Assembly: GCA_027064525.1 (NCBI GenBank)
Contig: JAMOPJ010000019.1
Location: 1-53,522, forward strand
Direction: 5' to 3'
Length of the DNA stretch: 53,522 bases
Origin: Archaeoglobaceae archaeon
GTDB lineage: Archaea > Halobacteriota > Archaeoglobi > Archaeoglobales > Archaeoglobaceae
In this document: positions 1-53,522 of the stretch, in pieces
Position numbering within the stretch: the first letter of the stretch is position 1
Layout of the letters: every line of letters begins with the position of its first letter
Notes under the pieces: model-generated
What the model was told of the DNA's origin: nothing
The model's input: the letters and a program-made list of their open reading frames with translations, nothing else
Database searches by the model: none
Position numbers and translations under genes: made by a program

Positions 1-192
1 AGATTCTATAATAGATTCCCTAAAAACAAAGTGCAATTCAAATCTACCCTAAGCTGGCTCAAATCCTTCGCTTTATTACATAACCTTATAAATTGTTACT
101 ATAAAAATATTACATCTTGACAATCTCGACCTAAAGGATTATAAAGTTTCATAAAGCTTTATAAAATTTTAAATTTTTCTTTACATAAAGAA

Positions 193-202
193 TTTATAAA
201 TG
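193..202 (+). promoter_or_regulatory. Putative TATA box of the cysteine-rich peptide gene
   Basis: The A/T stretch TTTATAAATG lies about 35-40 bases before the GTG start at 235, inside a strongly AT-rich upstream region (1-222) in which no gene is visible. The spacing suits an archaeal promoter with a short leader that still includes the GGTGAT ribosome site at 225-230. Confidence 0.4.
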
Positions 203-234
203 TATGTTTAACCGATGATTGATTGGTGATCGAC

Positions 235-474
235 GTGAAGTGGTCAAGAACATTTGTGTTGTTTGTAGTGTTGGCAGGAATGGTGGGTATGGCAATGGTC
301 CACCCAGCAGACTGCAACGGAATCTGCGATGGAAAATACTGTAAGAGCATATGTGAGAGTTCTGGAAACGGACACTGCTATGGATTGTGTGATGGAATAT
401 ACTGCAAGAAGGACTGTGATGGGATCTGCGACGGAACTTACTGCAAGAATCTTTGCGACTGCTGCATGAACTAA
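235..474 (+). CDS. Secreted cysteine-rich repeat peptide, function unknown
   Basis: This 79-residue protein has a hydrophobic N-terminal segment typical of a Sec signal peptide (about residues 5-22), followed by a mature part with 13 cysteines in under 60 residues. The cysteines fall in a repeated unit, C-x-G-[IL]-C-D-G-x-Y-C-K-x-x-C, seen three times (CNGICDGKYCKSIC, CYGLCDGIYCKKDC, CDGICDGTYCKNLC), the last two sharing a cysteine, and the chain ends CDCCMN. GTG at 235 is chosen because GGTGAT sits just upstream; TTG 223 and GTG 226 are alternatives in the same frame. I do not recognise a family. The pattern fits a disulfide-rich extracellular peptide or a metal-binding protein. It precedes the TRAP transporter genes by about 115 bases on the same strand. 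Confidence 0.75.
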   Translation: MKWSRTFVLFVVLAGMVGMAMVHPADCNGICDGKYCKSICESSGNGHCYGLCDGIYCKKDCDGICDGTYCKNLCDCCMN

Positions 475-590
475 ATTTTTATTAATTATTTTTATTATTT
501 TTAATTCTCTTTTGCTTGAAATTCGGGAGGGAATTACAGAAAAGCATAAAATTCGATGGCTTTCATTCAGGCCGGAAGGAGGATCGATCC

Positions 591-2579
591 TTGGATCTGT
601 CAGAAATTAAGAAAAAGTTTCTTTATGAAAGGGATCTCTCCGGATGGCAGGCGTTGCTCGTGCTGATAATTTCGGTAGTCTTCTCTACCTTTCACTTGAT
701 CAACGGATCATACACCGGATTACTTCAAATGGACATAGTAAAATCGGTTCATTTGGCCTTTGCAGTGGCTCTGTCCTTCTTGCTATTCCCAGCTCGAAAG
801 AGACATTCAGATAGAATTCCATGGTTCGACATAGTCTTGGCGATAATAGGAGCTTACGTCAGTCTCTACATCGCTTTGAATTATCAGGAGCTGATCCGCA
901 GATCAGCCATAGGTTACACAACGATGGATTATATTATAGCTGCTTTGGGTATCATATTCGTCCTGGAGGCTACGAGAAGAGCAGTAAATCCGGCGATGGT
1001 TTTTGTAGCTATTCTATTCATTCTATACGCAAAGTTCGGCTCGGATCTGCCCTTCATATCTCATCCGCCATACACTTGGAAGGAGATAATCGAGCACCTT
1101 TACCTGACGAAGGAGGGAATATTTGGAACTCCTTTGGCAGTTTCAGCGAGCTTCGTCGTTCTCTTCATAATTTTTGGAGCGTTCTTGGATAAATCCGGAG
1201 CTGGAAAGTTCTTCATAGACTTGGCGATAGCCCTGACTGGAAAAGCAATTGGAGGGCCGGCTAAGGCCGCTGTGGTTGCGAGTGCCCTGATGGGCACGGT
1301 TTCCGGCAGTTCTGTTGCGAACACGGTAACCACTGGAACATTCACGATCCCGTTGATGAAGAGGGTCGGTTATAAGCCAGAATTCGCCGGAGCTGTAGAG
1401 CCGGCAGCATCCACCGGAGGACAGATAATGCCTCCTATAATGGGAGCTGCAGCGTTCATAATGTCCGAGTTCGTCGGAATTCCATATTCGAGGATTGCTT
1501 TAGCAGCTGTAATTCCAGCTTTGCTCTACTTCTTCGGAGTGTTCACCGCTGTTGATCTTGAAGCGAGGAAGGAGAGGCTCAGAGGATTGCCGGAGGAAGA
1601 ACTCCCGAACGTTAAGGAAGTTCTGAAGGGGGGTTGGTTCTACTTCATACCGATAATCGTTCTGATATATATGCTCGCGAAAGGCCATACGCCGATCTTA
1701 GCGGCAGTCTATTCTACGGCGGTAGTGATGGCCATAATGGTCGTAAGGCCGATCCTAAAGAACCTGAGAAGTAAAGAGAAGCCTTGGAAGGAAGTAGCGA
1801 AGGAGATAGCTAAGGGCTTCATAGAGGCTTTGAACAGCGGTGGGAGAGGAGTCGTTGCGGTTGCTATGGCATGCGCATGCGCTGGAATAGTCGTGGGAGT
1901 GGTCACGCTCACTGGCTTGGGCTTTAAGGTTGCGAACATGGCCCTCTCAATATCTCAGAACCAGCTGTTGCCGATCCTAATTTTGACGATGATGGTCTCG
2001 TTGATATTAGGAATGGGAGTTCCAACTACAGCCAACTACATAATAACGAGCACTATAGCGGCTCCAGCTATAGTAATGTTTATGGCCAAGGGCTTCGGTA
2101 TGAACGTCCGAGACTTCCTCACAACCTATCCTGAGTTGGTTCTGCCGGCACACATGTTCGTGTTCTACTTTGGAGTTGCTGCAGATCTAACTCCACCGGT
2201 AGCTTTGGCCGCCTATGCTGGCTCAGCAATAGCTGGAAGCGATCCTTGGAAGACGGGAATAAACGCCGCAAAGATAGGAATCGGGAAGTATCTCGTCCCC
2301 TACGTTTTCATATACGCTCCGTGTTTGCTCCTCATTGGGATAAACTCGATATTCGACGTTCTCAAGCTGGTTGCAATCGTGCTCATCGTTGCGATAGGCA
2401 TAGTTGCTATAAACGTCGGAACGATCGGTTATCTGCTCAGGGACTGCGGAAAGGGGACAAGGGTTGCCAGTCTGATTTTAGGAGGCCTTATGCTTTCTCC
2501 AAACTGGATCGCAAGGCTGTTGGGCTTGGCGGGATTTTTAGCAATCGTTTTAAACCAGTGGAAGAATTCTGAGGTATGA
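591..2579 (+). CDS. TRAP transporter fused permease (4TM/12TM, TAXI type)
   Basis: The product is a polytopic membrane protein of about 660 residues, combining the small and large permease units of tripartite ATP-independent periplasmic transporters in one chain. It contains the glycine-rich DctM-like blocks (GSSVANTVTTGTFTIPLMKR, PAASTGGQIMPPIMGAAAF, GVPTTANYIITST) and ends in hydrophobic helices. It should import an organic acid using a cation gradient together with the TAXI receptor encoded next, whose start region overlaps its stop. I prefer TTG 591 because AAGGAGG at 576-582 lies 8 bases upstream; the frame stays open back to TTG 516, which would add 25 charged residues. The substrate cannot be read from the sequence. 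Confidence 0.88.
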   Translation: MDLSEIKKKFLYERDLSGWQALLVLIISVVFSTFHLINGSYTGLLQMDIVKSVHLAFAVALSFLLFPARKRHSDRIPWFDIVLAIIGAYVSLYIALNYQELIRRSAIGYTTMDYIIAALGIIFVLEATRRAVNPAMVFVAILFILYAKFGSDLPFISHPPYTWKEIIEHLYLTKEGIFGTPLAVSASFVVLFIIFGAFLDKSGAGKFFIDLAIALTGKAIGGPAKAAVVASALMGTVSGSSVANTVTTGTFTIPLMKRVGYKPEFAGAVEPAASTGGQIMPPIMGAAAFIMSEFVGIPYSRIALAAVIPALLYFFGVFTAVDLEARKERLRGLPEEELPNVKEVLKGGWFYFIPIIVLIYMLAKGHTPILAAVYSTAVVMAIMVVRPILKNLRSKEKPWKEVAKEIAKGFIEALNSGGRGVVAVAMACACAGIVVGVVTLTGLGFKVANMALSISQNQLLPILILTMMVSLILGMGVPTTANYIITSTIAAPAIVMFMAKGFGMNVRDFLTTYPELVLPAHMFVFYFGVAADLTPPVALAAYAGSAIAGSDPWKTGINAAKIGIGKYLVPYVFIYAPCLLLIGINSIFDVLKLVAIVLIVAIGIVAINVGTIGYLLRDCGKGTRVASLILGGLMLSPNWIARLLGLAGFLAIVLNQWKNSEV

Positions 2580-2591
2580 AGAAACATCTTA

Positions 2592-3521
2592 GTGGCTGGA
2601 TGTGCTGAAAAGGAAGCTAAGCCGGCAGAGAAGGCGGAGAAGTATCACATAACGATTTTAACGGGCGGAGCTTCTGGAACTTACTATCCGATAGGTGGAG
2701 CGATGGCCAAGATAATAAACAAATACGTTAAGGGTGTTGAGGCTACAGCTGTAACGTCTGGAGCTTCCGTAGCTAACGCAAGAAAGCTCGGTGACAAGGA
2801 GGCAGAGCTTGCATTGTTGCAGAACGACATCGCATACTACGCATACAACGGCATCGAGATGTTCAAGGAGAAGCCGGTGAGGAACATAAGGGGAATAGCA
2901 ACGCTCTACCCTGAAGTAATTCAAATAGTAACCCTGAAGGACAGTGGAATTAAGACTATTTACGATCTGAAGGGTAGGAGAGTTGCCGTAGGAGCTCCGG
3001 GGAGCGGAACGGCAGTTGATGCTATGCAGATTCTGAATGCAGCCGGAATCAACGAGAGCAACACCGACATAAGGTATCTGAACTTCAAGGAGGTTGCAGA
3101 TGCCTTGAAGGATGGAACGATAGATGCAGGATTCATAGTCGCCGGAATTCCCACGGCGGCTGTGACGGATATAGCGGCCGTCAGGGACATATACATCGTC
3201 GAGATCCCGGACGAGATCTATCAGAAATTGCATGAGAAGTATAAGTTCTACATCCAATACACGATCCCGGCCGGAAGTTACAAGGGGTTGGATAAGGATG
3301 TGAAGAGCGTTGCAGTTTTGGCGATGCTCGCAACGAGAGAAGACATCCCAGAGGACATAATCTACAACATTACGAAGGCGATATTCGAGCATACTGACGA
3401 GCTCGTAGCCGCTCATGAAAGGGCAAAGGACATAACCCTCCAGACAGCTTTGGACGGCATGTCGATTCCTCTGCATCCTGGAGCCGAGAAATACTACAAG
3501 GAGGTTGGATTGATCAAGTAA
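2592..3521 (+). CDS. TAXI-family TRAP solute receptor, signal peptide missing
   Basis: The 309-residue product matches the TAXI (TRAP-associated extracytoplasmic immunogenic) receptors: it begins the mature fold with ITILTGGASGTYYPIGGAMA and contains DLKGRRVAVGAPGSGTAVDA and DGTIDAGFIVAG. Just before it the codons read L-V-A-G-C-A-E, a lipobox, so the ancestral protein was a lipoprotein. The hydrophobic signal core is absent: from the permease stop at 2577-2579 to the lipobox there are only about 10 bases, and the ATG at 2576, overlapping the permease stop, runs out of frame after 10 codons. GTG 2592 is the only in-frame start I see. Either a deletion removed the signal peptide or bases are missing in the sequence. 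Confidence 0.85.
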   Translation: MAGCAEKEAKPAEKAEKYHITILTGGASGTYYPIGGAMAKIINKYVKGVEATAVTSGASVANARKLGDKEAELALLQNDIAYYAYNGIEMFKEKPVRNIRGIATLYPEVIQIVTLKDSGIKTIYDLKGRRVAVGAPGSGTAVDAMQILNAAGINESNTDIRYLNFKEVADALKDGTIDAGFIVAGIPTAAVTDIAAVRDIYIVEIPDEIYQKLHEKYKFYIQYTIPAGSYKGLDKDVKSVAVLAMLATREDIPEDIIYNITKAIFEHTDELVAAHERAKDITLQTALDGMSIPLHPGAEKYYKEVGLIK

Positions 3522-3548
3522 TTTAAAAATTTTAAAATTTTTATTTTG

Positions 3549-3585
3549 GTTTTTATTATTTTACTAAATTAAAATAATAAAAATC
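3549..3585. terminator. AT-rich palindrome between convergent genes, likely bidirectional terminator
   Basis: Two 15-16 base arms (left GTTTTTATTATTTTA, right TAAAATAATAAAAATC) are near-perfect inverted repeats around a 6-base spacer and are bordered by T and A runs. The site lies in the 74-base gap between the TAXI receptor gene and aglB, which converge, so the T-runs on each strand could stop transcription from both sides. Confidence 0.55.
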
Positions 3586-3595
3586 AAAAAATAAA

Positions 3596-6079
3596 TTAAA
3601 TTAGATCTATTCTGAGTGTGGCACCGCTCTCAACCTGCTCATCGCTCACTGAGAAGTGCTTGATGACATTTCCAGCCCTTATCGTGTAATCTCCAACTGG
3701 TTTGACCGGATACATCGTGTTCTGCGCATACGGAACGATGACTTCATACGTTCCGTTCACTACTGGCACGGTCTTTTGCCATACGAATGTCCTGTTCTGA
3801 TTTGTCTTCACGGTTACGCTGACCGTAACGCTGTCCGCGTTCGCTTTGCCTGTTACCTTAACTCCCTTGACGAACTCGAATATCTTTACGTATCCCGTCG
3901 GAGTTAAGTTAACCTGAGGCATTCCGAACTTCTTGGCGTAGTTTCTGTTGAATATCATCTTGTAAATTACCTCTTCAAGACCCATAGGGGATCCGGCGCT
4001 CGATGAACTCTCATAGACCATCCTGTAATGTGATAGTCCACAGCCGTCGAAGAGGTGAAGCTTCGCTTCTATAGTTTCAAAATACTTCTCACTCGGAATA
4101 GGAACGACCATGGTCTGAGATCCGTGCGGAACCCTGAAGTAATCCGTCGTTAATCCGAGAACGCCGGTAGGAGTTAGATACGCTATCGCTGAACCGACAT
4201 AGTATATTCTATTTGCCCTCTCTAAGCTACCCTCCGCCCAAACCGCCATCGCGTAGAACTTTCCAGTCGCCATTTCCACGTCGCTGATCACATACTTGAC
4301 GTTCAGCTTCTTCGCTATTTCATTCGCATAGCTCTCGTTGAATGCGGTGAAGAACGGGGCCGCTCCGGGAACGTTATTATACTTATTTCCTATCCCCTGC
4401 TGGAAGGGATTCGCTATAGGCATCCTGTGTGCTATCGCCTCGATCCAGTGCCCGTAGTCCCACCAGCTAATGATTCCATAAGTTTTAAATGGGTAAGGGT
4501 ATGGCTGGCTTAGGTTCTTGGAAGGCTTGTAAAGCTCGTAGTAGTATTCGTCGTATTGAGCTTTGTTCGGAGTATTGTTCCTCATCCAAACGAGAGCATC
4601 CCACCACGGCTTAGGTATTCCGCCGGCATATTTACTCTGATTGAACGCCATAGCGAACGTGGGAGCGAAGAGTAGCACTATCAGAAGTATGGCGATACTC
4701 AAGCGCGTGTAGTTTACCTTTTTCTCGGTTAAAGCCTTGTAGAACTCTAATTTGCTCAAAAGCCAATCGAGCATGAATCCTGCCATCACCGCACAGACAA
4801 CTCCGAAGTAGTATGCGAACCTGTTCTGGCCGCATAAAGCTATGAACATCATCAGCGACCAGAGCAGAATCAATATGTGAACATCCTTTCTTTCATCGTA
4901 AACGAGTTTGGTGAGGCATAGAAATCCGAAGAATCCGAAGAAGAAAGTCATTCCGAAGTTCAAGTAAGCTGGAGCCAAACTGAACTGCCCACCCATCGTA
5001 AAGAATGGTTGAACCTCAGCGATCGTCAGAGCTCCTCCCTTAGGCTGAACGACTCCTATTACTCCGAGTAACATCCCGAAGAAATCTGGAGAAATGGCAA
5101 GTATAACTCCAACTATCACCGCTAATACAGCGACGATCGTCGCCGGGAAGGCGTATTCCTCCTTGATTCCTATTTTGGCGTAATATCCCTTCTCTTTTAA
5201 AACTTCGATTGCCCTGAAAAGTCCGAGCATTACCAAGCATGAGATCAAAACGATTAGCTGGAACGGAGAGTAATGTATAGTGCTAAAATATGGTGTGTTA
5301 AAAGCAAATGGTAGGAACATCACAGTTGCAATGGCTATTGTAATCAAGCTTATATATATTATATCTACAATGTCTGTCTTTACGAATCTATCAAGCAGCA
5401 TCAAGACGAAAACATAGATAACGATGAATAAAGCCAAGTAAAAACTTGGCGCCCACGTTAAGAGATACATCCCGTAGGCGATTCCAGCCAAAACGGCAAA
5501 AGCTAATTTTTTACCGTTTCTCAACGCGTTCGGATCATTTTTCCAGCGGTTTATCGAATAAACATAGAGGGCGAGCGTTGAGGTCATCCAGAAGACCTCC
5601 CAGATATGATGGTCATTGAATCCCAATATGCTCCTTGCGAGCAATTGTCCGGGAATTATAACTGTGAGAAAAGCCGAAATTATGCCTGCTTGCTTACCAA
5701 AAGCCTCTTTCGTAAGGAGATAAATTGGCAGGGCTAAGAGGGCTCCACCTATGGCGGGAATGAATGCTATAACGCTTCTAATCGATTCAGGAGTGGTAGC
5801 TCCGGCCATCTTTGCCAAGATCGCGCTGAAATATACCAAGAAAGGGCCAAAGTGTGTGAACGTTCCGAAGGGATAGTGTGTGAAGGGATCGAACCATATC
5901 CTGTTCGGAAAGTTGTGCAAACAGTTTTCGATGAGCCTAAAGTAATACCACGGATCGTTTCCACCCAATCGGGCAGTCCAAGTAAAAACGCTGTTCCAAG
6001 GATTGACTATTCTAAGGTATAAACCTAAGATCACTGCAGCAATGAGAAGTATGAAGTGCCAGAACTTTTGAATTTTCAT
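3596..6079 (-). CDS. aglB: Dolichyl-phosphooligosaccharide-protein glycotransferase (STT3/AglB)
   Basis: The 827-residue product has about a dozen N-terminal membrane helices and a large extracytoplasmic C-terminal domain. The signature of the STT3 family, WWDYGHW, is at about residue 538 and the first external loop carries GGNDPWYYFR, a metal/lipid-oligosaccharide binding loop. It transfers a lipid-linked oligosaccharide to asparagines of exported proteins. The length matches the long AglB type of Archaeoglobus, which has several paralogues. It is monocistronic here, convergent with the TRAP operon and divergent from the S26e-like gene. ATG 6079 gives a short positively charged N-terminus followed directly by a membrane helix. 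Confidence 0.93.
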   Translation of the reverse strand: MKIQKFWHFILLIAAVILGLYLRIVNPWNSVFTWTARLGGNDPWYYFRLIENCLHNFPNRIWFDPFTHYPFGTFTHFGPFLVYFSAILAKMAGATTPESIRSVIAFIPAIGGALLALPIYLLTKEAFGKQAGIISAFLTVIIPGQLLARSILGFNDHHIWEVFWMTSTLALYVYSINRWKNDPNALRNGKKLAFAVLAGIAYGMYLLTWAPSFYLALFIVIYVFVLMLLDRFVKTDIVDIIYISLITIAIATVMFLPFAFNTPYFSTIHYSPFQLIVLISCLVMLGLFRAIEVLKEKGYYAKIGIKEEYAFPATIVAVLAVIVGVILAISPDFFGMLLGVIGVVQPKGGALTIAEVQPFFTMGGQFSLAPAYLNFGMTFFFGFFGFLCLTKLVYDERKDVHILILLWSLMMFIALCGQNRFAYYFGVVCAVMAGFMLDWLLSKLEFYKALTEKKVNYTRLSIAILLIVLLFAPTFAMAFNQSKYAGGIPKPWWDALVWMRNNTPNKAQYDEYYYELYKPSKNLSQPYPYPFKTYGIISWWDYGHWIEAIAHRMPIANPFQQGIGNKYNNVPGAAPFFTAFNESYANEIAKKLNVKYVISDVEMATGKFYAMAVWAEGSLERANRIYYVGSAIAYLTPTGVLGLTTDYFRVPHGSQTMVVPIPSEKYFETIEAKLHLFDGCGLSHYRMVYESSSSAGSPMGLEEVIYKMIFNRNYAKKFGMPQVNLTPTGYVKIFEFVKGVKVTGKANADSVTVSVTVKTNQNRTFVWQKTVPVVNGTYEVIVPYAQNTMYPVKPVGDYTIRAGNVIKHFSVSDEQVESGATLRIDLI

Positions 6080-6256
6080 GGGCTAACGCTAAACGGACGT
6101 TATTTTAAACTTTTTCATAAGGTAGATCGATAGTATATTTCGCTGAACGATTGTTCGATTTCCGAATGTTCAATGGAAAATCGAGCTTTGCCGGTCGTAA
6201 AGCTTATGTAGGTTTATATTGGAGACGAGGCCGAATGGACGATCGTTTTACATAGC

Positions 6257-6272
6257 ACCAAACTTTTTTATT
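6257..6272 (+). promoter_or_regulatory. Putative BRE/TATA promoter of the S26e-like gene
   Basis: ACCAAACTTTTTTATT combines a purine/A-rich BRE-like stretch with a T/A box whose centre is about 25 bases before the ATG at 6292. That distance implies a nearly leaderless transcript, in keeping with the absence of a good Shine-Dalgarno sequence. The rest of the 6080-6291 gap contains no gene I can recognise. Confidence 0.45.
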
Positions 6273-6291
6273 CTGATGCAGACATAACATT

Positions 6292-6567
6292 ATGGCAAAG
6301 GCTCCCTACGTTAGGGAGTATAAGCAGAGTAAGGCAAGAGGAAAGGACTATATGGTTAGATGCGATGGTTGTGGTAGGAAGGTTCCCCGCTTTAAGACGT
6401 TCGTAGCATATAAGGGTTTGAGGCTCGATTACGACATCATAAAGATGGTTGGAAGGAAGAACATCTCCGTGACGAGAGTTAAGGCTTACTACTGCCCGAA
6501 GTGCGCGAGAAATCTCGGCATCGTTCAGCCGGGCAAATTAGGAAGGAGAAGAACCGAGTTATTCTAA
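6292..6567 (+). CDS. Ribosomal protein S26e-like zinc-ribbon protein
   Basis: The 91-residue basic protein has two zinc knuckles, CDGCGR near residue 25 and CPKCAR near residue 70. The spacing and surrounding residues (CxxCGRxVPRxK ... YYCPKCARNLGIV) match small-subunit protein S26e, which binds near the mRNA exit site in archaeal and eukaryotic ribosomes. Its middle segment differs from crenarchaeal S26e as I know it, so a related RNA-binding zinc protein is possible. The gene ends five bases from the stop of the convergent ThiF-like gene. Confidence 0.65.
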   Translation: MAKAPYVREYKQSKARGKDYMVRCDGCGRKVPRFKTFVAYKGLRLDYDIIKMVGRKNISVTRVKAYYCPKCARNLGIVQPGKLGRRRTELF

Positions 6568-6571
6568 TTTT

Positions 6572-7336
6572 TTATTCGTCGAGTTTTATCACTTCACACT
6601 CCCCCTCATAATTTTCTGGATGAATACTTCTGAGTTTTCCACTGCAGACAGGGCATTTCGGATTTGTGGAAACCTCTATTTCGAAGAACTCCATAGTCCG
6701 CAGATCTCCTCTGAACAGCCTTCCCTTCAACACCTCCATTCCCAGTATCAGCTTGATAGTTTCCGACGCTTGAATGCAACCAAAGAATCCGGCGGTGAAA
6801 CCCATCACCGGAGTAGCCGTTCTCTCATCCACTTTCGGAAATGTAGTATATAAGCATCTGTAGCACGGGGTATCGACTATAGTCATAGCTTCGCCTTCGA
6901 ATCCGAAGATGGCAGCGTGAACCATCGGCTTTCTCAAAATCTTGCATGCATCGTTGAGCAAAAGCCTCGTTCTGAAGTTGTCCGGGCATGAAACGATTAC
7001 ATCGTAATCTTTAACGATCTCAAGGACGTTCGAAGGATCGATATCGAATGGATATGCCACAACTTCGACATCTGGATTCAGCGTTTCTACGAACTTCTTT
7101 GCGGATTCGGCCTTGTTCATTCCGACATTTCCAGCGTGGATGACTTGTCTCTGGAGATTGTGCTCTTCAACTACATCACCATCGACTATGCCAAGCTTGC
7201 CTATTCCAGAGGCTGCTAAGTAAGCGATGACTGGAGAACCCAAACCACCGGCTCCGACGACGAGAACTTTGGCTTTCATCAATTTCTTTTGTCCATCCTC
7301 GCCGATTATCGGAATCTGTCGGATATATCGTTTCAT
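6572..7336 (-). CDS. ThiF/MoeB/HesA-family adenylyltransferase (E1-like)
   Basis: The 254-residue protein has the nucleotide-binding motif VLVVGAGGLGSPV, the family motif EEHNLQRQVIH and two cysteine pairs (CYRC and CPVC) that bind structural zinc. Such enzymes adenylate the C-terminal glycine of ubiquitin-like sulfur carriers (MoaD, ThiS, SAMP). The crossover-loop segment reads ERTATPVMGFTAGFFG and lacks an obvious cysteine there. Archaea commonly use one such enzyme for molybdopterin synthesis, tRNA thiolation and sampylation, so the precise partner is not determined. Start ATG 7336 gives the usual MxRYxRQ opening. Confidence 0.85.
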   Translation of the reverse strand: MKRYIRQIPIIGEDGQKKLMKAKVLVVGAGGLGSPVIAYLAASGIGKLGIVDGDVVEEHNLQRQVIHAGNVGMNKAESAKKFVETLNPDVEVVAYPFDIDPSNVLEIVKDYDVIVSCPDNFRTRLLLNDACKILRKPMVHAAIFGFEGEAMTIVDTPCYRCLYTTFPKVDERTATPVMGFTAGFFGCIQASETIKLILGMEVLKGRLFRGDLRTMEFFEIEVSTNPKCPVCSGKLRSIHPENYEGECEVIKLDE

Positions 7337-7417
7337 GCACGATAGATCGAATTCTGAATTTTTATCGTTTTGGTCTTAACAGAAACAATTTTTAATGATT
7401 AGTTGTATAAGATTAAC

Positions 7418-7609
7418 ATGTGTGAGTCGAAAGTTATAGTAATAAAAAATGGAAAGGAAAAAATACTTATGGAAGATGTTGTTAGAATAGAGGTTGAAAA
7501 CGATAAACTCAAACTTTACGGTCTTTTGGGTGAAATGGAGGAAGTTAAAGGTAGAATTGTCCTCATGGATTTGGTTGGTCATAAGATATTTGTGGAGGAG
7601 GTAGAATGA
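7418..7609 (+). CDS. CooT-family small nickel-binding protein
   Basis: The 63-residue product starts MCESKV and continues with a short beta-rich sequence (LMEDVVRIE, LYGLLGEMEEVKGRI) that resembles the CooT family, small proteins linked to nickel loading of CO dehydrogenase in bacteria and widespread in methanogens and Archaeoglobales. The conserved cysteine directly after the initiator methionine supports ATG 7418 over ATG 7403. The stop overlaps the start of gap (ATGA at 7606-7609), so the two genes are translationally coupled. A role in nickel handling here is inference from the family. Confidence 0.6.
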   Translation: MCESKVIVIKNGKEKILMEDVVRIEVENDKLKLYGLLGEMEEVKGRIVLMDLVGHKIFVEEVE

Positions 7610-8631
7610 AGGTTCGTGTAGCCATAAACGGTTTTGGAACGATCGGAAAGAGAGTTGCAGATGCCGTAAGCTTGCAGAAGGATATGGAAGTTGTAGGCGT
7701 TACGAAAACGAAACCAGACTTTGAAGCGAAGCTTGCGATAAAAAGAGGATACAAGCTGTATGCGGCGATCCCCGAAAGAGCGGAGGTTTTTGAGAAAGCC
7801 GGATTGAAAATAGAGGGGACGATTGAGGATCTTCTTGAGAAGGCTGACGTAGTCGTGGACTGCTCTCCCGGGAAGGTAGGAGCGGAGAACAAAGCCAAAT
7901 ATTACGAAAAGAAGGGAATAAAGGCGATATTTCAGGGTGGAGAAAAGAAGGATGTTGCTGAAGTTTCTTTCAACGCCTTGGCAAACTACGATTTGGCCAA
8001 GGGTAAGCAGTTCGTTAGAGTTGTTAGCTGCAACACCACTGGCTTGGTGAGGTTGATATATCTGATTAAGGAAAATTTCGGTATCAAGAAGGTTAGAGCG
8101 GTGATGATCAGGAGGGTTGTAGATCCGAAAGAGGATAAGAAAGGGCTCGTGAATGGAATCGCCCCCAATCCGGTTGCGGTGCCATCTCACCATGGTCCGG
8201 ACGTTCAGACCGTTCTGCCAGATGTAAACATCGTCACGACAGCTTTTAAAGTTCCCACGACGCTGATGCATGTCCACTCGATCATGATAGAGCTTGAAGG
8301 AGATGCGAAAGCTGATGATGTTGTAGATGTCCTTGAGAAAGAACCGAGGATAATGCTTGTTTCCGAGGAAGACGGTTTTACATCGACGGCCAAAGTTATA
8401 GAATTTGCAAGAGAACTAAGACTAAGATACGACCTCTTCGAGAATATCGTCTGGAAGGACAGCATAGCCGTTGTGGATGGGGAGCTGTATGTAACGCAGG
8501 CGATCCATCAGGAAGCGATAGTGGTTCCCGAAAACATCGACGCGATAAGGGCGATGTTCGAGCTTGCGGATAGAGAGGAGAGCATGAAGATAACGAACGA
8601 GACTCTCGAAATCGGTAAATTGGGCATTTGA
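7606..8631 (+). CDS. gap: Archaeal type II glyceraldehyde-3-phosphate dehydrogenase
   Basis: The 341-residue protein opens with VRVAINGFGTIGKRVADAV, the dinucleotide-binding fold of GAPDH, and has the catalytic cysteine in SCNTTGLVR. The overall pattern, including the insert after CSPG and the histidine-rich segment VPSHHGPDVQ, is that of the phosphorylating NAD(P)-dependent archaeal enzyme. It interconverts glyceraldehyde-3-phosphate and 1,3-bisphosphoglycerate, mainly in gluconeogenesis in archaea that also use GAPOR. It overlaps the CooT-like gene by four bases. Confidence 0.95.
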   Translation: MKVRVAINGFGTIGKRVADAVSLQKDMEVVGVTKTKPDFEAKLAIKRGYKLYAAIPERAEVFEKAGLKIEGTIEDLLEKADVVVDCSPGKVGAENKAKYYEKKGIKAIFQGGEKKDVAEVSFNALANYDLAKGKQFVRVVSCNTTGLVRLIYLIKENFGIKKVRAVMIRRVVDPKEDKKGLVNGIAPNPVAVPSHHGPDVQTVLPDVNIVTTAFKVPTTLMHVHSIMIELEGDAKADDVVDVLEKEPRIMLVSEEDGFTSTAKVIEFARELRLRYDLFENIVWKDSIAVVDGELYVTQAIHQEAIVVPENIDAIRAMFELADREESMKITNETLEIGKLGI

Positions 8632-8644
8632 TTTCTTATATTTT

Positions 8645-8668
8645 TATTTTTAAAAGTTTTTAAAAATA
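8645..8668. terminator. AT palindrome between convergent gap and ade
   Basis: TATTTTTAAAA and TTTTTAAAAATA form an inverted repeat around a single G in the 45-base gap separating two convergent genes. With T-runs on both strands it is a plausible bidirectional terminator. Confidence 0.45.
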
Positions 8669-8676
8669 ATAACAAA

Positions 8677-10347
8677 TTAGCTGACAAATACGTCTGTAAC
8701 TTCGAACTTTTCCACATCTACCAATCCCAAATCCGTCACCTTAAGCTTCGGGATCACTGGTAGAGCCATGAACGACAAAGCCAAGATCGGCGACTTCAGC
8801 CTGCATCCCAACCTCCTGATTTCCTCATGAATCCTGTCTATCTTCTCTGCCACAACTTCTGCGTTCTCTTCACTCATTAATCCGGCCACGTTCAGCTGAA
8901 GCTCAGCCTTAACTTCGCCATCTGCAACGACTACAATTCCACCCTGAAGCTCGGCGATTCTGTTCACGGCCTTGCATATGTCTTCATCGTTAGTTCCAAC
9001 GGCTACGATGTTGTGAGCATCATGGGCTACCGATGAGGCAAAGGCACCCTTCTTCAACCCGAACCCTCTGATGTATCCTTTTCCGACGTTTCCAGTAGCC
9101 TTGTGCCTTTCGACGACTACTATCTTAAGGATATCCCTTCCAACGTCAATGCCCTCTACATACTCTCTATCCTCTTCGGTTACGATCTCTCCCTCTATCA
9201 CTCTGATTATCCTCGCAATCCCCTTGCCTTCTATCGCTATATCCGCAGGCTCGAGCATCTTCTTCAGCTTGACGCTTTGTTTGACGAATTCGGGATACTC
9301 ATAAGTTCTCTTTATCTCTCCGACTATCTTCCCATTCGCTATAACCCTCTCAACCTCGAACCTCTCCAAGTTCTTCAGCAGAACTATGTCGGCAAACCTT
9401 CCGGGAGCTATAAGGCCGGCTGTAATTCCGAACCACTCCGCCGGATTCAAAGTGCACATCTGAAGGGCTTTGATCGGATCGACTCCCTCCTCTACGGCTC
9501 TTCTATAAACGTAGTCCAAGTATCCCTGCTCTATCAAATCCTTGGTCGTTCTATCACCATCTGTTACGAGCATGCACCACCTGTAAGCTTTCTTTGCGAT
9601 GTTCAGTAAGGCTTTGAGATTCCTCGCAACCGAACCCTCTCGAATCATGATCCTCATGCCCAATCTGAGCTTCTCCATAGCCTCTTCCTCGCTTATGCTC
9701 TCGTGATCAGAGCCTATACCGGCTGAAATGTATGCGTTTAGCTCCTTACCTCTCAGCATCGGGCAGTGTCCATCTATTGGCTTCTGTTTGGCCTTTACGA
9801 CCTCAATTTTCTTCAGAACCTCTGGATCCTTGTAAATAACTCCAGGATAGTTCATCATTTCAGCCAGTCCGATTACGTTTTCCCATTCGAGCATCTCCGC
9901 AACATCATCAGAGCTTATGACAGCTCCAGAGGTTTCGAGAGGAGAGGAGGGAACGCAGGAGGGAACCATGCAGAAGACCTTCAGCGGGGTAGTCTTCGCC
10001 TCTTCTAACAGAACTCTCACTCCGTCCTTCCCCAATACGTTCGCTATCTCGTGCGGATCCGCTATTACACTCGTCGTCCCTTTGGGCACAACTATTCGAG
10101 CGAATTCCGTAACGCTCAGCATCGACATCTCGATGTGGGTGTGTCCATCGATCAGTCCGGGAACAGCGTAGAGCCCATTAGCGTCGATCTCCTCAACACC
10201 ATCGTATCTACCAATTCCCGCTATTCTATCTCCGCAGATGGCTATATCTGCTTGAACGAACTCCTCCGTCAGAACGTTGACTATTTCGGCGTTCTTTATA
10301 ACTAAGTCCGCTTTCTCCTTACCTAAAGCCACATCTATAATTCGCAT
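8677..10347 (-). CDS. ade: Adenine deaminase
   Basis: The 556-residue protein belongs to the amidohydrolase superfamily. It has the metal-binding motif DGHTHIEMSML near residue 70, ADPHEIANVLG, GSDHESISEEEAMEKLRLG and the catalytic aspartate region VTDGDRT. The C-terminal third (GFGLKKGAFASSVAHDAHNI, AVNRIAELQGG) is specific to adenine deaminases rather than other amidohydrolases. The enzyme converts adenine to hypoxanthine, which fits a purine-salvage role with the phosphoribosyltransferase at 12005-12616. Length is normal. Start ATG 10347 lies only about 30 bases from the 3' end of the broken epimerase gene behind it, so the two could be cotranscribed. Confidence 0.95.
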   Translation of the reverse strand: MRIIDVALGKEKADLVIKNAEIVNVLTEEFVQADIAICGDRIAGIGRYDGVEEIDANGLYAVPGLIDGHTHIEMSMLSVTEFARIVVPKGTTSVIADPHEIANVLGKDGVRVLLEEAKTTPLKVFCMVPSCVPSSPLETSGAVISSDDVAEMLEWENVIGLAEMMNYPGVIYKDPEVLKKIEVVKAKQKPIDGHCPMLRGKELNAYISAGIGSDHESISEEEAMEKLRLGMRIMIREGSVARNLKALLNIAKKAYRWCMLVTDGDRTTKDLIEQGYLDYVYRRAVEEGVDPIKALQMCTLNPAEWFGITAGLIAPGRFADIVLLKNLERFEVERVIANGKIVGEIKRTYEYPEFVKQSVKLKKMLEPADIAIEGKGIARIIRVIEGEIVTEEDREYVEGIDVGRDILKIVVVERHKATGNVGKGYIRGFGLKKGAFASSVAHDAHNIVAVGTNDEDICKAVNRIAELQGGIVVVADGEVKAELQLNVAGLMSEENAEVVAEKIDRIHEEIRRLGCRLKSPILALSFMALPVIPKLKVTDLGLVDVEKFEVTDVFVS

Positions 10348-10361
10348 GAAAGTTTACATGG

Positions 10362-11295
10362 TTATAATGTAAATAAATCTTCTTTAAGCCATCTAACGAC
10401 TTCCTCGATTCTTCTCTCAAGTTTGACTTCCTGTCTCCAACCCAAAGCTTTAAGCTTGTCTACGCTGTAAAACCAGTTCTTCGTGAACAGCATTACGGTT
10501 TCTTCAGCGGAGCTTCCGCCGATTCCACCTTTCAGCTTTAACAGAATATAAGCGAGCTTTGGAGGAATCCCGAAGCGAAGCTTCACTCCTGCATATCTTG
10601 CGACCAACTCAAGAAGGTCTCTTAGCCTCACTGCATTTTCGTTGGCGAGGTTATAAATGCCCTTGCCTTTCTCCATAACGAGAGCCATCGCTCTGACTAC
10701 ATCTTCCACATGGATCGGGTGAATGTAGTTTGTTCCACTTCCTATGACGAACTTCAATTTGTCTTTAACGACCATCTCTATGAAGGTTGAGTCCGTATCT
10801 ACTGCCCACTCCATAGACGAACGCAGGTCTAACTATTTTGACCTTTAAGCCCTCATCACAAGCCTTAAGCACAAACCTCTCAGCTTCAGCCTTCGATTTT
10901 GCGTAGGGGTTTGGATTTGGCTTGTATGGTGAATCTTCGCTCAATGGCTTGGAATTTGCATAGCCAAGGACTCCGACCGTGCTGACGTGCAATAAATCGC
11001 AACCGTGCTCAACACACATCCTTACGATGTTCTTCGTTCCTTCTAAGTTTATCCTCCAAATCTCTTCAGGACTTGCATCGTGCCGAAATAGGGCTGCCAA
11101 ATGGTAAACACCATCTACATTCCGGAAAGCCATTTCAAGCGATTTTGGGTTTGTAACATCTCCGACGACATAATCCACGTCAACCTTAAGCCTCTTTGGA
11201 TCTCTCACAAGTGCGAGCACGCTCTCTCCTCTTTCGATAAGATATCTCAACAGATACGATTCTATGAATCCAGTCGCTCCAGTTACTAGAATCAT
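10362..11295 (-). pseudogene. NAD-dependent epimerase/dehydratase (SDR), frameshifted
   Basis: Two overlapping minus-strand frames make one extended SDR protein of about 310 residues. The first (11295 to 10765) carries the Rossmann motif, the YAKSKAEAE catalytic motif and ends after VRPAFVYGVGSRYGLN; the second continues FIEMVVKDKLKFVIGSGTNYIHPIHVEDVVRAM to the stop. Skipping one base near 10778-10782 joins them exactly at the conserved position. The Rossmann motif reads GATGFIES where the family has GATGFIGS, a glycine-to-glutamate change that should harm NAD binding. Two independent lesions favour real decay over a single sequence error. Related enzymes modify nucleotide sugars or flavonoid-like substrates; the substrate here is unknown. 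Confidence 0.75.
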
Positions 11296-11603
11296 TCAAT
11301 CACCCCCAGCTCCTTCAGTCTTCTTATCGCATCATTGAGATCGTCGAACACGATTAAATGATCCTTAAAAAGCCCTCTTCTCAGCCTAATTCTGACAGCC
11401 TTTGTTCCTCTTGGACATTTTCCCCATCTGATCACGTTCCATGAAATTCTACCGCCGTTGTAAGTTTCTACTCTCGCGAACTCTATATCTTCGTATCTGA
11501 AGACGATCCTGACCAATCCACGAAGGAATCGGACTTCTATGCCATCTTTACCAACCTTGCTCTCGTATCTGAAGATGTATCCGATGTTCGGATCGGGAAA
11601 CAT
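11292..11603 (-). CDS. Conserved hypothetical protein, possible PH-like fold
   Basis: The 103-residue soluble protein has no motif I recognise. Its pattern of short strands followed by a C-terminal helix (FDDLNDAIRRLKELG) is reminiscent of small bacterial PH-like domains, which is only an impression. It is very rich in arginine. Its TGA stop overlaps the ATG of the epimerase gene (ATGA at 11292-11295), so the two were translationally coupled and probably worked together before the epimerase broke. Confidence 0.6.
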   Translation of the reverse strand: MFPDPNIGYIFRYESKVGKDGIEVRFLRGLVRIVFRYEDIEFARVETYNGGRISWNVIRWGKCPRGTKAVRIRLRRGLFKDHLIVFDDLNDAIRRLKELGVIE

Positions 11604-11658
11604 TAGCAGTTAGTGTGAAGAGGAAAGTAAGTGTGAAGGTTGTAACCTAATAGAGATC

Positions 11659-12030
11659 GTGGGAGAGTTCTTGGAGAGGATCGAAAACAGCTTGGATCTC
11701 AATGAATACGACGTTGAAAACGTTAAGGTTGAGCTCGATGAGATATCGAAGTCGATTGCCAGAATTCTGTCCAAATGGTGTCCTCAGATAATCTACGTTC
11801 TGCTAATGAAGGAGATGACATTCAACGGGCTTAGGAGATGCCTAAACGTTAGTTCAAGGGTTCTCTCCGACAAGCTGAAGCTACTCGATGAGATGGGGAT
11901 TATTGAGAGGATAGTAGAAGATTCAAAACCGCCAAGAGTTTGGTATTCTCTCACGAAGAAAGGTAAAAAGATAGCTCTCTCCCTTGTTCCTCTGCTGATA
12001 ACGGTCAAGCTTTCAAAACATCCTCGATAA
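11659..12030 (+). CDS. HxlR-family winged-helix transcriptional regulator
   Basis: The 123-residue protein has the HxlR pattern: ISKWCPQIIYVLL-type first helix with one cysteine, then MTFNGLRRCLNVSSRVLSDKLKLLDEMGII as the helix-turn-helix and PRVWYSLTKKGKKI as the wing. Members often sense redox or reactive compounds through that cysteine and repress neighbouring genes. Start is GTG 11659; no ATG exists in frame back to the stop at 11611. It lies divergent from the small protein/epimerase pair, the most natural target, and its 3' end overlaps the convergent phosphoribosyltransferase gene by 26 bases. Confidence 0.82.
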   Translation: MGEFLERIENSLDLNEYDVENVKVELDEISKSIARILSKWCPQIIYVLLMKEMTFNGLRRCLNVSSRVLSDKLKLLDEMGIIERIVEDSKPPRVWYSLTKKGKKIALSLVPLLITVKLSKHPR

Positions 12031-12616
12031 CGTCCTCGCTGACGTAAAACTCGAACTCCTCCTCAAGCCTTTTCTTGATTTCCTCAACGCTCATCCCATT
12101 GTTTGCAATTCGGCTGATCAAATCCTTTGCATCCTCGTAGAGACTCCAAGGATACACGATCCACCTCCAGCTCTCCATCTCCTTTGCGTAATAATCTGGA
12201 ACGAACTTCGATGTGTGCTTGAAGTCTAGCACGGCTGTTTTCACCTCCTTGGCGTTCCTATCCATTACATGCTTTGCAACCAATTCAACAGTTTCACCAG
12301 TGTCCGCAACATCGTCAACCACGAGAACGCTCTTTTCACTCAGATCTACTGTAAGAGGTTGGGTGATCTTGGCTTTTCCAGTTTCTGTCGCAACCATACC
12401 CCAGTGCTCAGCCTTGACGCTGTAGAGTTCTTTGACAAACAGAAGATCTGCTAAGATTCTCGCAGGAACCCAGCCACCCCTCGCAACTGCTACTATAGCA
12501 TTTGGCTTAAAATTTGATTCCTTTATCTTTTTCGCAAGCACTTTGCAGAGCTCGTATATGTCGTTCCAGTCATACTGAACGCATTTGAACTTCATCGATT
12601 TGCCATGGCATTGCAA
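12005..12616 (-). CDS. Purine phosphoribosyltransferase-like protein
   Basis: The 203-residue protein contains the PRPP-binding motif VLVVDDVADTGET and an upstream AVARGGWVPARIL loop, as in xanthine/guanine and hypoxanthine phosphoribosyltransferases of archaea. It would convert a free purine base plus PRPP to the nucleotide, pairing functionally with adenine deaminase at 8677-10347. The C-terminal extension (about 70 residues after the core, ending FYVSEDVIEDVLKA) is typical of archaeal Gpt-like proteins. The exact base is not determined. The start could be ATG 12616 or ATG 12598 (MKFKCVQYDW). Confidence 0.85.
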   Translation of the reverse strand: MQCHGKSMKFKCVQYDWNDIYELCKVLAKKIKESNFKPNAIVAVARGGWVPARILADLLFVKELYSVKAEHWGMVATETGKAKITQPLTVDLSEKSVLVVDDVADTGETVELVAKHVMDRNAKEVKTAVLDFKHTSKFVPDYYAKEMESWRWIVYPWSLYEDAKDLISRIANNGMSVEEIKKRLEEEFEFYVSEDVIEDVLKA

Positions 12617-12784
12617 TCTTATAATACTTTCGTAATAATTTTAATAAAGTCACGATAAATAATTATAGTTCGTCGAAATTTGGGTTTTTAGTTTACTGTC
12701 AGTTGAATCGGGCTGTTTGTAGTGTAGACATAATGCGAGTGACGATAAATCAAATTAATTCCACAACTGTGAAGTTTTGCGAAA

Positions 12785-12830
12785 ACTATATATATTTTGA
12801 ATAACTCTGCTAAATATTGGAGGAGGTGAT
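12785..12830 (+). promoter_or_regulatory. Promoter and strong ribosome binding site of histone gene 1
   Basis: A textbook archaeal TATA box (ACTATATATATTTT, 12785-12798) lies about 40-50 bases before the start codon, and GGAGGAGGTGAT (12819-12830), almost fully complementary to the 16S rRNA tail, sits 5 bases before ATG 12836. This combination predicts high expression. A short direct repeat with the core ACGATAAAT occurs upstream at about 12652 and 12743 and could be regulatory. Confidence 0.7.
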
Positions 12831-12835
12831 TTAAA

Positions 12836-13039
12836 ATGGGCGAGTTGCCGATTGCCCCGATTGATAGGTTGATTAGAAAGGCTGGTGCAGAAAGAGTTAG
12901 TGAAGACGCGAGAGAAGCGTTGGCAGAGATACTTGAAGAGTGGGCAACCGAAGTGGCGAAGAAAGCCGTCGAGATTGCCAAGCATGCTGGCAGAAAGACC
13001 GTCAAAGCTGAAGACATAAAGCTGGCATTGAAGACGTAA
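12836..13039 (+). CDS. Archaeal histone
   Basis: The 67-residue protein is a single histone fold: [20 protein letters not shown], a central amphipathic helix ([20 protein letters not shown]) and the C-terminal [14 protein letters not shown], which contains the conserved DNA-contact segment. It forms dimers and longer superhelical assemblies that wrap DNA. It is paralogous to the histone at 52080. It is followed by tRNA-Asp 71 bases downstream. Confidence 0.96.
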
Positions 13040-13074
13040 CGGTTTTTATAGCGGTTTTGGAATTTTTTACCAAA

Positions 13075-13088
13075 ACCTTTAAAAAGCG
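13075..13088 (+). promoter_or_regulatory. Putative TATA box of tRNA-Asp
   Basis: CCTTTAAAAAGCGA lies about 25-35 bases before the first base of the tRNA, the expected archaeal promoter distance. Confidence 0.4.
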
Positions 13089-13110
13089 ACAAATGAAATA
13101 GATTCCCGAA

Positions 13111-13185
13111 GCCCGGGTGGTGTAGCCCGGCCCATCATGCGGGCCTGTCGAGCCCGCGACCCGGGTTCAAATCCCGGCCCGGGCG
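13111..13185 (+). tRNA. tRNA-Asp (GTC)
   Basis: The acceptor arms GCCCGGG/CCCGGGC pair perfectly, the anticodon arm CGGGC-CTGTCGA-GCCCG displays anticodon GTC and the T arm is CCGGG-TTCAAAT-CCCGG. The discriminator is G, as usual for tRNA-Asp. No intron is visible and CCA is not encoded. Integrase debris follows within 60 bases, so this tRNA is a plausible old integration target. Confidence 0.96.
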
Positions 13186-13238
13186 CTTCTAACCCCGTCA
13201 AACGCACGGGGGGTAAACATCAACCTCTTAAATTAGCT

Positions 13239-13312
13239 TCAGACAGCCTCCATGTATTGGCAAATTCTCAACATCTTTCTAAACTCCTCTTCGGTTGATA
13301 AGATTCGACGGG
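13239..13312 (-). pseudogene. Integrase shard (core-domain start), inverted
   Basis: Read on the minus strand this short stretch encodes LSTEEEFRKMLRICQ, closely similar to LITEEEFRRMLEVCR in the integrase relic at 52.9 kb. It ends in a stop after MEAV. It is a remnant of the region opening the catalytic domain of an archaeal tyrosine recombinase, lying in opposite orientation to the C-terminal shard next to it. Confidence 0.55.
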
Positions 13313-13361
13313 TTAGTTTCCAGTTTTCCGAGAGCAAAACCTAAGCTCCTCCTTGCAAATC

Positions 13362-13425
13362 AGGATGTTGAAAAATGCGGAATCAAGCCAGTATGCAGTC
13401 CAAGGACTTGGAGGTCAGAAAATGT
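13362..13425 (+). pseudogene. Integrase shard (C-terminus)
   Basis: The bases encode LANQDVEKCGIKP and, one frame over, SKDLEVRKC. The same two blocks occur at the end of the integrase relic at the window's right edge (LADRDVEN...YGIKP, SKDLEVRKC), with near-identical nucleotides. About 15 bases are missing between DVE and GIKP, and there is a frameshift before SKDLEVRKC. The intervening stretch up to 13476 shows no intact gene. Confidence 0.6.
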
Positions 13426-13476
13426 GAAAAACAAGAGAATGATATTGCTTTTGCGTCGTTCCAACCCCTATATTTG

Positions 13477-14096
13477 TCAATATTCCCTCTTAACCTTGGG
13501 CAAATGCCATCCAAATTGGATGGAAGCTATTCTGAGAACAGTTGTGATTAATGCCGAAATGAACATTGCAACTTCGAACGTAACAAAGAAATTCAAAACG
13601 TAAAGTCCAGCACCACCAATAAGGGCGGCGGTTGCGTAGAATTCTCTCGTGAAGATGAGAGGAACTTCCCCGGCAAGAACATCTCTAATTATACCTCCCC
13701 CCGTCCCAGTAAACATGGCGGCGAACATAATCCCAAGTGGGCCGAGCCCTACGTTTAAGGCCACGGCTCCCCCAAGTGCAGCGAAGGCACCCAGTCCTAC
13801 TGCATCGAAGTATGGCAGAAAACCAATAGCGTTGGCAACCCTTCTATACATGCAGATCGTGATAGTTATAGCAGCAATCGCTATGATAAAATCAGGCTCG
13901 CTTCTGAATGCTAACGGTGGAACATTACCTGCGATTATGTCTCTTATGATACCTCCTCCAAAGCTGTAGCGAGACCTAGAAACGCACAACCGAAAATGTC
14001 CATATTCTTGTCAATTCCCTTAAGTGCACCACTCACTGCAAATGCAAATACGCCAACGTAGTTCATCGTTAATACAACGAGTTCAAAAACACCCAT
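13477..14096 (-). pseudogene. TRIC/UPF0126-family membrane protein, frameshifted
   Basis: Two frames reconstruct one roughly 205-residue protein with six to seven membrane helices and two glycine-rich TRIC motifs (GGGIIRDIIAGNVPPL and GGGIIRDVLAGEVPLI) arranged as an internal repeat. These proteins form trimeric cation channels. The break is near 13955: the upper frame reads FLGLATAL then EEVS-stop, the lower frame continues GGGIIRD; one extra G would restore ATAL-GGG exactly. The C-terminus (FGWHLPK) is complete, so only this single base separates it from an intact gene. Start ATG 14096 follows GGAGAG; ATG 14150 is possible. Sequence error is a real alternative to decay. Confidence 0.75.
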
Positions 14097-14172
14097 TTCT
14101 CTCCGGTTTTGAGTCTCCCATTTATTTAGCTTTTCTGTATGTAGACTCATCCACTGTCTCTGTGTGGATGTA

Positions 14173-14265
14173 TTATCTATACAGCTTTATTCCTTCCATT
14201 CTTTTAAAATGCTTCAAGTTTCTCGTATAAAGAGTTACGTCGTTTTCAATCACGATTCGCAATCT
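14173..14265 (-). pseudogene. C-terminal remnant of a VapC/PIN-domain toxin
   Basis: The minus strand encodes RIVIENDVTLYTRNLKHFKR followed by MEGIKLYR and a stop. The pattern ENDVTLxTRNxKHFxRxEGxKL is the usual end of PIN-domain ribonuclease toxins (VapC). No N-terminal part with the first acidic residues is present, so the gene is a remnant. Confidence 0.55.
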
Positions 14266-14367
14266 AGTTCAGGCCATACTTATAATTCTTAGCACGATTT
14301 TATAAAAAGATAAGTTAAAAACTTTCGATGGAAACTCTTTTTAAGTTTCAAGTTAAAGTGCCTATTT

Positions 14368-14586
14368 ATGCAAAAAGATGTTACACTTTCTGATATTATG
14401 GAAGAAATTAAGAAGCTTAGAGAAGACGTCGAACGTGTTGAAGGGTTGATCAGATACATCATCGAGTCTGCGCTTGCAATCGAAGAGGAGGAATCACTCA
14501 GAGGGACAAAAGATATCAGGTCCAGAGAACCGTCGAAATACGGCCCTCTTAAGGAGCTTGATGATGCTTTGAAGAGAGAAAAATGA
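14368..14586 (+). CDS. Small coiled-coil protein, possible antitoxin
   Basis: The 72-residue charged protein has a helical first half with heptad-like spacing (MEEIKKLREDVERVEGLIRY) and a disordered, basic tail. It resembles archaeal antitoxins of VapB or RelB type only in size and composition. The stop codon overlaps an ATG opening a 21-codon frame (MSSELLQVIKFHKYMSIHYY), which may be the stub of a lost partner. It lies next to the PIN-toxin remnant on the other strand, so toxin-antitoxin debris is a reasonable reading, not a proven one. Confidence 0.5.
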   Translation: MQKDVTLSDIMEEIKKLREDVERVEGLIRYIIESALAIEEEESLRGTKDIRSREPSKYGPLKELDDALKREK

Positions 14587-14638
14587 GCTCCGAGCTTTTG
14601 CAGGTTATCAAATTCCACAAATATATGTCCATACATTA

Positions 14639-15003
14639 CTATAAGTAAACAACGCTATACCACTTACTGATTATCGCTGAAATCAGCAAAATCATAGTTG
14701 TAATCGAAGATCCTATTGGCAAATCGAATACATAGCTCATAGTAAATCCAGAAAGAGATGACAAGGCGAGCAGTTGTCTTTTAGCGGTGTCACCAATCAG
14801 TACTGTGGCATTTTGGCTTAGAAAAAGGCAAACTAAATGAGCTGAAGAAAATCGGGTTTAAGATATTGGATGTGATAAATATGGGTAACGACATGGATAA
14901 AATGATAATTGCAAAAAAGATATAAAATATTGCCAAATGAGTTAACTGAAGTGTTATTAAATTCTTTTTAAAGTTTCTCTTTGATTCGATATATGAAGCA
15001 CTC
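14639..15003 (-). pseudogene. Remnant of an ABC-3 family metal-ion permease
   Basis: The minus strand carries the last part of a membrane protein in two frames: THLAIFYIFFAIIILSMSLP in one, then SQNATVLIGDTAKRQLLALS and GFTMSYVFDLPIGSSITTMI in another, ending at a stop at 14639-14641. The second part matches the C-terminal helices of ZnuB/MntB-type permeases (PAATAxLL..., SYxxDLPSGxxI). The N-terminal half and any ATPase or binding-protein genes are missing. The stretch 14587-15145 contains nothing else I can call a gene. Confidence 0.5.
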
Positions 15004-15067
15004 ATTTAGTGAAACAGGTGTAATCCTTTACGGTTCGTTTGAGATGCAAGTTGGCAGATCATCCTTT

Positions 15068-15088
15068 GCATACTTATTATAAGCATAC
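15068..15088. promoter_or_regulatory. Dyad upstream of the amino-acid ABC operon, operator candidate
   Basis: GCATACTTAT and ATAAGCATAC form an imperfect 10-base inverted repeat around one T. It lies about 25-45 bases upstream of the presumed TATA box of the binding-protein gene, where an archaeal activator or repressor could act. Confidence 0.35.
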
Positions 15089-15112
15089 CATTAGTCAGAG
15101 CAAATCGTTTGG

Positions 15113-15123
15113 TTTTTATATCC
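15113..15123 (+). promoter_or_regulatory. Putative TATA box of the amino-acid ABC operon
   Basis: TTTTTATATCC lies about 25-30 bases before the ATG at 15146, consistent with a nearly leaderless transcript. Its good quality suggests that the operon is still transcribed despite the nonsense codon in the first gene. Confidence 0.4.
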
Positions 15124-15145
15124 TTAACCAGCCATACGACATTTC

Positions 15146-15946
15146 ATGGCAAGGAAGGCGTTTTTGATCGCGATAGTTTTGTGACTGATTTTAATCGGAT
15201 GTGCACAGGAGAAGAAGGAAGCACCTACTGCAACTCCTGGCTTCAAGCTCGTAAAGCCGGGTGTTCTTACGGTAGGAATGGACGCAACATATCCTCCGTT
15301 CGAATACATAAACGAGACGACAAAAGAGTTTGAAGGATTCGATGTCGATCTGATGAAGGCAATAGCCCAAAAGCTTGGCCTAAAGGTGGAGTTTAAGAAC
15401 GTTGCTTGGGAGGGTATAATCCCCGGTTTAGTTACGCACCAATACGACTGTATCTGCAGTGCGATGACTATAACTGAGGAGAGAGCCAAGCAAGTTGACT
15501 TCAGCGATCCATACTTCATCGCAAGTCAGGTTATAGTTGTTAGAGCTGACGACGACAGAATTCACGACGTGAAGGATTTGGAGGGCAGGGTTGTAGGAGT
15601 CCAGCTTGGAACGACTGGAGACTTCTTTGCCGAAGATCTGCTCAAGCAGGGTATTCACTTCGAGCTGAAGAAGTATAAGACCACGCCCGACGCACTGCTC
15701 GACTTGAAGAACGGTAACTTGGATGCTGTAATAATAGACAACGGAATAGCGTTGTGGATGGCCAAGAAGTGTCCAGAAGATTACAAAGTTATCACTGGCA
15801 ACAAGAGCCTAACGCACGAGGAATACGGAATAGCCGTCGCAAAGGACAACCCAGAACTGCTGAAGGCTATAAATCAGGCTTTGAAAGAAATAAAGGAGGA
15901 CGGAACATACCAGAAGATCTACGAGAAGTGGTTCGGTTCCTCTTAA
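15146..15946 (+). CDS. Polar amino-acid ABC binding lipoprotein, stop codon in signal peptide
   Basis: From ATG 15146 the frame reads MARKAFLIAIVL, then TGA at 15182-15184, then LILIGCAQEKKEA, that is, a lipoprotein signal peptide with lipobox LIGC interrupted by a stop. Downstream the frame is intact and encodes a classic type-3 periplasmic-binding fold (VGMDATYPPFEYINE, GFDVDLMKAIAQKLG, AKQVDFSDPYF, VGVQLGTTGD) for glutamine, arginine or a similar amino acid. If translation began at ATG 15278 the protein would lack both signal and first strand. The permease and ATPase genes follow directly. The TGA is either a real nonsense mutation or a sequence error; recoding is unlikely. Confidence 0.85.
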
Positions 15947-15964
15947 TTTTTTTGAGGGGTATTC

Positions 15965-16639
15965 ATGGTTGGAATTGGTCAGTTTGATATCGATCTTTTT
16001 ATTCGTATACTTCCAGATTTAGCTTACGGTGCTCTCATCACGCTCAAGTTTACAACTTTTTCAATCTTATTCGGTTTAATTTTGGGAACGATCACCGGTA
16101 TATTTAGGATCGTTAGGAATCCTATTCTAAATGCATTTTCAACAGCATACGTCGAATTCATCAGAGGAACTCCGCTTTTGGTTCAAATCATGATAGTTTA
16201 TTACGGCTTACCCGAAGCTGGAATCAGACTTCCGCCAGAACTGGCAGGAATCTTAGCCTTAAGCATCAACAGCGGAGCTTACATCGCTGAAATAATAAGG
16301 GCTGGGATCCAGAGCGTTCCAAAGGGTCAGATGGAAGCCGCACGATCCTTAGGAATGACCTACGTTCAGGCTATGAGATACGTCGTCCTTCCGCAAGCTT
16401 TTAGAAACATCCTTCCAGCTTTGGGTAACGAATTCATCGCACTGCTAAAGGATTCATCACTGCTTTCAGTCATTGCAATAGCCGAGCTGACGAGGATGGG
16501 TATGCAGATCTACGCAGTTACTTTCAACGCTTGGACTCCTCTTTTGGGAGTTGCGCTGTTCTACCTCATGATGACGTTACCTTTAAGTAGACTCGTGGAT
16601 TACGCTCAGAGGAGGATAGGTGGCCATGAGTCTGCTTGA
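15965..16639 (+). CDS. Polar amino-acid ABC transporter permease
   Basis: The 224-residue protein has about five membrane helices and the ATPase-docking EAA loop [20 protein letters not shown]. The early block [20 protein letters not shown] and the segment [20 protein letters not shown] are diagnostic of the HisM/GlnP permease family. It forms a homodimer in the membrane with the ATPase encoded next. The start ATG follows TGAGGGG by a few bases. The gene starts 18 bases after the binding-protein stop and overlaps the ATPase gene by 14 bases, so the three form one operon. Confidence 0.93.
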
Positions 16640-17354
16640 GATCATCGATCTGCACAAGAAGTTCGGAAAGCTCCACGTGCTTAAGGGTATAAACATGAAC
16701 GTTGAGAAGGGAGAGGTAGTGGTCATAATCGGCCCCTCTGGAAGCGGGAAATCTACTCTGCTGAGGTGTATAAACAGACTGGAAGAGCCCACTCAGGGTA
16801 AAATCATTTTGGACGGAATCGACATAACTGACCCGAAGATAAACATAAATAAGATCAGGCAGAGGATTGGGATAGTCTTCCAGCAGTTCAACCTATTCTC
16901 CCATTTAACCGCCCTGGAGAACATAACCCTCCCACTGAGAGTCGTCAAGAAGATTCCAAAGGATGAGGCGGAGAAGATAGCTCTGAAATTTTTGAGAAAG
17001 GTCGGGCTTGAGGACAAAGCCGACCACTACCCCCACCAGCTGAGTGGTGGTCAACAGCAGAGAGTTGCAATAGCGAGAGCTTTGGCGATGAATCCAGAGG
17101 TTATGCTGTTCGACGAAGTCACCTCGGCGTTGGATCCGGAGCTCGTCAAGGAAGTGTTGGACGTCATGAAACAGCTTGCGAGGGATGGAATGACGATGAT
17201 CGTCGTAACGCACGAAATGGGATTCGCGAGGGAAGTTGGCGATCGAGTGATATTCATGGATAACGGCAAGATAGTCGAAGAGGGAACTCCGGAGGAGATA
17301 TTCACGAATCCAAAGCATGAGAGAACGAGGAAGTTTCTAAGTATGATCTTGTAA
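16626..17354 (+). CDS. Polar amino-acid ABC transporter ATP-binding protein
   Basis: The 242-residue ATPase has Walker [10 protein letters not shown], the Q-loop [14 protein letters not shown], signature [15 protein letters not shown] and Walker [14 protein letters not shown], followed by the switch histidine in [12 protein letters not shown]. Sequence and size match GlnQ/HisP proteins. Start ATG 16626 lies within the permease end; GTG 16620 would add only two residues. It is the last gene of the operon; an insertion-like 60-bp repeat follows 40 bases downstream. Confidence 0.94.
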
Positions 17355-17393
17355 TTCAAGCTTATAGCTCTTGTTTTTGCAAAAATAGTCCCA

Positions 17394-17453
17394 GGTGGTG
17401 ATGCAACACTGTTGATGACATATCTGAATCACACGCAATGTGGCGTCACGACT
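17394..17453 (+). mobile_element. MITE-like 60-bp repeat, copy 1
   Basis: The element runs from GGTGGTGATGCAACACTGTT to GGCGTCACGACT. The first 25-28 bases are identical to the other three copies; the right part is diverged but keeps the inverted-repeat end GTCACGAC. No target-site duplication is recognisable, so this may be an old copy. It lies between the convergent ATPase and zinc-ribbon genes. Confidence 0.65.
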
Positions 17454-17519
17454 CAAATAATATACACGTGTTTTTTATTGAGAGAAATTTGAGGGCTATT
17501 CCGACTGGGATTAATAAGT

Positions 17520-17774
17520 TCAGCTACCGAAGATTAGATCGAGTAGATCCGAGAGCTTATCCTTCTTTCCTTCCAAAATCTCCGCATCGTAGACTTCTGT
17601 GTATCCGCAGTTCGTGCACGAGATAAAGTAATACCTATTTCTCTGCCAATCCATCCATCTCTCAAAAAGTCCGGCACCGGTCATAGCCAACTTCTTCACC
17701 TTCGCATTCGGATTCCCGCATTTGGGGCATCTGAATCTCGCCAAAATTTCATCTTCGATCTTCATTTTTGACAT
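17520..17774 (-). CDS. Zinc-ribbon protein (YpzJ/COG3478-like)
   Basis: The 84-residue protein has two cysteine pairs, CPKCGNPNAKVKKLAMTGAG and CTNCGYTEVYDAEIL, separated by about 30 residues. This is the pattern of a small family of predicted nucleic-acid-binding zinc ribbons present in bacteria and archaea. No enzymatic motif is visible. The start may be ATG 17774 or ATG 17765. It is preceded by the flavin reductase gene 25 bases upstream on the same strand, so the two are probably cotranscribed. Confidence 0.75.
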   Translation of the reverse strand: MSKMKIEDEILARFRCPKCGNPNAKVKKLAMTGAGLFERWMDWQRNRYYFISCTNCGYTEVYDAEILEGKKDKLSDLLDLIFGS

Positions 17775-17798
17775 TCTGATAAAAATTATTTAAAAAAT

Positions 17799-18314
17799 TT
17801 ACTTTGGCTCATAATACTTCGAGTTCGTCGTGAAGAATCTCTTGCCCACATGCATCGGAACGCCACAGCCCTCAAGCCAAGTCTCTCTGAAAAATCTCTT
17901 ATCAGCCCAAGCGTGGACAATCTTGGCAACTATAAGCGAATGCTCCTTAAGCTTAAGCTCGTCCTCGATCTTGCACTCCAAGAAGGCCATCGCATTCTTT
18001 ACGTGCGGTGTTCCAATCTTCATCCCATCATCGAGCTCGATACCCAACTCGGCGATCTTGTCCACTTCTCTCCCGCTCATCGTTCCAGCTTTCCAAATGA
18101 TTTCGAGCTTCTCTATGGGTAAAACGTTAAGTGTAAATTCCTTAGATTTCGAAAGAAGTTCGTAGCTGTAGTTCTCTCTATCTATTGCTATTGCAATCGT
18201 GTCGTATTCGACGGGCATATGCCAAGCTAAGGTCATAACGTTCGTCCTATCTCCATACTTCGTGACGAGCAGAAACGCCACCTTTGGGTGGAGAATTCGA
18301 TACGCGAACTTCAT
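17799..18314 (-). CDS. Flavin reductase/ferric reductase-like FMN-binding protein
   Basis: The 171-residue protein has the split-barrel FMN-binding fold of flavin reductases: TNVMTLAWHMPV early, EFTLNVLPIEKLE in the middle, and HVGKRFFTTN near the end. Length and sequence character are close to the ferric reductase characterised from Archaeoglobus fulgidus, which reduces Fe(III) chelates with NAD(P)H. Whether it acts on iron, free flavin or a monooxygenase partner cannot be told. It is divergent from the UPF0200/0201 gene, only about 50 bases away. Confidence 0.82.
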   Translation of the reverse strand: MKFAYRILHPKVAFLLVTKYGDRTNVMTLAWHMPVEYDTIAIAIDRENYSYELLSKSKEFTLNVLPIEKLEIIWKAGTMSGREVDKIAELGIELDDGMKIGTPHVKNAMAFLECKIEDELKLKEHSLIVAKIVHAWADKRFFRETWLEGCGVPMHVGKRFFTTNSKYYEPK

Positions 18315-18365
18315 GGTATGAAGTCGATGCTAAGTAACAAATACCCTTCTGAAGACCTCCTTCAT

Positions 18366-19328
18366 ATGAGAGTCATAGCTTTCGTCGGACTACCGCTGAG
18401 TGGAAAGAGCACGGCTGCAAAGGTTGCAGAGGAGATGGGAATTCCAGTCGTTTGCATGGGTGATGTGGTGAGGGAAGAAGCTAAGAGGAGAGGTCTTCCT
18501 CAGACGGACGAGAACTTAGGCAAAATAGCTGAAGAGCTAAGAAAGAAGGAGGGGATGGATGCGATAGCTAAGAGATGCATTCCAATAATCAGAGAGAAGG
18601 GAATGGAAACCGGAGTGGTCGTCGTCGATGGCATAAGAGGAATCGCGGAAGTGGAGAGGTTTAAGAAGGAGTTTGGAGACGACTTCATCCTGATAAACAT
18701 CGAAGCTCCTCTTGAGATAAGATTCCAAAGGGCTTTGAAGAGAAAGAGAAGCGATGACATAACGAGCATCGAGGAGCTGAAGAGGAGGGATGAGAGAGAA
18801 CTGTCTTGGAACATGGGCGAAGCTATGAAAATAGCCAACTTCACGATAGAAAATGTCGGAGGACTTGAGGAGTTCAGGGAGAAGGTTAGAGGTATCTTAG
18901 AGCAGTTGGCGAAAAACGTGGAGATTGAAATAGAGACGGATGTCCATCCAACGGAAGATGTCGATAAGGTTGTTCAGGCTGTAAAGAATCTGTTTCCGGA
19001 TGCGGAGATCGAAATTGAAGATGGAAAGCTCAAGGCTAGGGCTTGGGATCTTAAGAAGTTCAGAGATCTCCTCAGAAGACAGAGAATATTGGATACTGCA
19101 AGAACCGAGCTCTTTAAAGGGAGAAGTGGAAACGAGATAACGATACTGCTTAACAAGCAGACCGCATACGTGTCGAAGATCAACTTTGCGGATGAGGATG
19201 CCATCCTTTCGCCGATAAGAGTAACGTTCAAGCTCTACGGGATTCCGGTGGGGAAGTTTATAGACTACTTGGCCCCTCCGACAAAAGCTGGAAAGCCGAT
19301 AAAGGAGGTCGATACTCTCTGGGGCTAA
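18366..19328 (+). CDS. Fused UPF0200/UPF0201 protein (NMP-kinase-like plus RNA-binding-like domain)
   Basis: The 320-residue protein combines two domains. Residues 1-180 are a P-loop kinase-like module: Walker A FVGLPLSGKST, VVCMGDVVREEAKRRG, and an arginine-rich lid RFQRALKRKRSDD, similar to dephospho-CoA and adenylate kinases. Residues from about 185 onward are a UPF0201 domain (EIETDVHPTEDVDKVVQAVK). The fusion is known from Archaeoglobus; other archaea have the two parts separately. The biochemical role is not established. ATG 18366 gives the normal MRVIAFVG opening; the upstream in-frame start at 18288 would run into the divergent gene. The 3' end overlaps the DUF1922 gene by four bases. 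Confidence 0.85.
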   Translation: MRVIAFVGLPLSGKSTAAKVAEEMGIPVVCMGDVVREEAKRRGLPQTDENLGKIAEELRKKEGMDAIAKRCIPIIREKGMETGVVVVDGIRGIAEVERFKKEFGDDFILINIEAPLEIRFQRALKRKRSDDITSIEELKRRDERELSWNMGEAMKIANFTIENVGGLEEFREKVRGILEQLAKNVEIEIETDVHPTEDVDKVVQAVKNLFPDAEIEIEDGKLKARAWDLKKFRDLLRRQRILDTARTELFKGRSGNEITILLNKQTAYVSKINFADEDAILSPIRVTFKLYGIPVGKFIDYLAPPTKAGKPIKEVDTLWG

Positions 19329-19525
19329 CCCAAGCTTTTGAAATTCGTCCCAGCACCTTGCAACCTCCTCACGATCTCCCCAGCAGTCTTCTCGTCTTCG
19401 GCCTTAGCAACGATTATGACTTTTCTCAAATCGTTTTTGAACCCGCACACGCACATCCTCGACTTAGCATTTCTCTTAGCATAGAGGAATCTTCCGCACC
19501 TTCTACATCTGAAAACCACGAACAT
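19325..19525 (-). CDS. DUF1922 zinc-ribbon protein
   Basis: The 66-residue protein begins MFVVFRCRRCGRFLYAKRNA and has a second pair in MCVCGFKN, the rubredoxin-like zinc ribbon of the archaeal DUF1922 family. The rest (EDEKTAGEIVRRLQG) is a short helix. ATG 19525 is chosen because the family starts with MF(V/I)VF; the frame extends further upstream into the MFS gene. Function unknown. It lies directly downstream of the MFS transporter gene on the same strand. Confidence 0.75.
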   Translation of the reverse strand: MFVVFRCRRCGRFLYAKRNAKSRMCVCGFKNDLRKVIIVAKAEDEKTAGEIVRRLQGAGTNFKSLG

Positions 19526-19560
19526 ATGTTGATGTAGTCTGAAGGTATTTAAAAATGGGT

Positions 19561-20691
19561 TCAATAGTCTGTCATCCAATTCAAGATAGCAAAGCTGAAG
19601 GCTAAGAGGGATGAAACCAAAAATACCAAATCTATCGAGTAAACGGCAATGGCTGAGGCGAATATCGGGCCGATAGTCTGGCCGATTCGAATCATCGAGC
19701 TGTATGTTGAGGTAACCACAGCTCTGTTTTCGGTCGGAGCGATAGAAACTACGAGGTTCTGCAACGCTGGTAAGACAGTTCCGTGCCCAAATCCGAATAT
19801 CAGCATAGCTAAAGAAATCACAACGATGTTCGGGGCGAATGGGATTATTATAAGAGATAGGGCGTAGCTTAAGAATCCCATTATCACTGTCCTCGTTTCA
19901 CCAAACCTCTTCACGAAGTATCCTAAGTTTGAGGCAATTACTGCAACGAACACGAACGTTAAAGCGATTATGATCCCTCTAAAGCCGGGAGTCAGCCCAA
20001 ACCTCTCCTCAAGCAGAAACGAGAGATAGATGGTTATAGCTCCGTAAGTTATTACGAAAACCGTGCATCCCGAAAGGAATCCGACGAGCACTTTCTTACT
20101 TCTAAGCAAAGCCAAGCTCTCAGCGAAGTATCTCTTCAGGGATCTGTCGTCGGATATGCTTGGATAATCTATCCCTAAAGCCATCAATCCCACTGGAATT
20201 GCGAGGGAGAACATGAGGAACGGCAATTTCCAGTTTACATCCGCCAAAACACCACCCAAAAACGGAAATCCAGCCAATCCCAAGCTTAAAATTCCGGCGT
20301 TGTAGCCCAAAACCTTGGCCCTTTCCAAACCGTCATATAGGTCTCCGATCAGCGTGACGGCTAAGGATGTCAGTGCGGAGCCACCTATTCCCTGCAAAAA
20401 CCTCAGAATCAGCATGAGCTTGTAATCTACGAAGGCACAAGCACTCCCAGCGATTCCGAATAAGAGTAGGCAGGGAACGACCACTTTTTTTCTCCCGATT
20501 CTGTCTGCAAGAACTCCGATTAGCGGTGCCAAAAATGTTCCCGGTAGTGTAAAGGCCGTTACGAGCATGGCTACCTCGAAGTCGGAGATGCCCAAACCTC
20601 GCTTTATCTCTGGGAAAGCTGGCGAGAGTATCGATACTCCTATGATTCCTATCAACGTTATTCCGAATATGGCTATCAGGTTCCTGTCCAT
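19561..20691 (-). CDS. Major facilitator superfamily transporter
   Basis: The 376-residue protein has 10-12 membrane helices and the MFS loop motif GVLADRIGRKKVVVPCLLLF between helices 2 and 3, plus RFLQGIGGSALTSLAVTLIGD, the helix-4/5 pattern of drug-efflux type transporters. The substrate is unknown. It overlaps the end of the upstream UPF0182 gene by 16 bases, so the two and probably the DUF1922 gene form one transcript. Confidence 0.9.
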   Translation of the reverse strand: MDRNLIAIFGITLIGIIGVSILSPAFPEIKRGLGISDFEVAMLVTAFTLPGTFLAPLIGVLADRIGRKKVVVPCLLLFGIAGSACAFVDYKLMLILRFLQGIGGSALTSLAVTLIGDLYDGLERAKVLGYNAGILSLGLAGFPFLGGVLADVNWKLPFLMFSLAIPVGLMALGIDYPSISDDRSLKRYFAESLALLRSKKVLVGFLSGCTVFVITYGAITIYLSFLLEERFGLTPGFRGIIIALTFVFVAVIASNLGYFVKRFGETRTVIMGFLSYALSLIIIPFAPNIVVISLAMLIFGFGHGTVLPALQNLVVSIAPTENRAVVTSTYSSMIRIGQTIGPIFASAIAVYSIDLVFLVSSLLAFSFAILNWMTDY

Positions 20692-23318
20692 CCTTTCACG
20701 CTCTCGTTCAGCTGTCTCAAAAGCTCACCGAGCCTTTCGAGCATCTTGCCGAATTCACTCCAGTTTCCGGATTTAACGCTTTTCATAGCCCTATCGTAGG
20801 TTTCGATGCATTCCTTGACCAGTTCTTCAAATGATCTTCCAGCCTTGACCTCCTCTTCTGCTGGTTTAAATTCGGCACCAAACAGAGCCTTCAAAGCTTC
20901 ATCGAGCGTCGGTTTCATGACGAGGAGATCATTGTATGCCACTATAACACCCCTGAGCTCTGGGATATGAGCTTCCTCAGCCTTCAGATAGACCGGCTCG
21001 ACGTATAGGATCGAACCCTCGATCGGAATGACCAAAAGGTTGCCCCTTATGACCCTAGATCCCATCTGACCCCAGAGGGTGAAGAGCTTCGAGATTTCTG
21101 GATTCTGGTCTATCCTCGCCTCTATCTGCATTGGACCGTATATCAGCTTACCCTTCGGAAATTCGTAGAGTAAGATTTCGCCGTAGTGCATTCCATCGCA
21201 TCTCGCGCACATCCAAGCTATCATGTTCTCCCTCCCCTTCGGAGTGAACGGCAACATTAGAACGAACTCGGGCTTTCCGTTCAAGCTCAAAATCACGTAG
21301 TAGGGCTCCATCTTTATTCGAACACCTTCGAACAGTTCATCTGGAATATCCCAGACATCCTCTCTGTTATAGAACGTCTCAACGCTTTCCATATGATAAA
21401 CGGAATAAACTTCCGCCTGAATCTCGAACAGATTGATGGGATACCTTATGTGCCTTTGTTTGGCTTCATCGATATCCTTCTTAAAGATCGGGAAAGCCTT
21501 GGCGATCGTCTCTATCACTGGCTCCTCTTGAACTATGTAGAAATCTACCGTTCCGTTGTATGCGTCTACGAACACCTTAACGGGATTCCTGATGTAGTTT
21601 ATCTTTCCGAACTTCGTCGTATAGACTGCTGAATAGGGAAAGTCGTTCAGAGTGGTGTATGCGTCGATTATCCAGTAGAGCCTTCCGTTTATAACAGCTA
21701 TATACGGATCGTCGTCGAACGTGAAGAATGGAGCTATGATGCGAACCCTCTCAACGATGTTCCTATGCATGAGGATTCTACTCTCCGAAGTTAGGTATCT
21801 GCTCAGTATAATGTTCACATCGCCGAACCTCATCGAAAAGAGCAGTTTCTTGAGATAGGAATCGAGTCTGACTCCGGCAGTTCCATTGTAAGTCGTGAAG
21901 ACATTCCTATCGCCCAACGGATAGTCGAATTCCTTCTGCTTAGTGTTGACGATGACGTAATCGTTGGTGACCTCTCCAAAGTATATTCGAGGTTGTGTGA
22001 CTTCTATCTGACCCTTCGGCGGAATATCTCTTATTATGAGCTCCGGAAGGCCTTCCTTCGAAACCGCGTTGACCGGAGATACTACAACTCCGTATCCGTG
22101 GGTGTATATGAGGTGGACGTTCACCCACGTTTTTGCTATGGTCGGGAGCAAATCTGTCGAGAGCTCTCTCGCGGATATCATGACTTGGGTGTATCTGCCC
22201 TCTATCGTGTATCTGTCCACATCGACATCGTGGATCACGTAATATGGACGAATCTGCTGTATCTGCCTGTAAACCTCTTTTAGCGGGCGATGATCCCAGA
22301 GCCTTACGTTTTCTATCGTTCCCCTGTTCCTCTCTATTTCATCAAGCGTCAGATTTTCCGAAACTTCGTATCTCTGCTTCTTAACTTCTGTGAGCCCGAA
22401 CGCGAACCTCGTGTAGTTTATGCTATACCCTATGAAATTCCACTCCATCTGAAGCTCGTTCGGCTCGACCTTGAACTTCTGGATCGCAAAGGGAACGAAT
22501 CCTAAGGAGAAGATCGCGATGATGCCGAAGATCACGAAAACCAAGGCCAAGTTCTCGAAGCTCTTCCTTCCGAAGTGCAGTGAAATTCCGGCAAATACTA
22601 TCGACAGGATTGAAATGAAAAGCATCAGAGGCATTAAAACGTTCACTTCCACCCAACTCGCTCCAGAAACGACTCCGTGCTGAGAAGTCAGCAGATCGAA
22701 TCTCGCTACGTAGATGTAAGCTGAGAGAAGGATGAATGTTATAGCAGATAGAACTGCGATATGGGTATAGCCGGCTTGAGGAAACAGCTCCTTGAATTCC
22801 TCGAAGCTCTTCACCCATCTAAATACGTAGGCATAGTAGAAGATTGCAATTGCGAAGCTGAGGGATATAGTCGCTGCTATTACTAAGAGGATCAGCTTTA
22901 TGAAAGGAAGCCTAAAAACGTAGAGTGAGATGTCGTTTCCAAATATGGGATCTTTCAGATTGAATTCGACTCCGTTCAGAAAGAAGACAAGTCGCATCCA
23001 GTAGTTCGAAAATGAATACGCCAATACTAGCGAGAAGATCAGATCTATCGAGTGGTAATACTTAACGGGTTCACCTAAAAACTCCTTTATCGCCCTCTTG
23101 ATCATGAACGAGTTTAAAGTGAGAATGACAAAAGTTAATACGAATACAAGCGCAAAGAGCTCCAACCTATAGCTGAGCATCGCCAAAAATAATTTTCCGT
23201 AGCCAAGGGAGTCGAACCATAGGTATTCGGTGTAGAGAACTGCGACAACGTAGGTTAAGATTATATCGGCAATTAGAAATAAAATTAGTGCGACGGTCTT
23301 TCTTGGAAATCCGTTCAT
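20676..23318 (-). CDS. UPF0182 family membrane protein
   Basis: The 880-residue protein has about seven membrane helices within the first 300 residues and a large extracytoplasmic remainder. Segments such as YTRFAFGLTEVKKQRYE, NVRLWDHRPLKEVYRQIQQI and FTYTHGYGV-type LIYTHGYGVVVSPVNAV are hallmarks of the UPF0182 family (PF03699). The short C-terminal tail (RSFEELVKECIETYDRAMKS) is a helical segment also seen in family members. The function is unknown. It lies in an apparent operon with the MFS gene. Confidence 0.9.
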   Translation of the reverse strand: MNGFPRKTVALILFLIADIILTYVVAVLYTEYLWFDSLGYGKLFLAMLSYRLELFALVFVLTFVILTLNSFMIKRAIKEFLGEPVKYYHSIDLIFSLVLAYSFSNYWMRLVFFLNGVEFNLKDPIFGNDISLYVFRLPFIKLILLVIAATISLSFAIAIFYYAYVFRWVKSFEEFKELFPQAGYTHIAVLSAITFILLSAYIYVARFDLLTSQHGVVSGASWVEVNVLMPLMLFISILSIVFAGISLHFGRKSFENLALVFVIFGIIAIFSLGFVPFAIQKFKVEPNELQMEWNFIGYSINYTRFAFGLTEVKKQRYEVSENLTLDEIERNRGTIENVRLWDHRPLKEVYRQIQQIRPYYVIHDVDVDRYTIEGRYTQVMISARELSTDLLPTIAKTWVNVHLIYTHGYGVVVSPVNAVSKEGLPELIIRDIPPKGQIEVTQPRIYFGEVTNDYVIVNTKQKEFDYPLGDRNVFTTYNGTAGVRLDSYLKKLLFSMRFGDVNIILSRYLTSESRILMHRNIVERVRIIAPFFTFDDDPYIAVINGRLYWIIDAYTTLNDFPYSAVYTTKFGKINYIRNPVKVFVDAYNGTVDFYIVQEEPVIETIAKAFPIFKKDIDEAKQRHIRYPINLFEIQAEVYSVYHMESVETFYNREDVWDIPDELFEGVRIKMEPYYVILSLNGKPEFVLMLPFTPKGRENMIAWMCARCDGMHYGEILLYEFPKGKLIYGPMQIEARIDQNPEISKLFTLWGQMGSRVIRGNLLVIPIEGSILYVEPVYLKAEEAHIPELRGVIVAYNDLLVMKPTLDEALKALFGAEFKPAEEEVKAGRSFEELVKECIETYDRAMKSVKSGNWSEFGKMLERLGELLRQLNESVKGWTGT

Positions 23319-23354
23319 AGATAAACATCGGCGTTTTAGTATATTTCTATTGTG

Positions 23355-24680
23355 TCAGCTCAGTGGTTTCTTGACGAACTCTCTTAAGAATATTGTAGCG
23401 TAGCAACCCTTCGGCAGAAAGAACTCGAAGGTGATTGCATCATTAGCATTCACGTTCAAACCGGTATGCTCTATCAGAATGTCCGCAACTCTAAAGCTCC
23501 CCTTAGAGGAGAACTCCTTGAACTCGTGCTTGAAATCGCTCAAACTTATTCCGTCCTCTTCCAAGAATTCCCTAATCTTGTGGGAAGTCCAGTCGTCGCC
23601 AAGCTGTGTTTCGTAGCCGGGCAGTGGGATTGCGAGGGATGCTCTCCTATTTTCGATGAGAAATCTGACTCTTCCGAAGTTGTGGTTGTGAACTCTTACG
23701 AAATCTTCGGCAAAGCTGTAATGACCGTTCACGAATTCGACAAAATCGACCCAGTCACCTCTCTCAACATCCTTTATATTTCCAAACTCTTTGATCCTTG
23801 CGGAGAGGACTTTGTTGAACACGTAAGACTGATAAGCGTGGATGAACATCATCTTCAGGTTTAGAGGGAGCGAAAGCAGAGCATCTTTCTCGCTCTTTCC
23901 CTCTCTCAACTTCTGCAGAAGATTTCGCTCGTATCTCAAATATTTGGGTAACTCTCTCAATCCAAACTTTGCATCCCTCGTCTCCCACAGGATCTCCCTC
24001 ACCTTCCTAACATCTTCGTTCTCCCCTTCGAACGGCTTCGCCACATATACCCAAAATGCAGTCTCATAGTCTCTCTTCAGGATGTGCAATCCAACTTCAT
24101 GTGTGATGAACCGGATTGAGCCGAATCGCTGCAAACCAAAGAAGTTTGGAGTTCCCTTTTCTTCAAGTTCTTCCCTTATCCTCTCGATTCTATCTCCATC
24201 CTTGGCGTCCCTCACGATCACCCTAAAGCGGTTGCCTATCAGATCACCCAGCTGAATGTCTTTGTTCGATTTCCCCAACACCTCTATCTCCGCATCCTTG
24301 ATCTTCAGATTCTGCAATCTTTCGAGCTGTTCTTCTTTCAGCCCGCTTATCGCGAAGTATTGCACGGTGACGGCTCTCTTATCTTTTGTTCCAGCGTAGT
24401 GAATTCTCTTCCGGCTTATTCTGAGGGCGTTCGCGAGAGCTCTGACAAAATTCATCGTGTCCCAGTTAACCTTCTTAACCCTGATTATCGTGAATCTTCC
24501 CTCATCGCTCAGTTTGAGCTTCGCAATCTCCTCGACGTAGAAATCCTCAACTGTAAGCTTGATGTTACCGTCTATACCCTCAGTTTTTGTAATGTATGCC
24601 CTTATGCCAACTCTCTCCTCTACCACTCGGACAAGATTTATCGAAGGATTCTTAACGATTCCCTTGCCATAACATGACAT
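23355..24680 (-). CDS. truD: tRNA pseudouridine synthase D (Pus7-like)
   Basis: The 441-residue protein has the TruD catalytic block HYAGTKDKRAVTVQYFAI with the catalytic aspartate in GTKDK, VEDFYVEEI near the N-terminus and the TRUD-domain insertion NFFGLQRFGSIRFITHEVG. It converts uridine 13 of tRNA to pseudouridine. ATG 24680 opens MSCYGKGIVKNPSINL; a longer form from GTG/ATG 24719 would run into aroC. If 24680 is used, its ATG overlaps the aroC ATG on the other strand within the palindrome CATG. Confidence 0.93.
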   Translation of the reverse strand: MSCYGKGIVKNPSINLVRVVEERVGIRAYITKTEGIDGNIKLTVEDFYVEEIAKLKLSDEGRFTIIRVKKVNWDTMNFVRALANALRISRKRIHYAGTKDKRAVTVQYFAISGLKEEQLERLQNLKIKDAEIEVLGKSNKDIQLGDLIGNRFRVIVRDAKDGDRIERIREELEEKGTPNFFGLQRFGSIRFITHEVGLHILKRDYETAFWVYVAKPFEGENEDVRKVREILWETRDAKFGLRELPKYLRYERNLLQKLREGKSEKDALLSLPLNLKMMFIHAYQSYVFNKVLSARIKEFGNIKDVERGDWVDFVEFVNGHYSFAEDFVRVHNHNFGRVRFLIENRRASLAIPLPGYETQLGDDWTSHKIREFLEEDGISLSDFKHEFKEFSSKGSFRVADILIEHTGLNVNANDAITFEFFLPKGCYATIFLREFVKKPLS

Positions 24681-25776
24681 GATCGGAAACACGTTCGGAT
24701 ACCTCTTCAGAGTTACCACTTGGGGAGAAAGTCATGGGAAAGCCGTTGGTTGTGTGGTGGATGGCTGTCCTGCGGGCTTGGAGCTGAGCGAGGATGACAT
24801 TCAGAAGGAGCTCGACAGGAGGAAGCCGGGTGGGAAGCTCGCTTCTCCGAGGAAGGAGAAGGATAAGGTGAAGATTCTGTCTGGAGTATTTGAAGGAAAG
24901 ACTTTGGGCACACCCATTTCGATGATCGTAGAAAATGTTGATGTCAATTCGAAGCCCTACGAAGAGATCAAATATCTCTTCCGTCCCGGACATGCGGACT
25001 TCACGTATTGGGCTAAATTTGGGATAAGGGATTGGAGAGGTGGCGGGAGAGCTTCAGCAAGAGAAACCGTTGGGAGAGTAATGGCTGGAGCGATAGCGAA
25101 GAAGATCCTTGAGAGATTTGGTGTCAAGGTATTCGGCTACACGAAGGAGATTGCTGGAATAAGCTGTGACGTTTCGGGCATGAATGCGGATGAGATAATG
25201 AGGAAGGCTGAGAGCAATCCGGTCAGATGTCCAGATGTGGAGAAGGCAAAGCTGATGGAGGAAGCTATTCTGAACGCCAAGAAGGAGGGAGACAGTGTCG
25301 GGGGTATAGCGGAGATAATCGTTAAAAATCCTCCAGCCGGCTTGGGAGAGCCGGTATTTCTGAAGCTCGATGCGTATCTTGCGTTTGCGGTGATGAGTGT
25401 TCCAGCGGTGAAGGGCGTCGAGATAGGAGCTGGCTTTAGAGTTGCCAAGATGAGAGGGAGCGAGAATAACGATCCACTCGTGATTAGGGATGGCAAGATA
25501 AGGTTCGCATCGAACAATGCCGGAGGGATCTTAGGGGGAATATCGAACGGTGAGGACATCGTTATCAGAGCTGCGATAAAACCAACTCCATCGATCTCAA
25601 AGCCCCAAAGGACTGTGAATTACAAAACGATGCAAGAGGAAACGATCGTAATAAAGGGGAGGCACGACCCCTGCATAGTTCCAAGAGCGATTCCGGTGCT
25701 CGAAGCTATGGTAGCTCTGGTGATAGTGGACTGCATGATTATGCAGGGTCTAATTCCCAGATCCTTTTATTATTAA
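24679..25776 (+). CDS. aroC: Chorismate synthase
   Basis: The 365-residue protein has the family opening GNTFGYLFRVTTWGESHG, the FMN-contacting ARETVGRVMAGAIAKK and SNNAGGILGGISNGEDI, and RHDPCIVPRAIPVLEAM near the end. It removes phosphate from EPSP to give chorismate, precursor of aromatic amino acids and, through MqnA encoded at 37388, of menaquinone. The start at 24679 is fixed by the conserved N-terminus. It is head-to-head with truD with overlapping start codons, so each promoter must lie inside the other gene. Confidence 0.97.
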   Translation: MIGNTFGYLFRVTTWGESHGKAVGCVVDGCPAGLELSEDDIQKELDRRKPGGKLASPRKEKDKVKILSGVFEGKTLGTPISMIVENVDVNSKPYEEIKYLFRPGHADFTYWAKFGIRDWRGGGRASARETVGRVMAGAIAKKILERFGVKVFGYTKEIAGISCDVSGMNADEIMRKAESNPVRCPDVEKAKLMEEAILNAKKEGDSVGGIAEIIVKNPPAGLGEPVFLKLDAYLAFAVMSVPAVKGVEIGAGFRVAKMRGSENNDPLVIRDGKIRFASNNAGGILGGISNGEDIVIRAAIKPTPSISKPQRTVNYKTMQEETIVIKGRHDPCIVPRAIPVLEAMVALVIVDCMIMQGLIPRSFYY

Positions 25777-25823
25777 GTGATATCATTTTGTGCATCGGCC
25801 GTATACTTCATCAACAGCGGGTG
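25777..25823 (-). repeat. Degenerate copy of the 60-bp repeat
   Basis: On the minus strand CTGTTGATGA is followed after 12 bases by ATGCACAA and then, at the proper spacing, by ATCAC; these match the same blocks of copies 2 and 3. The left end is not recognisable. It lies in inverted orientation about 100 bases from intact copy 2. Confidence 0.35.
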
Positions 25824-25919
25824 AGAAGGCATTTAAATTAAGCACAATTGCAGTACCACTACCGAATTCTCTAAACGTTGTGAAAGATTTAAATACCAAT
25901 GTTATATCATAACCAATTT

Positions 25920-25980
25920 GGTGGTGATGCAACACTGTTGATGAGATATTTTAAGCTATGCACAATACGGCGTCACGGCC
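25920..25980 (+). mobile_element. MITE-like 61-bp repeat, copy 2, with 8-bp target duplication
   Basis: The element begins GGTGGTGATGCAACACTGTT and ends ACGGCGTCACGGCC, whose reverse complement (GGCCGTGACGCC) resembles the left end. It is flanked by exact 8-base direct repeats ACCAATTT at 25912-25919 and 25981-25988, as produced by transposition. It lies between convergent aroC and trpB2. Confidence 0.75.
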
Positions 25981-26018
25981 ACCAATTTATTTATTAATCA
26001 AAAAATTTAATATAAAAA

Positions 26019-27314
26019 TCATGTATCTTTTAATCTTCCATATAGATAATCGTCGTAGGCTTGGAGATCCAGAAGACCATGCCCGCTGAAGTTGAACAGG
26101 ATGACTTTCTCCTCTCCTTGCTCCTTCGCCTTCAGAGCTTCGTCTATAACCACTCTGATCGCATGGTTTGTCTCCGGAGCAGGCACTATTCCTTCCGTTC
26201 TTGCAAAAAGAACTCCAGCTTCAAACGTCGGAATCTGCTTTACAGCCCTCGCCTCTATTATTCCGTGCTTCACGAGCATGCAGAGCGTTGGAGCATCTCC
26301 GTGATATCTGAGCCCTCCAGCATGGATCGGTGGGGGAATGAAGTCGTGCCCGAGCGTGAACATCTTGAGCAGTGGTGTGAGACCGGCTGTATCACCGTAA
26401 TCGTATTTGTATTCACCCTTCGTCAGCGTTGGGCAAGCCGTAGGTTCTACCGCTATAATCTTAATCCCGTCGTCCTTCATAGCATCTCTAACAAAAGGAT
26501 AGCACAAGCCCGCGAAGTTGCTTCCACCACCAACGCAACCCACGATTATGTCCGGTTTCTCATCCAAAAGCTCAAGCTGTTTCTTCGCCTCAAGCCCTAT
26601 TACTGTCTGATGCATCAGGACGTGGTTTAGAACGCTTCCAAGGCTGTAGTTCGTGTTCTCGTGCTTTACAGCATCCTCTATAGCCTCACTGATTGCAATT
26701 CCCAAGCTTCCCGGGTTATCTGGATCTTGCTCCAAGATCTTTCTTCCAACCTCAGTCCTATCGCTCGGCGAAGGGATCACTTCACCTCCCCAAGTCTCCA
26801 TGAGAACTCTACGATAGGGCTTCTGATGGTAGCTTACCTTTACCATGTAAACCGTGCATCTGAGATCGAGGAGCTTGGTCGCGAAGCACAAAGCAGATCC
26901 CCACTGTCCGGCTCCAGTTTCAGTTGTGAGTCTCTCTATGCCCTCCTTAGCATTGTAGTAAGCTTGAGCTACCGCGGTATTGGGTTTATGGCTTCCCGGG
27001 GGGCTTGCACCCTCATATTTGAAGTAGATCCTTGCCGGAGTTTTCAGAGCTTTTTCAAGCCTCTCCGCCCTAATTAGAGGAGTTGGACGCCAGAGGGAGT
27101 AGACTTCCCTGACCTCTTCGGGAATCCTTATCCAGCGATCTTCAGCGAACTCCTGCTTTATGAGTTCCATCGGAAAGATGGGCTTTAGGTCTTCCGGTTT
27201 AACAGGCTCCTTCGTAACGGGATGCAACGGAGGTGGCAATGGCTCTGGTAGATCTGGGAGGATATTATACCACCTCTTCGGCAGGAACTCCTCTCCGATC
27301 ACAACCTTCCGCAT
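26019..27314 (-). CDS. trpB2: TrpB2-type tryptophan synthase beta chain
   Basis: The 431-residue protein is a fold-type II PLP enzyme with the PLP lysine in [16 protein letters not shown] and the phosphate-binding [11 protein letters not shown] loop. The long N-terminal extension ([20 protein letters not shown]) and the [12 protein letters not shown] block identify the TrpB2 subgroup, which acts without the usual TrpA contact and condenses indole with serine. Length is normal for TrpB2. No other trp genes are nearby. Confidence 0.93.
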
Positions 27315-27382
27315 GGTTTGCCAAATCGTAGCATGATAGATAAGCGTTTGGTTTTTATAGATTGAGACTTCGGCATCTTTAT

Positions 27383-27841
27383 ATGAGAAAAATATTGCTA
27401 ATCTTGGTAATTATGCTCTCTACAATAGGATTAAGCTCTGCCGATCCTATCCCTTCTGATTACAGCTCTAACACACTTCAGACCATCGCTCCGATAGCTT
27501 TAAATTACGTTTGGAACTTCACAGTATTGGCGTTTGTTCTCCACAGAGTCGTAAAGATTGGGCTGAGATTTGCACTTTTCATACTAACACTGACGATATT
27601 GGGATTGTTTGCAGATCTGATGAGCTTAATCATATGCATAGGATTAAAATTGCCATCTTGGATTGGCTTTCCGTTTTGGATCATCTTTGCCGGAATTGTG
27701 TTGTTTGTTCTCTTCTTTTTACTGGCAAAGATGATCCTAAGGATTTCAACAAAATTCTGCACGATTGCTGGAATCGTGTATGCAATCTTTTCGCATCCGA
27801 TAATCGGAATCAAGCTCCTCGATATCCCTATTCCTCTTTAA
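27383..27841 (+). CDS. Small membrane protein with signal peptide, unknown function
   Basis: The 152-residue protein has an N-terminal signal-like helix ([20 protein letters not shown]), a short polar stretch with proline and serine, and then three further hydrophobic segments. I recognise no family. ATG 27383 is preferred because the signal peptide begins there; TTG 27362 would prepend seven mostly basic residues. Its end overlaps the convergent HDAC-like gene by four bases. Confidence 0.7.
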
Positions 27842-28572
27842 TCTTCAAAACCCTTTAGAAACGCCTTGACGTTCTTTCCCAAGACTTCTTGATTGTATCC
27901 TCCTTCGAGCACAGCATATCTCCTTCCAAAACACATCTCCTCCGCATATTCTTTGATTATCTTTCCGATGGTTTTGTAGTCTTCCGTCTCTAAATAGTAA
28001 CCCCAGTCCATTTTGTGCTTGTCGAAGCCGGCTGAAACTGCTATTATGTCGTATTCAACCGATTTTAGAATATCCTCAATGCTGTTTATATCATCTTGCG
28101 GCATGTGATGATATATAACGTTCTTATCCGTGCAGAATGTGTTTGCAGTTCCATCCCCAAAGTGGAGGTCGAAATCAATGATTATAGCCCTTCTTATCAA
28201 ACCCTCCTTCATCAGCTTTCTGACCGATATCGCTATGTTGTTAAAGTAGCAGAAACCCCATCCCCTATCCGGGCTCGCGTGATGTCCCGGAGGTCTTATG
28301 AGAGCAAAGGCGGGCTCTTCAAACGCTATTTGTGAAGCTAATATCGCACCACCAACTGCCAAAGCGGCTATATCGTAGAGCCCTTCAGCTTTAACCTCTT
28401 CAACGTAAAAAGGAGTATGAACGAGCAAAATGTCTTCAAGCTCAGCCGGCTTTGGGGTTACGAACTCGTATTCGTGTTTGATCTCATCCAAAATACATTC
28501 TAACCTTCCAGCTGAAGCGGCAGGATCGCTCGTGTAAACTTTGAGGTATTCGGGATGAAACACTATTTTCAT
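27838..28572 (-). CDS. Histone deacetylase-superfamily protein
   Basis: The 244-residue protein shows the deacetylase motifs in order: RPPGHHASPDRGWGFCYFNN with the catalytic histidine pair, IIDFDLHFGDGT providing two zinc ligands, and SAGFDKHKMD providing the third. The closing LEGGYN is also conserved. It is shorter than most family members (usually 300-350). Candidate substrates are acetyl-polyamines or acetyl-lysine proteins, in a genome that also has histones lacking long tails. The family assignment is firm, the substrate is not. Confidence 0.88.
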   Translation of the reverse strand: MKIVFHPEYLKVYTSDPAASAGRLECILDEIKHEYEFVTPKPAELEDILLVHTPFYVEEVKAEGLYDIAALAVGGAILASQIAFEEPAFALIRPPGHHASPDRGWGFCYFNNIAISVRKLMKEGLIRRAIIIDFDLHFGDGTANTFCTDKNVIYHHMPQDDINSIEDILKSVEYDIIAVSAGFDKHKMDWGYYLETEDYKTIGKIIKEYAEEMCFGRRYAVLEGGYNQEVLGKNVKAFLKGFED

Positions 28573-28607
28573 AAATTTGATGTTAAGTGCTCACAATATA
28601 TAGGTTG

Positions 28608-29315
28608 TCACAGCTCTATTTCGTTACCTCTAAACACGGCTCCATCAACACAAACCCTCAAGCCGTTTTCGAGAACGCATGAGCCACACAGTCCGATTCC
28701 ACATCTCATGTAGTTTTCAAGCAAAAACTCAGCTCTGTCGAGAACGCCTTCAGCCTTAAAAAGCCTGAACAATCCTCTAAGCATCGGCTTAGGTCCACAA
28801 CAGTATATCCTCTCAAATCTTGACAGATCGATGTTTTTTGCTTTGATAAGCTCCACGACGTTTCCCTTAAATCCTTCGGATCCATCATCGGTTGCTAACA
28901 TCACATTAGACAGCTCATCCTTCCAGATCAACTCCTCAGATGTTCTGGCTCCGAAGACGACCAAAACGTCCGCACCCCTCTCAATTAGAAAATCGTGCAA
29001 GAACTTCAGTGGGGCGATTCCAATCCCACCGGCAACTATCAACGCCTTCTTCGAAGGTGTGAAAGGTTTGCCGAATGGCCCTCTCAATCCCAATAACTCT
29101 CCGCCCTTAAATTTGACGAGAGCCCCTGTCGTTTCACCCACCGCCTTAACCGTAACGGAATTAGGAGAGGAGAGGCTTAAAGGTATCTCCTCATAGCCGA
29201 AAACATTCACCATCAGGAACTGCCCCGGATACGAAGGGATCTCACGATCGAAGGTTATCGTTGCTATACTTTCGGTGTGGTTGGTTACTCTCTCAACTCT
29301 GACGCAAAACATCAT
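28608..29315 (-). CDS. pyrK: Dihydroorotate dehydrogenase electron-transfer subunit
   Basis: The 235-residue flavoprotein has the ferredoxin-reductase FAD pattern (IPLSLSSPNS), a nucleotide-binding ALIVAGGIGIAPLKFLHDFL, and the C-terminal 2Fe-2S cluster motif with four cysteines, CGIGLCGSCVLENGLRVC. In pyrimidine synthesis it passes electrons from PyrD to NAD or another acceptor. No pyrD is adjacent in this window. ATG 29315 and ATG 29312 are both possible. It is divergent from reverse gyrase, with a 50-base shared gap. Confidence 0.9.
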   Translation of the reverse strand: MMFCVRVERVTNHTESIATITFDREIPSYPGQFLMVNVFGYEEIPLSLSSPNSVTVKAVGETTGALVKFKGGELLGLRGPFGKPFTPSKKALIVAGGIGIAPLKFLHDFLIERGADVLVVFGARTSEELIWKDELSNVMLATDDGSEGFKGNVVELIKAKNIDLSRFERIYCCGPKPMLRGLFRLFKAEGVLDRAEFLLENYMRCGIGLCGSCVLENGLRVCVDGAVFRGNEIEL

Positions 29316-29364
29316 TTCTGCTCAGCCCAAAAGATTTTTAACTTTTTATTGGCTCATTCCCATT

Positions 29365-32300
29365 ATGATTCAAGCCATTTACGCTAACCTCTGTCAGGTT
29401 TGTGGTGAAGATTTTACAGTTGAGGAGGCGCTAAAAGGAATCTGCAAGAAGAAGAACTTTAGAATGTGCAGATATAAGTTCGATAAGATCGTTGAGGAAT
29501 TCTTCGAATTCTTCAGAAAGATAATTGGAGAACCCCGTTCTATTCAACGTTTCTGGGCCAAGAGGATTTTGAGAGGTGAGAGCTTTGCAGCTGTAGCTCC
29601 TACTGGAATAGGTAAAACTTCATTCGGTTCGGCTGTAGCTCTTTTCCTCGCTTTGAGAAAGAAGAAGAGCTACATAATCTTGCCTACGACCCTTCTGGTT
29701 AAACAGGTTGCTGAAGATCTCGCAAGGTTCTGCGAGAAGTACGGGGTTAATGCCGGACTTAATGATGAAGATGGAGATGTGGGAATCCTCTACTACCACG
29801 GCGGACTTAAGAAGGATGAGAAGGATAGATTTTTCGAGCTCTTGGAGAGGAGGAAGTTCGACATCCTCGTCACAACCGCTCAATTCTTATCGAAGCACTT
29901 CGCAAACCTCAAGGGTTTCACGTTCGACTTCATATTTGTAGATGATGTCGATTCGGTTTTGAAGGCTTCAAAGAACGTCGATAGGATTCTTCAGCTTTTA
30001 GGCTTCTACTACGATGCTAAGGAGAGGAAGTGGAAGGGGAAGGCCAAAGGCTGTCTGATGGTTTCAACGGCGACGGCGAAGAAGGGACAGAAGGTTCAGC
30101 TGTTCAGAGAACTGCTCAACTTCGATGTGGGAACTTCTACGCACGCTGTGAGAAACATAGAGGATGTTGCGATAAATAGTGAGGACATCGATCTGCTCTG
30201 CGAGATAATGAAAAAGATGGGAACGGGAGGGATCATATACGCCAGAACGACTGAGGAGGCAGAGAAGCTCTACGATATGCTGAAGGAGAGGGGCTTTAAG
30301 ATCGGGATAGTTACAGCCGGAAAGAAGAAGGACTACGAGCTGTTCGAAAAGGGTGAAGTTGATCACCTCGTCGGAACTGCCTACTACTACGGAACGCTCG
30401 TGAGGGGCTTGGATTTGCCCGAAAGGATAAGATTTGCAGTTTTCTTCGGTGCTCCGGTTTTCAGGGTTAGGGTGGAGGACATAGACACCGCGAGCGTTGG
30501 CATAATAAGAACCCTTGCTTTGATCTTCAGAACGCATGAAGATGTCAAGAGGTTCATCCCCTACCTGTCGGTGCTCGACAAGCGGGAGGATATGCTGAAC
30601 GAGCTCAGGGGAATTCTCAAGCGATTGCTCGAAAAAGGGGAGATTGAAGAGAGGGACATAGTCGTTCGGAAGGGGGAGATAATATTTCCGGACGTCAGAA
30701 CCTACATTCAAGGATCAGGCAGAACTTCGAGACTCTTCGCTGGAGGAATCACTAAGGGTGCATCCTTCCTATTCGAGGCGGATGAGGAGATTCTGAAGGC
30801 TTTTATTCAGAGGGCGAGCTACTACGACATCGAATTCAAAAATTTGGAGGATGTGGACTTCGAAAAGCTCATTAAGGAGATAAATGAGACGAGGGAGCGA
30901 TTTAGGAGGAAGGCAGAGTTCGACGCGATAAAGCCGACCCTTTTCATAGTTGAAAGCCCGACCAAAGCCAAGCAGATCTCCCGATTCTTTGGACAACCGA
31001 GCATAAAGGTTTTCACAAATAAAGATGGCGAAGTTGAGCTCGTGGCTTATGAAGTTCCAACGGCTGAGCATGTTTTGCTCGTTACCGCATGCATCGGACA
31101 CGTAACGGATCTAATCACGAATCAGGGATTTCACGGAGTTATCGTCAACGGCAGATTCATACCTATATACGCATCGATAAAGCGTTGCAGAGATTGCGGT
31201 TATCAGTGGACTGAAGAAAGAGAGGAATGCCCAAAGTGCGGGAGCAAGAACGTCGACGATTCGAAGAGGAGGATTAACGCGTTGAGAAGGCTTGCACACG
31301 ATGCGGAGAGGATAATAATCGGAACAGATCCGGATTCAGAAGGAGAGAAGATTGCTTGGGATCTGAGGAACTTGTTGGCTGGATGTGGAGAAGTCAAGAG
31401 AGCTGAGTTTCATGAGGTTACGAGGAGAGCTGTGAGTGAAGCCCTTAAGAATCTGAGGGATATAGACGAGAATCTCGTCAAGGCTCAGATCGTTAGGAGG
31501 ATTGAAGATCGTTGGATTGGCTTTGTGTTAAGTCAGAAGCTCTGGAGTGTTTTTGGTGATCGCAACCTCTCAGCCGGAAGAGCGCAGACGCCGGTTTTGG
31601 GCTGGGTGATTCAGAGGTTCGAGGAGTTCAAGCAGAAGAAGAAGATAGCAATCGTTAGAGACATAGATCTCGTTCTTGAAGTCGATGATAATGCTAAGAC
31701 CGGAAAGACGAAGCTTAAGCTTGAGATAGAGCTTTTGAAGGAGAAAGAAGAGGAAAAAACACCTCTTCCACCCTATACAACGGATACGATGCTCAGAGAT
31801 GCTAACGCGATACTGAAAATTCCAGCTAAGGATGCGATGAAATTGGCGCAAGACCTATTCGAATCCGGGCTGTGCCTAACACCCGGTTCGCTCGTTATGA
31901 TGGGGGACGGTAGCATAAAGAGGATCGAAGAGATCGCAGAGGGGGAGAAGGTACTCGGTCTGAACGACTTACACGAAAAGAAGGCGGAGGTCTTGAAGTT
32001 CTGGAGGATACCATACAGGGGTAAGCTGAGGAGAATTGTGCTCGACAACAACTACACGATTGAAGCATCACCCGACCACGGTCTTTTCGTCTACAGGGAT
32101 GGTAAGTTCGGATGGGTTTCCGCTAAAAATATTAAGAGTGGCGATTACGTTGCGGTCTCGTTCGACACCAAGGTCGAGAGGAGGAAGGTAAATTTACTCG
32201 AACTCTTGGCAATGCTCGGGATTACCGACGTCTGCGTGAAGTTCAAGGAAGGCTCGGAGGTGTTCGAGAGGCTCAGAAATAGAATCATGAAGCTGAGTAC

Positions 32301-34083
32301 GAGCACCAGATACAAATACATTAAGAACAGAACGGTTCCCCTCAGGTATCTCGTTGAATGGGGTGTGGATCTGAAGGAAATTGCGAAGGAAGTCGAGGAG
32401 ATATACAAACAGAGGGCATCCGCAAAGAAGATGCGAATGTTCGAGCTGAGCGAGGACTTCTGGTATTTTGTGGGATTAGTGATGGGTGATGGGTCCGTCA
32501 GAGAAGGAAAGGTGGCGATAGCCCAGAAGGACGTTGAAAGGATCGAGGCCATAGTCAGGGAGATATTCCCATTCCTGCACTGCTGGACTTCTCGAGCTCA
32601 GGTTTGGATCGCGAATTCAATCATAGCTGAAATTCTGAAGAGGTTGGACGTTAGAGGCAGGCTAAACGGGATGGTGTTCTCCCTGCCCGAAGAATGGATA
32701 AACGCCATGATCGCGGGATACATCGATACGGACGGTTGCGTATCTTTAATGTTCGATAAGAAGACTGGCAAGCACAACCTCAGAATAATGATTACATCTA
32801 AGGACAAGGAGAAGCTCGAAAAGATAGGGTTCTATATGTACTCTATCGGAATACAGAACTCGCTTCATGAAGATAAGAGAACAGGGGTGTGGTCGCTCAT
32901 AATTAGTAACAGATCGCTTGAAAGGTTCAGATCCAAGATCGCTAAGTACCTCAGGATCAAAAGAGAGTCGTTTGAAAGGGCTTACGAAACGTACATTAGG
33001 GAACATAAGCAGTTCGAATCTGATCTCGTCCCGTTTGGAGATCTCTTCAGAATGCTTAAGTTCGATTATGGAGTTAGGAATAGAATACTTAAGGAGCTTG
33101 GAATAGATACGTGGAACTGGAACGATTGTAAGTGCATTCCGAGAGAGAAGCTCAAGAAGGTGTTGGAATTCGCAGAAGATTCGGAGATCAAGTATTTCCT
33201 GATGGAACTTCTGAATTCCAACATCACTTGGATTAAGGTGAAGGAGACGGAGGAGGTGTATTATGAAGGTTACATTTACGATGTCACAACTACGACTTCG
33301 AACTTCTTTGCAAACACGGTACTCAATCACAACTGTACATACCATCGAACCGACTCCACTCGTGTCAGCGATGTGGGATTGAGAATAGCTAAGGAGTTTT
33401 TAGGTGATGAATTCGTTCCGAGGGAGTGGTTCATGGAAGGAGCCCACGAGTGTATAAGACCGACAAGACCGATTCCAAAGGAGACTCTGCAGAGGCTGAT
33501 TCAGGAGGGAGTGATTCAGGTGGAGGGTATCACTTGGAGGCATCTGGCTTTATACGACCTCATATTCAGACGTTTCATGGCGAGCCAGTGTAAGCCTTAC
33601 CGCGTCAAGATCGCAAGGTATCTGATCCGATACGATGGAAAAGAGGTCGAAGAGGAGAGAGTTCTGAATGCAGAAGGAAAAGCTGTAGAGCTCTACAGGT
33701 GGAGCGTTTGGGTTAAGAAAGAGTTGCCGGTGGGCAAGATTACAGTGGAGGCTGAGATAAGAACCGTTCCAAAGGCTCCTCTGTTCACACAATCGGACAT
33801 AGTCCAGTTGATGAAAGAAAGAGGGATTGGCCGACCTTCCACATACGCTACAATAGTTGACAGGCTTTTCATGAGGAACTACGTCATAGAGAAGAACGGC
33901 AGAGTGATTCCGACGAAAAGGGGAATAGAGGTTTACAGATACTTGGCAAGCAACTACGGAAGTTTTGTTTCGGAAGAGAGGACGAGGCTTTTGGAGGAGA
34001 AGATGGACGCGATCGAGAGAGGTGAGCTCGATTATTACAAAGCCTTGCAAGAGCTATATGAGGAGATAAGACAGATCGCCTGA
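29365..34083 (+). CDS. rgy: Reverse gyrase, intein-containing
   Basis: The precursor has 1572 residues: 1085 of reverse gyrase and a 487-residue intein. In order: N-terminal zinc finger (CQVCGEDF), SF2 helicase with Walker A PTGIGKTS near residue 80 and DEAD-like FVDDVDSV, latch region, then from about residue 528 the topoisomerase IA domain (FIVESPTKAKQI, a second zinc finger CRDCGYQW...CPKCG, GTDPDSEGEKIAWDL) and the active-site segment TYHRTDSTRVS directly after the intein. It introduces positive supercoils using ATP and is the marker of hyperthermophiles. ATG 29365 gives the conserved MIxAIY opening; an A/T-rich box about 25-35 bases upstream suggests a near-leaderless transcript. Confidence 0.96.
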   Translation: MIQAIYANLCQVCGEDFTVEEALKGICKKKNFRMCRYKFDKIVEEFFEFFRKIIGEPRSIQRFWAKRILRGESFAAVAPTGIGKTSFGSAVALFLALRKKKSYIILPTTLLVKQVAEDLARFCEKYGVNAGLNDEDGDVGILYYHGGLKKDEKDRFFELLERRKFDILVTTAQFLSKHFANLKGFTFDFIFVDDVDSVLKASKNVDRILQLLGFYYDAKERKWKGKAKGCLMVSTATAKKGQKVQLFRELLNFDVGTSTHAVRNIEDVAINSEDIDLLCEIMKKMGTGGIIYARTTEEAEKLYDMLKERGFKIGIVTAGKKKDYELFEKGEVDHLVGTAYYYGTLVRGLDLPERIRFAVFFGAPVFRVRVEDIDTASVGIIRTLALIFRTHEDVKRFIPYLSVLDKREDMLNELRGILKRLLEKGEIEERDIVVRKGEIIFPDVRTYIQGSGRTSRLFAGGITKGASFLFEADEEILKAFIQRASYYDIEFKNLEDVDFEKLIKEINETRERFRRKAEFDAIKPTLFIVESPTKAKQISRFFGQPSIKVFTNKDGEVELVAYEVPTAEHVLLVTACIGHVTDLITNQGFHGVIVNGRFIPIYASIKRCRDCGYQWTEEREECPKCGSKNVDDSKRRINALRRLAHDAERIIIGTDPDSEGEKIAWDLRNLLAGCGEVKRAEFHEVTRRAVSEALKNLRDIDENLVKAQIVRRIEDRWIGFVLSQKLWSVFGDRNLSAGRAQTPVLGWVIQRFEEFKQKKKIAIVRDIDLVLEVDDNAKTGKTKLKLEIELLKEKEEEKTPLPPYTTDTMLRDANAILKIPAKDAMKLAQDLFESGLCLTPGSLVMMGDGSIKRIEEIAEGEKVLGLNDLHEKKAEVLKFWRIPYRGKLRRIVLDNNYTIEASPDHGLFVYRDGKFGWVSAKNIKSGDYVAVSFDTKVERRKVNLLELLAMLGITDVCVKFKEGSEVFERLRNRIMKLSTSTRYKYIKNRTVPLRYLVEWGVDLKEIAKEVEEIYKQRASAKKMRMFELSEDFWYFVGLVMGDGSVREGKVAIAQKDVERIEAIVREIFPFLHCWTSRAQVWIANSIIAEILKRLDVRGRLNGMVFSLPEEWINAMIAGYIDTDGCVSLMFDKKTGKHNLRIMITSKDKEKLEKIGFYMYSIGIQNSLHEDKRTGVWSLIISNRSLERFRSKIAKYLRIKRESFERAYETYIREHKQFESDLVPFGDLFRMLKFDYGVRNRILKELGIDTWNWNDCKCIPREKLKKVLEFAEDSEIKYFLMELLNSNITWIKVKETEEVYYEGYIYDVTTTTSNFFANTVLNHNCTYHRTDSTRVSDVGLRIAKEFLGDEFVPREWFMEGAHECIRPTRPIPKETLQRLIQEGVIQVEGITWRHLALYDLIFRRFMASQCKPYRVKIARYLIRYDGKEVEEERVLNAEGKAVELYRWSVWVKKELPVGKITVEAEIRTVPKAPLFTQSDIVQLMKERGIGRPSTYATIVDRLFMRNYVIEKNGRVIPTKRGIEVYRYLASNYGSFVSEERTRLLEEKMDAIERGELDYYKALQELYEEIRQIA
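31873..33333 (+). other. Intein with LAGLIDADG homing endonuclease in reverse gyrase
   Basis: The insert starts with Cys (CLTPGSLVMMGDGSIKRIEE) and ends ...VLNHN, followed by Cys of the extein, the required residues for protein splicing (N-terminal Cys, penultimate His, terminal Asn, +1 Cys). A block-B-like ASPDHGL follows. The middle carries two LAGLIDADG-type motifs, VGLVMGDGSV and IAGYIDTDGCV, each with the catalytic aspartate in GDG/TDG, so the endonuclease appears intact. It sits at GL/CTYHRTDS, two residues before the catalytic tyrosine, the insertion point used by the reverse gyrase intein of methanococci as far as I recall. Confidence 0.93.
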
Positions 34084-34131
34084 TTACTAATTTTAATTTT
34101 TCATTTTAAACTTTGGAAAAATTTGTTATTG

Positions 34132-35913
34132 CTATGGGGATATCAACTTCGCCCTCACCCTCGCGTATGCTCTTATTATATCTCCTTTCGTGATTATTCC
34201 TAAGAGCTTAGTTCTATCTTCTCTTGGAACCACCAAGAGTCTTCCTATGTTATGATTGACCATCTTTGCCAAGGCCGATCTTAGATCCTCATCCGGATAC
34301 GCAACTATAAGCTCAGTTGTCATCACATCTCTCACCTTAGTTTTAGCCCTATCCTCCACAGGAATCTTCTCAACATCTTCAAGCGTTATTACTCCCACGA
34401 GCTTTCCGTTCTCTATAACTGGGTAGCCTATGTATCCAGTTTTTTCTATCAACCTTAGAACGTCCAAAATCGTGTTGTCAGGCGAAACACTCACGACCTT
34501 CTCAGCCGGAACCATAGCCTCCTCAACTCTGACCTCTTCAAGCAGATCCACGATCATCTCACTTCTATGTGCTGGGCTTTCCACCCTAGTCGGAACCTGC
34601 TTCGTGTAGAGCGTGTATTCTCCAGTTACCATGTAAGCGACCACCGCGGCTACCATCGTTGCTGGTAGTAATGTGTAGCTACCCGTTATTTCGAGGACGA
34701 GTATTATCGCCGTAAGGGGAGTCTTCGAAACCCCAGCGAGGAAGGCCGCCATCCCTACGAGGGCGTAGGCTTCCGGCTGGATCACGACGTTGGGCATGAG
34801 GTCGTTGAAGAACAGACCAACGGCACCTCCCAAAAAACTACCTATCACTAGTGAAGGAGCGAAGAGTCCTCCGCTTCCTCCACTTCCTACCGTTAGGGCT
34901 GTTGCGAATATCTTTGCGAAGGTCAGAAAGAGTAGGAAAGTTATCGTGAACTTAGTGCAATCTGAAAGGACCATCTGACTGAAGCCGTATCCGGTTCCCA
35001 ATATCTCGTGGATATAAACGCCCATGATTCCAACTATCAGCCCACCTATCGCCGGCTTTACGTGATTCGGGATTTTCAGCTTCTTGAACAGCTTTTTAGT
35101 ATAGTGGTAGCTGAATATGTAAACCAAACCCACCGCTCCAGCTATGGCTCCAAGCGCCGCATAGGTTAGGAACTCTATCGGCGAGCTGATTCGGAGGGGA
35201 TGCATCTTGAAGATCATGATCTGCCCAAACGGAACGCCGGCTATGTTCGACAGCAGAGTTTCCAGCACGGTGTATGCGACTATAGAGGATGTGATCGCCG
35301 GAACCAATGCTTCGATCTCGTAGTCCCTCTTGTAAAGAACCTCTATGCCGAAGAACGCTCCACCCATAGGAGCCAAGAAAACGCTACCTATTCCTCCGGC
35401 CATTCCGCTTACGAGCAGAATCCTTCTATCCTTGTCCGAGAGCTTGAACAGGTTTGCTATCGTCGATCCTATTCCACCTCCTATCTGTGTGATCGGCCCT
35501 TCCCTTCCTGCACTTCCACCACTTCCGATCGTTATTGCCGAAATGACGGTCTTTATTATGGGAACTCTCGCTCTCACAAAACCCCTAAACCTGTGGAACG
35601 CATCGATGACATGCCCGGTTCCACCTCCTGCCGTTTCTGGAGCGAGGGTATATGCTACGACTCCAACTATCAGACCGCCCAAAGCGGGAACGAGGAAAAG
35701 GGGCAAGACACCCCAATGAACATCAAAATGAATTACCTCAACTTCTCCTCCGGGACGAGGCATTTCGAAGCTGTCTAATCCTGATAGAAATAGCTTGGTG
35801 AAGAACTGGGTGAGGCAGTATAGTGCGAAGGAAGCTATACCTGTAAATATTCCAACTATTACGGAAAGGAGTAGCAAAAATCCGAACCTGAGGGGTGGTT
35901 TAGTCTGAAGCAT
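34132..35913 (-). CDS. ClC-family chloride channel/transporter with CBS domains
   Basis: The 593-residue membrane protein has the ClC selectivity motifs GSGGSAGREGP (with the gating glutamate in GREGP), GSGGSGGLFAPSL and the helix pair near GAFFGIEVLY. Two CBS domains (VSPDNTILDVLRLIEKTGYI..., VAYPDEDLRSALAKMVNHNI...) form the cytoplasmic C-terminus and may bind adenine nucleotides. Whether it is a channel or a proton antiporter cannot be told safely. It converges on reverse gyrase and is monocistronic. Confidence 0.93.
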   Translation of the reverse strand: MLQTKPPLRFGFLLLLSVIVGIFTGIASFALYCLTQFFTKLFLSGLDSFEMPRPGGEVEVIHFDVHWGVLPLFLVPALGGLIVGVVAYTLAPETAGGGTGHVIDAFHRFRGFVRARVPIIKTVISAITIGSGGSAGREGPITQIGGGIGSTIANLFKLSDKDRRILLVSGMAGGIGSVFLAPMGGAFFGIEVLYKRDYEIEALVPAITSSIVAYTVLETLLSNIAGVPFGQIMIFKMHPLRISSPIEFLTYAALGAIAGAVGLVYIFSYHYTKKLFKKLKIPNHVKPAIGGLIVGIMGVYIHEILGTGYGFSQMVLSDCTKFTITFLLFLTFAKIFATALTVGSGGSGGLFAPSLVIGSFLGGAVGLFFNDLMPNVVIQPEAYALVGMAAFLAGVSKTPLTAIILVLEITGSYTLLPATMVAAVVAYMVTGEYTLYTKQVPTRVESPAHRSEMIVDLLEEVRVEEAMVPAEKVVSVSPDNTILDVLRLIEKTGYIGYPVIENGKLVGVITLEDVEKIPVEDRAKTKVRDVMTTELIVAYPDEDLRSALAKMVNHNIGRLLVVPREDRTKLLGIITKGDIIRAYARVRAKLISP

Positions 35914-35958
35914 CCTGCAATGAGTAGGTTTTTGAATTAAAAAACCCTTTCCATTTTT

Positions 35959-36426
35959 ATGATCGCGATCGTAAGTGCATGCATGCTGGGCATAAACTGC
36001 AGATATGATGGGAAGAACGTAGCGGATGCTAAGCTTTTGAAGCTCGTAGAAGCTGGTGAAATCGTTCCAATTCCCGTATGTCCGGAACAGTTAGGAGGGT
36101 TACCGACTCCGAGGAAGCAGTCCGAGATCATTGGAGGTGACGGATTCGACGTTATTGAAGGAAGAGCCAAGGTCGTGACAAGGGATGGAGAAGACATAAC
36201 GGGATATCTTGTAAAAGGTGCGAAAGAGGTTTTGAAGATCGCCAAGCTTGTTAAGGCGGAGGTTGCGATAATGAAGAACGGCAGCCCGTCATGTGGATGT
36301 GGGACAATTTACGATGGAACGTTCAGCGGAAGAAAGGTGAAGGGTTTTGGCGTTACTTCGGCTTTACTGATGCAGAACGGCTTTAAGGTTATAGATATCA
36401 AGGAGCTCAAACGTGATAACCGTTGA
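35959..36426 (+). CDS. DUF523 family protein
   Basis: The 155-residue protein begins with the family signature VSACMLGINCRYDG, contains PVCPEQLGGLPTPR and AIMKNGSPSCGCGTIYDGTF, all with conserved cysteines, as in DUF523. The cysteine arrangement suggests metal or cluster binding; no activity is established. It stands alone, starting about 45 bases from the divergent ClC gene. The 290-base gap downstream holds repeat copy 3 and an AT-rich stretch but no further convincing gene. Confidence 0.87.
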   Translation: MIAIVSACMLGINCRYDGKNVADAKLLKLVEAGEIVPIPVCPEQLGGLPTPRKQSEIIGGDGFDVIEGRAKVVTRDGEDITGYLVKGAKEVLKIAKLVKAEVAIMKNGSPSCGCGTIYDGTFSGRKVKGFGVTSALLMQNGFKVIDIKELKRDNR

Positions 36427-36561
36427 AGAACTCTTCGTGTAGATTTTTCCTCTGTTTTGTGATGATGAAATGAGTATCGCTCAATGCTATCAGCGTTTTC
36501 AAAAAATTAAATTTTTAATTTAATGATAGATGACATGTCCACATTGCAAATTTCACTACTA

Positions 36562-36622
36562 GGTTGTGACGCCGTATTGTGCATAGTTTAAAATATCTCA
36601 TCAACAGTGTTGCATCACCACC
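36562..36622 (-). mobile_element. MITE-like 61-bp repeat, copy 3
   Basis: On the minus strand the element is almost identical over its full length to copy 2 (about three differences), from GGTGGTGATGCAACACTGTT to GGCGTCACAACC. The 8-base flanks CACTACTA and CAATAGCA agree at five positions, possibly a decayed target duplication. It lies between convergent DUF523 and antitoxin-like genes. Confidence 0.7.
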
Positions 36623-36719
36623 CAATAGCATCATAGCACCACTCAGAATCTTTATTTAAAAAATAAATGATTACTATAATATATACAGATTATATATTTA
36701 CAAATTAACTAAAACTATG

Positions 36720-36914
36720 TCACCTTTTTAAAAATTCGAATAGATCTTCTGCATCCTCACCCTCTCCTGAAGGTCTGAAGTATGAATACAGCTTCAAATC
36801 GTCGATAACCTTTACATCCTCAATGCTCAAAGTTACCTTAGTCCTTTCTGGAATGTTCAACTTCTCCAACGGAATTAAAACACCCTTTCCATAGATGCAT
36901 TCTATTTTCTTCAT
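36720..36914 (-). CDS. DUF104 (AF2212-like) antitoxin, orphan
   Basis: The 64-residue protein starts MKKIECIYGKGVLIPLEKL and continues NIPERTKVTLSIED, the beta-hairpin pattern of the DUF104 antitoxin family first noted in Archaeoglobus. Such antitoxins normally precede a PIN-domain VapC gene. No toxin gene follows here within 290 bases, so it is an orphan. ATG 36914 matches the family start; ATG 36938 and 36920 are in frame. Confidence 0.7.
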   Translation of the reverse strand: MKKIECIYGKGVLIPLEKLNIPERTKVTLSIEDVKVIDDLKLYSYFRPSGEGEDAEDLFEFLKR

Positions 36915-37055
36915 CTTCATGTATATTTTAATCTTCATGATGTTAAGGAAGTTGCTAAAAACGGCTTTAACATCCTATCATTTAGACAAGGGTCAGCAAT
37001 TGGAATCGAAAAATTGGGACAATTGTAGAAGTTATAATATGGGTTAAGTCCCGAC

Positions 37056-37304
37056 ATGGGTAGAAAAGTGAGGGTGACACTTTCTATTAGACCAGAGTTA
37101 AAACAGTTGGCCGAGAAGTTTGAGATAAATCTAAGTGCCTTGTTAGAGGATGCATTAATTCAAAGACTCAGAGACTTAATTTTAATCAAACAAGGAAAAG
37201 AAGTTATGCTCCGGCCGGGATTTGAACCCGGGTCACGGGATCGAGAGTCCCGTATGATTGGCCGGGCTACACCACCGGAGCTCAAATTAATGAAATTCAT
37301 TTGA
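37056..37304 (+). CDS. CcdA/CopG-like antitoxin fragment running into tRNA-Glu antisense
   Basis: The first 49 residues (GRKVRVTLSIRPELKQLAEK, INLSALLEDALIQRLRDLI) form a ribbon-helix-helix pattern like CcdA/CopG antitoxins. After KQGKE the frame has no stop and reads the complement of the tRNA-Glu gene (LRPGFEPGSRDRESRMIGRA), ending 23 bases beyond it. The tail is therefore not a protein domain; the gene probably lost its own end when joined to the tRNA. No toxin partner is adjacent. Confidence 0.5.
   Translation: MGRKVRVTLSIRPELKQLAEKFEINLSALLEDALIQRLRDLILIKQGKEVMLRPGFEPGSRDRESRMIGRATPPELKLMKFI
37207..37281 (-). tRNA. tRNA-Glu (CTC)
   Basis: On the minus strand the acceptor arms GCTCCGG/CCGGAGC pair, the anticodon arm CGGGA-CTCTCGA-TCCCG shows anticodon CTC and the T arm is CCGGG-TTCAAAT-CCCGG, discriminator A. 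A TATA-like ATTTTTAAAAACTC lies about 20-35 bases upstream (37302-37316). An antitoxin-like frame overlaps it on the other strand. Confidence 0.95.
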
Positions 37305-37387
37305 GTTTTTAAAAATTTTGGTGGTAACGAGTTGCTATCAATTAACACGGAGTAACCTTTAGATATTCTCCCGTTCGAGACGATACC

Positions 37388-38128
37388 ATGAAAATCGGCA
37401 AATTCGGCTTTCTCAATAACTTCTTACCTTACTACTGGATAGAAAAGTTTGGGAAAGCCAAAATCGTCGAAGCCCCTCCTAAAATACTTGCAAACATGAT
37501 TGAGCAAAGAAAAATCGATTATGCTCCCGTTCCTTCGTTCTACTTCCTCAAAAATAAAGACAAGCTTAGGAACTACGACTTCTGTATAGCTTCGAAGGGG
37601 AGAGTTCTCAGCGTTCTCGTGGTTTCGAACGGCAAGTCCTTGGATGACAAAATCGCGATTACGAACGAGACGATGACATCCGTAAACCTGCTTAGAATTA
37701 TTCTAAAAGAGAAAGGATTAAACTGCAAGCTCGTTCCGGTCAACGACAGTAAAGCATCCTCATTGCTTAAACACTGTGGCAGTGCACTTGTTATAGGAGA
37801 TGAAGCCATTAAGGCGAGAATGATCTATAATGTGATCATGGATTTAGGAGAAGAATGGTTTGAGCTTACCGGCTATCCGATGGTTTTCGGAATTTCGGCA
37901 TCGCTGAAAGATGTAGATGCTGAGGGTTGTGACAATCTCATTGGCAAATCGATCGACTGGGGATTCGAGAACTTCGATGAAGTCGTTAGCGAGGCTGAAA
38001 GGACGTTTAGGATGCCAAGAGAGTTTTTGGAGAAATACTTCAGATCTCTGAGCTACAAGATGGGATCGAAAGAGAGAAAGGGGTTAAAGGTGTTCGAAGA
38101 ACTCTGCAGAGAGCACGGCCTGCTCTAA
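37388..38128 (+). CDS. mqnA: Chorismate dehydratase (futalosine menaquinone pathway)
   Basis: The 246-residue protein has the periplasmic-binding-like fold of MqnA/MqnD enzymes: GKFGFLNNFLPYYWIE at the start, VEAPPKILANMIEQRKIDYA, and later HCGSALVIGDEAIKAR. MqnA removes water from chorismate to form 3-enolpyruvyl-benzoate, the first step of the futalosine route to menaquinone, the quinone of Archaeoglobales. It has no signal peptide, which argues against a transport protein. Its end overlaps trpS (convergent) by four bases. Confidence 0.83.
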   Translation: MKIGKFGFLNNFLPYYWIEKFGKAKIVEAPPKILANMIEQRKIDYAPVPSFYFLKNKDKLRNYDFCIASKGRVLSVLVVSNGKSLDDKIAITNETMTSVNLLRIILKEKGLNCKLVPVNDSKASSLLKHCGSALVIGDEAIKARMIYNVIMDLGEEWFELTGYPMVFGISASLKDVDAEGCDNLIGKSIDWGFENFDEVVSEAERTFRMPREFLEKYFRSLSYKMGSKERKGLKVFEELCREHGLL

Positions 38129-39390
38129 CCTATTATCGTGTATGCGTCGAGTTCGATCGATTCGACCTTCTCCTGAAGATCTTTCAAAAAGCATTTGACG
38201 AGTTCGCTCGCCCTCTTCTTGCACTGCCCACACAACAGTTTCCCTTCCTTGCAATCTCTTCTAATCTCCTCAAGTTCCTTATCGTCTTCTATGAGGTGGA
38301 ACGTGAATAGCTCGAAGACCGTGCATTTTTCAGGTTCCCCGCCAAGTCTCCTCTGCTCCTCTGCACTCACCCTCCCTCCGGTCAGAGCCTTCATGACCTT
38401 CTTCGCCCCGACTTCCGGCTCATCGAACAGTGAGATGTAGCTTTCAGGCTTGCTCGAACTCATCTTTCCTCCGGTAAGCCCGGTTATGAACATGTGATAG
38501 GTTGAGGAAGGTGGAATGAAAGCGAAACCTCCCAAGTCCAATTCGATCTTCCTTACCTCTTCTTCTATCTTTGCTGGGTCTCCAAAGAAGTCGATGTGCT
38601 CCTCGTAAACCTTACACTCGAACCCCAAATCCCTGAGCTTCTCCAGAAATTCCCTTCCTTTTCTGCTCCTAACTCTGACTCCGCCTTCAATCCTTTCGAA
38701 CGAGAATATGCTTATCCTCGACGCCAAATCCCTCGTGAGTCTTAGGTGGGGATCCTGATCGGCTCCAACTGGAACGACGACAGGTTTCGGCCCTCCAAAT
38801 TCCTTGAGCTGGGGGTGGAGGATATCTGCCGCTTGAATGGATGTCACGAACATCCTCGCCAAAGTCGTCTCTGGGTTGAATCCGTATATAGCCTTGAGCT
38901 CACTCCAATTCACCTCAGCAGAGAGCTCGAACGCCAAATCCTTAACGAGTCTACTCGCGGACTGGAAGTATAGGATGGCGTTTTCAGGCTCCAAGCCTAA
39001 GGCTGCGATGCACTTCAGATAGAGCATTCCGATCTCTCTCGTCTTCTCCCAACTTAGTCCTCTCACGGCATGGGCCTCCATGTCCGCAATCGCAACGAAA
39101 GCTTTCCCACCCATCTGCTGATGCCATACGATCTCGTCCATCGTCATCTTATGACCGAAGTGAGGTAATCCGGAGGGCATGAATCCCGACATCACAGCCC
39201 AAGGTTTCTTGTTGAGCATGGCATCGACTATCCGCTCGTAGTCTCTATGTCCAAAGATCACACCCCTCCTCATCAGCTTGTTTGGATTTGGAACCTTATC
39301 GAGGATTTCGGAGAAAGGCTGGATTCCAAACTCCCTCATGAGCCGATCGTAGTCAACAACGCCTTCAACTTCCCAAGGGGTGACCCTCAT
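38125..39390 (-). CDS. trpS: Tryptophan-tRNA ligase
   Basis: The 421-residue class I synthetase starts MRVTPWEVEGVVDYDRLMRE, the typical archaeal/eukaryotic-type N-terminus, then has the HIGH-like SGLPHFGHKMTMDEI and the KMSSS motif in LTGGKMSSSKPES. The longer frame to 39483 adds a non-conserved stretch, so ATG 39390 is taken. It is divergent from the ABC binding-protein gene. Confidence 0.95.
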   Translation of the reverse strand: MRVTPWEVEGVVDYDRLMREFGIQPFSEILDKVPNPNKLMRRGVIFGHRDYERIVDAMLNKKPWAVMSGFMPSGLPHFGHKMTMDEIVWHQQMGGKAFVAIADMEAHAVRGLSWEKTREIGMLYLKCIAALGLEPENAILYFQSASRLVKDLAFELSAEVNWSELKAIYGFNPETTLARMFVTSIQAADILHPQLKEFGGPKPVVVPVGADQDPHLRLTRDLASRISIFSFERIEGGVRVRSRKGREFLEKLRDLGFECKVYEEHIDFFGDPAKIEEEVRKIELDLGGFAFIPPSSTYHMFITGLTGGKMSSSKPESYISLFDEPEVGAKKVMKALTGGRVSAEEQRRLGGEPEKCTVFELFTFHLIEDDKELEEIRRDCKEGKLLCGQCKKRASELVKCFLKDLQEKVESIELDAYTIIG

Positions 39391-39461
39391 GCTGGAAAGT
39401 TCGATAGGCGGTTTATTGATTTTGTGGAAAGCATTTATAGTCCATGGACTCAGTTCCGAGC

Positions 39462-40388
39462 ATGAAAATGCGAATTTTCGCATTGGTTCTCATAGCGTTG
39501 TTATCGTTGGGATGTGCCCAGAAATCGGAGGAGAAGATCAAGTTCGGTATCCTTCCGATTGAAGACGCTTTGCCCATTGTTGTGGCCGAAAAAGAGGGAC
39601 TATTCAAGAAGCACGGAATCGATGTTGAGATCGTCGATTTCAACAGTGCATTGGAGAGGGATTCAGCTCTGATGGCGAAGCAGATCGACGGAGTGATCAC
39701 GGATCCATTGGCGGTAATTCTTCTCAAGAGCAAGGGATATGACGTTCGAATAGTCTCACTCTGCTTAGGCAAGACTCCTCAAGAGGGAGTTTTCGCAATA
39801 CTCGCATCGCCGAATTCGAGCATAAATAGCGTTAAGGATCTGAACGGTAAGAAGATCGCGATTTCGAGCAACACGATTATCGAGTTCGTTACCGACGAGC
39901 TTCTCTCGAAATACAACGTCAGCTATGAAAAGATTGAGGTCAAGAGCATCCCGATGAGGCTTAGGATGTTGCTGGATGGAGAGGTAGAGGTAGCAACGTT
40001 GCCAGAGCCTTTGGCGAGCTACGCTGTCAGCAAGGGTGCGAAGCTGATAATAAGCGATGCGATGATCAACGAGAGCTTAACTCAGACGGTGATCGTGTTT
40101 AGAGGTGACTTCATCGAGAAGAACGGAGATGCAGTTAAGAGGTTCATGAAAGCCTACGCTGAAGCTGTGGAGCTCATAAACTCGAACCCGCAGAAGTATA
40201 GGGATCTCTTCGTTAAAATAGCAAGAGTTCCGAAGGACATAGCCGACAGCTATCCGATGCCGAAGTATCCGAAGCCGGAGAAGTTCCCGAAGGAATTCTA
40301 CGAGCGCTATCTTAACTGGGCCCTTGAGAAGGGGCTTATAGAGAAGGAGGTTCCTTACGAATCCGTGATCTATGATATCGGTGAATGA
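39462..40388 (+). CDS. NitT/TauT-type ABC substrate-binding lipoprotein
   Basis: The 308-residue protein has an intact lipoprotein signal peptide (MKMRIFALVLIALLSLGCAQ, lipobox LSLGC) and the NMT1/SsuA-like fold: FGILPIEDALPIVVAEKEGL, DGVITDPLAVILLKSKGYD, EVATLPEPLASYAVSKGA. Family substrates include sulfonates, nitrate, thiamine precursors and other small molecules; the one used here is not evident. The ATPase gene starts within its last 17 bases. Confidence 0.87.
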   Translation: MKMRIFALVLIALLSLGCAQKSEEKIKFGILPIEDALPIVVAEKEGLFKKHGIDVEIVDFNSALERDSALMAKQIDGVITDPLAVILLKSKGYDVRIVSLCLGKTPQEGVFAILASPNSSINSVKDLNGKKIAISSNTIIEFVTDELLSKYNVSYEKIEVKSIPMRLRMLLDGEVEVATLPEPLASYAVSKGAKLIISDAMINESLTQTVIVFRGDFIEKNGDAVKRFMKAYAEAVELINSNPQKYRDLFVKIARVPKDIADSYPMPKYPKPEKFPKEFYERYLNWALEKGLIEKEVPYESVIYDIGE

Positions 40389-41103
40389 TGTCTCTAAAGT
40401 TTACGAGGACGGGACGGTAGCGTTGAAGAACGTAAGCTTCGAAGTCGAAAAGGGAGAGATCTGCTCGATAATCGGGCCTTCGGGCTGTGGGAAATCGACA
40501 TTACTGCTCATCATAGCCGGACTAATAAAGCCGAGCGATGGGCATGTAAAGATCGACGGGAGAGTCGTGGATAAGCCGAGGAGAGATGTGGCTTTGATTT
40601 TGCAGGACTACGGACTTTTTCCTTGGAAGACCGTTTACGATAACATAGCTTTGGGCTTGAGGATCAGGAAGATAGGCAGGGGGGAGGAGAAATGGATAGT
40701 AAATAGCTTAATCGAAAGGCTCGGACTCAGGGGGTTCGAGAAACATTATCCAAAGCAGTTGAGCGGTGGAATGAGGCAGAGAGTTGCAATAGCGAGGGCT
40801 TTGGCTATCCAGCCCAATATCCTTTTGATGGATGAGCCCTTCTCCTCCCTCGATGCTTTAACGAGGGAAAAGCTTCAGAACTTTCTGCTCGAACTTTGGA
40901 ACGAACGAAAGATGACCGTGATCCTCGTAACCCACAGCATAGAAGAGGCAGTTTTCTTGGGGCGAAAGATCGTCGTCCTAACCCCTCGCCCCGGGAGAGT
41001 GAAGACGATAATCGAGAACCCTTCGGCCGGAGACGTGAATTATAGGTGGACGGAGGAGTTCTTCGAGAGATGTCGGGAGGTTCGAAGGTCGGTTACATCA
41101 TAA
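40372..41103 (+). CDS. NitT/TauT-type ABC transporter ATP-binding protein
   Basis: The 243-residue ATPase has Walker A GPSGCGKST, Q-loop LQDYGLFPWKTVYDN, signature [15 protein letters not shown] and Walker B LLMDEPFSSLDALTR. The Q-loop sequence (FPWKTV) is characteristic of SsuB/TauB/NrtD ATPases. ATG 40372 overlaps the binding-protein gene by 17 bases and the gene overlaps the permease by about 34, showing tight operon coupling. Confidence 0.93.
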   Translation: MISVNDVSKVYEDGTVALKNVSFEVEKGEICSIIGPSGCGKSTLLLIIAGLIKPSDGHVKIDGRVVDKPRRDVALILQDYGLFPWKTVYDNIALGLRIRKIGRGEEKWIVNSLIERLGLRGFEKHYPKQLSGGMRQRVAIARALAIQPNILLMDEPFSSLDALTREKLQNFLLELWNERKMTVILVTHSIEEAVFLGRKIVVLTPRPGRVKTIIENPSAGDVNYRWTEEFFERCREVRRSVTS

Positions 41104-41801
41104 GTCTGACAATTCTGATAACAGCTTGGAAGTTTGCGTCGATTATAATATTTAATCCAGCTTTGCCTCCACCGGAGCTCGTAGCCCTTGCTATGATTAA
41201 AAATTCCAGCATTCTCTTAAAGCATACTGTCGTCAGCCTGATGAGAGTCCTCTATTCGATGGCTTTGGCGCTCTCGTTAGCTTTTCCTTTGGGGATCTTG
41301 AGTAGGGAAGGTTGGTTCGACAGAATTTTTGCTCCATTTATTTATCTCCTCTACCCAATTCCTCACATAGTCCTTCTACCTCTCTACATTCTCCTATTTG
41401 GCATCGGAGATCTGTCCAAGGTTGCTCTGATAGCGACGATCCTCTTCTTTCAGATGGTTGTGACGACGAGGGATGCGGTGAAGGCAATCAGCGAGTTCTA
41501 CGTTTACTCGATTCTATCGCTTGGAGCGAGCAAGTTCGACATCTATAGACATGTGATAGTTCCGGCCGTGATGCCGAAGATTCTCACTGCCTTGAGGATA
41601 AGCGTTGGAACGGCTATAGCCGTTCTGTTCTTCGCTGAGAGCTTCGCCACGAGAATCGGGCTAGGATATCTGATAATGGACGCTTGGAGCCGTGCGGATT
41701 ACAAAATGTTATACGCCGGGATTTCGGCGATGGCTCTCTTGGGTTTGAGCTTATACTTGATAATAGATATGGTGGAGAAAAGGGTTTGCAGGTGGCTTTA
41801 A
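41070..41801 (+). CDS. NitT/TauT-type ABC transporter permease
   Basis: The 243-residue protein has about six membrane helices, LPPPELVALAMIKNSSILLK near the start, YPIPHIVLLPLYILLFGIGD, and the EAA loop SLGASKFDIYRHVIVPAVMP. This is the SsuC/TauC permease pattern. ATG 41070 is preferred; a GTG 41046 start is possible but would add only hydrophilic residues. It is the last gene of the operon; repeat copy 4 lies 60 bases beyond its stop. Confidence 0.92.
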   Translation: MSGGSKVGYIISLTILITAWKFASIIIFNPALPPPELVALAMIKNSSILLKHTVVSLMRVLYSMALALSLAFPLGILSREGWFDRIFAPFIYLLYPIPHIVLLPLYILLFGIGDLSKVALIATILFFQMVVTTRDAVKAISEFYVYSILSLGASKFDIYRHVIVPAVMPKILTALRISVGTAIAVLFFAESFATRIGLGYLIMDAWSRADYKMLYAGISAMALLGLSLYLIIDMVEKRVCRWL

Positions 41802-41861
41802 GTTGTTGATGATGTTTTTGGCCAAAAACGTTAATTTTAAAAAATAATTAAAGCAAAGTTG

Positions 41862-41921
41862 GGTCGTGACTTCACATTGTTATGATTTAAATAATACCAT
41901 CAACAGTGTTGCATCACCACC
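41862..41921 (-). mobile_element. MITE-like 60-bp repeat, copy 4, with 8-bp target duplication
   Basis: On the plus strand the element runs GGTCGTGACTTCACATTGTT to the conserved end ...TGTTGCATCACCACC. Its two ends are imperfect inverted repeats (14 of 20 positions). Exact 8-base direct repeats CAAAGTTG flank it at 41854-41861 and 41922-41929. It lies between the convergent permease and acetyltransferase genes. Confidence 0.75.
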
Positions 41922-41947
41922 CAAAGTTGAGCTTTTTAGTATCGCAA

Positions 41948-42532
41948 TTATTCAACACTCGTCAGCTCAAGAAGGTAGTAATACCTCTTTCCAAAATACT
42001 TCTCGGCGAAGTTGCTGTCGAGCATCTTCTTGATCTCGAAGCCTTTTTCGATGCACACATCGACGAGATCGCTCTCAACCGGCAACCAGATGCTGACCCT
42101 CTTTTTCCCCATACTTTTGGCAAGTTCGAGAGCTTTGTCGAGCAACCTCCTTCCGTAGTCTAAGCTCAAGCTCGGATGAACGCAGAAGAATCTTATGTAT
42201 GCCTCATCTCTCTTAGGCTTTGTGCCAAAATATGAGAGAAGCAGTCTGCACTTCAAGCCCTTCAAGAATCCGAATGCCCTTACGAAATCCCCAATCGGCA
42301 GTTTTTCCCGCCTAAATTCTCTCATCCAAACCTCTATCAGTCCAGCAACTTTTATTCCCGCTTTTGCGATTAAAATTCCTCTGTAATCGCTCAGATTTGA
42401 GTAGTAATTCATCAAAATCTCCATGGCGAGGAAGGTATCCCCAAATAGGTGCGTAAACTCATCCTCATGACAGATGAACAGAAGCTTTACGAACTCCCTA
42501 ACCTCACTCCTCTCAAGCTGTTTAATCTCCAT
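41948..42532 (-). CDS. GNAT-family acetyltransferase
   Basis: The 194-residue protein has a GNAT-like arrangement with AYIRFFCVHPSLSLDYGRRLLDKALELAKSMG: a beta strand followed by the acetyl-CoA pyrophosphate loop and helix (normally V-x-P-x-x-R/Q-x-x-G-x-G/A), though the loop here (SLSLDYGRR) is less regular. The substrate is unknown. ATG 42532 overlaps the end of the aminotransferase gene, so it is translated in coupling with it. Confidence 0.7.
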   Translation of the reverse strand: MEIKQLERSEVREFVKLLFICHEDEFTHLFGDTFLAMEILMNYYSNLSDYRGILIAKAGIKVAGLIEVWMREFRREKLPIGDFVRAFGFLKGLKCRLLLSYFGTKPKRDEAYIRFFCVHPSLSLDYGRRLLDKALELAKSMGKKRVSIWLPVESDLVDVCIEKGFEIKKMLDSNFAEKYFGKRYYYLLELTSVE

Positions 42533-43649
42533 GAGCGAACTCCTCAATTCTCTCCATTGCAACCTTTAGATTCTCCATGGATGTCGCATAAGATATTCTA
42601 ACGTAGCTTTCGTTTCCTTCTCCAAACGGAGTGCCCGGAGTCAGAGCTACACCCTTTTCAAGAAGGAGTTTTTCCACGAATTCCATGCAGTTTCCTTCGA
42701 TCCTCGGAAAGATGTAGAAGGCTCCTTCAGGCTTAACAACTTCGAAGAGTTCCTTTAACTTCGAATAGACGAAATCTCTCCTCCTCCTGAATTCATCCAC
42801 CATTTTCTTTGCAATTCTATCCGCAGTTCCATCGGCCAAAACTTCAGCAACGGCCTTCTGCGCGAAAGCGGGAGCACAAACCCCGTTAACCTGATGAACC
42901 TTCAGCATGGAATCGAGCAAATCCTCGCCAGCTATCACGAAACCTATCCGCCAGCCGGTCATGGCTAAAGATTTTGAGAAACCGTTTACGACGACGACGT
43001 TCTCATATCCAGCCAAACTGATTGGTTTTCTATCGTAATAGATCTGATCGTAGATTTCGTCGCTTATCACGATCGCATCATAATCCCGGGCTATCTCAAC
43101 AACTGCCTTCAACGTTTTCTCATCTGCAATCACACCCGTGGGATTGTTCGGATAGTTCAGAAATATCATTGAAACCTCCCTATCCATGACCTCGTTCAAC
43201 TTATCGGGATCGACTACAAATCCGTTTTCGTGAGTTCTGATCTGAACGATCTTCGCCTTGCACATCTTAGCGTAAACGAAGTAGGAGAGGAAGTTTGGCG
43301 AGGGTATGATTACCTTGCTCCTCTCATCGATGAACGCTAAGCTCGCGTTCAGCAACGCCTCGCTCGCCCCAGCTGTAACCATCACGTTTCTATCATCGAC
43401 CCCATACCTCTCTGCTATCGCCTGCCTCAATTCTGGAATTCCGAAGTTCGAGGTGTAATGAGTGAAACCATCCCTCATAGCCGCGCAAGCCCTCTCTATT
43501 ATCTCATCATCTGTCCTAAAATCTGGCTCTCCGATCGATAGATTTATGACTTCCTTTCCTTCTCTCTTGGCCTTCTCTACTATTTCGAACATCCTTCGAA
43601 TTAGGGATGTAGAGATTTGGGAGAGTCTTGAAGCTTCGTTCATCGTCAA
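42522..43649 (-). CDS. PLP-dependent aminotransferase, class I/II (AspC-like)
   Basis: The 375-residue protein is a fold-type I aminotransferase: INLSIGEPDFRTDDEIIERA at the N-terminus, GASEALLNASLAFIDE, NYPNNPTGVIADEKTLK, and the PLP lysine in NGFSKSLAMTGWRIGF. It belongs to the group acting on aspartate or aromatic amino acids; the specificity is not resolved. It is cotranscribed with the GNAT gene and is divergent from mre11 across an AT-rich 150-base gap that contains no other gene. Confidence 0.92.
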   Translation of the reverse strand: MTMNEASRLSQISTSLIRRMFEIVEKAKREGKEVINLSIGEPDFRTDDEIIERACAAMRDGFTHYTSNFGIPELRQAIAERYGVDDRNVMVTAGASEALLNASLAFIDERSKVIIPSPNFLSYFVYAKMCKAKIVQIRTHENGFVVDPDKLNEVMDREVSMIFLNYPNNPTGVIADEKTLKAVVEIARDYDAIVISDEIYDQIYYDRKPISLAGYENVVVVNGFSKSLAMTGWRIGFVIAGEDLLDSMLKVHQVNGVCAPAFAQKAVAEVLADGTADRIAKKMVDEFRRRRDFVYSKLKELFEVVKPEGAFYIFPRIEGNCMEFVEKLLLEKGVALTPGTPFGEGNESYVRISYATSMENLKVAMERIEEFAHGD

Positions 43650-43797
43650 AATTCTGCCAAAACAATTTTTAGCGATAGCGATTTTAAATTTTATAAAATT
43701 TTTTCATAATATATGTTGTATAATTTATATTTTCAAGCAAAAATGAAATATATTCTTTGCGAGGATATTTTGCTTGATCAAAGAAGAGGTGAACTTC

Positions 43798-45207
43798 ATG
43801 CTCAAATTCGTCCACATGGCTGATGTTCATTTGGGCTACAGACAATACAACTGCGAGGAAAGAGCAATAGATTTTGCTCAAGCTTTTTTGAGCGTTATAA
43901 AGTTTGCAATCGAGAGGAAGGTCGATTTTATTCTCATCGCTGGAGACCTTTTCCACAAGAAGAGTGATATAGATCCTTTAACGCTCGCTCAAGCCACAAA
44001 GGCTTTGGAAAAGGCTAAAAAAGCGGGTATTCCTGTTATCGCCGTCGAAGGTAACCACGATTCGACATACTTTAAGGAAAGTTTCTCTTGGCTTGATTAC
44101 CTCGCGAAGAGCGGGCTCATCGTCAATCTGAAGCCCAACTTCGATGACGGAGTTATGACCGTAGATGAGTGGGATGGAGAGAGTGGGGCGTTCATAGATC
44201 TCGATGGAGTTAGGATATATGGGATGAAGTATTATGGTGCACTGACTGAGAAGATACTCGAAGAATTCTCTCGCAAGATCAAGAGGAAAGGATTCACGAT
44301 CTTCATGGCCCACGTGGGTATAGAAGGCTATCTGAACATATACGGCTGTATAAGTTCGAACAAACTTCACAGGCTCAAGGGAAAGGTAGATTACATCGCT
44401 TTGGGGCATATACACAAGAGCTTCGTCGAGGATAATTTCATATTTAATCCGGGAAGCTTGGAAACTTGCGATATAGCAGAGCTCGACTTTAGGAGGGGAT
44501 TCTTCTACGTTGAAGTTGAAGACGGCATTAGGTATGAGCTTATAGAGAACAATAGAAGAGATTTCGTTCTTCTAAATTATAAGATCGATTCTCCTGATTA
44601 TGAGGAGTTTAGACAGTTTTTAATCGAGCATAGAAGGAACACCAAGCCGGTTGTGGATCTAACGATAACTACGACGAAAAGCGTTAGAAAGATGCTCGAT
44701 GAAGACAGAATTAAGAAGATCGTTAAGGAGATTTTCGATCCCATCGTCGTTAGAATCAAGTGGAATGTCGAGGACGGTTTTTATTCTGTCAAGCTCAACT
44801 TCGAAAACAAGGAATCGATAGAGAGGAACGTGATAAGGCAGATCTTGGAGAACTACGACTACGGAGATATAGTAGATGAAGTTCTAAGGCTGAAATCTAT
44901 ATTCTGCTCTTCGTTCAACGTTGCTATGGTCGATAGGCTCGTGGAGGATATCGTGTTCGGAATTGAAACTAAGGAGACTCTTGCAGAAACTGAGGAGGTC
45001 AAAGCACCTAAACTGGTCAAAGATGTGAAACCGAACGTTGGAGTAAAAGCTGAGAAGATTAAGAGACCAATACTCAAGCTTACCGATTTGGTGGATGTGA
45101 AGCCGGCCAAACCGAGGGAGAAGAAGATTGAGAATTCTGAAGAAGAAGAGGAAGTCTGGGATTGGAGGAAAGCGTATGATAAGAGAGGTTCGGCTCGTAA
45201 ACGTTAA
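43798..45207 (+). CDS. mre11: DNA double-strand break repair nuclease Mre11
   Basis: The 469-residue protein has the phosphodiesterase motifs in order: FVHMADVHLG, LIAGDLFHKK, VEGNHDS, FMAHVGIEG and ALGHIHKS, ligands for two manganese ions. The C-terminal third is charged and ends EEEEVWDWRKAYDKRGSARK, the segment that contacts Rad50. ATG 43798 is chosen because GAGGTGA lies 7 bases upstream. The end overlaps rad50. No herA or nurA lies next to it in this window. Confidence 0.95.
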   Translation: MLKFVHMADVHLGYRQYNCEERAIDFAQAFLSVIKFAIERKVDFILIAGDLFHKKSDIDPLTLAQATKALEKAKKAGIPVIAVEGNHDSTYFKESFSWLDYLAKSGLIVNLKPNFDDGVMTVDEWDGESGAFIDLDGVRIYGMKYYGALTEKILEEFSRKIKRKGFTIFMAHVGIEGYLNIYGCISSNKLHRLKGKVDYIALGHIHKSFVEDNFIFNPGSLETCDIAELDFRRGFFYVEVEDGIRYELIENNRRDFVLLNYKIDSPDYEEFRQFLIEHRRNTKPVVDLTITTTKSVRKMLDEDRIKKIVKEIFDPIVVRIKWNVEDGFYSVKLNFENKESIERNVIRQILENYDYGDIVDEVLRLKSIFCSSFNVAMVDRLVEDIVFGIETKETLAETEEVKAPKLVKDVKPNVGVKAEKIKRPILKLTDLVDVKPAKPREKKIENSEEEEEVWDWRKAYDKRGSARKR

Positions 45208-47848
45208 GAGCTACTCCGACCAAACCATAAGGTTTGAAGAGGGAGTAAATGCGATACTCGGAGAAAACGGGGCAGGAAAAACGACAATACTCGAAGCGAT
45301 AGGTTTCACACTTTTCAATACTCTTCCATACAATATATCCGATTTCATAAAGCGTGGCGAGAGGAGGGCTGAGATCAGAGTTAAGATAGTCAATCCAAAG
45401 GATGAAAGGTTATACGAGATCGTCAGGAGGATTGAGGAAGGTAGGACTGTTGAATACTTCGTCAGGGATGCGGAAACGGGCGTTAGAATAGGAGGTGCGG
45501 AGGGCGTTGCTGGAGTCGTAGAGTGGATAAGGGATGCGTTTGACTTGGAGATAGATGCGAAGACTATCTTCGAAAATGCCATAGGCGTCAGTCAGGGCAA
45601 GATAACATCTCAGTTCTTGGAGAGTGCTAGCGTGAGGGATAAGATATTCTCACCGCTAATAGGCGTTGAAGGCTATAAGAAGGCTTTTGAAAAGAGTAGA
45701 GAGTATGAGAAACTTATAGAAACTAAGCTGAAGGACATTGAGAAGGAGATCGCTTTACTCCAAAAAGATGTCGAGAACTTGAGCAAGCTAAAATCAAAGC
45801 TTGAAAGTCTTAACAAAGAGAGAGAGTCCATTCTCGCTCAAATTTCTGAAATGGAGAAAGAATTGGCTCCACTTGAAAGTAGGGTTGATGAGATGGAGCA
45901 ATCTTTCAGTAAGCTCAATGAGCTCAAGGTGGAAGAGGCTAAACTCGTTGCCGAGCTTAGAAGCATCGAATCGAACGTTCACAAGCTTAAAGAAGATCTA
46001 AGCAGGATTGAAGATGCAGAGAAGGAGCTTGAATCTCTCAAGGAAGCTTACGACAGATACGTCAAAGCTGAAGGGGAGCTTGAGAATGTTGAGAGACAAA
46101 AGGCCGAAGTTGAAGGTAGGATTGAAGATCTGAGGACAAAATCTCTTAAACTTGAGAGGTTAAAGGCTGAGCTCGACGAGCTTAGGAGAAGACTCGAAGA
46201 GATCAGGAGATGCGAGGAGGAGCTGGAGAAGATCGAACCCCTCGCCGAGAAGGAAGAGATACTTATGGAAAAGCTCAGAGAGATAGAGATAGCTGAGAGC
46301 AAAGTCAAGTCGCTCGAAGAGCAGAAGGAGAGACTCGAAAGAGAAATATCAAAGCTCAAGGATGAGCTAAGAGAGATAGAAGCAAAATCTGAAAGGCTCA
46401 AAGAGATCGAAGAGAAACTCGGTAGGATTCCGAAAGATGTGGAGGAGATGAGAGATAAGGCGATCCAGGCTATAGCGAAGCTCAAGCAGATGCTTAGCGA
46501 TGAACTAAGACAGTTCGAGAAAATAAAAGGAGGAATCTGTCCCATTTTGGGAGAGGACTGTGATAGAATTGCGAAGGTTGCGAAGGCGAAGGCTGAGAAG
46601 ATTGCAAAGATTAAGGCAAAGCTCGGCGAATACGAAGAAAAACACAGATTGCTCGATAAGCTCTGCAAGAAGAGGAAAGAGTTAGAAAGTGAAATGAACG
46701 TTATAAAGGCCAAGATCGAAGCTAAGGATAGGCTTGAGCACGAGCTGAATCAGAAGGTGGAACTGCTCGAAGCGCTGATTGCAGAGTTGAAAGAAGCTAA
46801 GGATTTAATCGAGATCAAGCAGAGGGTTGAGAGCGAATATGAGAAGGTTAGAGGTTCGATCGAGAAGAGAATAGCTTTAATCGACAAGATCAGAAAGAAG
46901 GATGAAATTATCAGAGAAATCGAAGTTAAGGAGAAGAAGATCGAGGTAATCTCAAATGAGATTTCGGAGTTCGAAGATCTGAGAAAGGAGTTCGAAGAGC
47001 TTAGGAGTAGAGCAGATAGGCTGAGAGAAATCCTCAAAAAATACAGAGAGAGTTACGATAGGTTCATCAGGCTTAAGGGAGAGGTTGGGAGGAAGGATGA
47101 TATCCTGTCATCGCTCGAATCTCTTGAAATCAGGCGGAAGGAGATCGAATCTAAGCTGAAAGGTATTAGAGCTGAAATAGAGAGGATTGTAGAACGATGC
47201 AATGAAGATGAATACCGAGCTCTTAGACAAAAGCTTCAGGGGATGAGGGATTTAAAGGCAAAGCTTGAGGGAGAACTGAGTAAACTCGAAAATCAGATCG
47301 AAGATGTTAGTAGAGAGATTGTGGAATGTGAGAAGAAGGAGAATATTCTAAAGAAGAGACTTGAGGACAAGAAGAAGCTTGAGAAGAAGCTCAGATTCGT
47401 GAATGACCTCAGAGAAATATTCAAGAGGGCAATTCCCGAAATAACCAAAGCTTACGTCGAAGCCGTTTCGGCTGAAGCTAACAGGATATTCTGCGAGATA
47501 ATGGGGGATTACAACTGGGAGCTTAGATGGACTGAAGACTTTGGAATCAAAGCGAAGTATATGGGAAGAGAGATAGATTTTGCACAAATGAGCGGTGGAG
47601 AACAGATATGCGCCGCTTTAGCTGTTAGATTGGCCTTACTAAAAATTCTTTCGAACGTTGGAATAGTGTTCTTCGATGAGCCGACGCAAAATATGGATGA
47701 AACGAGAAGGAGGAACTTCGCGATGCAACTGTCGAGGATTGAAGGGTTCAAGCAGATATTCGTTATAAGTCACGATGACACGTTCGAAGAGATGGTGGAG
47801 CACGCGATAAAGGTAACAAAGGAGAACGGAGTTTCAGTCGTCGAGTGA
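45176..47848 (+). CDS. rad50: DNA double-strand break repair ATPase Rad50
   Basis: The 890-residue protein has Walker A ILGENGAGKTT near residue 30, the Q-loop GVSQGKI, two very long coiled-coil arms, signature MSGGEQICAALAVRLALL and Walker B IVFFDEPTQNMDE. It forms the Mre11-Rad50 complex that processes DNA ends. The hinge normally has a CPxC zinc hook; here it reads CPILGEDC at residues 455-462, two cysteines six residues apart. ATG 45176 follows GGAGG by 6 bases and lies within mre11. Its end overlaps the convergent membrane-protein gene by 15 bases. Confidence 0.94.
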   Translation: MIREVRLVNVKSYSDQTIRFEEGVNAILGENGAGKTTILEAIGFTLFNTLPYNISDFIKRGERRAEIRVKIVNPKDERLYEIVRRIEEGRTVEYFVRDAETGVRIGGAEGVAGVVEWIRDAFDLEIDAKTIFENAIGVSQGKITSQFLESASVRDKIFSPLIGVEGYKKAFEKSREYEKLIETKLKDIEKEIALLQKDVENLSKLKSKLESLNKERESILAQISEMEKELAPLESRVDEMEQSFSKLNELKVEEAKLVAELRSIESNVHKLKEDLSRIEDAEKELESLKEAYDRYVKAEGELENVERQKAEVEGRIEDLRTKSLKLERLKAELDELRRRLEEIRRCEEELEKIEPLAEKEEILMEKLREIEIAESKVKSLEEQKERLEREISKLKDELREIEAKSERLKEIEEKLGRIPKDVEEMRDKAIQAIAKLKQMLSDELRQFEKIKGGICPILGEDCDRIAKVAKAKAEKIAKIKAKLGEYEEKHRLLDKLCKKRKELESEMNVIKAKIEAKDRLEHELNQKVELLEALIAELKEAKDLIEIKQRVESEYEKVRGSIEKRIALIDKIRKKDEIIREIEVKEKKIEVISNEISEFEDLRKEFEELRSRADRLREILKKYRESYDRFIRLKGEVGRKDDILSSLESLEIRRKEIESKLKGIRAEIERIVERCNEDEYRALRQKLQGMRDLKAKLEGELSKLENQIEDVSREIVECEKKENILKKRLEDKKKLEKKLRFVNDLREIFKRAIPEITKAYVEAVSAEANRIFCEIMGDYNWELRWTEDFGIKAKYMGREIDFAQMSGGEQICAALAVRLALLKILSNVGIVFFDEPTQNMDETRRRNFAMQLSRIEGFKQIFVISHDDTFEEMVEHAIKVTKENGVSVVE

Positions 47849-48529
47849 CATGATGGCGTAAAACTCACGTTTGGTTATCGATGCTATGAAGAAACCTAAA
47901 ACTGAAACGAGAATGCCAATTTCATGTTCTTTGAATATGTAAAAACCCAATCCGATAAGCAAACCTCCAAAAGCCTCTATAAAAATTTTTGCTACCTTCC
48001 TTCTCCTCATTTCGAGAATCCTTCCCTTCACCTTATCTTCCCAGCTAAGAGTAATCTCGACTGCTCTGTCGACTCTCCTTAACGCTTTAAATCCTTTCGT
48101 TGCGATTAAGAATCCTAGGAATGACGCCGTTATCATGTATATAAGGAACTTCAACTCGAACAACCTCTGCGGATCTTTCACTAATAGGTATAGGTAGGAA
48201 AGGATAAGCCCGACGCCCAAGAGCAGGGACGCCAGGGAAATTGAGAATACAGTAATGCGGGCGCCACTCCTCCTATCGAGCCGAAGGGTCAAGCCAAGTC
48301 CATGAAGAACGAGCGATGCTCCGGGGATAAGAAAAAAGTTTATCATAATCGGATCCGCTGGCTTGAAAGAGGATATCATCAGAAGTATAGAGCCGCAAAT
48401 TAAGCATGCGATTCTGATCGGGACATTCAGCCTTTTTCTCGGTAGAAAGGAGTAGATGAAAAGAAGACTTGTCACGAAGCTGCATATCGGCATCAGAAAG
48501 AGACCCGCAACGAAAGTTGCGATCCTCAT
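47834..48529 (-). CDS. Multi-pass membrane protein, unknown function
   Basis: The 231-residue protein has about seven hydrophobic segments, a basic loop after the fifth (FKALRRVDRAVEITLSW) and a short cytoplasmic tail. No family is recognised. Its ATG overlaps the stop of the small zinc-finger gene (ATGA at 48526-48529), so it is coupled to it and to manC further upstream. Confidence 0.7.
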   Translation of the reverse strand: MRIATFVAGLFLMPICSFVTSLLFIYSFLPRKRLNVPIRIACLICGSILLMISSFKPADPIMINFFLIPGASLVLHGLGLTLRLDRRSGARITVFSISLASLLLGVGLILSYLYLLVKDPQRLFELKFLIYMITASFLGFLIATKGFKALRRVDRAVEITLSWEDKVKGRILEMRRRKVAKIFIEAFGGLLIGLGFYIFKEHEIGILVSVLGFFIASITKREFYAIMSLDD

Positions 48530-48717
48530 GTTCCCCAGATCTCGTCAAGCTCTGCATCCTCCATCTCGGTTATAACTTTAACCTCCATGAGTCTCCATCC
48601 CAGCCGATCTTTAAGCAACACGAGCAATCTTCCTCTGCAACGAAACTCCTGAATCTCCGGTTTGAACTTGTGGATCTTTTTGCATACTGGACATTTGACC
48701 TCTATTTCTTCACTCAT
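48526..48717 (-). CDS. Small zinc-finger protein, unknown function
   Basis: The 63-residue protein has one cysteine pair, CPVCKKIHKF, and a single further cysteine in FRCRGRLLVLL, so three of the four usual zinc ligands plus histidine 15 or nearby. The remainder is a beta-like segment and an acidic tail. It lies between manC, whose end it overlaps by 8 bases, and the membrane protein, in one operon. Confidence 0.65.
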   Translation of the reverse strand: MSEEIEVKCPVCKKIHKFKPEIQEFRCRGRLLVLLKDRLGWRLMEVKVITEMEDAELDEIWGT

Positions 48718-50062
48718 CCTCTTCGAACCTCACTATGTCGTCTTCACCTAAATATTCGCCTATTTGAACCTCTATGACCTCCAAAGGTAAGATTCCCGGA
48801 TTCTCGAGCCTATACTTCACTCCAGCCGGAACGAAAGTGCTCTCCCCTGTTCTAAGCAAAAATTCTCTTCCGTCAACCTCGACCTTGGCAGTTCCCTTCA
48901 CGACGACCCAGTGCTCACTTCTGTAATAGTGCATCCTCAATCCAAGCTTCTTCTTCGGCAGAACCTTTATCTTGAGTATCTTGTAGAAGGGGCCCTCTTC
49001 GAGTATCGTGAAAGAGCCCCATGGCCGATAGATCGTTCTGTGGACTTCCGCTCTCCTATCGCCCTTCTCCTTCAGAATCTTCACGAGTTCCTTGACCTTC
49101 TGCGATTCCTCTCTCGAACAGACCAATATGGCATCTCCCGAGTCCACTATAATCGCGTTCTCTATGCCTATCGTTGCTATGAGACTCTCTCCTATTATCA
49201 GGTTATTTTTAGAGTCTATGGACAATACCTCTCCCTTAACAGCGTTCTTATTCTTGTCTTTTTCCATAATTTCGTAGATCGCATCGAAGCTTCCAACGTC
49301 ACTCCAGAATACCTCCAGCGGAACAACCACCGCTTTGTCCGTTTTCTCCATTAAACCATAATCGATTGAGATCTCGGGAGATCTCTCATATGCCGTGGCT
49401 ATGTCTTCCTCGAATGCCATGACCACCTCTGGCACGTGCCTTAGGCACTCCTCCATGAAGACATCCGCAGAAAACATGAACATGCCGCTGTTCCACAGAT
49501 AGCCTTCCTCAACGTATCTCTTCGCCGTTTCGTAGTCAGGTTTCTCTACAAATTTCTCAACCTTAAATCCTCCACCCAAAGGTTCTCCGGGCTTTATGTA
49601 GCCATAGCCGGTGTGTGGCTTGTTGGGCTTGATTCCGAACGTGACTAAGTAATCCTTGGCAAGCTCCTGAGCTATCTCAAACGCCTTTATGTAGTTGTCG
49701 TTAACTCTGATGAGGTGATCGGACGGAAGAACTGCAACTACATCGTTTCCGTCATTCTCCAATATGGTTTTAACACCGTAAAATATTGCAGGAAGCGTAT
49801 TCTTCGCTAACGGCTCCAAGATGATGTTCTTTTCGGGAATTTTCATTTCCATCTCATTTATATGTTGTATTACCATAAATTTATATTTTTCATTTGTAAC
49901 AATATAGATCTCTTCAGGCTTAGAAAAGATGAGCGCCCTTTCCAAAGTCTCCTGAAGGAGAGATTTATCGTTAAATATCTTCAAAAACTGCTTTGGAAAT
50001 TCTTCTCTGCTTAGAGGCCAGAGTCTTGTTCCCCTACCACCAGCAAGTATTATTGTCTTCAT
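48710..50062 (-). CDS. manC: Mannose-1-phosphate guanylyltransferase/mannose-6-phosphate isomerase
   Basis: The 450-residue bifunctional protein has an N-terminal nucleotidyltransferase with ILAGGRGTRLWPLSREEFPK and LPSDHLIRV, and a C-terminal cupin domain starting YRPWGSFTILEEGPFYKI with HYYRSEHWVVVKGTAKVEVDG, where histidines bind metal. It makes GDP-mannose, a sugar donor for glycolipids and probably for the N-glycans transferred by AglB at 3596-6079. ATG 50062 matches the conserved MKTIILAGG start; ATG 50083 would add seven residues. Confidence 0.94.
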   Translation of the reverse strand: MKTIILAGGRGTRLWPLSREEFPKQFLKIFNDKSLLQETLERALIFSKPEEIYIVTNEKYKFMVIQHINEMEMKIPEKNIILEPLAKNTLPAIFYGVKTILENDGNDVVAVLPSDHLIRVNDNYIKAFEIAQELAKDYLVTFGIKPNKPHTGYGYIKPGEPLGGGFKVEKFVEKPDYETAKRYVEEGYLWNSGMFMFSADVFMEECLRHVPEVVMAFEEDIATAYERSPEISIDYGLMEKTDKAVVVPLEVFWSDVGSFDAIYEIMEKDKNKNAVKGEVLSIDSKNNLIIGESLIATIGIENAIIVDSGDAILVCSREESQKVKELVKILKEKGDRRAEVHRTIYRPWGSFTILEEGPFYKILKIKVLPKKKLGLRMHYYRSEHWVVVKGTAKVEVDGREFLLRTGESTFVPAGVKYRLENPGILPLEVIEVQIGEYLGEDDIVRFEEDE

Positions 50063-50121
50063 AAAATATAGTTCAGAGAACAAAATATAATAGTTTTCTT
50101 AACTTCGAGGAACTTTCTCAG

Positions 50122-50141
50122 ACATATGTAGATACGTATGT
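50122..50141. promoter_or_regulatory. Dyad in the divergent manC/unknown gene control region
   Basis: ACATATGT and ACGTATGT form an inverted repeat (7 of 8) around AGAT, about 60 bases upstream of manC and 105 upstream of the other gene. Further ACATAT/ATATGT-like words follow to about 50175. The site is a plausible operator for one or both divergent genes; nothing identifies the protein. Confidence 0.35.
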
Positions 50142-50246
50142 ATTCACATATTCAAATATATTTTTGTGTATGTTCATTTATAACTAAATTATAAAGTAGA
50201 AATTTTTAAATACTTTTTTGGTAAAACATTCTTTGAGGGTGGTAAA

Positions 50247-50633
50247 ATGCAGAGGGTGATTCTTGAAGAACAATACGATATTGGCATCCTCGAAGAAGAT
50301 CTGGACGAAGCACTAAAAATGCCCCTCGCCGATGCAATAATACATAAGGAAAAGATGCCAAATGATGGGATAAGGAGGTTCAAGTTTTATGATGAGAGAG
50401 CCTTTGTAAAGTTCGTTCACACTCTCAGAAAGGTTTCGGGATTTAGGGTAGTTATACCGGGTGGTTCAAACTATTACATTGTTCATGGAGAAGACGACTA
50501 CGGAGATGTCATAATAATGTTTAGAGGAGCTCGGAACCACCAGTCGATGTTCATAGAGTTAGCCTTTAAAAAATTGGGGATTCCGGTAAAATCCTACACG
50601 GGCGATTACCTGCTCGATCTGTTGAAATTATAA
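50247..50633 (+). CDS. Conserved hypothetical protein
   Basis: The 128-residue protein is acidic in its first third (EEDLDEALKMPLADAI) and has alternating strands and helices afterwards (FRVVIPGGSNYYIVHGEDDY, DVIIMFRGARNHQSMFIELA). I do not recognise a family. GAGGGTGG sits 5 bases before the ATG, a strong ribosome site, and TTTTTAAATACTTTT (about 50203-50217) is a good TATA-like element, so expression is likely. It converges on the CBS-HPF gene with a gap of four bases. Confidence 0.72.
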   Translation: MQRVILEEQYDIGILEEDLDEALKMPLADAIIHKEKMPNDGIRRFKFYDERAFVKFVHTLRKVSGFRVVIPGGSNYYIVHGEDDYGDVIIMFRGARNHQSMFIELAFKKLGIPVKSYTGDYLLDLLKL

Positions 50634-50637
50634 AAGA

Positions 50638-51822
50638 TTAAGCGGCTGTGCTGGTGAAGTCCGGAAATACGTCTTCGTAAAATCTTCTTATCATCTTCTT
50701 ATCTGTAAGTAACTCTTTTTCTTTCAGTATCTCTCTTTCAAGTTTTCTCAAAGTTGCATGTAGGGCGTATTCCGCGCCCCATCCTTCACCTACTGCAACG
50801 TAAGTTCCCTTGTCACTCGAAAGTTTAAGTCTTACGTGTATTAAAGGCAATCCCCTGTAAAACTCCTTGTGTCTCTTCAAATAAACGAATAGAACGGATT
50901 CCCCAAAGTAATCCTTGAACTTGTTCATAAAGTTTTCAAGATCATCTCTAATTCTCGAAAGTTCGAACTCGTCGAGTTCAACATCCTTTATTATTAGCTG
51001 GATCTCGAATTCTGCCGGAATTGCTTTTCTTATGAATGTTTCAAGTATGTCCTTCTTTATGACTATGCCTTCCGGAACATTATCCTTGGCAGTTATTACG
51101 ACGCTCGATATGTCGTTCTCTGTCATCAGATCGATTATCTTTGCAACGCTATCATTCTTTTCTGCGGTGATTACCGGGTAACTCATGATGCTTTCGACCA
51201 TTATCGACAAAGTTCTCTCCTTCTCTCCACTTACGTCACCTAACCTCGCCTTCTTCCTTGGTGCTAAGACCCTATCGACGATGTCTTTGCCAGTAACGAT
51301 ACCCACGACCCTGTTGGTGTCATCCACGACAACTACTCTATCCACGCCATTGTTTCTCATCGTTGCCAAAGCTTTAGCGACTGTATCGTGATCTCTAACC
51401 GTAATCACTTCGGGATTCATTATCTCTCTCACTTTCACACTTTCGAGTTCGGGTTTCGCTAGCTTTAAAAAGTCGTCTACATATATAACTCCATGCCTGC
51501 CGTTCAGTCTGATGATTACGAACGGCGTTGAATCCTCAACGAATCTTCTCGCAACCTTTTCTGGAGTCAGGTTATCCAAAGATAGGATGCCCGTTCGAAC
51601 TACGAAGTTCTTTACCTTTGTTTCATGAGGATTCACCATTACACAACCCCTTATCAGATCTCTCTCTCTTACGACTCCTATTATCTTTCCATCTTCCTCA
51701 ACGAGAATTGCACTCTTTTCTTCCCACTTTTCGAGCATCGGAATAACCTTTGAAATGGTCTCGTTAGCGTCGATAACGTTGTAATCTTCCCTAATCAACT
51801 GTTTCAAACTTTCAACATCCAT
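50638..51822 (-). CDS. Four-CBS-domain protein with C-terminal HPF/S30EA-like domain
   Basis: The 394-residue protein begins with two pairs of CBS domains: VIDANETISKVIPMLEKWEE, a degenerate second, MNPEVITVRDHDTVAKALAT and MSYPVITAEKNDSVAKIIDL. The last 120 residues (AEFEIQLIIKDVELDEFELS, FYRGLPLIHVRLKLSSDKGT, GWGAEYALHATLRKLEREIL) look like the ribosome-hibernation HPF/RaiA fold. CBS pairs bind adenine nucleotides, so this would link cell energy state to ribosome silencing. An archaeal ribosome-dimerising factor with CBS domains has been reported in Pyrococcus. ATG 51822 follows GGGGGTGA; ATG 51828 is too close to it. Confidence 0.8.
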   Translation of the reverse strand: MDVESLKQLIREDYNVIDANETISKVIPMLEKWEEKSAILVEEDGKIIGVVRERDLIRGCVMVNPHETKVKNFVVRTGILSLDNLTPEKVARRFVEDSTPFVIIRLNGRHGVIYVDDFLKLAKPELESVKVREIMNPEVITVRDHDTVAKALATMRNNGVDRVVVVDDTNRVVGIVTGKDIVDRVLAPRKKARLGDVSGEKERTLSIMVESIMSYPVITAEKNDSVAKIIDLMTENDISSVVITAKDNVPEGIVIKKDILETFIRKAIPAEFEIQLIIKDVELDEFELSRIRDDLENFMNKFKDYFGESVLFVYLKRHKEFYRGLPLIHVRLKLSSDKGTYVAVGEGWGAEYALHATLRKLEREILKEKELLTDKKMIRRFYEDVFPDFTSTAA

Positions 51823-52028
51823 ATGCATCACCCCCAAACGTAGATAATTTTTGGCGTATTTATACTTATTCACCAAAACACCCACAACCCCGACGACAGC
51901 CCAATAGTCAAGATATGCACCACTTTTTTAAATACGGGACATCATGCTCTGAATACACATCAAGCTTGGCAATGTCCTTACTATATGTTTTATCGCTCGC
52001 CCTATAAACCTTCCGATGAACCTAAAGA

Positions 52029-52076
52029 TTTATATAAGAGTTGTGTAGAAAATTAAATTAATTAAAGGAGGTGATA
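52029..52076 (+). promoter_or_regulatory. Promoter and strong ribosome binding site of histone gene 2
   Basis: TTTATATAAG (52029-52038) is a consensus archaeal TATA box and AAGGAGGTGAT (52065-52075) is fully complementary to the 16S rRNA tail, ending 4 bases before GTG 52080. The stretch 51886-52028 contains a second TATA-like TTTTTTAAATAC near 51926 but no gene I can recognise. Confidence 0.65.
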
Positions 52077-52079
52077 TCT

Positions 52080-52289
52080 GTGGAGTTGCCACTTGCGCCT
52101 GTTGAGAGAATAATAAGAAACGCTGGTGCTCCAAGGGTTAGTGAAGCCGCAAAGAAGGCTCTGGCGGAGGCTATTGAAGAGTATGCAATCAAGATCGCCA
52201 AGAAGGCTGTCGAGCTTGCGAAGAACTCTGGAAGAAAAACAGTTAAGGCGGAGGACATCAAGCTCGCAGCCAAGGAACTCGTTAAGTAG
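52080..52289 (+). CDS. Archaeal histone
   Basis: The 69-residue histone-fold protein ([39 protein letters not shown]) is a paralogue of the one at 12836. GTG 52080 is chosen because the histone fold starts ELPLAP right after it and the Shine-Dalgarno is correctly spaced; the GTG at 52071 lies inside the Shine-Dalgarno itself. Two histone genes are the rule in Archaeoglobus. A tRNA gene follows 95 bases downstream, as with the other histone. Confidence 0.95.
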
Positions 52290-52384
52290 ATAGCTCTTTC
52301 TATTTTTTATTACGAATTGCTTGGCTCAAGATACCTTAACGCTTCGAAAAGTTTTTAATAAGACTCTATAAAACTAATACCAAA

Positions 52385-52458
52385 GCCGAGGTAGCCTAGC
52401 TGGTTGGGGCGTCGGACTCATAATCCGAAGGTCCCGGGTTCGAATCCCGGCCTCGGCA
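52385..52458 (+). tRNA. tRNA-Met (CAT), elongator type
   Basis: The acceptor arms GCCGAGG/CCTCGGC pair, the anticodon arm TCGGA-CTCATAA-TCCGA shows CAT, and the T arm is CCGGG-TTCGAAT-CCCGG with discriminator A. The anticodon stem lacks the three G:C pairs of initiators. A tRNA-Ile2 with modified CAT is the alternative; the acceptor stem starting GCC favours elongator Met. A/T-rich TTTTTAATAAG lies about 30 bases upstream. Confidence 0.88.
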
Positions 52459-52542
52459 CTCCTTCTTCTGGTTCATATCCTTACAATTACTTTCAGAATA
52501 CTCTCTCAGGTTATATTTGTATAAGAAGAAGGCTGTTTTGAT

Positions 52543-53522
52543 ATGAATTTTTACGCTGATCAAAGGCTAGCACGAGCTCTCGAAATTCCGTAAGATCATC
52601 CCGGCTGCTACAAAGTAGTCGAGAATTTTGCAAATGATCTTCTTGCGCAGGGCATCTCTGAGCTGAGAGTTAGAAGTTACGTAATTTGGCTGTCTAAGAT
52701 TATTGATGTTGCCGGCAAAACCTTAACGAGTTTACCAAGGATGACATCAGAAAAGTCCTCGCTCATTATCAGACGCTCGTAAATCAAGGTAAGTATTCTG
52801 ACAGCACGATCTTTGAGGTTAGAAAGACGCTCAAGAAGTTCTTCAAGGAAGAGCTTGTTAACTGGTTCTTTATAGGTAATGTCGAAAATAAGCTCTCCCC
52901 GTCGGATCTAATAACGGAAGAGGAATTCAGGAGAATGCTCGAAGTTTGTCGGAACAGTAGGGATAGAGCACTTCTCTACGAAACCGGAGCGAGAATAGGG
53001 GAAATAGGATCGATGAGGGTTAAGGATGTAAATACGGTGCTGTTATCTGATTACCTAAAAGTAAAACCGTAAGCAGAAAGCTGAGGGTCGTGTTCTCCGT
53101 GCAGTATCTGGCGGCTTGGCTTGCAGATCATCCCCTTAAGGATAACCCTGAAGCTCCGCTCTGGATAAAGCTCACCGGAACGAACTACCTTCAGCCGATG
53201 GAATACAAAGACATTCACTGGCAGTTGAAGAAGATAGCAAAGAGAGCCGGGATTAAGAAGAGAATCTATCCACATCTCTTTAGGCACACAAGAGCTACGA
53301 GATTGCTGAGTCAAGTTTCTGAAGTGGTCGGAGCAAAGTTTATGGGCTGGGTTCTCGGAACGAGGATGATTAAAAGATACATCCATCTCGCGGATCGAGA
53401 CGTCGAAAACGCAATTTTGGATCTATACGGAATCAAGCCATCGGAGGAATCTAAGGACTTGGAAGTCAGAAAGTGTCCGAGATACTCTTTTATAAACGAT
53501 GCGAAGGCTAGATTCTGCTCCC
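52543..53522 (+). pseudogene. Tyrosine integrase, decayed and cut by window end
   Basis: Translated pieces reconstruct an archaeal XerA/SSV-like recombinase. Part one (MNFYADQRLARALEIP) hits TAA at 52591, then continues DHPGCYKVVENFANDLL; the frame shifts near 52725 to EFTKDDIRKVLAHYQTLVNQ and on to LITEEEFRRMLEVCR and ETGARIGEIGSM; a second shift near 53066 leads to SRKLRVVFSVQYLAAWLADH, PHLFRHTRATRLL and MGWVLGTRMIKRYIHL. Catalytic Arg, HxxR, Trp and Tyr are all present; the beta-hairpin Lys region is garbled. The C-terminus begins a zinc ribbon (KCPRYSFINDAKARFCS) with one Cys replaced by Tyr. It lies 85 bases after tRNA-Met. At least three lesions make it non-functional. Confidence 0.82.

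Follow-up and report, generated by a model that had tools for sequence, protein, structure and literature searches.

The window (the whole stretch of DNA analysed here, 53,522 nucleotides from an Archaeoglobaceae archaeon) carries four copies of a short element that constitutes a MITE with fixed-length, 8-bp target duplications, which is supported by the copies found throughout the genome. It probably belongs to the IS1 family as a type II MITE, with an IS1 transposase acting on it in trans. According to the accessible part of PMC10969869, MITEs are 50–500 bp long, and those of type II have only their ends in common with an insertion sequence; the element fits this definition. The first-pass annotation had called it unusually short at 60 bp. 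Short it is, but its length still lies inside the range just given. The kind of element is well known and the family itself is new: within the accessible text of the open-licence papers searched, no description of it was found, and nothing there contradicted the earlier statement that it is undescribed. The Archaeoglobaceae are provided with a MITE family that has a likely autonomous partner and a length near the sum of two IS1 ends. So short a natural substrate would offer an easy way to ask how much DNA an IS1-type transposase requires at minimum.

A search of the window with the 20-mer GGTGGTGATGCAACACTGTT, allowing up to three mismatches, returned four places, all of them exact (0/100 shuffles). 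All four copies listed in the first-pass annotation were recovered, and so were the exact 8-bp duplications it had reported for two of them (Table 1).

Table 1. Copies of the MITE and their target duplications in the window.
Feature	Position	Strand	Remarks
MITE copy 1	17394..17453	+	60 bp; final base T, not C; without flanking duplication
Target duplication ACCAATTT, left of copy 2	25912..25919	.	exact 8 bp
MITE copy 2	25920..25980	+	61 bp
Target duplication ACCAATTT, right of copy 2	25981..25988	.	exact 8 bp
MITE copy 3	36562..36622	-	61 bp; without flanking duplication (3/8 positions differ)
Target duplication CAAAGTTG, left of copy 4 (+ strand)	41854..41861	.	exact 8 bp
MITE copy 4	41862..41921	-	60 bp
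Target duplication CAAAGTTG, right of copy 4 (+ strand)	41922..41929	.	exact 8 bp

In the genome from which the window stems, 40 places were within two mismatches of the 20-mer, and a sequence model spanning the entire element yielded 51 short, gene-less matches at E 0.01 (again 51 at E 0.001). The matched length was between 57 and 61 bp for 42 of the 51, the other matches being shorter; copies in related genomes were mostly 57–61 bp as well, and one copy in genome G002 measured 65 bp. For the count of duplications, 56 matches at 46 loci were considered, and the five scoring under 15 bits (three of which were opposite-strand readings of copies already counted) were left out. Exact 8-bp repeats flanked 24 of the resulting 51 copies, repeats with one mismatch another four, and in 23 cases there were two or more mismatches. 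The chance level of exact 8-bp repeats, determined from random sites 60 bp apart at the same loci, was 0.00019. To reach the terminal bases, 11 of the 51 copies had their ends shifted by 1–5 bases; the 24 with exact repeats include four of these, and for one (L009) the repeat was already known before the shift. Two of the 23 copies lacking the 8-bp repeat (L037 and the second copy of L026) were flanked by exact 9-bp repeats. The 24 duplicated targets had a G+C content of 27%, versus 45% in the window as a whole. The exact 8-bp duplications, the copy number, and the length of 57–61 bp together make MITE, the term chosen in the first-pass annotation, the correct label.

Beyond this genome, matches to the MITE at E 0.01 were present in at least 10 of the 55 genomes of the family and at least four of its 13 genera, the window's own counted; filters were stricter in this family-wide search than in that of the window's genome, and at most 99 candidates were scored per genome. 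Outside the genus, several matches were weak or partial; genome G029 (L073) contains a clear 60-bp copy with TAAAACAT on both sides. Scanning the named genome collection with a degenerate left-end 23-mer revealed five stretches, four of them in two Archaeoglobaceae metagenome bins. The fifth was on a 3.2-kb contig of a Thermococcaceae bin, with a ParA-like gene aboard; because this is the single MITE match in that bin, the contig may be mis-binned or a transferred plasmid. A variant with the ends GGTAGTG...GAGCCACGACC occupied five places in the window's genome and one on the plasmid-like 3.2-kb contig, with exact repeats at four of the five own-genome copies and at the contig copy. The viral contigs, plasmids, and phages searched contained no match to the MITE. 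Sets of identical copies, with up to five members each, point to recent bursts. For two insertions (L048/L090 and L087/L095), the flanks in genomes G001 and G002 were alike when inspected by eye; therefore, some insertions predate the split between the two.

The first-pass annotation had also advised searching for an insertion sequence with matching ends, and the best partner found was an IS1-family element of the same genome. PF03400, the IS1 transposase model, had no match in the window's genome, and PF03811 had none in the genus searched, a silence that at first spoke against IS1. PF03400 did match in 37 of 294 genomes of the phylum, including the same-genus genome G001 and the same-family genomes G014 and G030. 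When the IS1 element of G001 (745 bp) was used for a search at the DNA level, the window's genome yielded eight matching contig ends (80–83% identity over 100–140 bp) and one additional short internal fragment. Five of the contig ends are left and three are right ends of IS1, and therefore at least five IS1 copies are present. The silence of PF03400 and PF03811 would thus be explained by IS1 bodies left unassembled. Two left-right pairs of contig ends have common 8-bp flanks (AAGGCATC and AAAAGTAG); each pair presumably brackets one IS1 copy, and the IS1 of this genome appears to make 8-bp duplications. The reading frame at its left end begins with a CPHCK zinc-ribbon motif, like that of the G014 element (compared by eye). 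Eight IS1 copies were found in G014, and four of the six compared had exact 8-bp repeats; the single IS1 element of G030 had none. Two observations count against IS1 as the partner: G014 and G030 contain IS1 and no MITE match, and G002 and G004 contain copies of the MITE and no clear IS1. The likely partner thus sat at the contig ends of a draft genome seemingly devoid of IS1 transposase; wherever insertion sequences break assemblies, failure to find a transposase in the assembled contigs says little.

To relate the two elements, nine MITE ends were compared with ten IS1 ends, with 20,000 shuffles each and p values uncorrected for the 90 comparisons. Three forms of the MITE left end agreed with the right end of the local IS1 at 19, 20, and 21 of 24 positions, and none of 20,000 shuffles was as good. 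The commonest form of the MITE right end agreed with the left end of the local IS1 at 13 of 24 positions (p 0.02, uncorrected for 90 comparisons), and with the right ends of the local IS1, G001 IS1, and E. coli IS1A at 14, 17, and 16 positions, respectively. Right-type IS1 ends thus fit the MITE right end as well as, or better than, left-type ones. With 19–21 positions on the left versus 13 on the right, one end of the MITE is, judged from its sequence, a close match to the IS1 right end, and the other is only loosely IS1-like. IS1 (that of E. coli, G001, and G014) and the MITE share the end type GGTNNTG... and, for G014, the 8-bp duplications; unlike IS1, which is 745–768 bp long, the MITE comprises 60 bp without a transposase, and the likeness at its right end is loose.

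In our proposal, two IS1-type ends of ~24 bp each would be arranged back to back via ~12 bp, with no gene between them. An IS1-family transposase, provided in trans by the multicopy IS1 of the genome or by a close relative, would bind both ends, and the unit would be inserted at cuts staggered by 8 bp, sometimes 9 bp, which would leave the direct repeats. In this scheme, the local IS1 would be the probable mover, and the right end of the MITE would function as one of the IS1 type.

Target duplications of 8 bp fit several families of insertion sequences. The MITE could therefore be moved by another transposase that makes them (of the IS6, IS256, IS1595, ISL3, or ISA1214 type), the likeness to IS1 ends then being convergent, but we consider this unlikely. 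IS6-type transposases (PF13610) are encoded in 27 of the 55 genomes of the family, and IS6 was worth testing because the bacterial end consensus given in the accessible part of PMC6807381 matched the MITE left end at 10–11 of 14 positions in three of four forms (7–11 overall). The same consensus matched the right ends at only 6–8 of 14 positions, and on the left end, the match to IS1 was far closer than that to IS6. Moreover, the window's own genome contained a single PF13610 fragment below the cut-off (20 bits vs 27), and the two IS6-like end pairs that an end-finding script retrieved from 30 PF13610 loci of the family fitted poorly, agreeing with the MITE ends at 3–11 of 20 positions. IS6 as the driver, a candidate of the first-pass annotation, is thus not supported, and it was rejected as the partner.

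Across the 42 distinct sequences among the 51 matches, mean column identity was 0.93 for the left 24 positions, 0.84 for the middle 12, and 0.86 for the right 24, with a bias toward the left side since most loci were recovered by the left-end pattern. The left part is thus the better conserved one also genome-wide, as had been noted before, but less strictly so than the four window copies suggest. The terminal inverted repeats are imperfect: the left consensus GGTGGTGATGCAACACTGTTGATG and the reversed right consensus GGTCGTGACTCCACATTGTGTATG have GGT.GTGA..C.ACA.TGT..ATG in common (aligned by eye). The best conserved internal block is the central TTTAAA (columns 0.93–1.00; neighboring columns 0.36–0.95, most below 0.86). 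Shared ancestry would explain its retention most simply; alternatively, it may act in transposition or serve as a TATA-like box. Archaeal histone tetramers have a footprint of ~60 bp. A rather doubtful idea is that selection on transposition holds both TTTAAA and the length of ~60 bp. The element would then be a minimal transposon with two outward IS1-type ends at fixed spacing, in which a bend or flexible step pairs the ends, perhaps on such a tetramer; this would account for an unchanged size in copies of different age across several genera.

That the element is instead a conserved functional signal, spread or kept for its function as an RNA or as a mobile promoter, is hardly credible: the conservation of TTTAAA, which resembles an archaeal TATA box, would suit a promoter, but insertion with target duplications argues against either role. 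A functional RNA was rejected because Rfam had no family at the MITE copies (only three tRNAs matched in the window at gathering score) and because folding energies were unremarkable (z −0.66 as DNA and −1.77 as RNA), and a promoter because 26 gene ends versus 11 gene starts face the element within 70 bp (41 copies counted on mechanical ORFs, three of 44 being left out as they lie inside ORFs), with 12 copies between convergent and six between divergent genes.

A MITE of this size can be compared with other short mobile elements. As described in the accessible part of PMC3718332, SMN1 (320 bp) and SM3A (164 bp) of Sulfolobus are likewise archaeal and gene-less, have end repeats, and are driven in trans by insertion sequences; they differ by being longer and by their partners, ISC1733 and ISC1058. 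The MITEs of the IS6 family (227 and 336 bp; PMC7986276, accessible part) have the 8-bp duplications in common with the one studied here; unlike it, they are longer and carry IS6 ends, and no such partner was found in the window's genome. The Rickettsia palindromic elements are also short and can sit in frame, adding a peptide, but with ~150 bp, they are longer, and they are often located in genes (accessible part of PMC10969869), whereas only one of 44 copies of the MITE lay convincingly in frame.

This one copy (G000:C37:39028) is located in frame within a Cmr2/Cas10 CRISPR protein of 993 residues. Together, the 61-bp element and 8 bp account for 23 extra residues, and the target duplication is visible as a repeated HLQ. 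Empty sites had been recommended in the first-pass annotation as a check of insertion. In the alignment with the nearest Cmr2 homologue (56% identity over residues 344–989), exactly 23 residues are absent opposite the MITE, and this homologue thus provides one at the protein level. Nine loci were compared in total: L203, L204, and L205 aligned through the insertion region, but with different gaps; L208 and L209 showed no alignment across the site; L207 and L210 were among the matches listed; and L206 did not match. The empty site thus concerns one copy and one homologue. Among the 33 distinct matched sequences that reach at least 57 bp, 23 have an open forward frame 1, compared with 7.7 expected from shuffles; because these sequences are related by descent and at most one copy is convincingly within a gene, no claim of coding is made. 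Copy 2 of the window offered no such empty site: the genes that flank it are on different contigs in three genomes of the same genus and ~1.7 kb apart in the fourth.

Eight contig ends of the window's own genome (G000) terminate 100–140 bp into one IS1-family element, the likely driver in trans of the ∼60-bp MITE; this element, therefore, broke the assembly. A plasmid-like contig with ParA-type and PAPS-reductase-type genes bears a MITE copy of the same sequence as the form most frequent in the window's genome; an exact 8-bp duplication flanks this copy. Within the window's genome, the reading frame of a Cmr2/Cas10 gene is intact despite the MITE copy it contains, which adds 23 residues. Some copies in this genome lie close together, separated by ∼50–100 bp.

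Another Archaeoglobaceae genome (G032) yielded four partial MITE matches (loci L072, L082, L088, and L092), three of which have CAACNCTGTTGATGAAATTTTTAAATCATGC in common. None of the four has a clear right end; they perhaps represent a subfamily that is decayed or distinct.

Coordinates of the features described in the text
Feature	Location	Strand or order
Contig ends with partial IS1-family element	G000: end of C53 and of C6; both ends of C51; C21, C12, C10, and C38 starts	
MITE pair	G000:C45:36840 and 36970	direct
MITE pair	G000:C39:24919 and 25068	inverted
MITE pair	G000:C21:45891 and 46048	inverted
Plasmid-like contig (L066; 3172 bp; bin assignment Thermococcaceae)	JAMOPD010000107.1	
Cmr2/Cas10 gene with in-frame MITE copy, type III CRISPR locus	L193:840-3821 = G000:C37:37339-40320	
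Gene for 1602-residue protein	window 29275-34083	+

The window also encodes a protein of 1602 residues comprising helicase, Toprim, and topoisomerase domains, which is split by an intein (residues 874–1353) containing a LAGLIDADG domain. Judged from the domain order, we read this protein as a putative reverse gyrase.

Follow-up and report, generated by a model that had tools for sequence, protein, structure and literature searches.

The DNA analysed here (the window) is a stretch of 53,522 nt from an Archaeoglobaceae archaeon, whose genome is called G000 in what follows, and it contains a reverse gyrase gene that is interrupted in frame by an intein. When translation starts at the ATG at position 29365, the product aligns with the A. 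fulgidus reverse gyrase (1gl9) from residue 1, and the host protein scores 1306 bits against the NCBIfam rgy profile. The features of the locus are the following:

29365-34083, + strand: reverse gyrase gene, interrupted in frame by the intein
29365..31872, + strand: N-extein, 836 aa, with the helicase domain, toprim and the first part of the topoisomerase domain (matches to TIGR01054, DEAD and Toprim); last residues LFESGL
31729..31872, + strand: probable co-conversion tract, about 150 bp directly upstream of the insertion and continued beyond it in the +1 codon; it resembles the occupied alleles of the sister genus rather than those of the congeners
31873..33333, + strand: intein, 1461 nt, 487 aa, codons 837-1323, from Cys1 to His486-Asn487; supported by Pfam, NCBIfam, two orthologues and the fold
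32068..32079, + strand: block B, Ser66-Pro-Asp-His69 (T-x-x-H in nearly all the other inteins examined)
32467..32493, + strand: LAGLIDADG motif 1, FVGLVMGDG, residues 199-207, catalytic Asp206 (PF14528/PF00961)
32707..32736, + strand: LAGLIDADG motif 2, MIAGYIDTDG, residues 279-288, catalytic Asp287 (PF14528)
33334..34083, + strand: C-extein, 249 aa plus stop, first residues CTYHRTDS (matches to Topoisom_bac and TIGR01054)
33334..33336, + strand: codon of the Cys+1 nucleophile, TGT (ACG, Thr, in the congeners)
33340..33342, + strand: codon of the catalytic tyrosine (+3), within the conserved CTYHRTDS

The interval 31873-33333 is exactly the one in which an earlier note on this DNA had placed an intein, and the frame is continuous with both exteins, with no stop codons. 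In the Pfam search the insert matched Intein_splicing (E = 8.1e-34) and LAGLIDADG_3 (E = 2.5e-16), and in the NCBIfam search it matched intein_Nterm with 35.2 bits against a cut-off of 24.5; these matches, like those of the reverse gyrase, lie far past the level of chance. The G+C fraction (0.463 in the intein and 0.472 in the exteins) was considered the same. The tyrosine at +3 is aligned to the active-site Tyr of A. fulgidus and, on the added basis of topoisomerase IA chemistry, we take it to be the catalytic one. The earlier note had the insertion fall just before this tyrosine: the same motif is indeed interrupted, but two C-extein residues (Cys+1 and Thr+2) intervene between the end of the intein and the catalytic residue.

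The sequence features of a class 1 intein are found in the insert: Cys1, the C-terminal His486-Asn487, Cys+1, insertion in frame, a Hint fold and the block B His69, with Ser66 in the place of the block B Thr; moreover, at 47 sites in related genomes the host gene lacks the insert and encodes a continuous protein. The splicing residues and the two LAGLIDADG motifs (with GDG and TDG) that had been named from the sequence are all present. Judged from these residues, the intein is very likely competent in splicing, and it is plausible that the unspliced precursor would have no topoisomerase activity. An intein that is dead because its splicing site is broken, with an inactive reverse gyrase as the consequence, could be suspected from Ser66 and from block F, which reads TTSNF and lacks the His of some inteins. 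We considered this highly improbable. Precisely, block B is T-x-x-H in both orthologues and in 13 of 15 other inteins checked, the remaining two being MCM inteins in which the His is missing, but the GyrA intein of G017 has SLNH, hence Ser at the same position, and the exchange of Thr for Ser appears to be conservative, natural and the sole departure from the consensus, no essential residue being lost. Block F is of the same type in both orthologues, and the exteins are intact and conserved (the C-extein is 92-94% identical to those of the congeners).

For the endonuclease, both catalytic Asp residues are kept, with invariant flanking residues, in all three orthologous inteins. An AlphaFold model based on three sequences only (pLDDT 49) was replaced by one based on an alignment of 11 inteins of the same order, which reached a pLDDT of 90.7 and a pTM of 0.90. 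A complete Hint domain and an intact LAGLIDADG homing endonuclease fold are confidently predicted in this model, whose best Foldseek match was 2cw7 (PI-PkoII, E = 1.8e-22), followed by TliVMA (7qss) and PI-PfuI (1dq3), while its endonuclease part matched I-DmoI. PI-PkoII, TliVMA and PI-PfuI match over the whole fold, that is Hint plus a two-motif LAGLIDADG endonuclease, but they lie in other host genes and are only 16-17% identical to the intein of G000. It could be argued that splicing has been kept while the predicted endonuclease is inactive, the intein now being a vertically inherited passenger, as decay of the endonuclease is a common outcome of the homing cycle (PMC4071816). We regard this as unlikely in view of the full length of the intein, the two Asp residues with their invariant flanks in three orthologues and the confidently modelled intact fold.

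The search for the insertion site covered 57 genomes of the order Archaeoglobales and, by sampling, the phylum. The site was readable in 50 reverse gyrase genes, 48 from the order and two from just outside it. It was occupied in 3 of the 50 (G000 and two sister-genus species, G015 and G017) and empty in the other 47, including all four congeners of G000 (G035, G036, G037 and G038); the empty site that the earlier note had proposed to look for in sister strains was therefore found, and inheritance is patchy rather than vertical in all relatives. In G037 the reverse gyrase had seemed to be a split gene, which was rejected: runs of unknown bases in the assembly interrupt it, and its site is empty. 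When one genome per GTDB species was searched for further carriers with two short peptide patterns, a search in which very near genomes may be omitted, only the record of G017 was returned (contig JALWDS010000042.1, a MAG named 'Archaeoglobaceae archaeon'). Relatives of the G000 intein were also sought in viral contigs, phages and plasmids, where no close one was found and one weak match (25%) was listed under a phage terminase gene; in viral contigs no reverse gyrase was found.

The inteins of G015 and G017 lie at the same site, have similar lengths (488 and 485 aa), the same motifs and 71% identity to that of G000; they differ in belonging to the sister genus and in having Thr, not Ser, in block B. 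Between the G000 intein and these orthologues dN is close to 0.2 and the synonymous sites are saturated, which points to an old intein under purifying selection. The residue at +1 was Cys in all three occupied alleles, whereas in the 47 empty ones it was Ile in 41, Thr in 4 (all four congeners) and Cys in 2 (G016 and G050). The sister genus, formed by G015, G016 and G017, has Cys+1 throughout, hence also in an empty allele. The two empty alleles with Cys+1 (L018 in G016 and L038 in G050) may be either splicing-ready targets or former carriers.

Splicing by nucleophile displacement requires Ser, Cys or Thr at +1 (PMC10643990). With Ile+1 in 41 of 47 empty alleles, an insertion without conversion of the flank should leave the enzyme unspliced. 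Hence we infer that Ile+1 probably blocks splicing in most of the order and limits the spread of the intein, and the element would be confined to lineages whose +1 residue is Cys or Thr, or to invasions accompanied by co-conversion.

We then compared the flanks of the insertion with the rest of the gene. In the extein tree, (G036,(G000,(G035,G037,G038))) stands beside (G016,(G015,G017)), so that G000 is placed within its own genus, among empty congeners, and the two genera are sisters. Over the whole gene the DNA of G000 is 80-81% identical to that of the congeners and 74-75% to that of G015 and G017. This order is reversed in the 50-codon segment that ends just past the insertion: G000 is 81.3% and 82.7% identical to the occupied alleles of G015 and G017 and 72-76% to the congeners. 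Since the congeners show a normal 82% to each other in this segment, the odd one is G000; the empty allele of the sister genus (G016) reaches only 72% there. The maximum of the scan of the whole gene is the segment at the insertion (P < = 0.001 by shuffling of 5-codon blocks), and nothing comparable was seen when the same test was centred on the empty congeners. At +1, G000 has the codon TGT where its congeners have ACG.

We considered as traces of mobility a patchy presence together with marks of conversion in the flank, and both are found here, the former as 3 occupied sites of 50 and the latter as the upstream tract and the +1 codon. The simplest reading of the tract and of the Cys+1 codon is a homing footprint, left by a gain from a donor that would have been a relative of the sister genus. 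This footprint rests on about 150 bp, on a handful of genes and on the upstream side only. The GyrA intein of G000 provides an internal contrast, as no co-conversion was seen there beyond about 30 nt.

An ancestral intein of both genera, kept in G000, G015 and G017 and precisely lost elsewhere by deletion or by replacement with an intein-free allele, would also give this distribution. Footprint aside, two gains explain it nearly as well as one gain and three losses, and the two genera are in fact sisters. In addition, the intein of G000 is less similar to its orthologues (71%) than is its N-extein to those of G015 and G017 (79-80%), so that intein divergence equals or exceeds host divergence, and the empty G016 has the Cys+1 that a former carrier would have. 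However, three precise losses are required, two of which would have had to end in the identical Thr codon, ACG, at +1, and the odd flank is that of G000, the empty congeners being normally alike in that region. We thus hold descent from a common intein to be improbable, and we read the lower identity of the intein relative to its N-extein as indicating that the transfer was not recent or that the donor is unsampled. Together, the patchy distribution and the flank footprint favour homing over simple vertical descent.

On these grounds we propose, with a probability of about 0.88, that the insert is a full-length class 1 LAGLIDADG intein, a selfish homing element, which invaded the active site of reverse gyrase by homing. 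The precursor would be translated whole, and the Hint domain would then excise the intein by an acyl shift at Cys1, transfer to Cys+1 and cyclisation of Asn487, the ligation of GL-CTYHRTDS restoring reverse gyrase. The excised intein would act as a site-specific endonuclease against the empty allele, and repair of the break from an occupied allele would copy the intein with its flanking DNA. As to the direction of transfer, we infer that the intein came from a donor with kinship to the sister genus, together with some 150 bp of the flank upstream and with the codon for Cys+1, where the congeners have Thr. The mobility of the intein, which the earlier note had taken to be still capable of homing, gains support from its full length, its conserved endonuclease, the empty congeners and the footprint, all of which are read from sequence.

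The earlier note had also suggested that splicing could place reverse gyrase under the control of temperature or redox, a claim for which no specific sequence support was found. That the intein is regulatory, its conditional splicing gating reverse gyrase to the benefit of the host, is made conceivable by the insertion at the catalytic tyrosine, by the use of cysteines as both catalytic nucleophiles and by the conditional splicing documented for archaeal RadA inteins (PMC5790916). Nevertheless, active sites are where any homing intein is expected, the intein is missing in 47 of 50 relatives, the last 160 residues of the N-extein before the junction contain no Cys (the nearest is at -163) and no conserved added feature was seen, so that we deem such a role very unlikely.

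A second topoisomerase is interrupted as well. GyrA inteins are present in G000 (C12:3500-7000, L089) and in G017 (C2:43300-47500, L104), directly after the catalytic tyrosine (AAMRY/C...HN/TECRL), and among 54 genomes with a GyrA match only these two have long GyrA reading frames. Between G000 and G017 the identity of the GyrA intein (72.2%) equals that of its extein (71.6%). In both genomes, hence, an intein lies at the catalytic Tyr of gyrase (GyrA, RY/T) as well as of reverse gyrase (GL/CTY), two enzymes with opposite effects on supercoiling. That splicing conditions set the two activities jointly, and so control DNA supercoiling after translation, strikes us as a very long shot; the pairing of the two inteins in one cell does offer a system in which to ask whether splicing ever affects supercoiling.

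Inteins of reverse gyrase (r-Gyr) with a LAGLIDADG endonuclease are recorded in InBase for Methanocaldococcus jannaschii and Pyrococcus horikoshii, hence in the same host protein. The available portions of the literature on reverse gyrase and inteins, including Archaeoglobus profundus, contain no description of the present site. A published parallel in mechanism is the MCM-d intein of haloarchaea, in which the empty alleles have a splicing-unfit Pro+1, the occupied ones a fit Ser+1, and invasion requires co-conversion of the flank (PMC10643990); it differs in the gene concerned and in having been tested experimentally, whereas the case of G000 is deduced from sequence. The element is ordinary in kind, and what distinguishes this copy is the unusually clear traces of its jump from a related lineage. 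It represents a well-resolved case of natural intein homing between archaeal genera, with empty congeners, a co-converted flank and the required +1 residue carried along, and it suggests that a single residue (Ile versus Cys or Thr at +1) restricts the alleles in which this intein can establish itself.

At least 11 inteins are present in the 1.9-Mb genome of G000, with 11 N-terminal profile matches. Their hosts, identified by reading the host sequences, are the DNA polymerase II large subunit, PolB, MCM, an RFC subunit, GyrA, IF-2, GlmS, an XPB-like helicase, two ribonucleotide reductases (one with two inteins) and reverse gyrase. Within the order, inteins are concentrated in the genus of G000, in the sister genus and in one other, most genomes having none or one. 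In the MCM inteins of G015 and G017 (L061 and L062) another residue takes the place of the His of block B (TPETKV) and the C-terminal His-Asn is kept; these may splice differently or be impaired. The intein of the DNA polymerase II large subunit of G000 (L001/L048) apparently ends in Gln and not in Asn (IVSAQ/CDGDED). In the 398-aa intein of the XPB-like helicase (L007, G000 C41:12147-15362), which has good splicing ends, the LAGLIDADG match is absent, and the endonuclease region has therefore probably decayed. Finally, a free-standing protein frame, which may belong to an intron, lies at G000:C2:50813-51376 (L044, L050); it is 283 aa long and has two LAGLIDADG domains.
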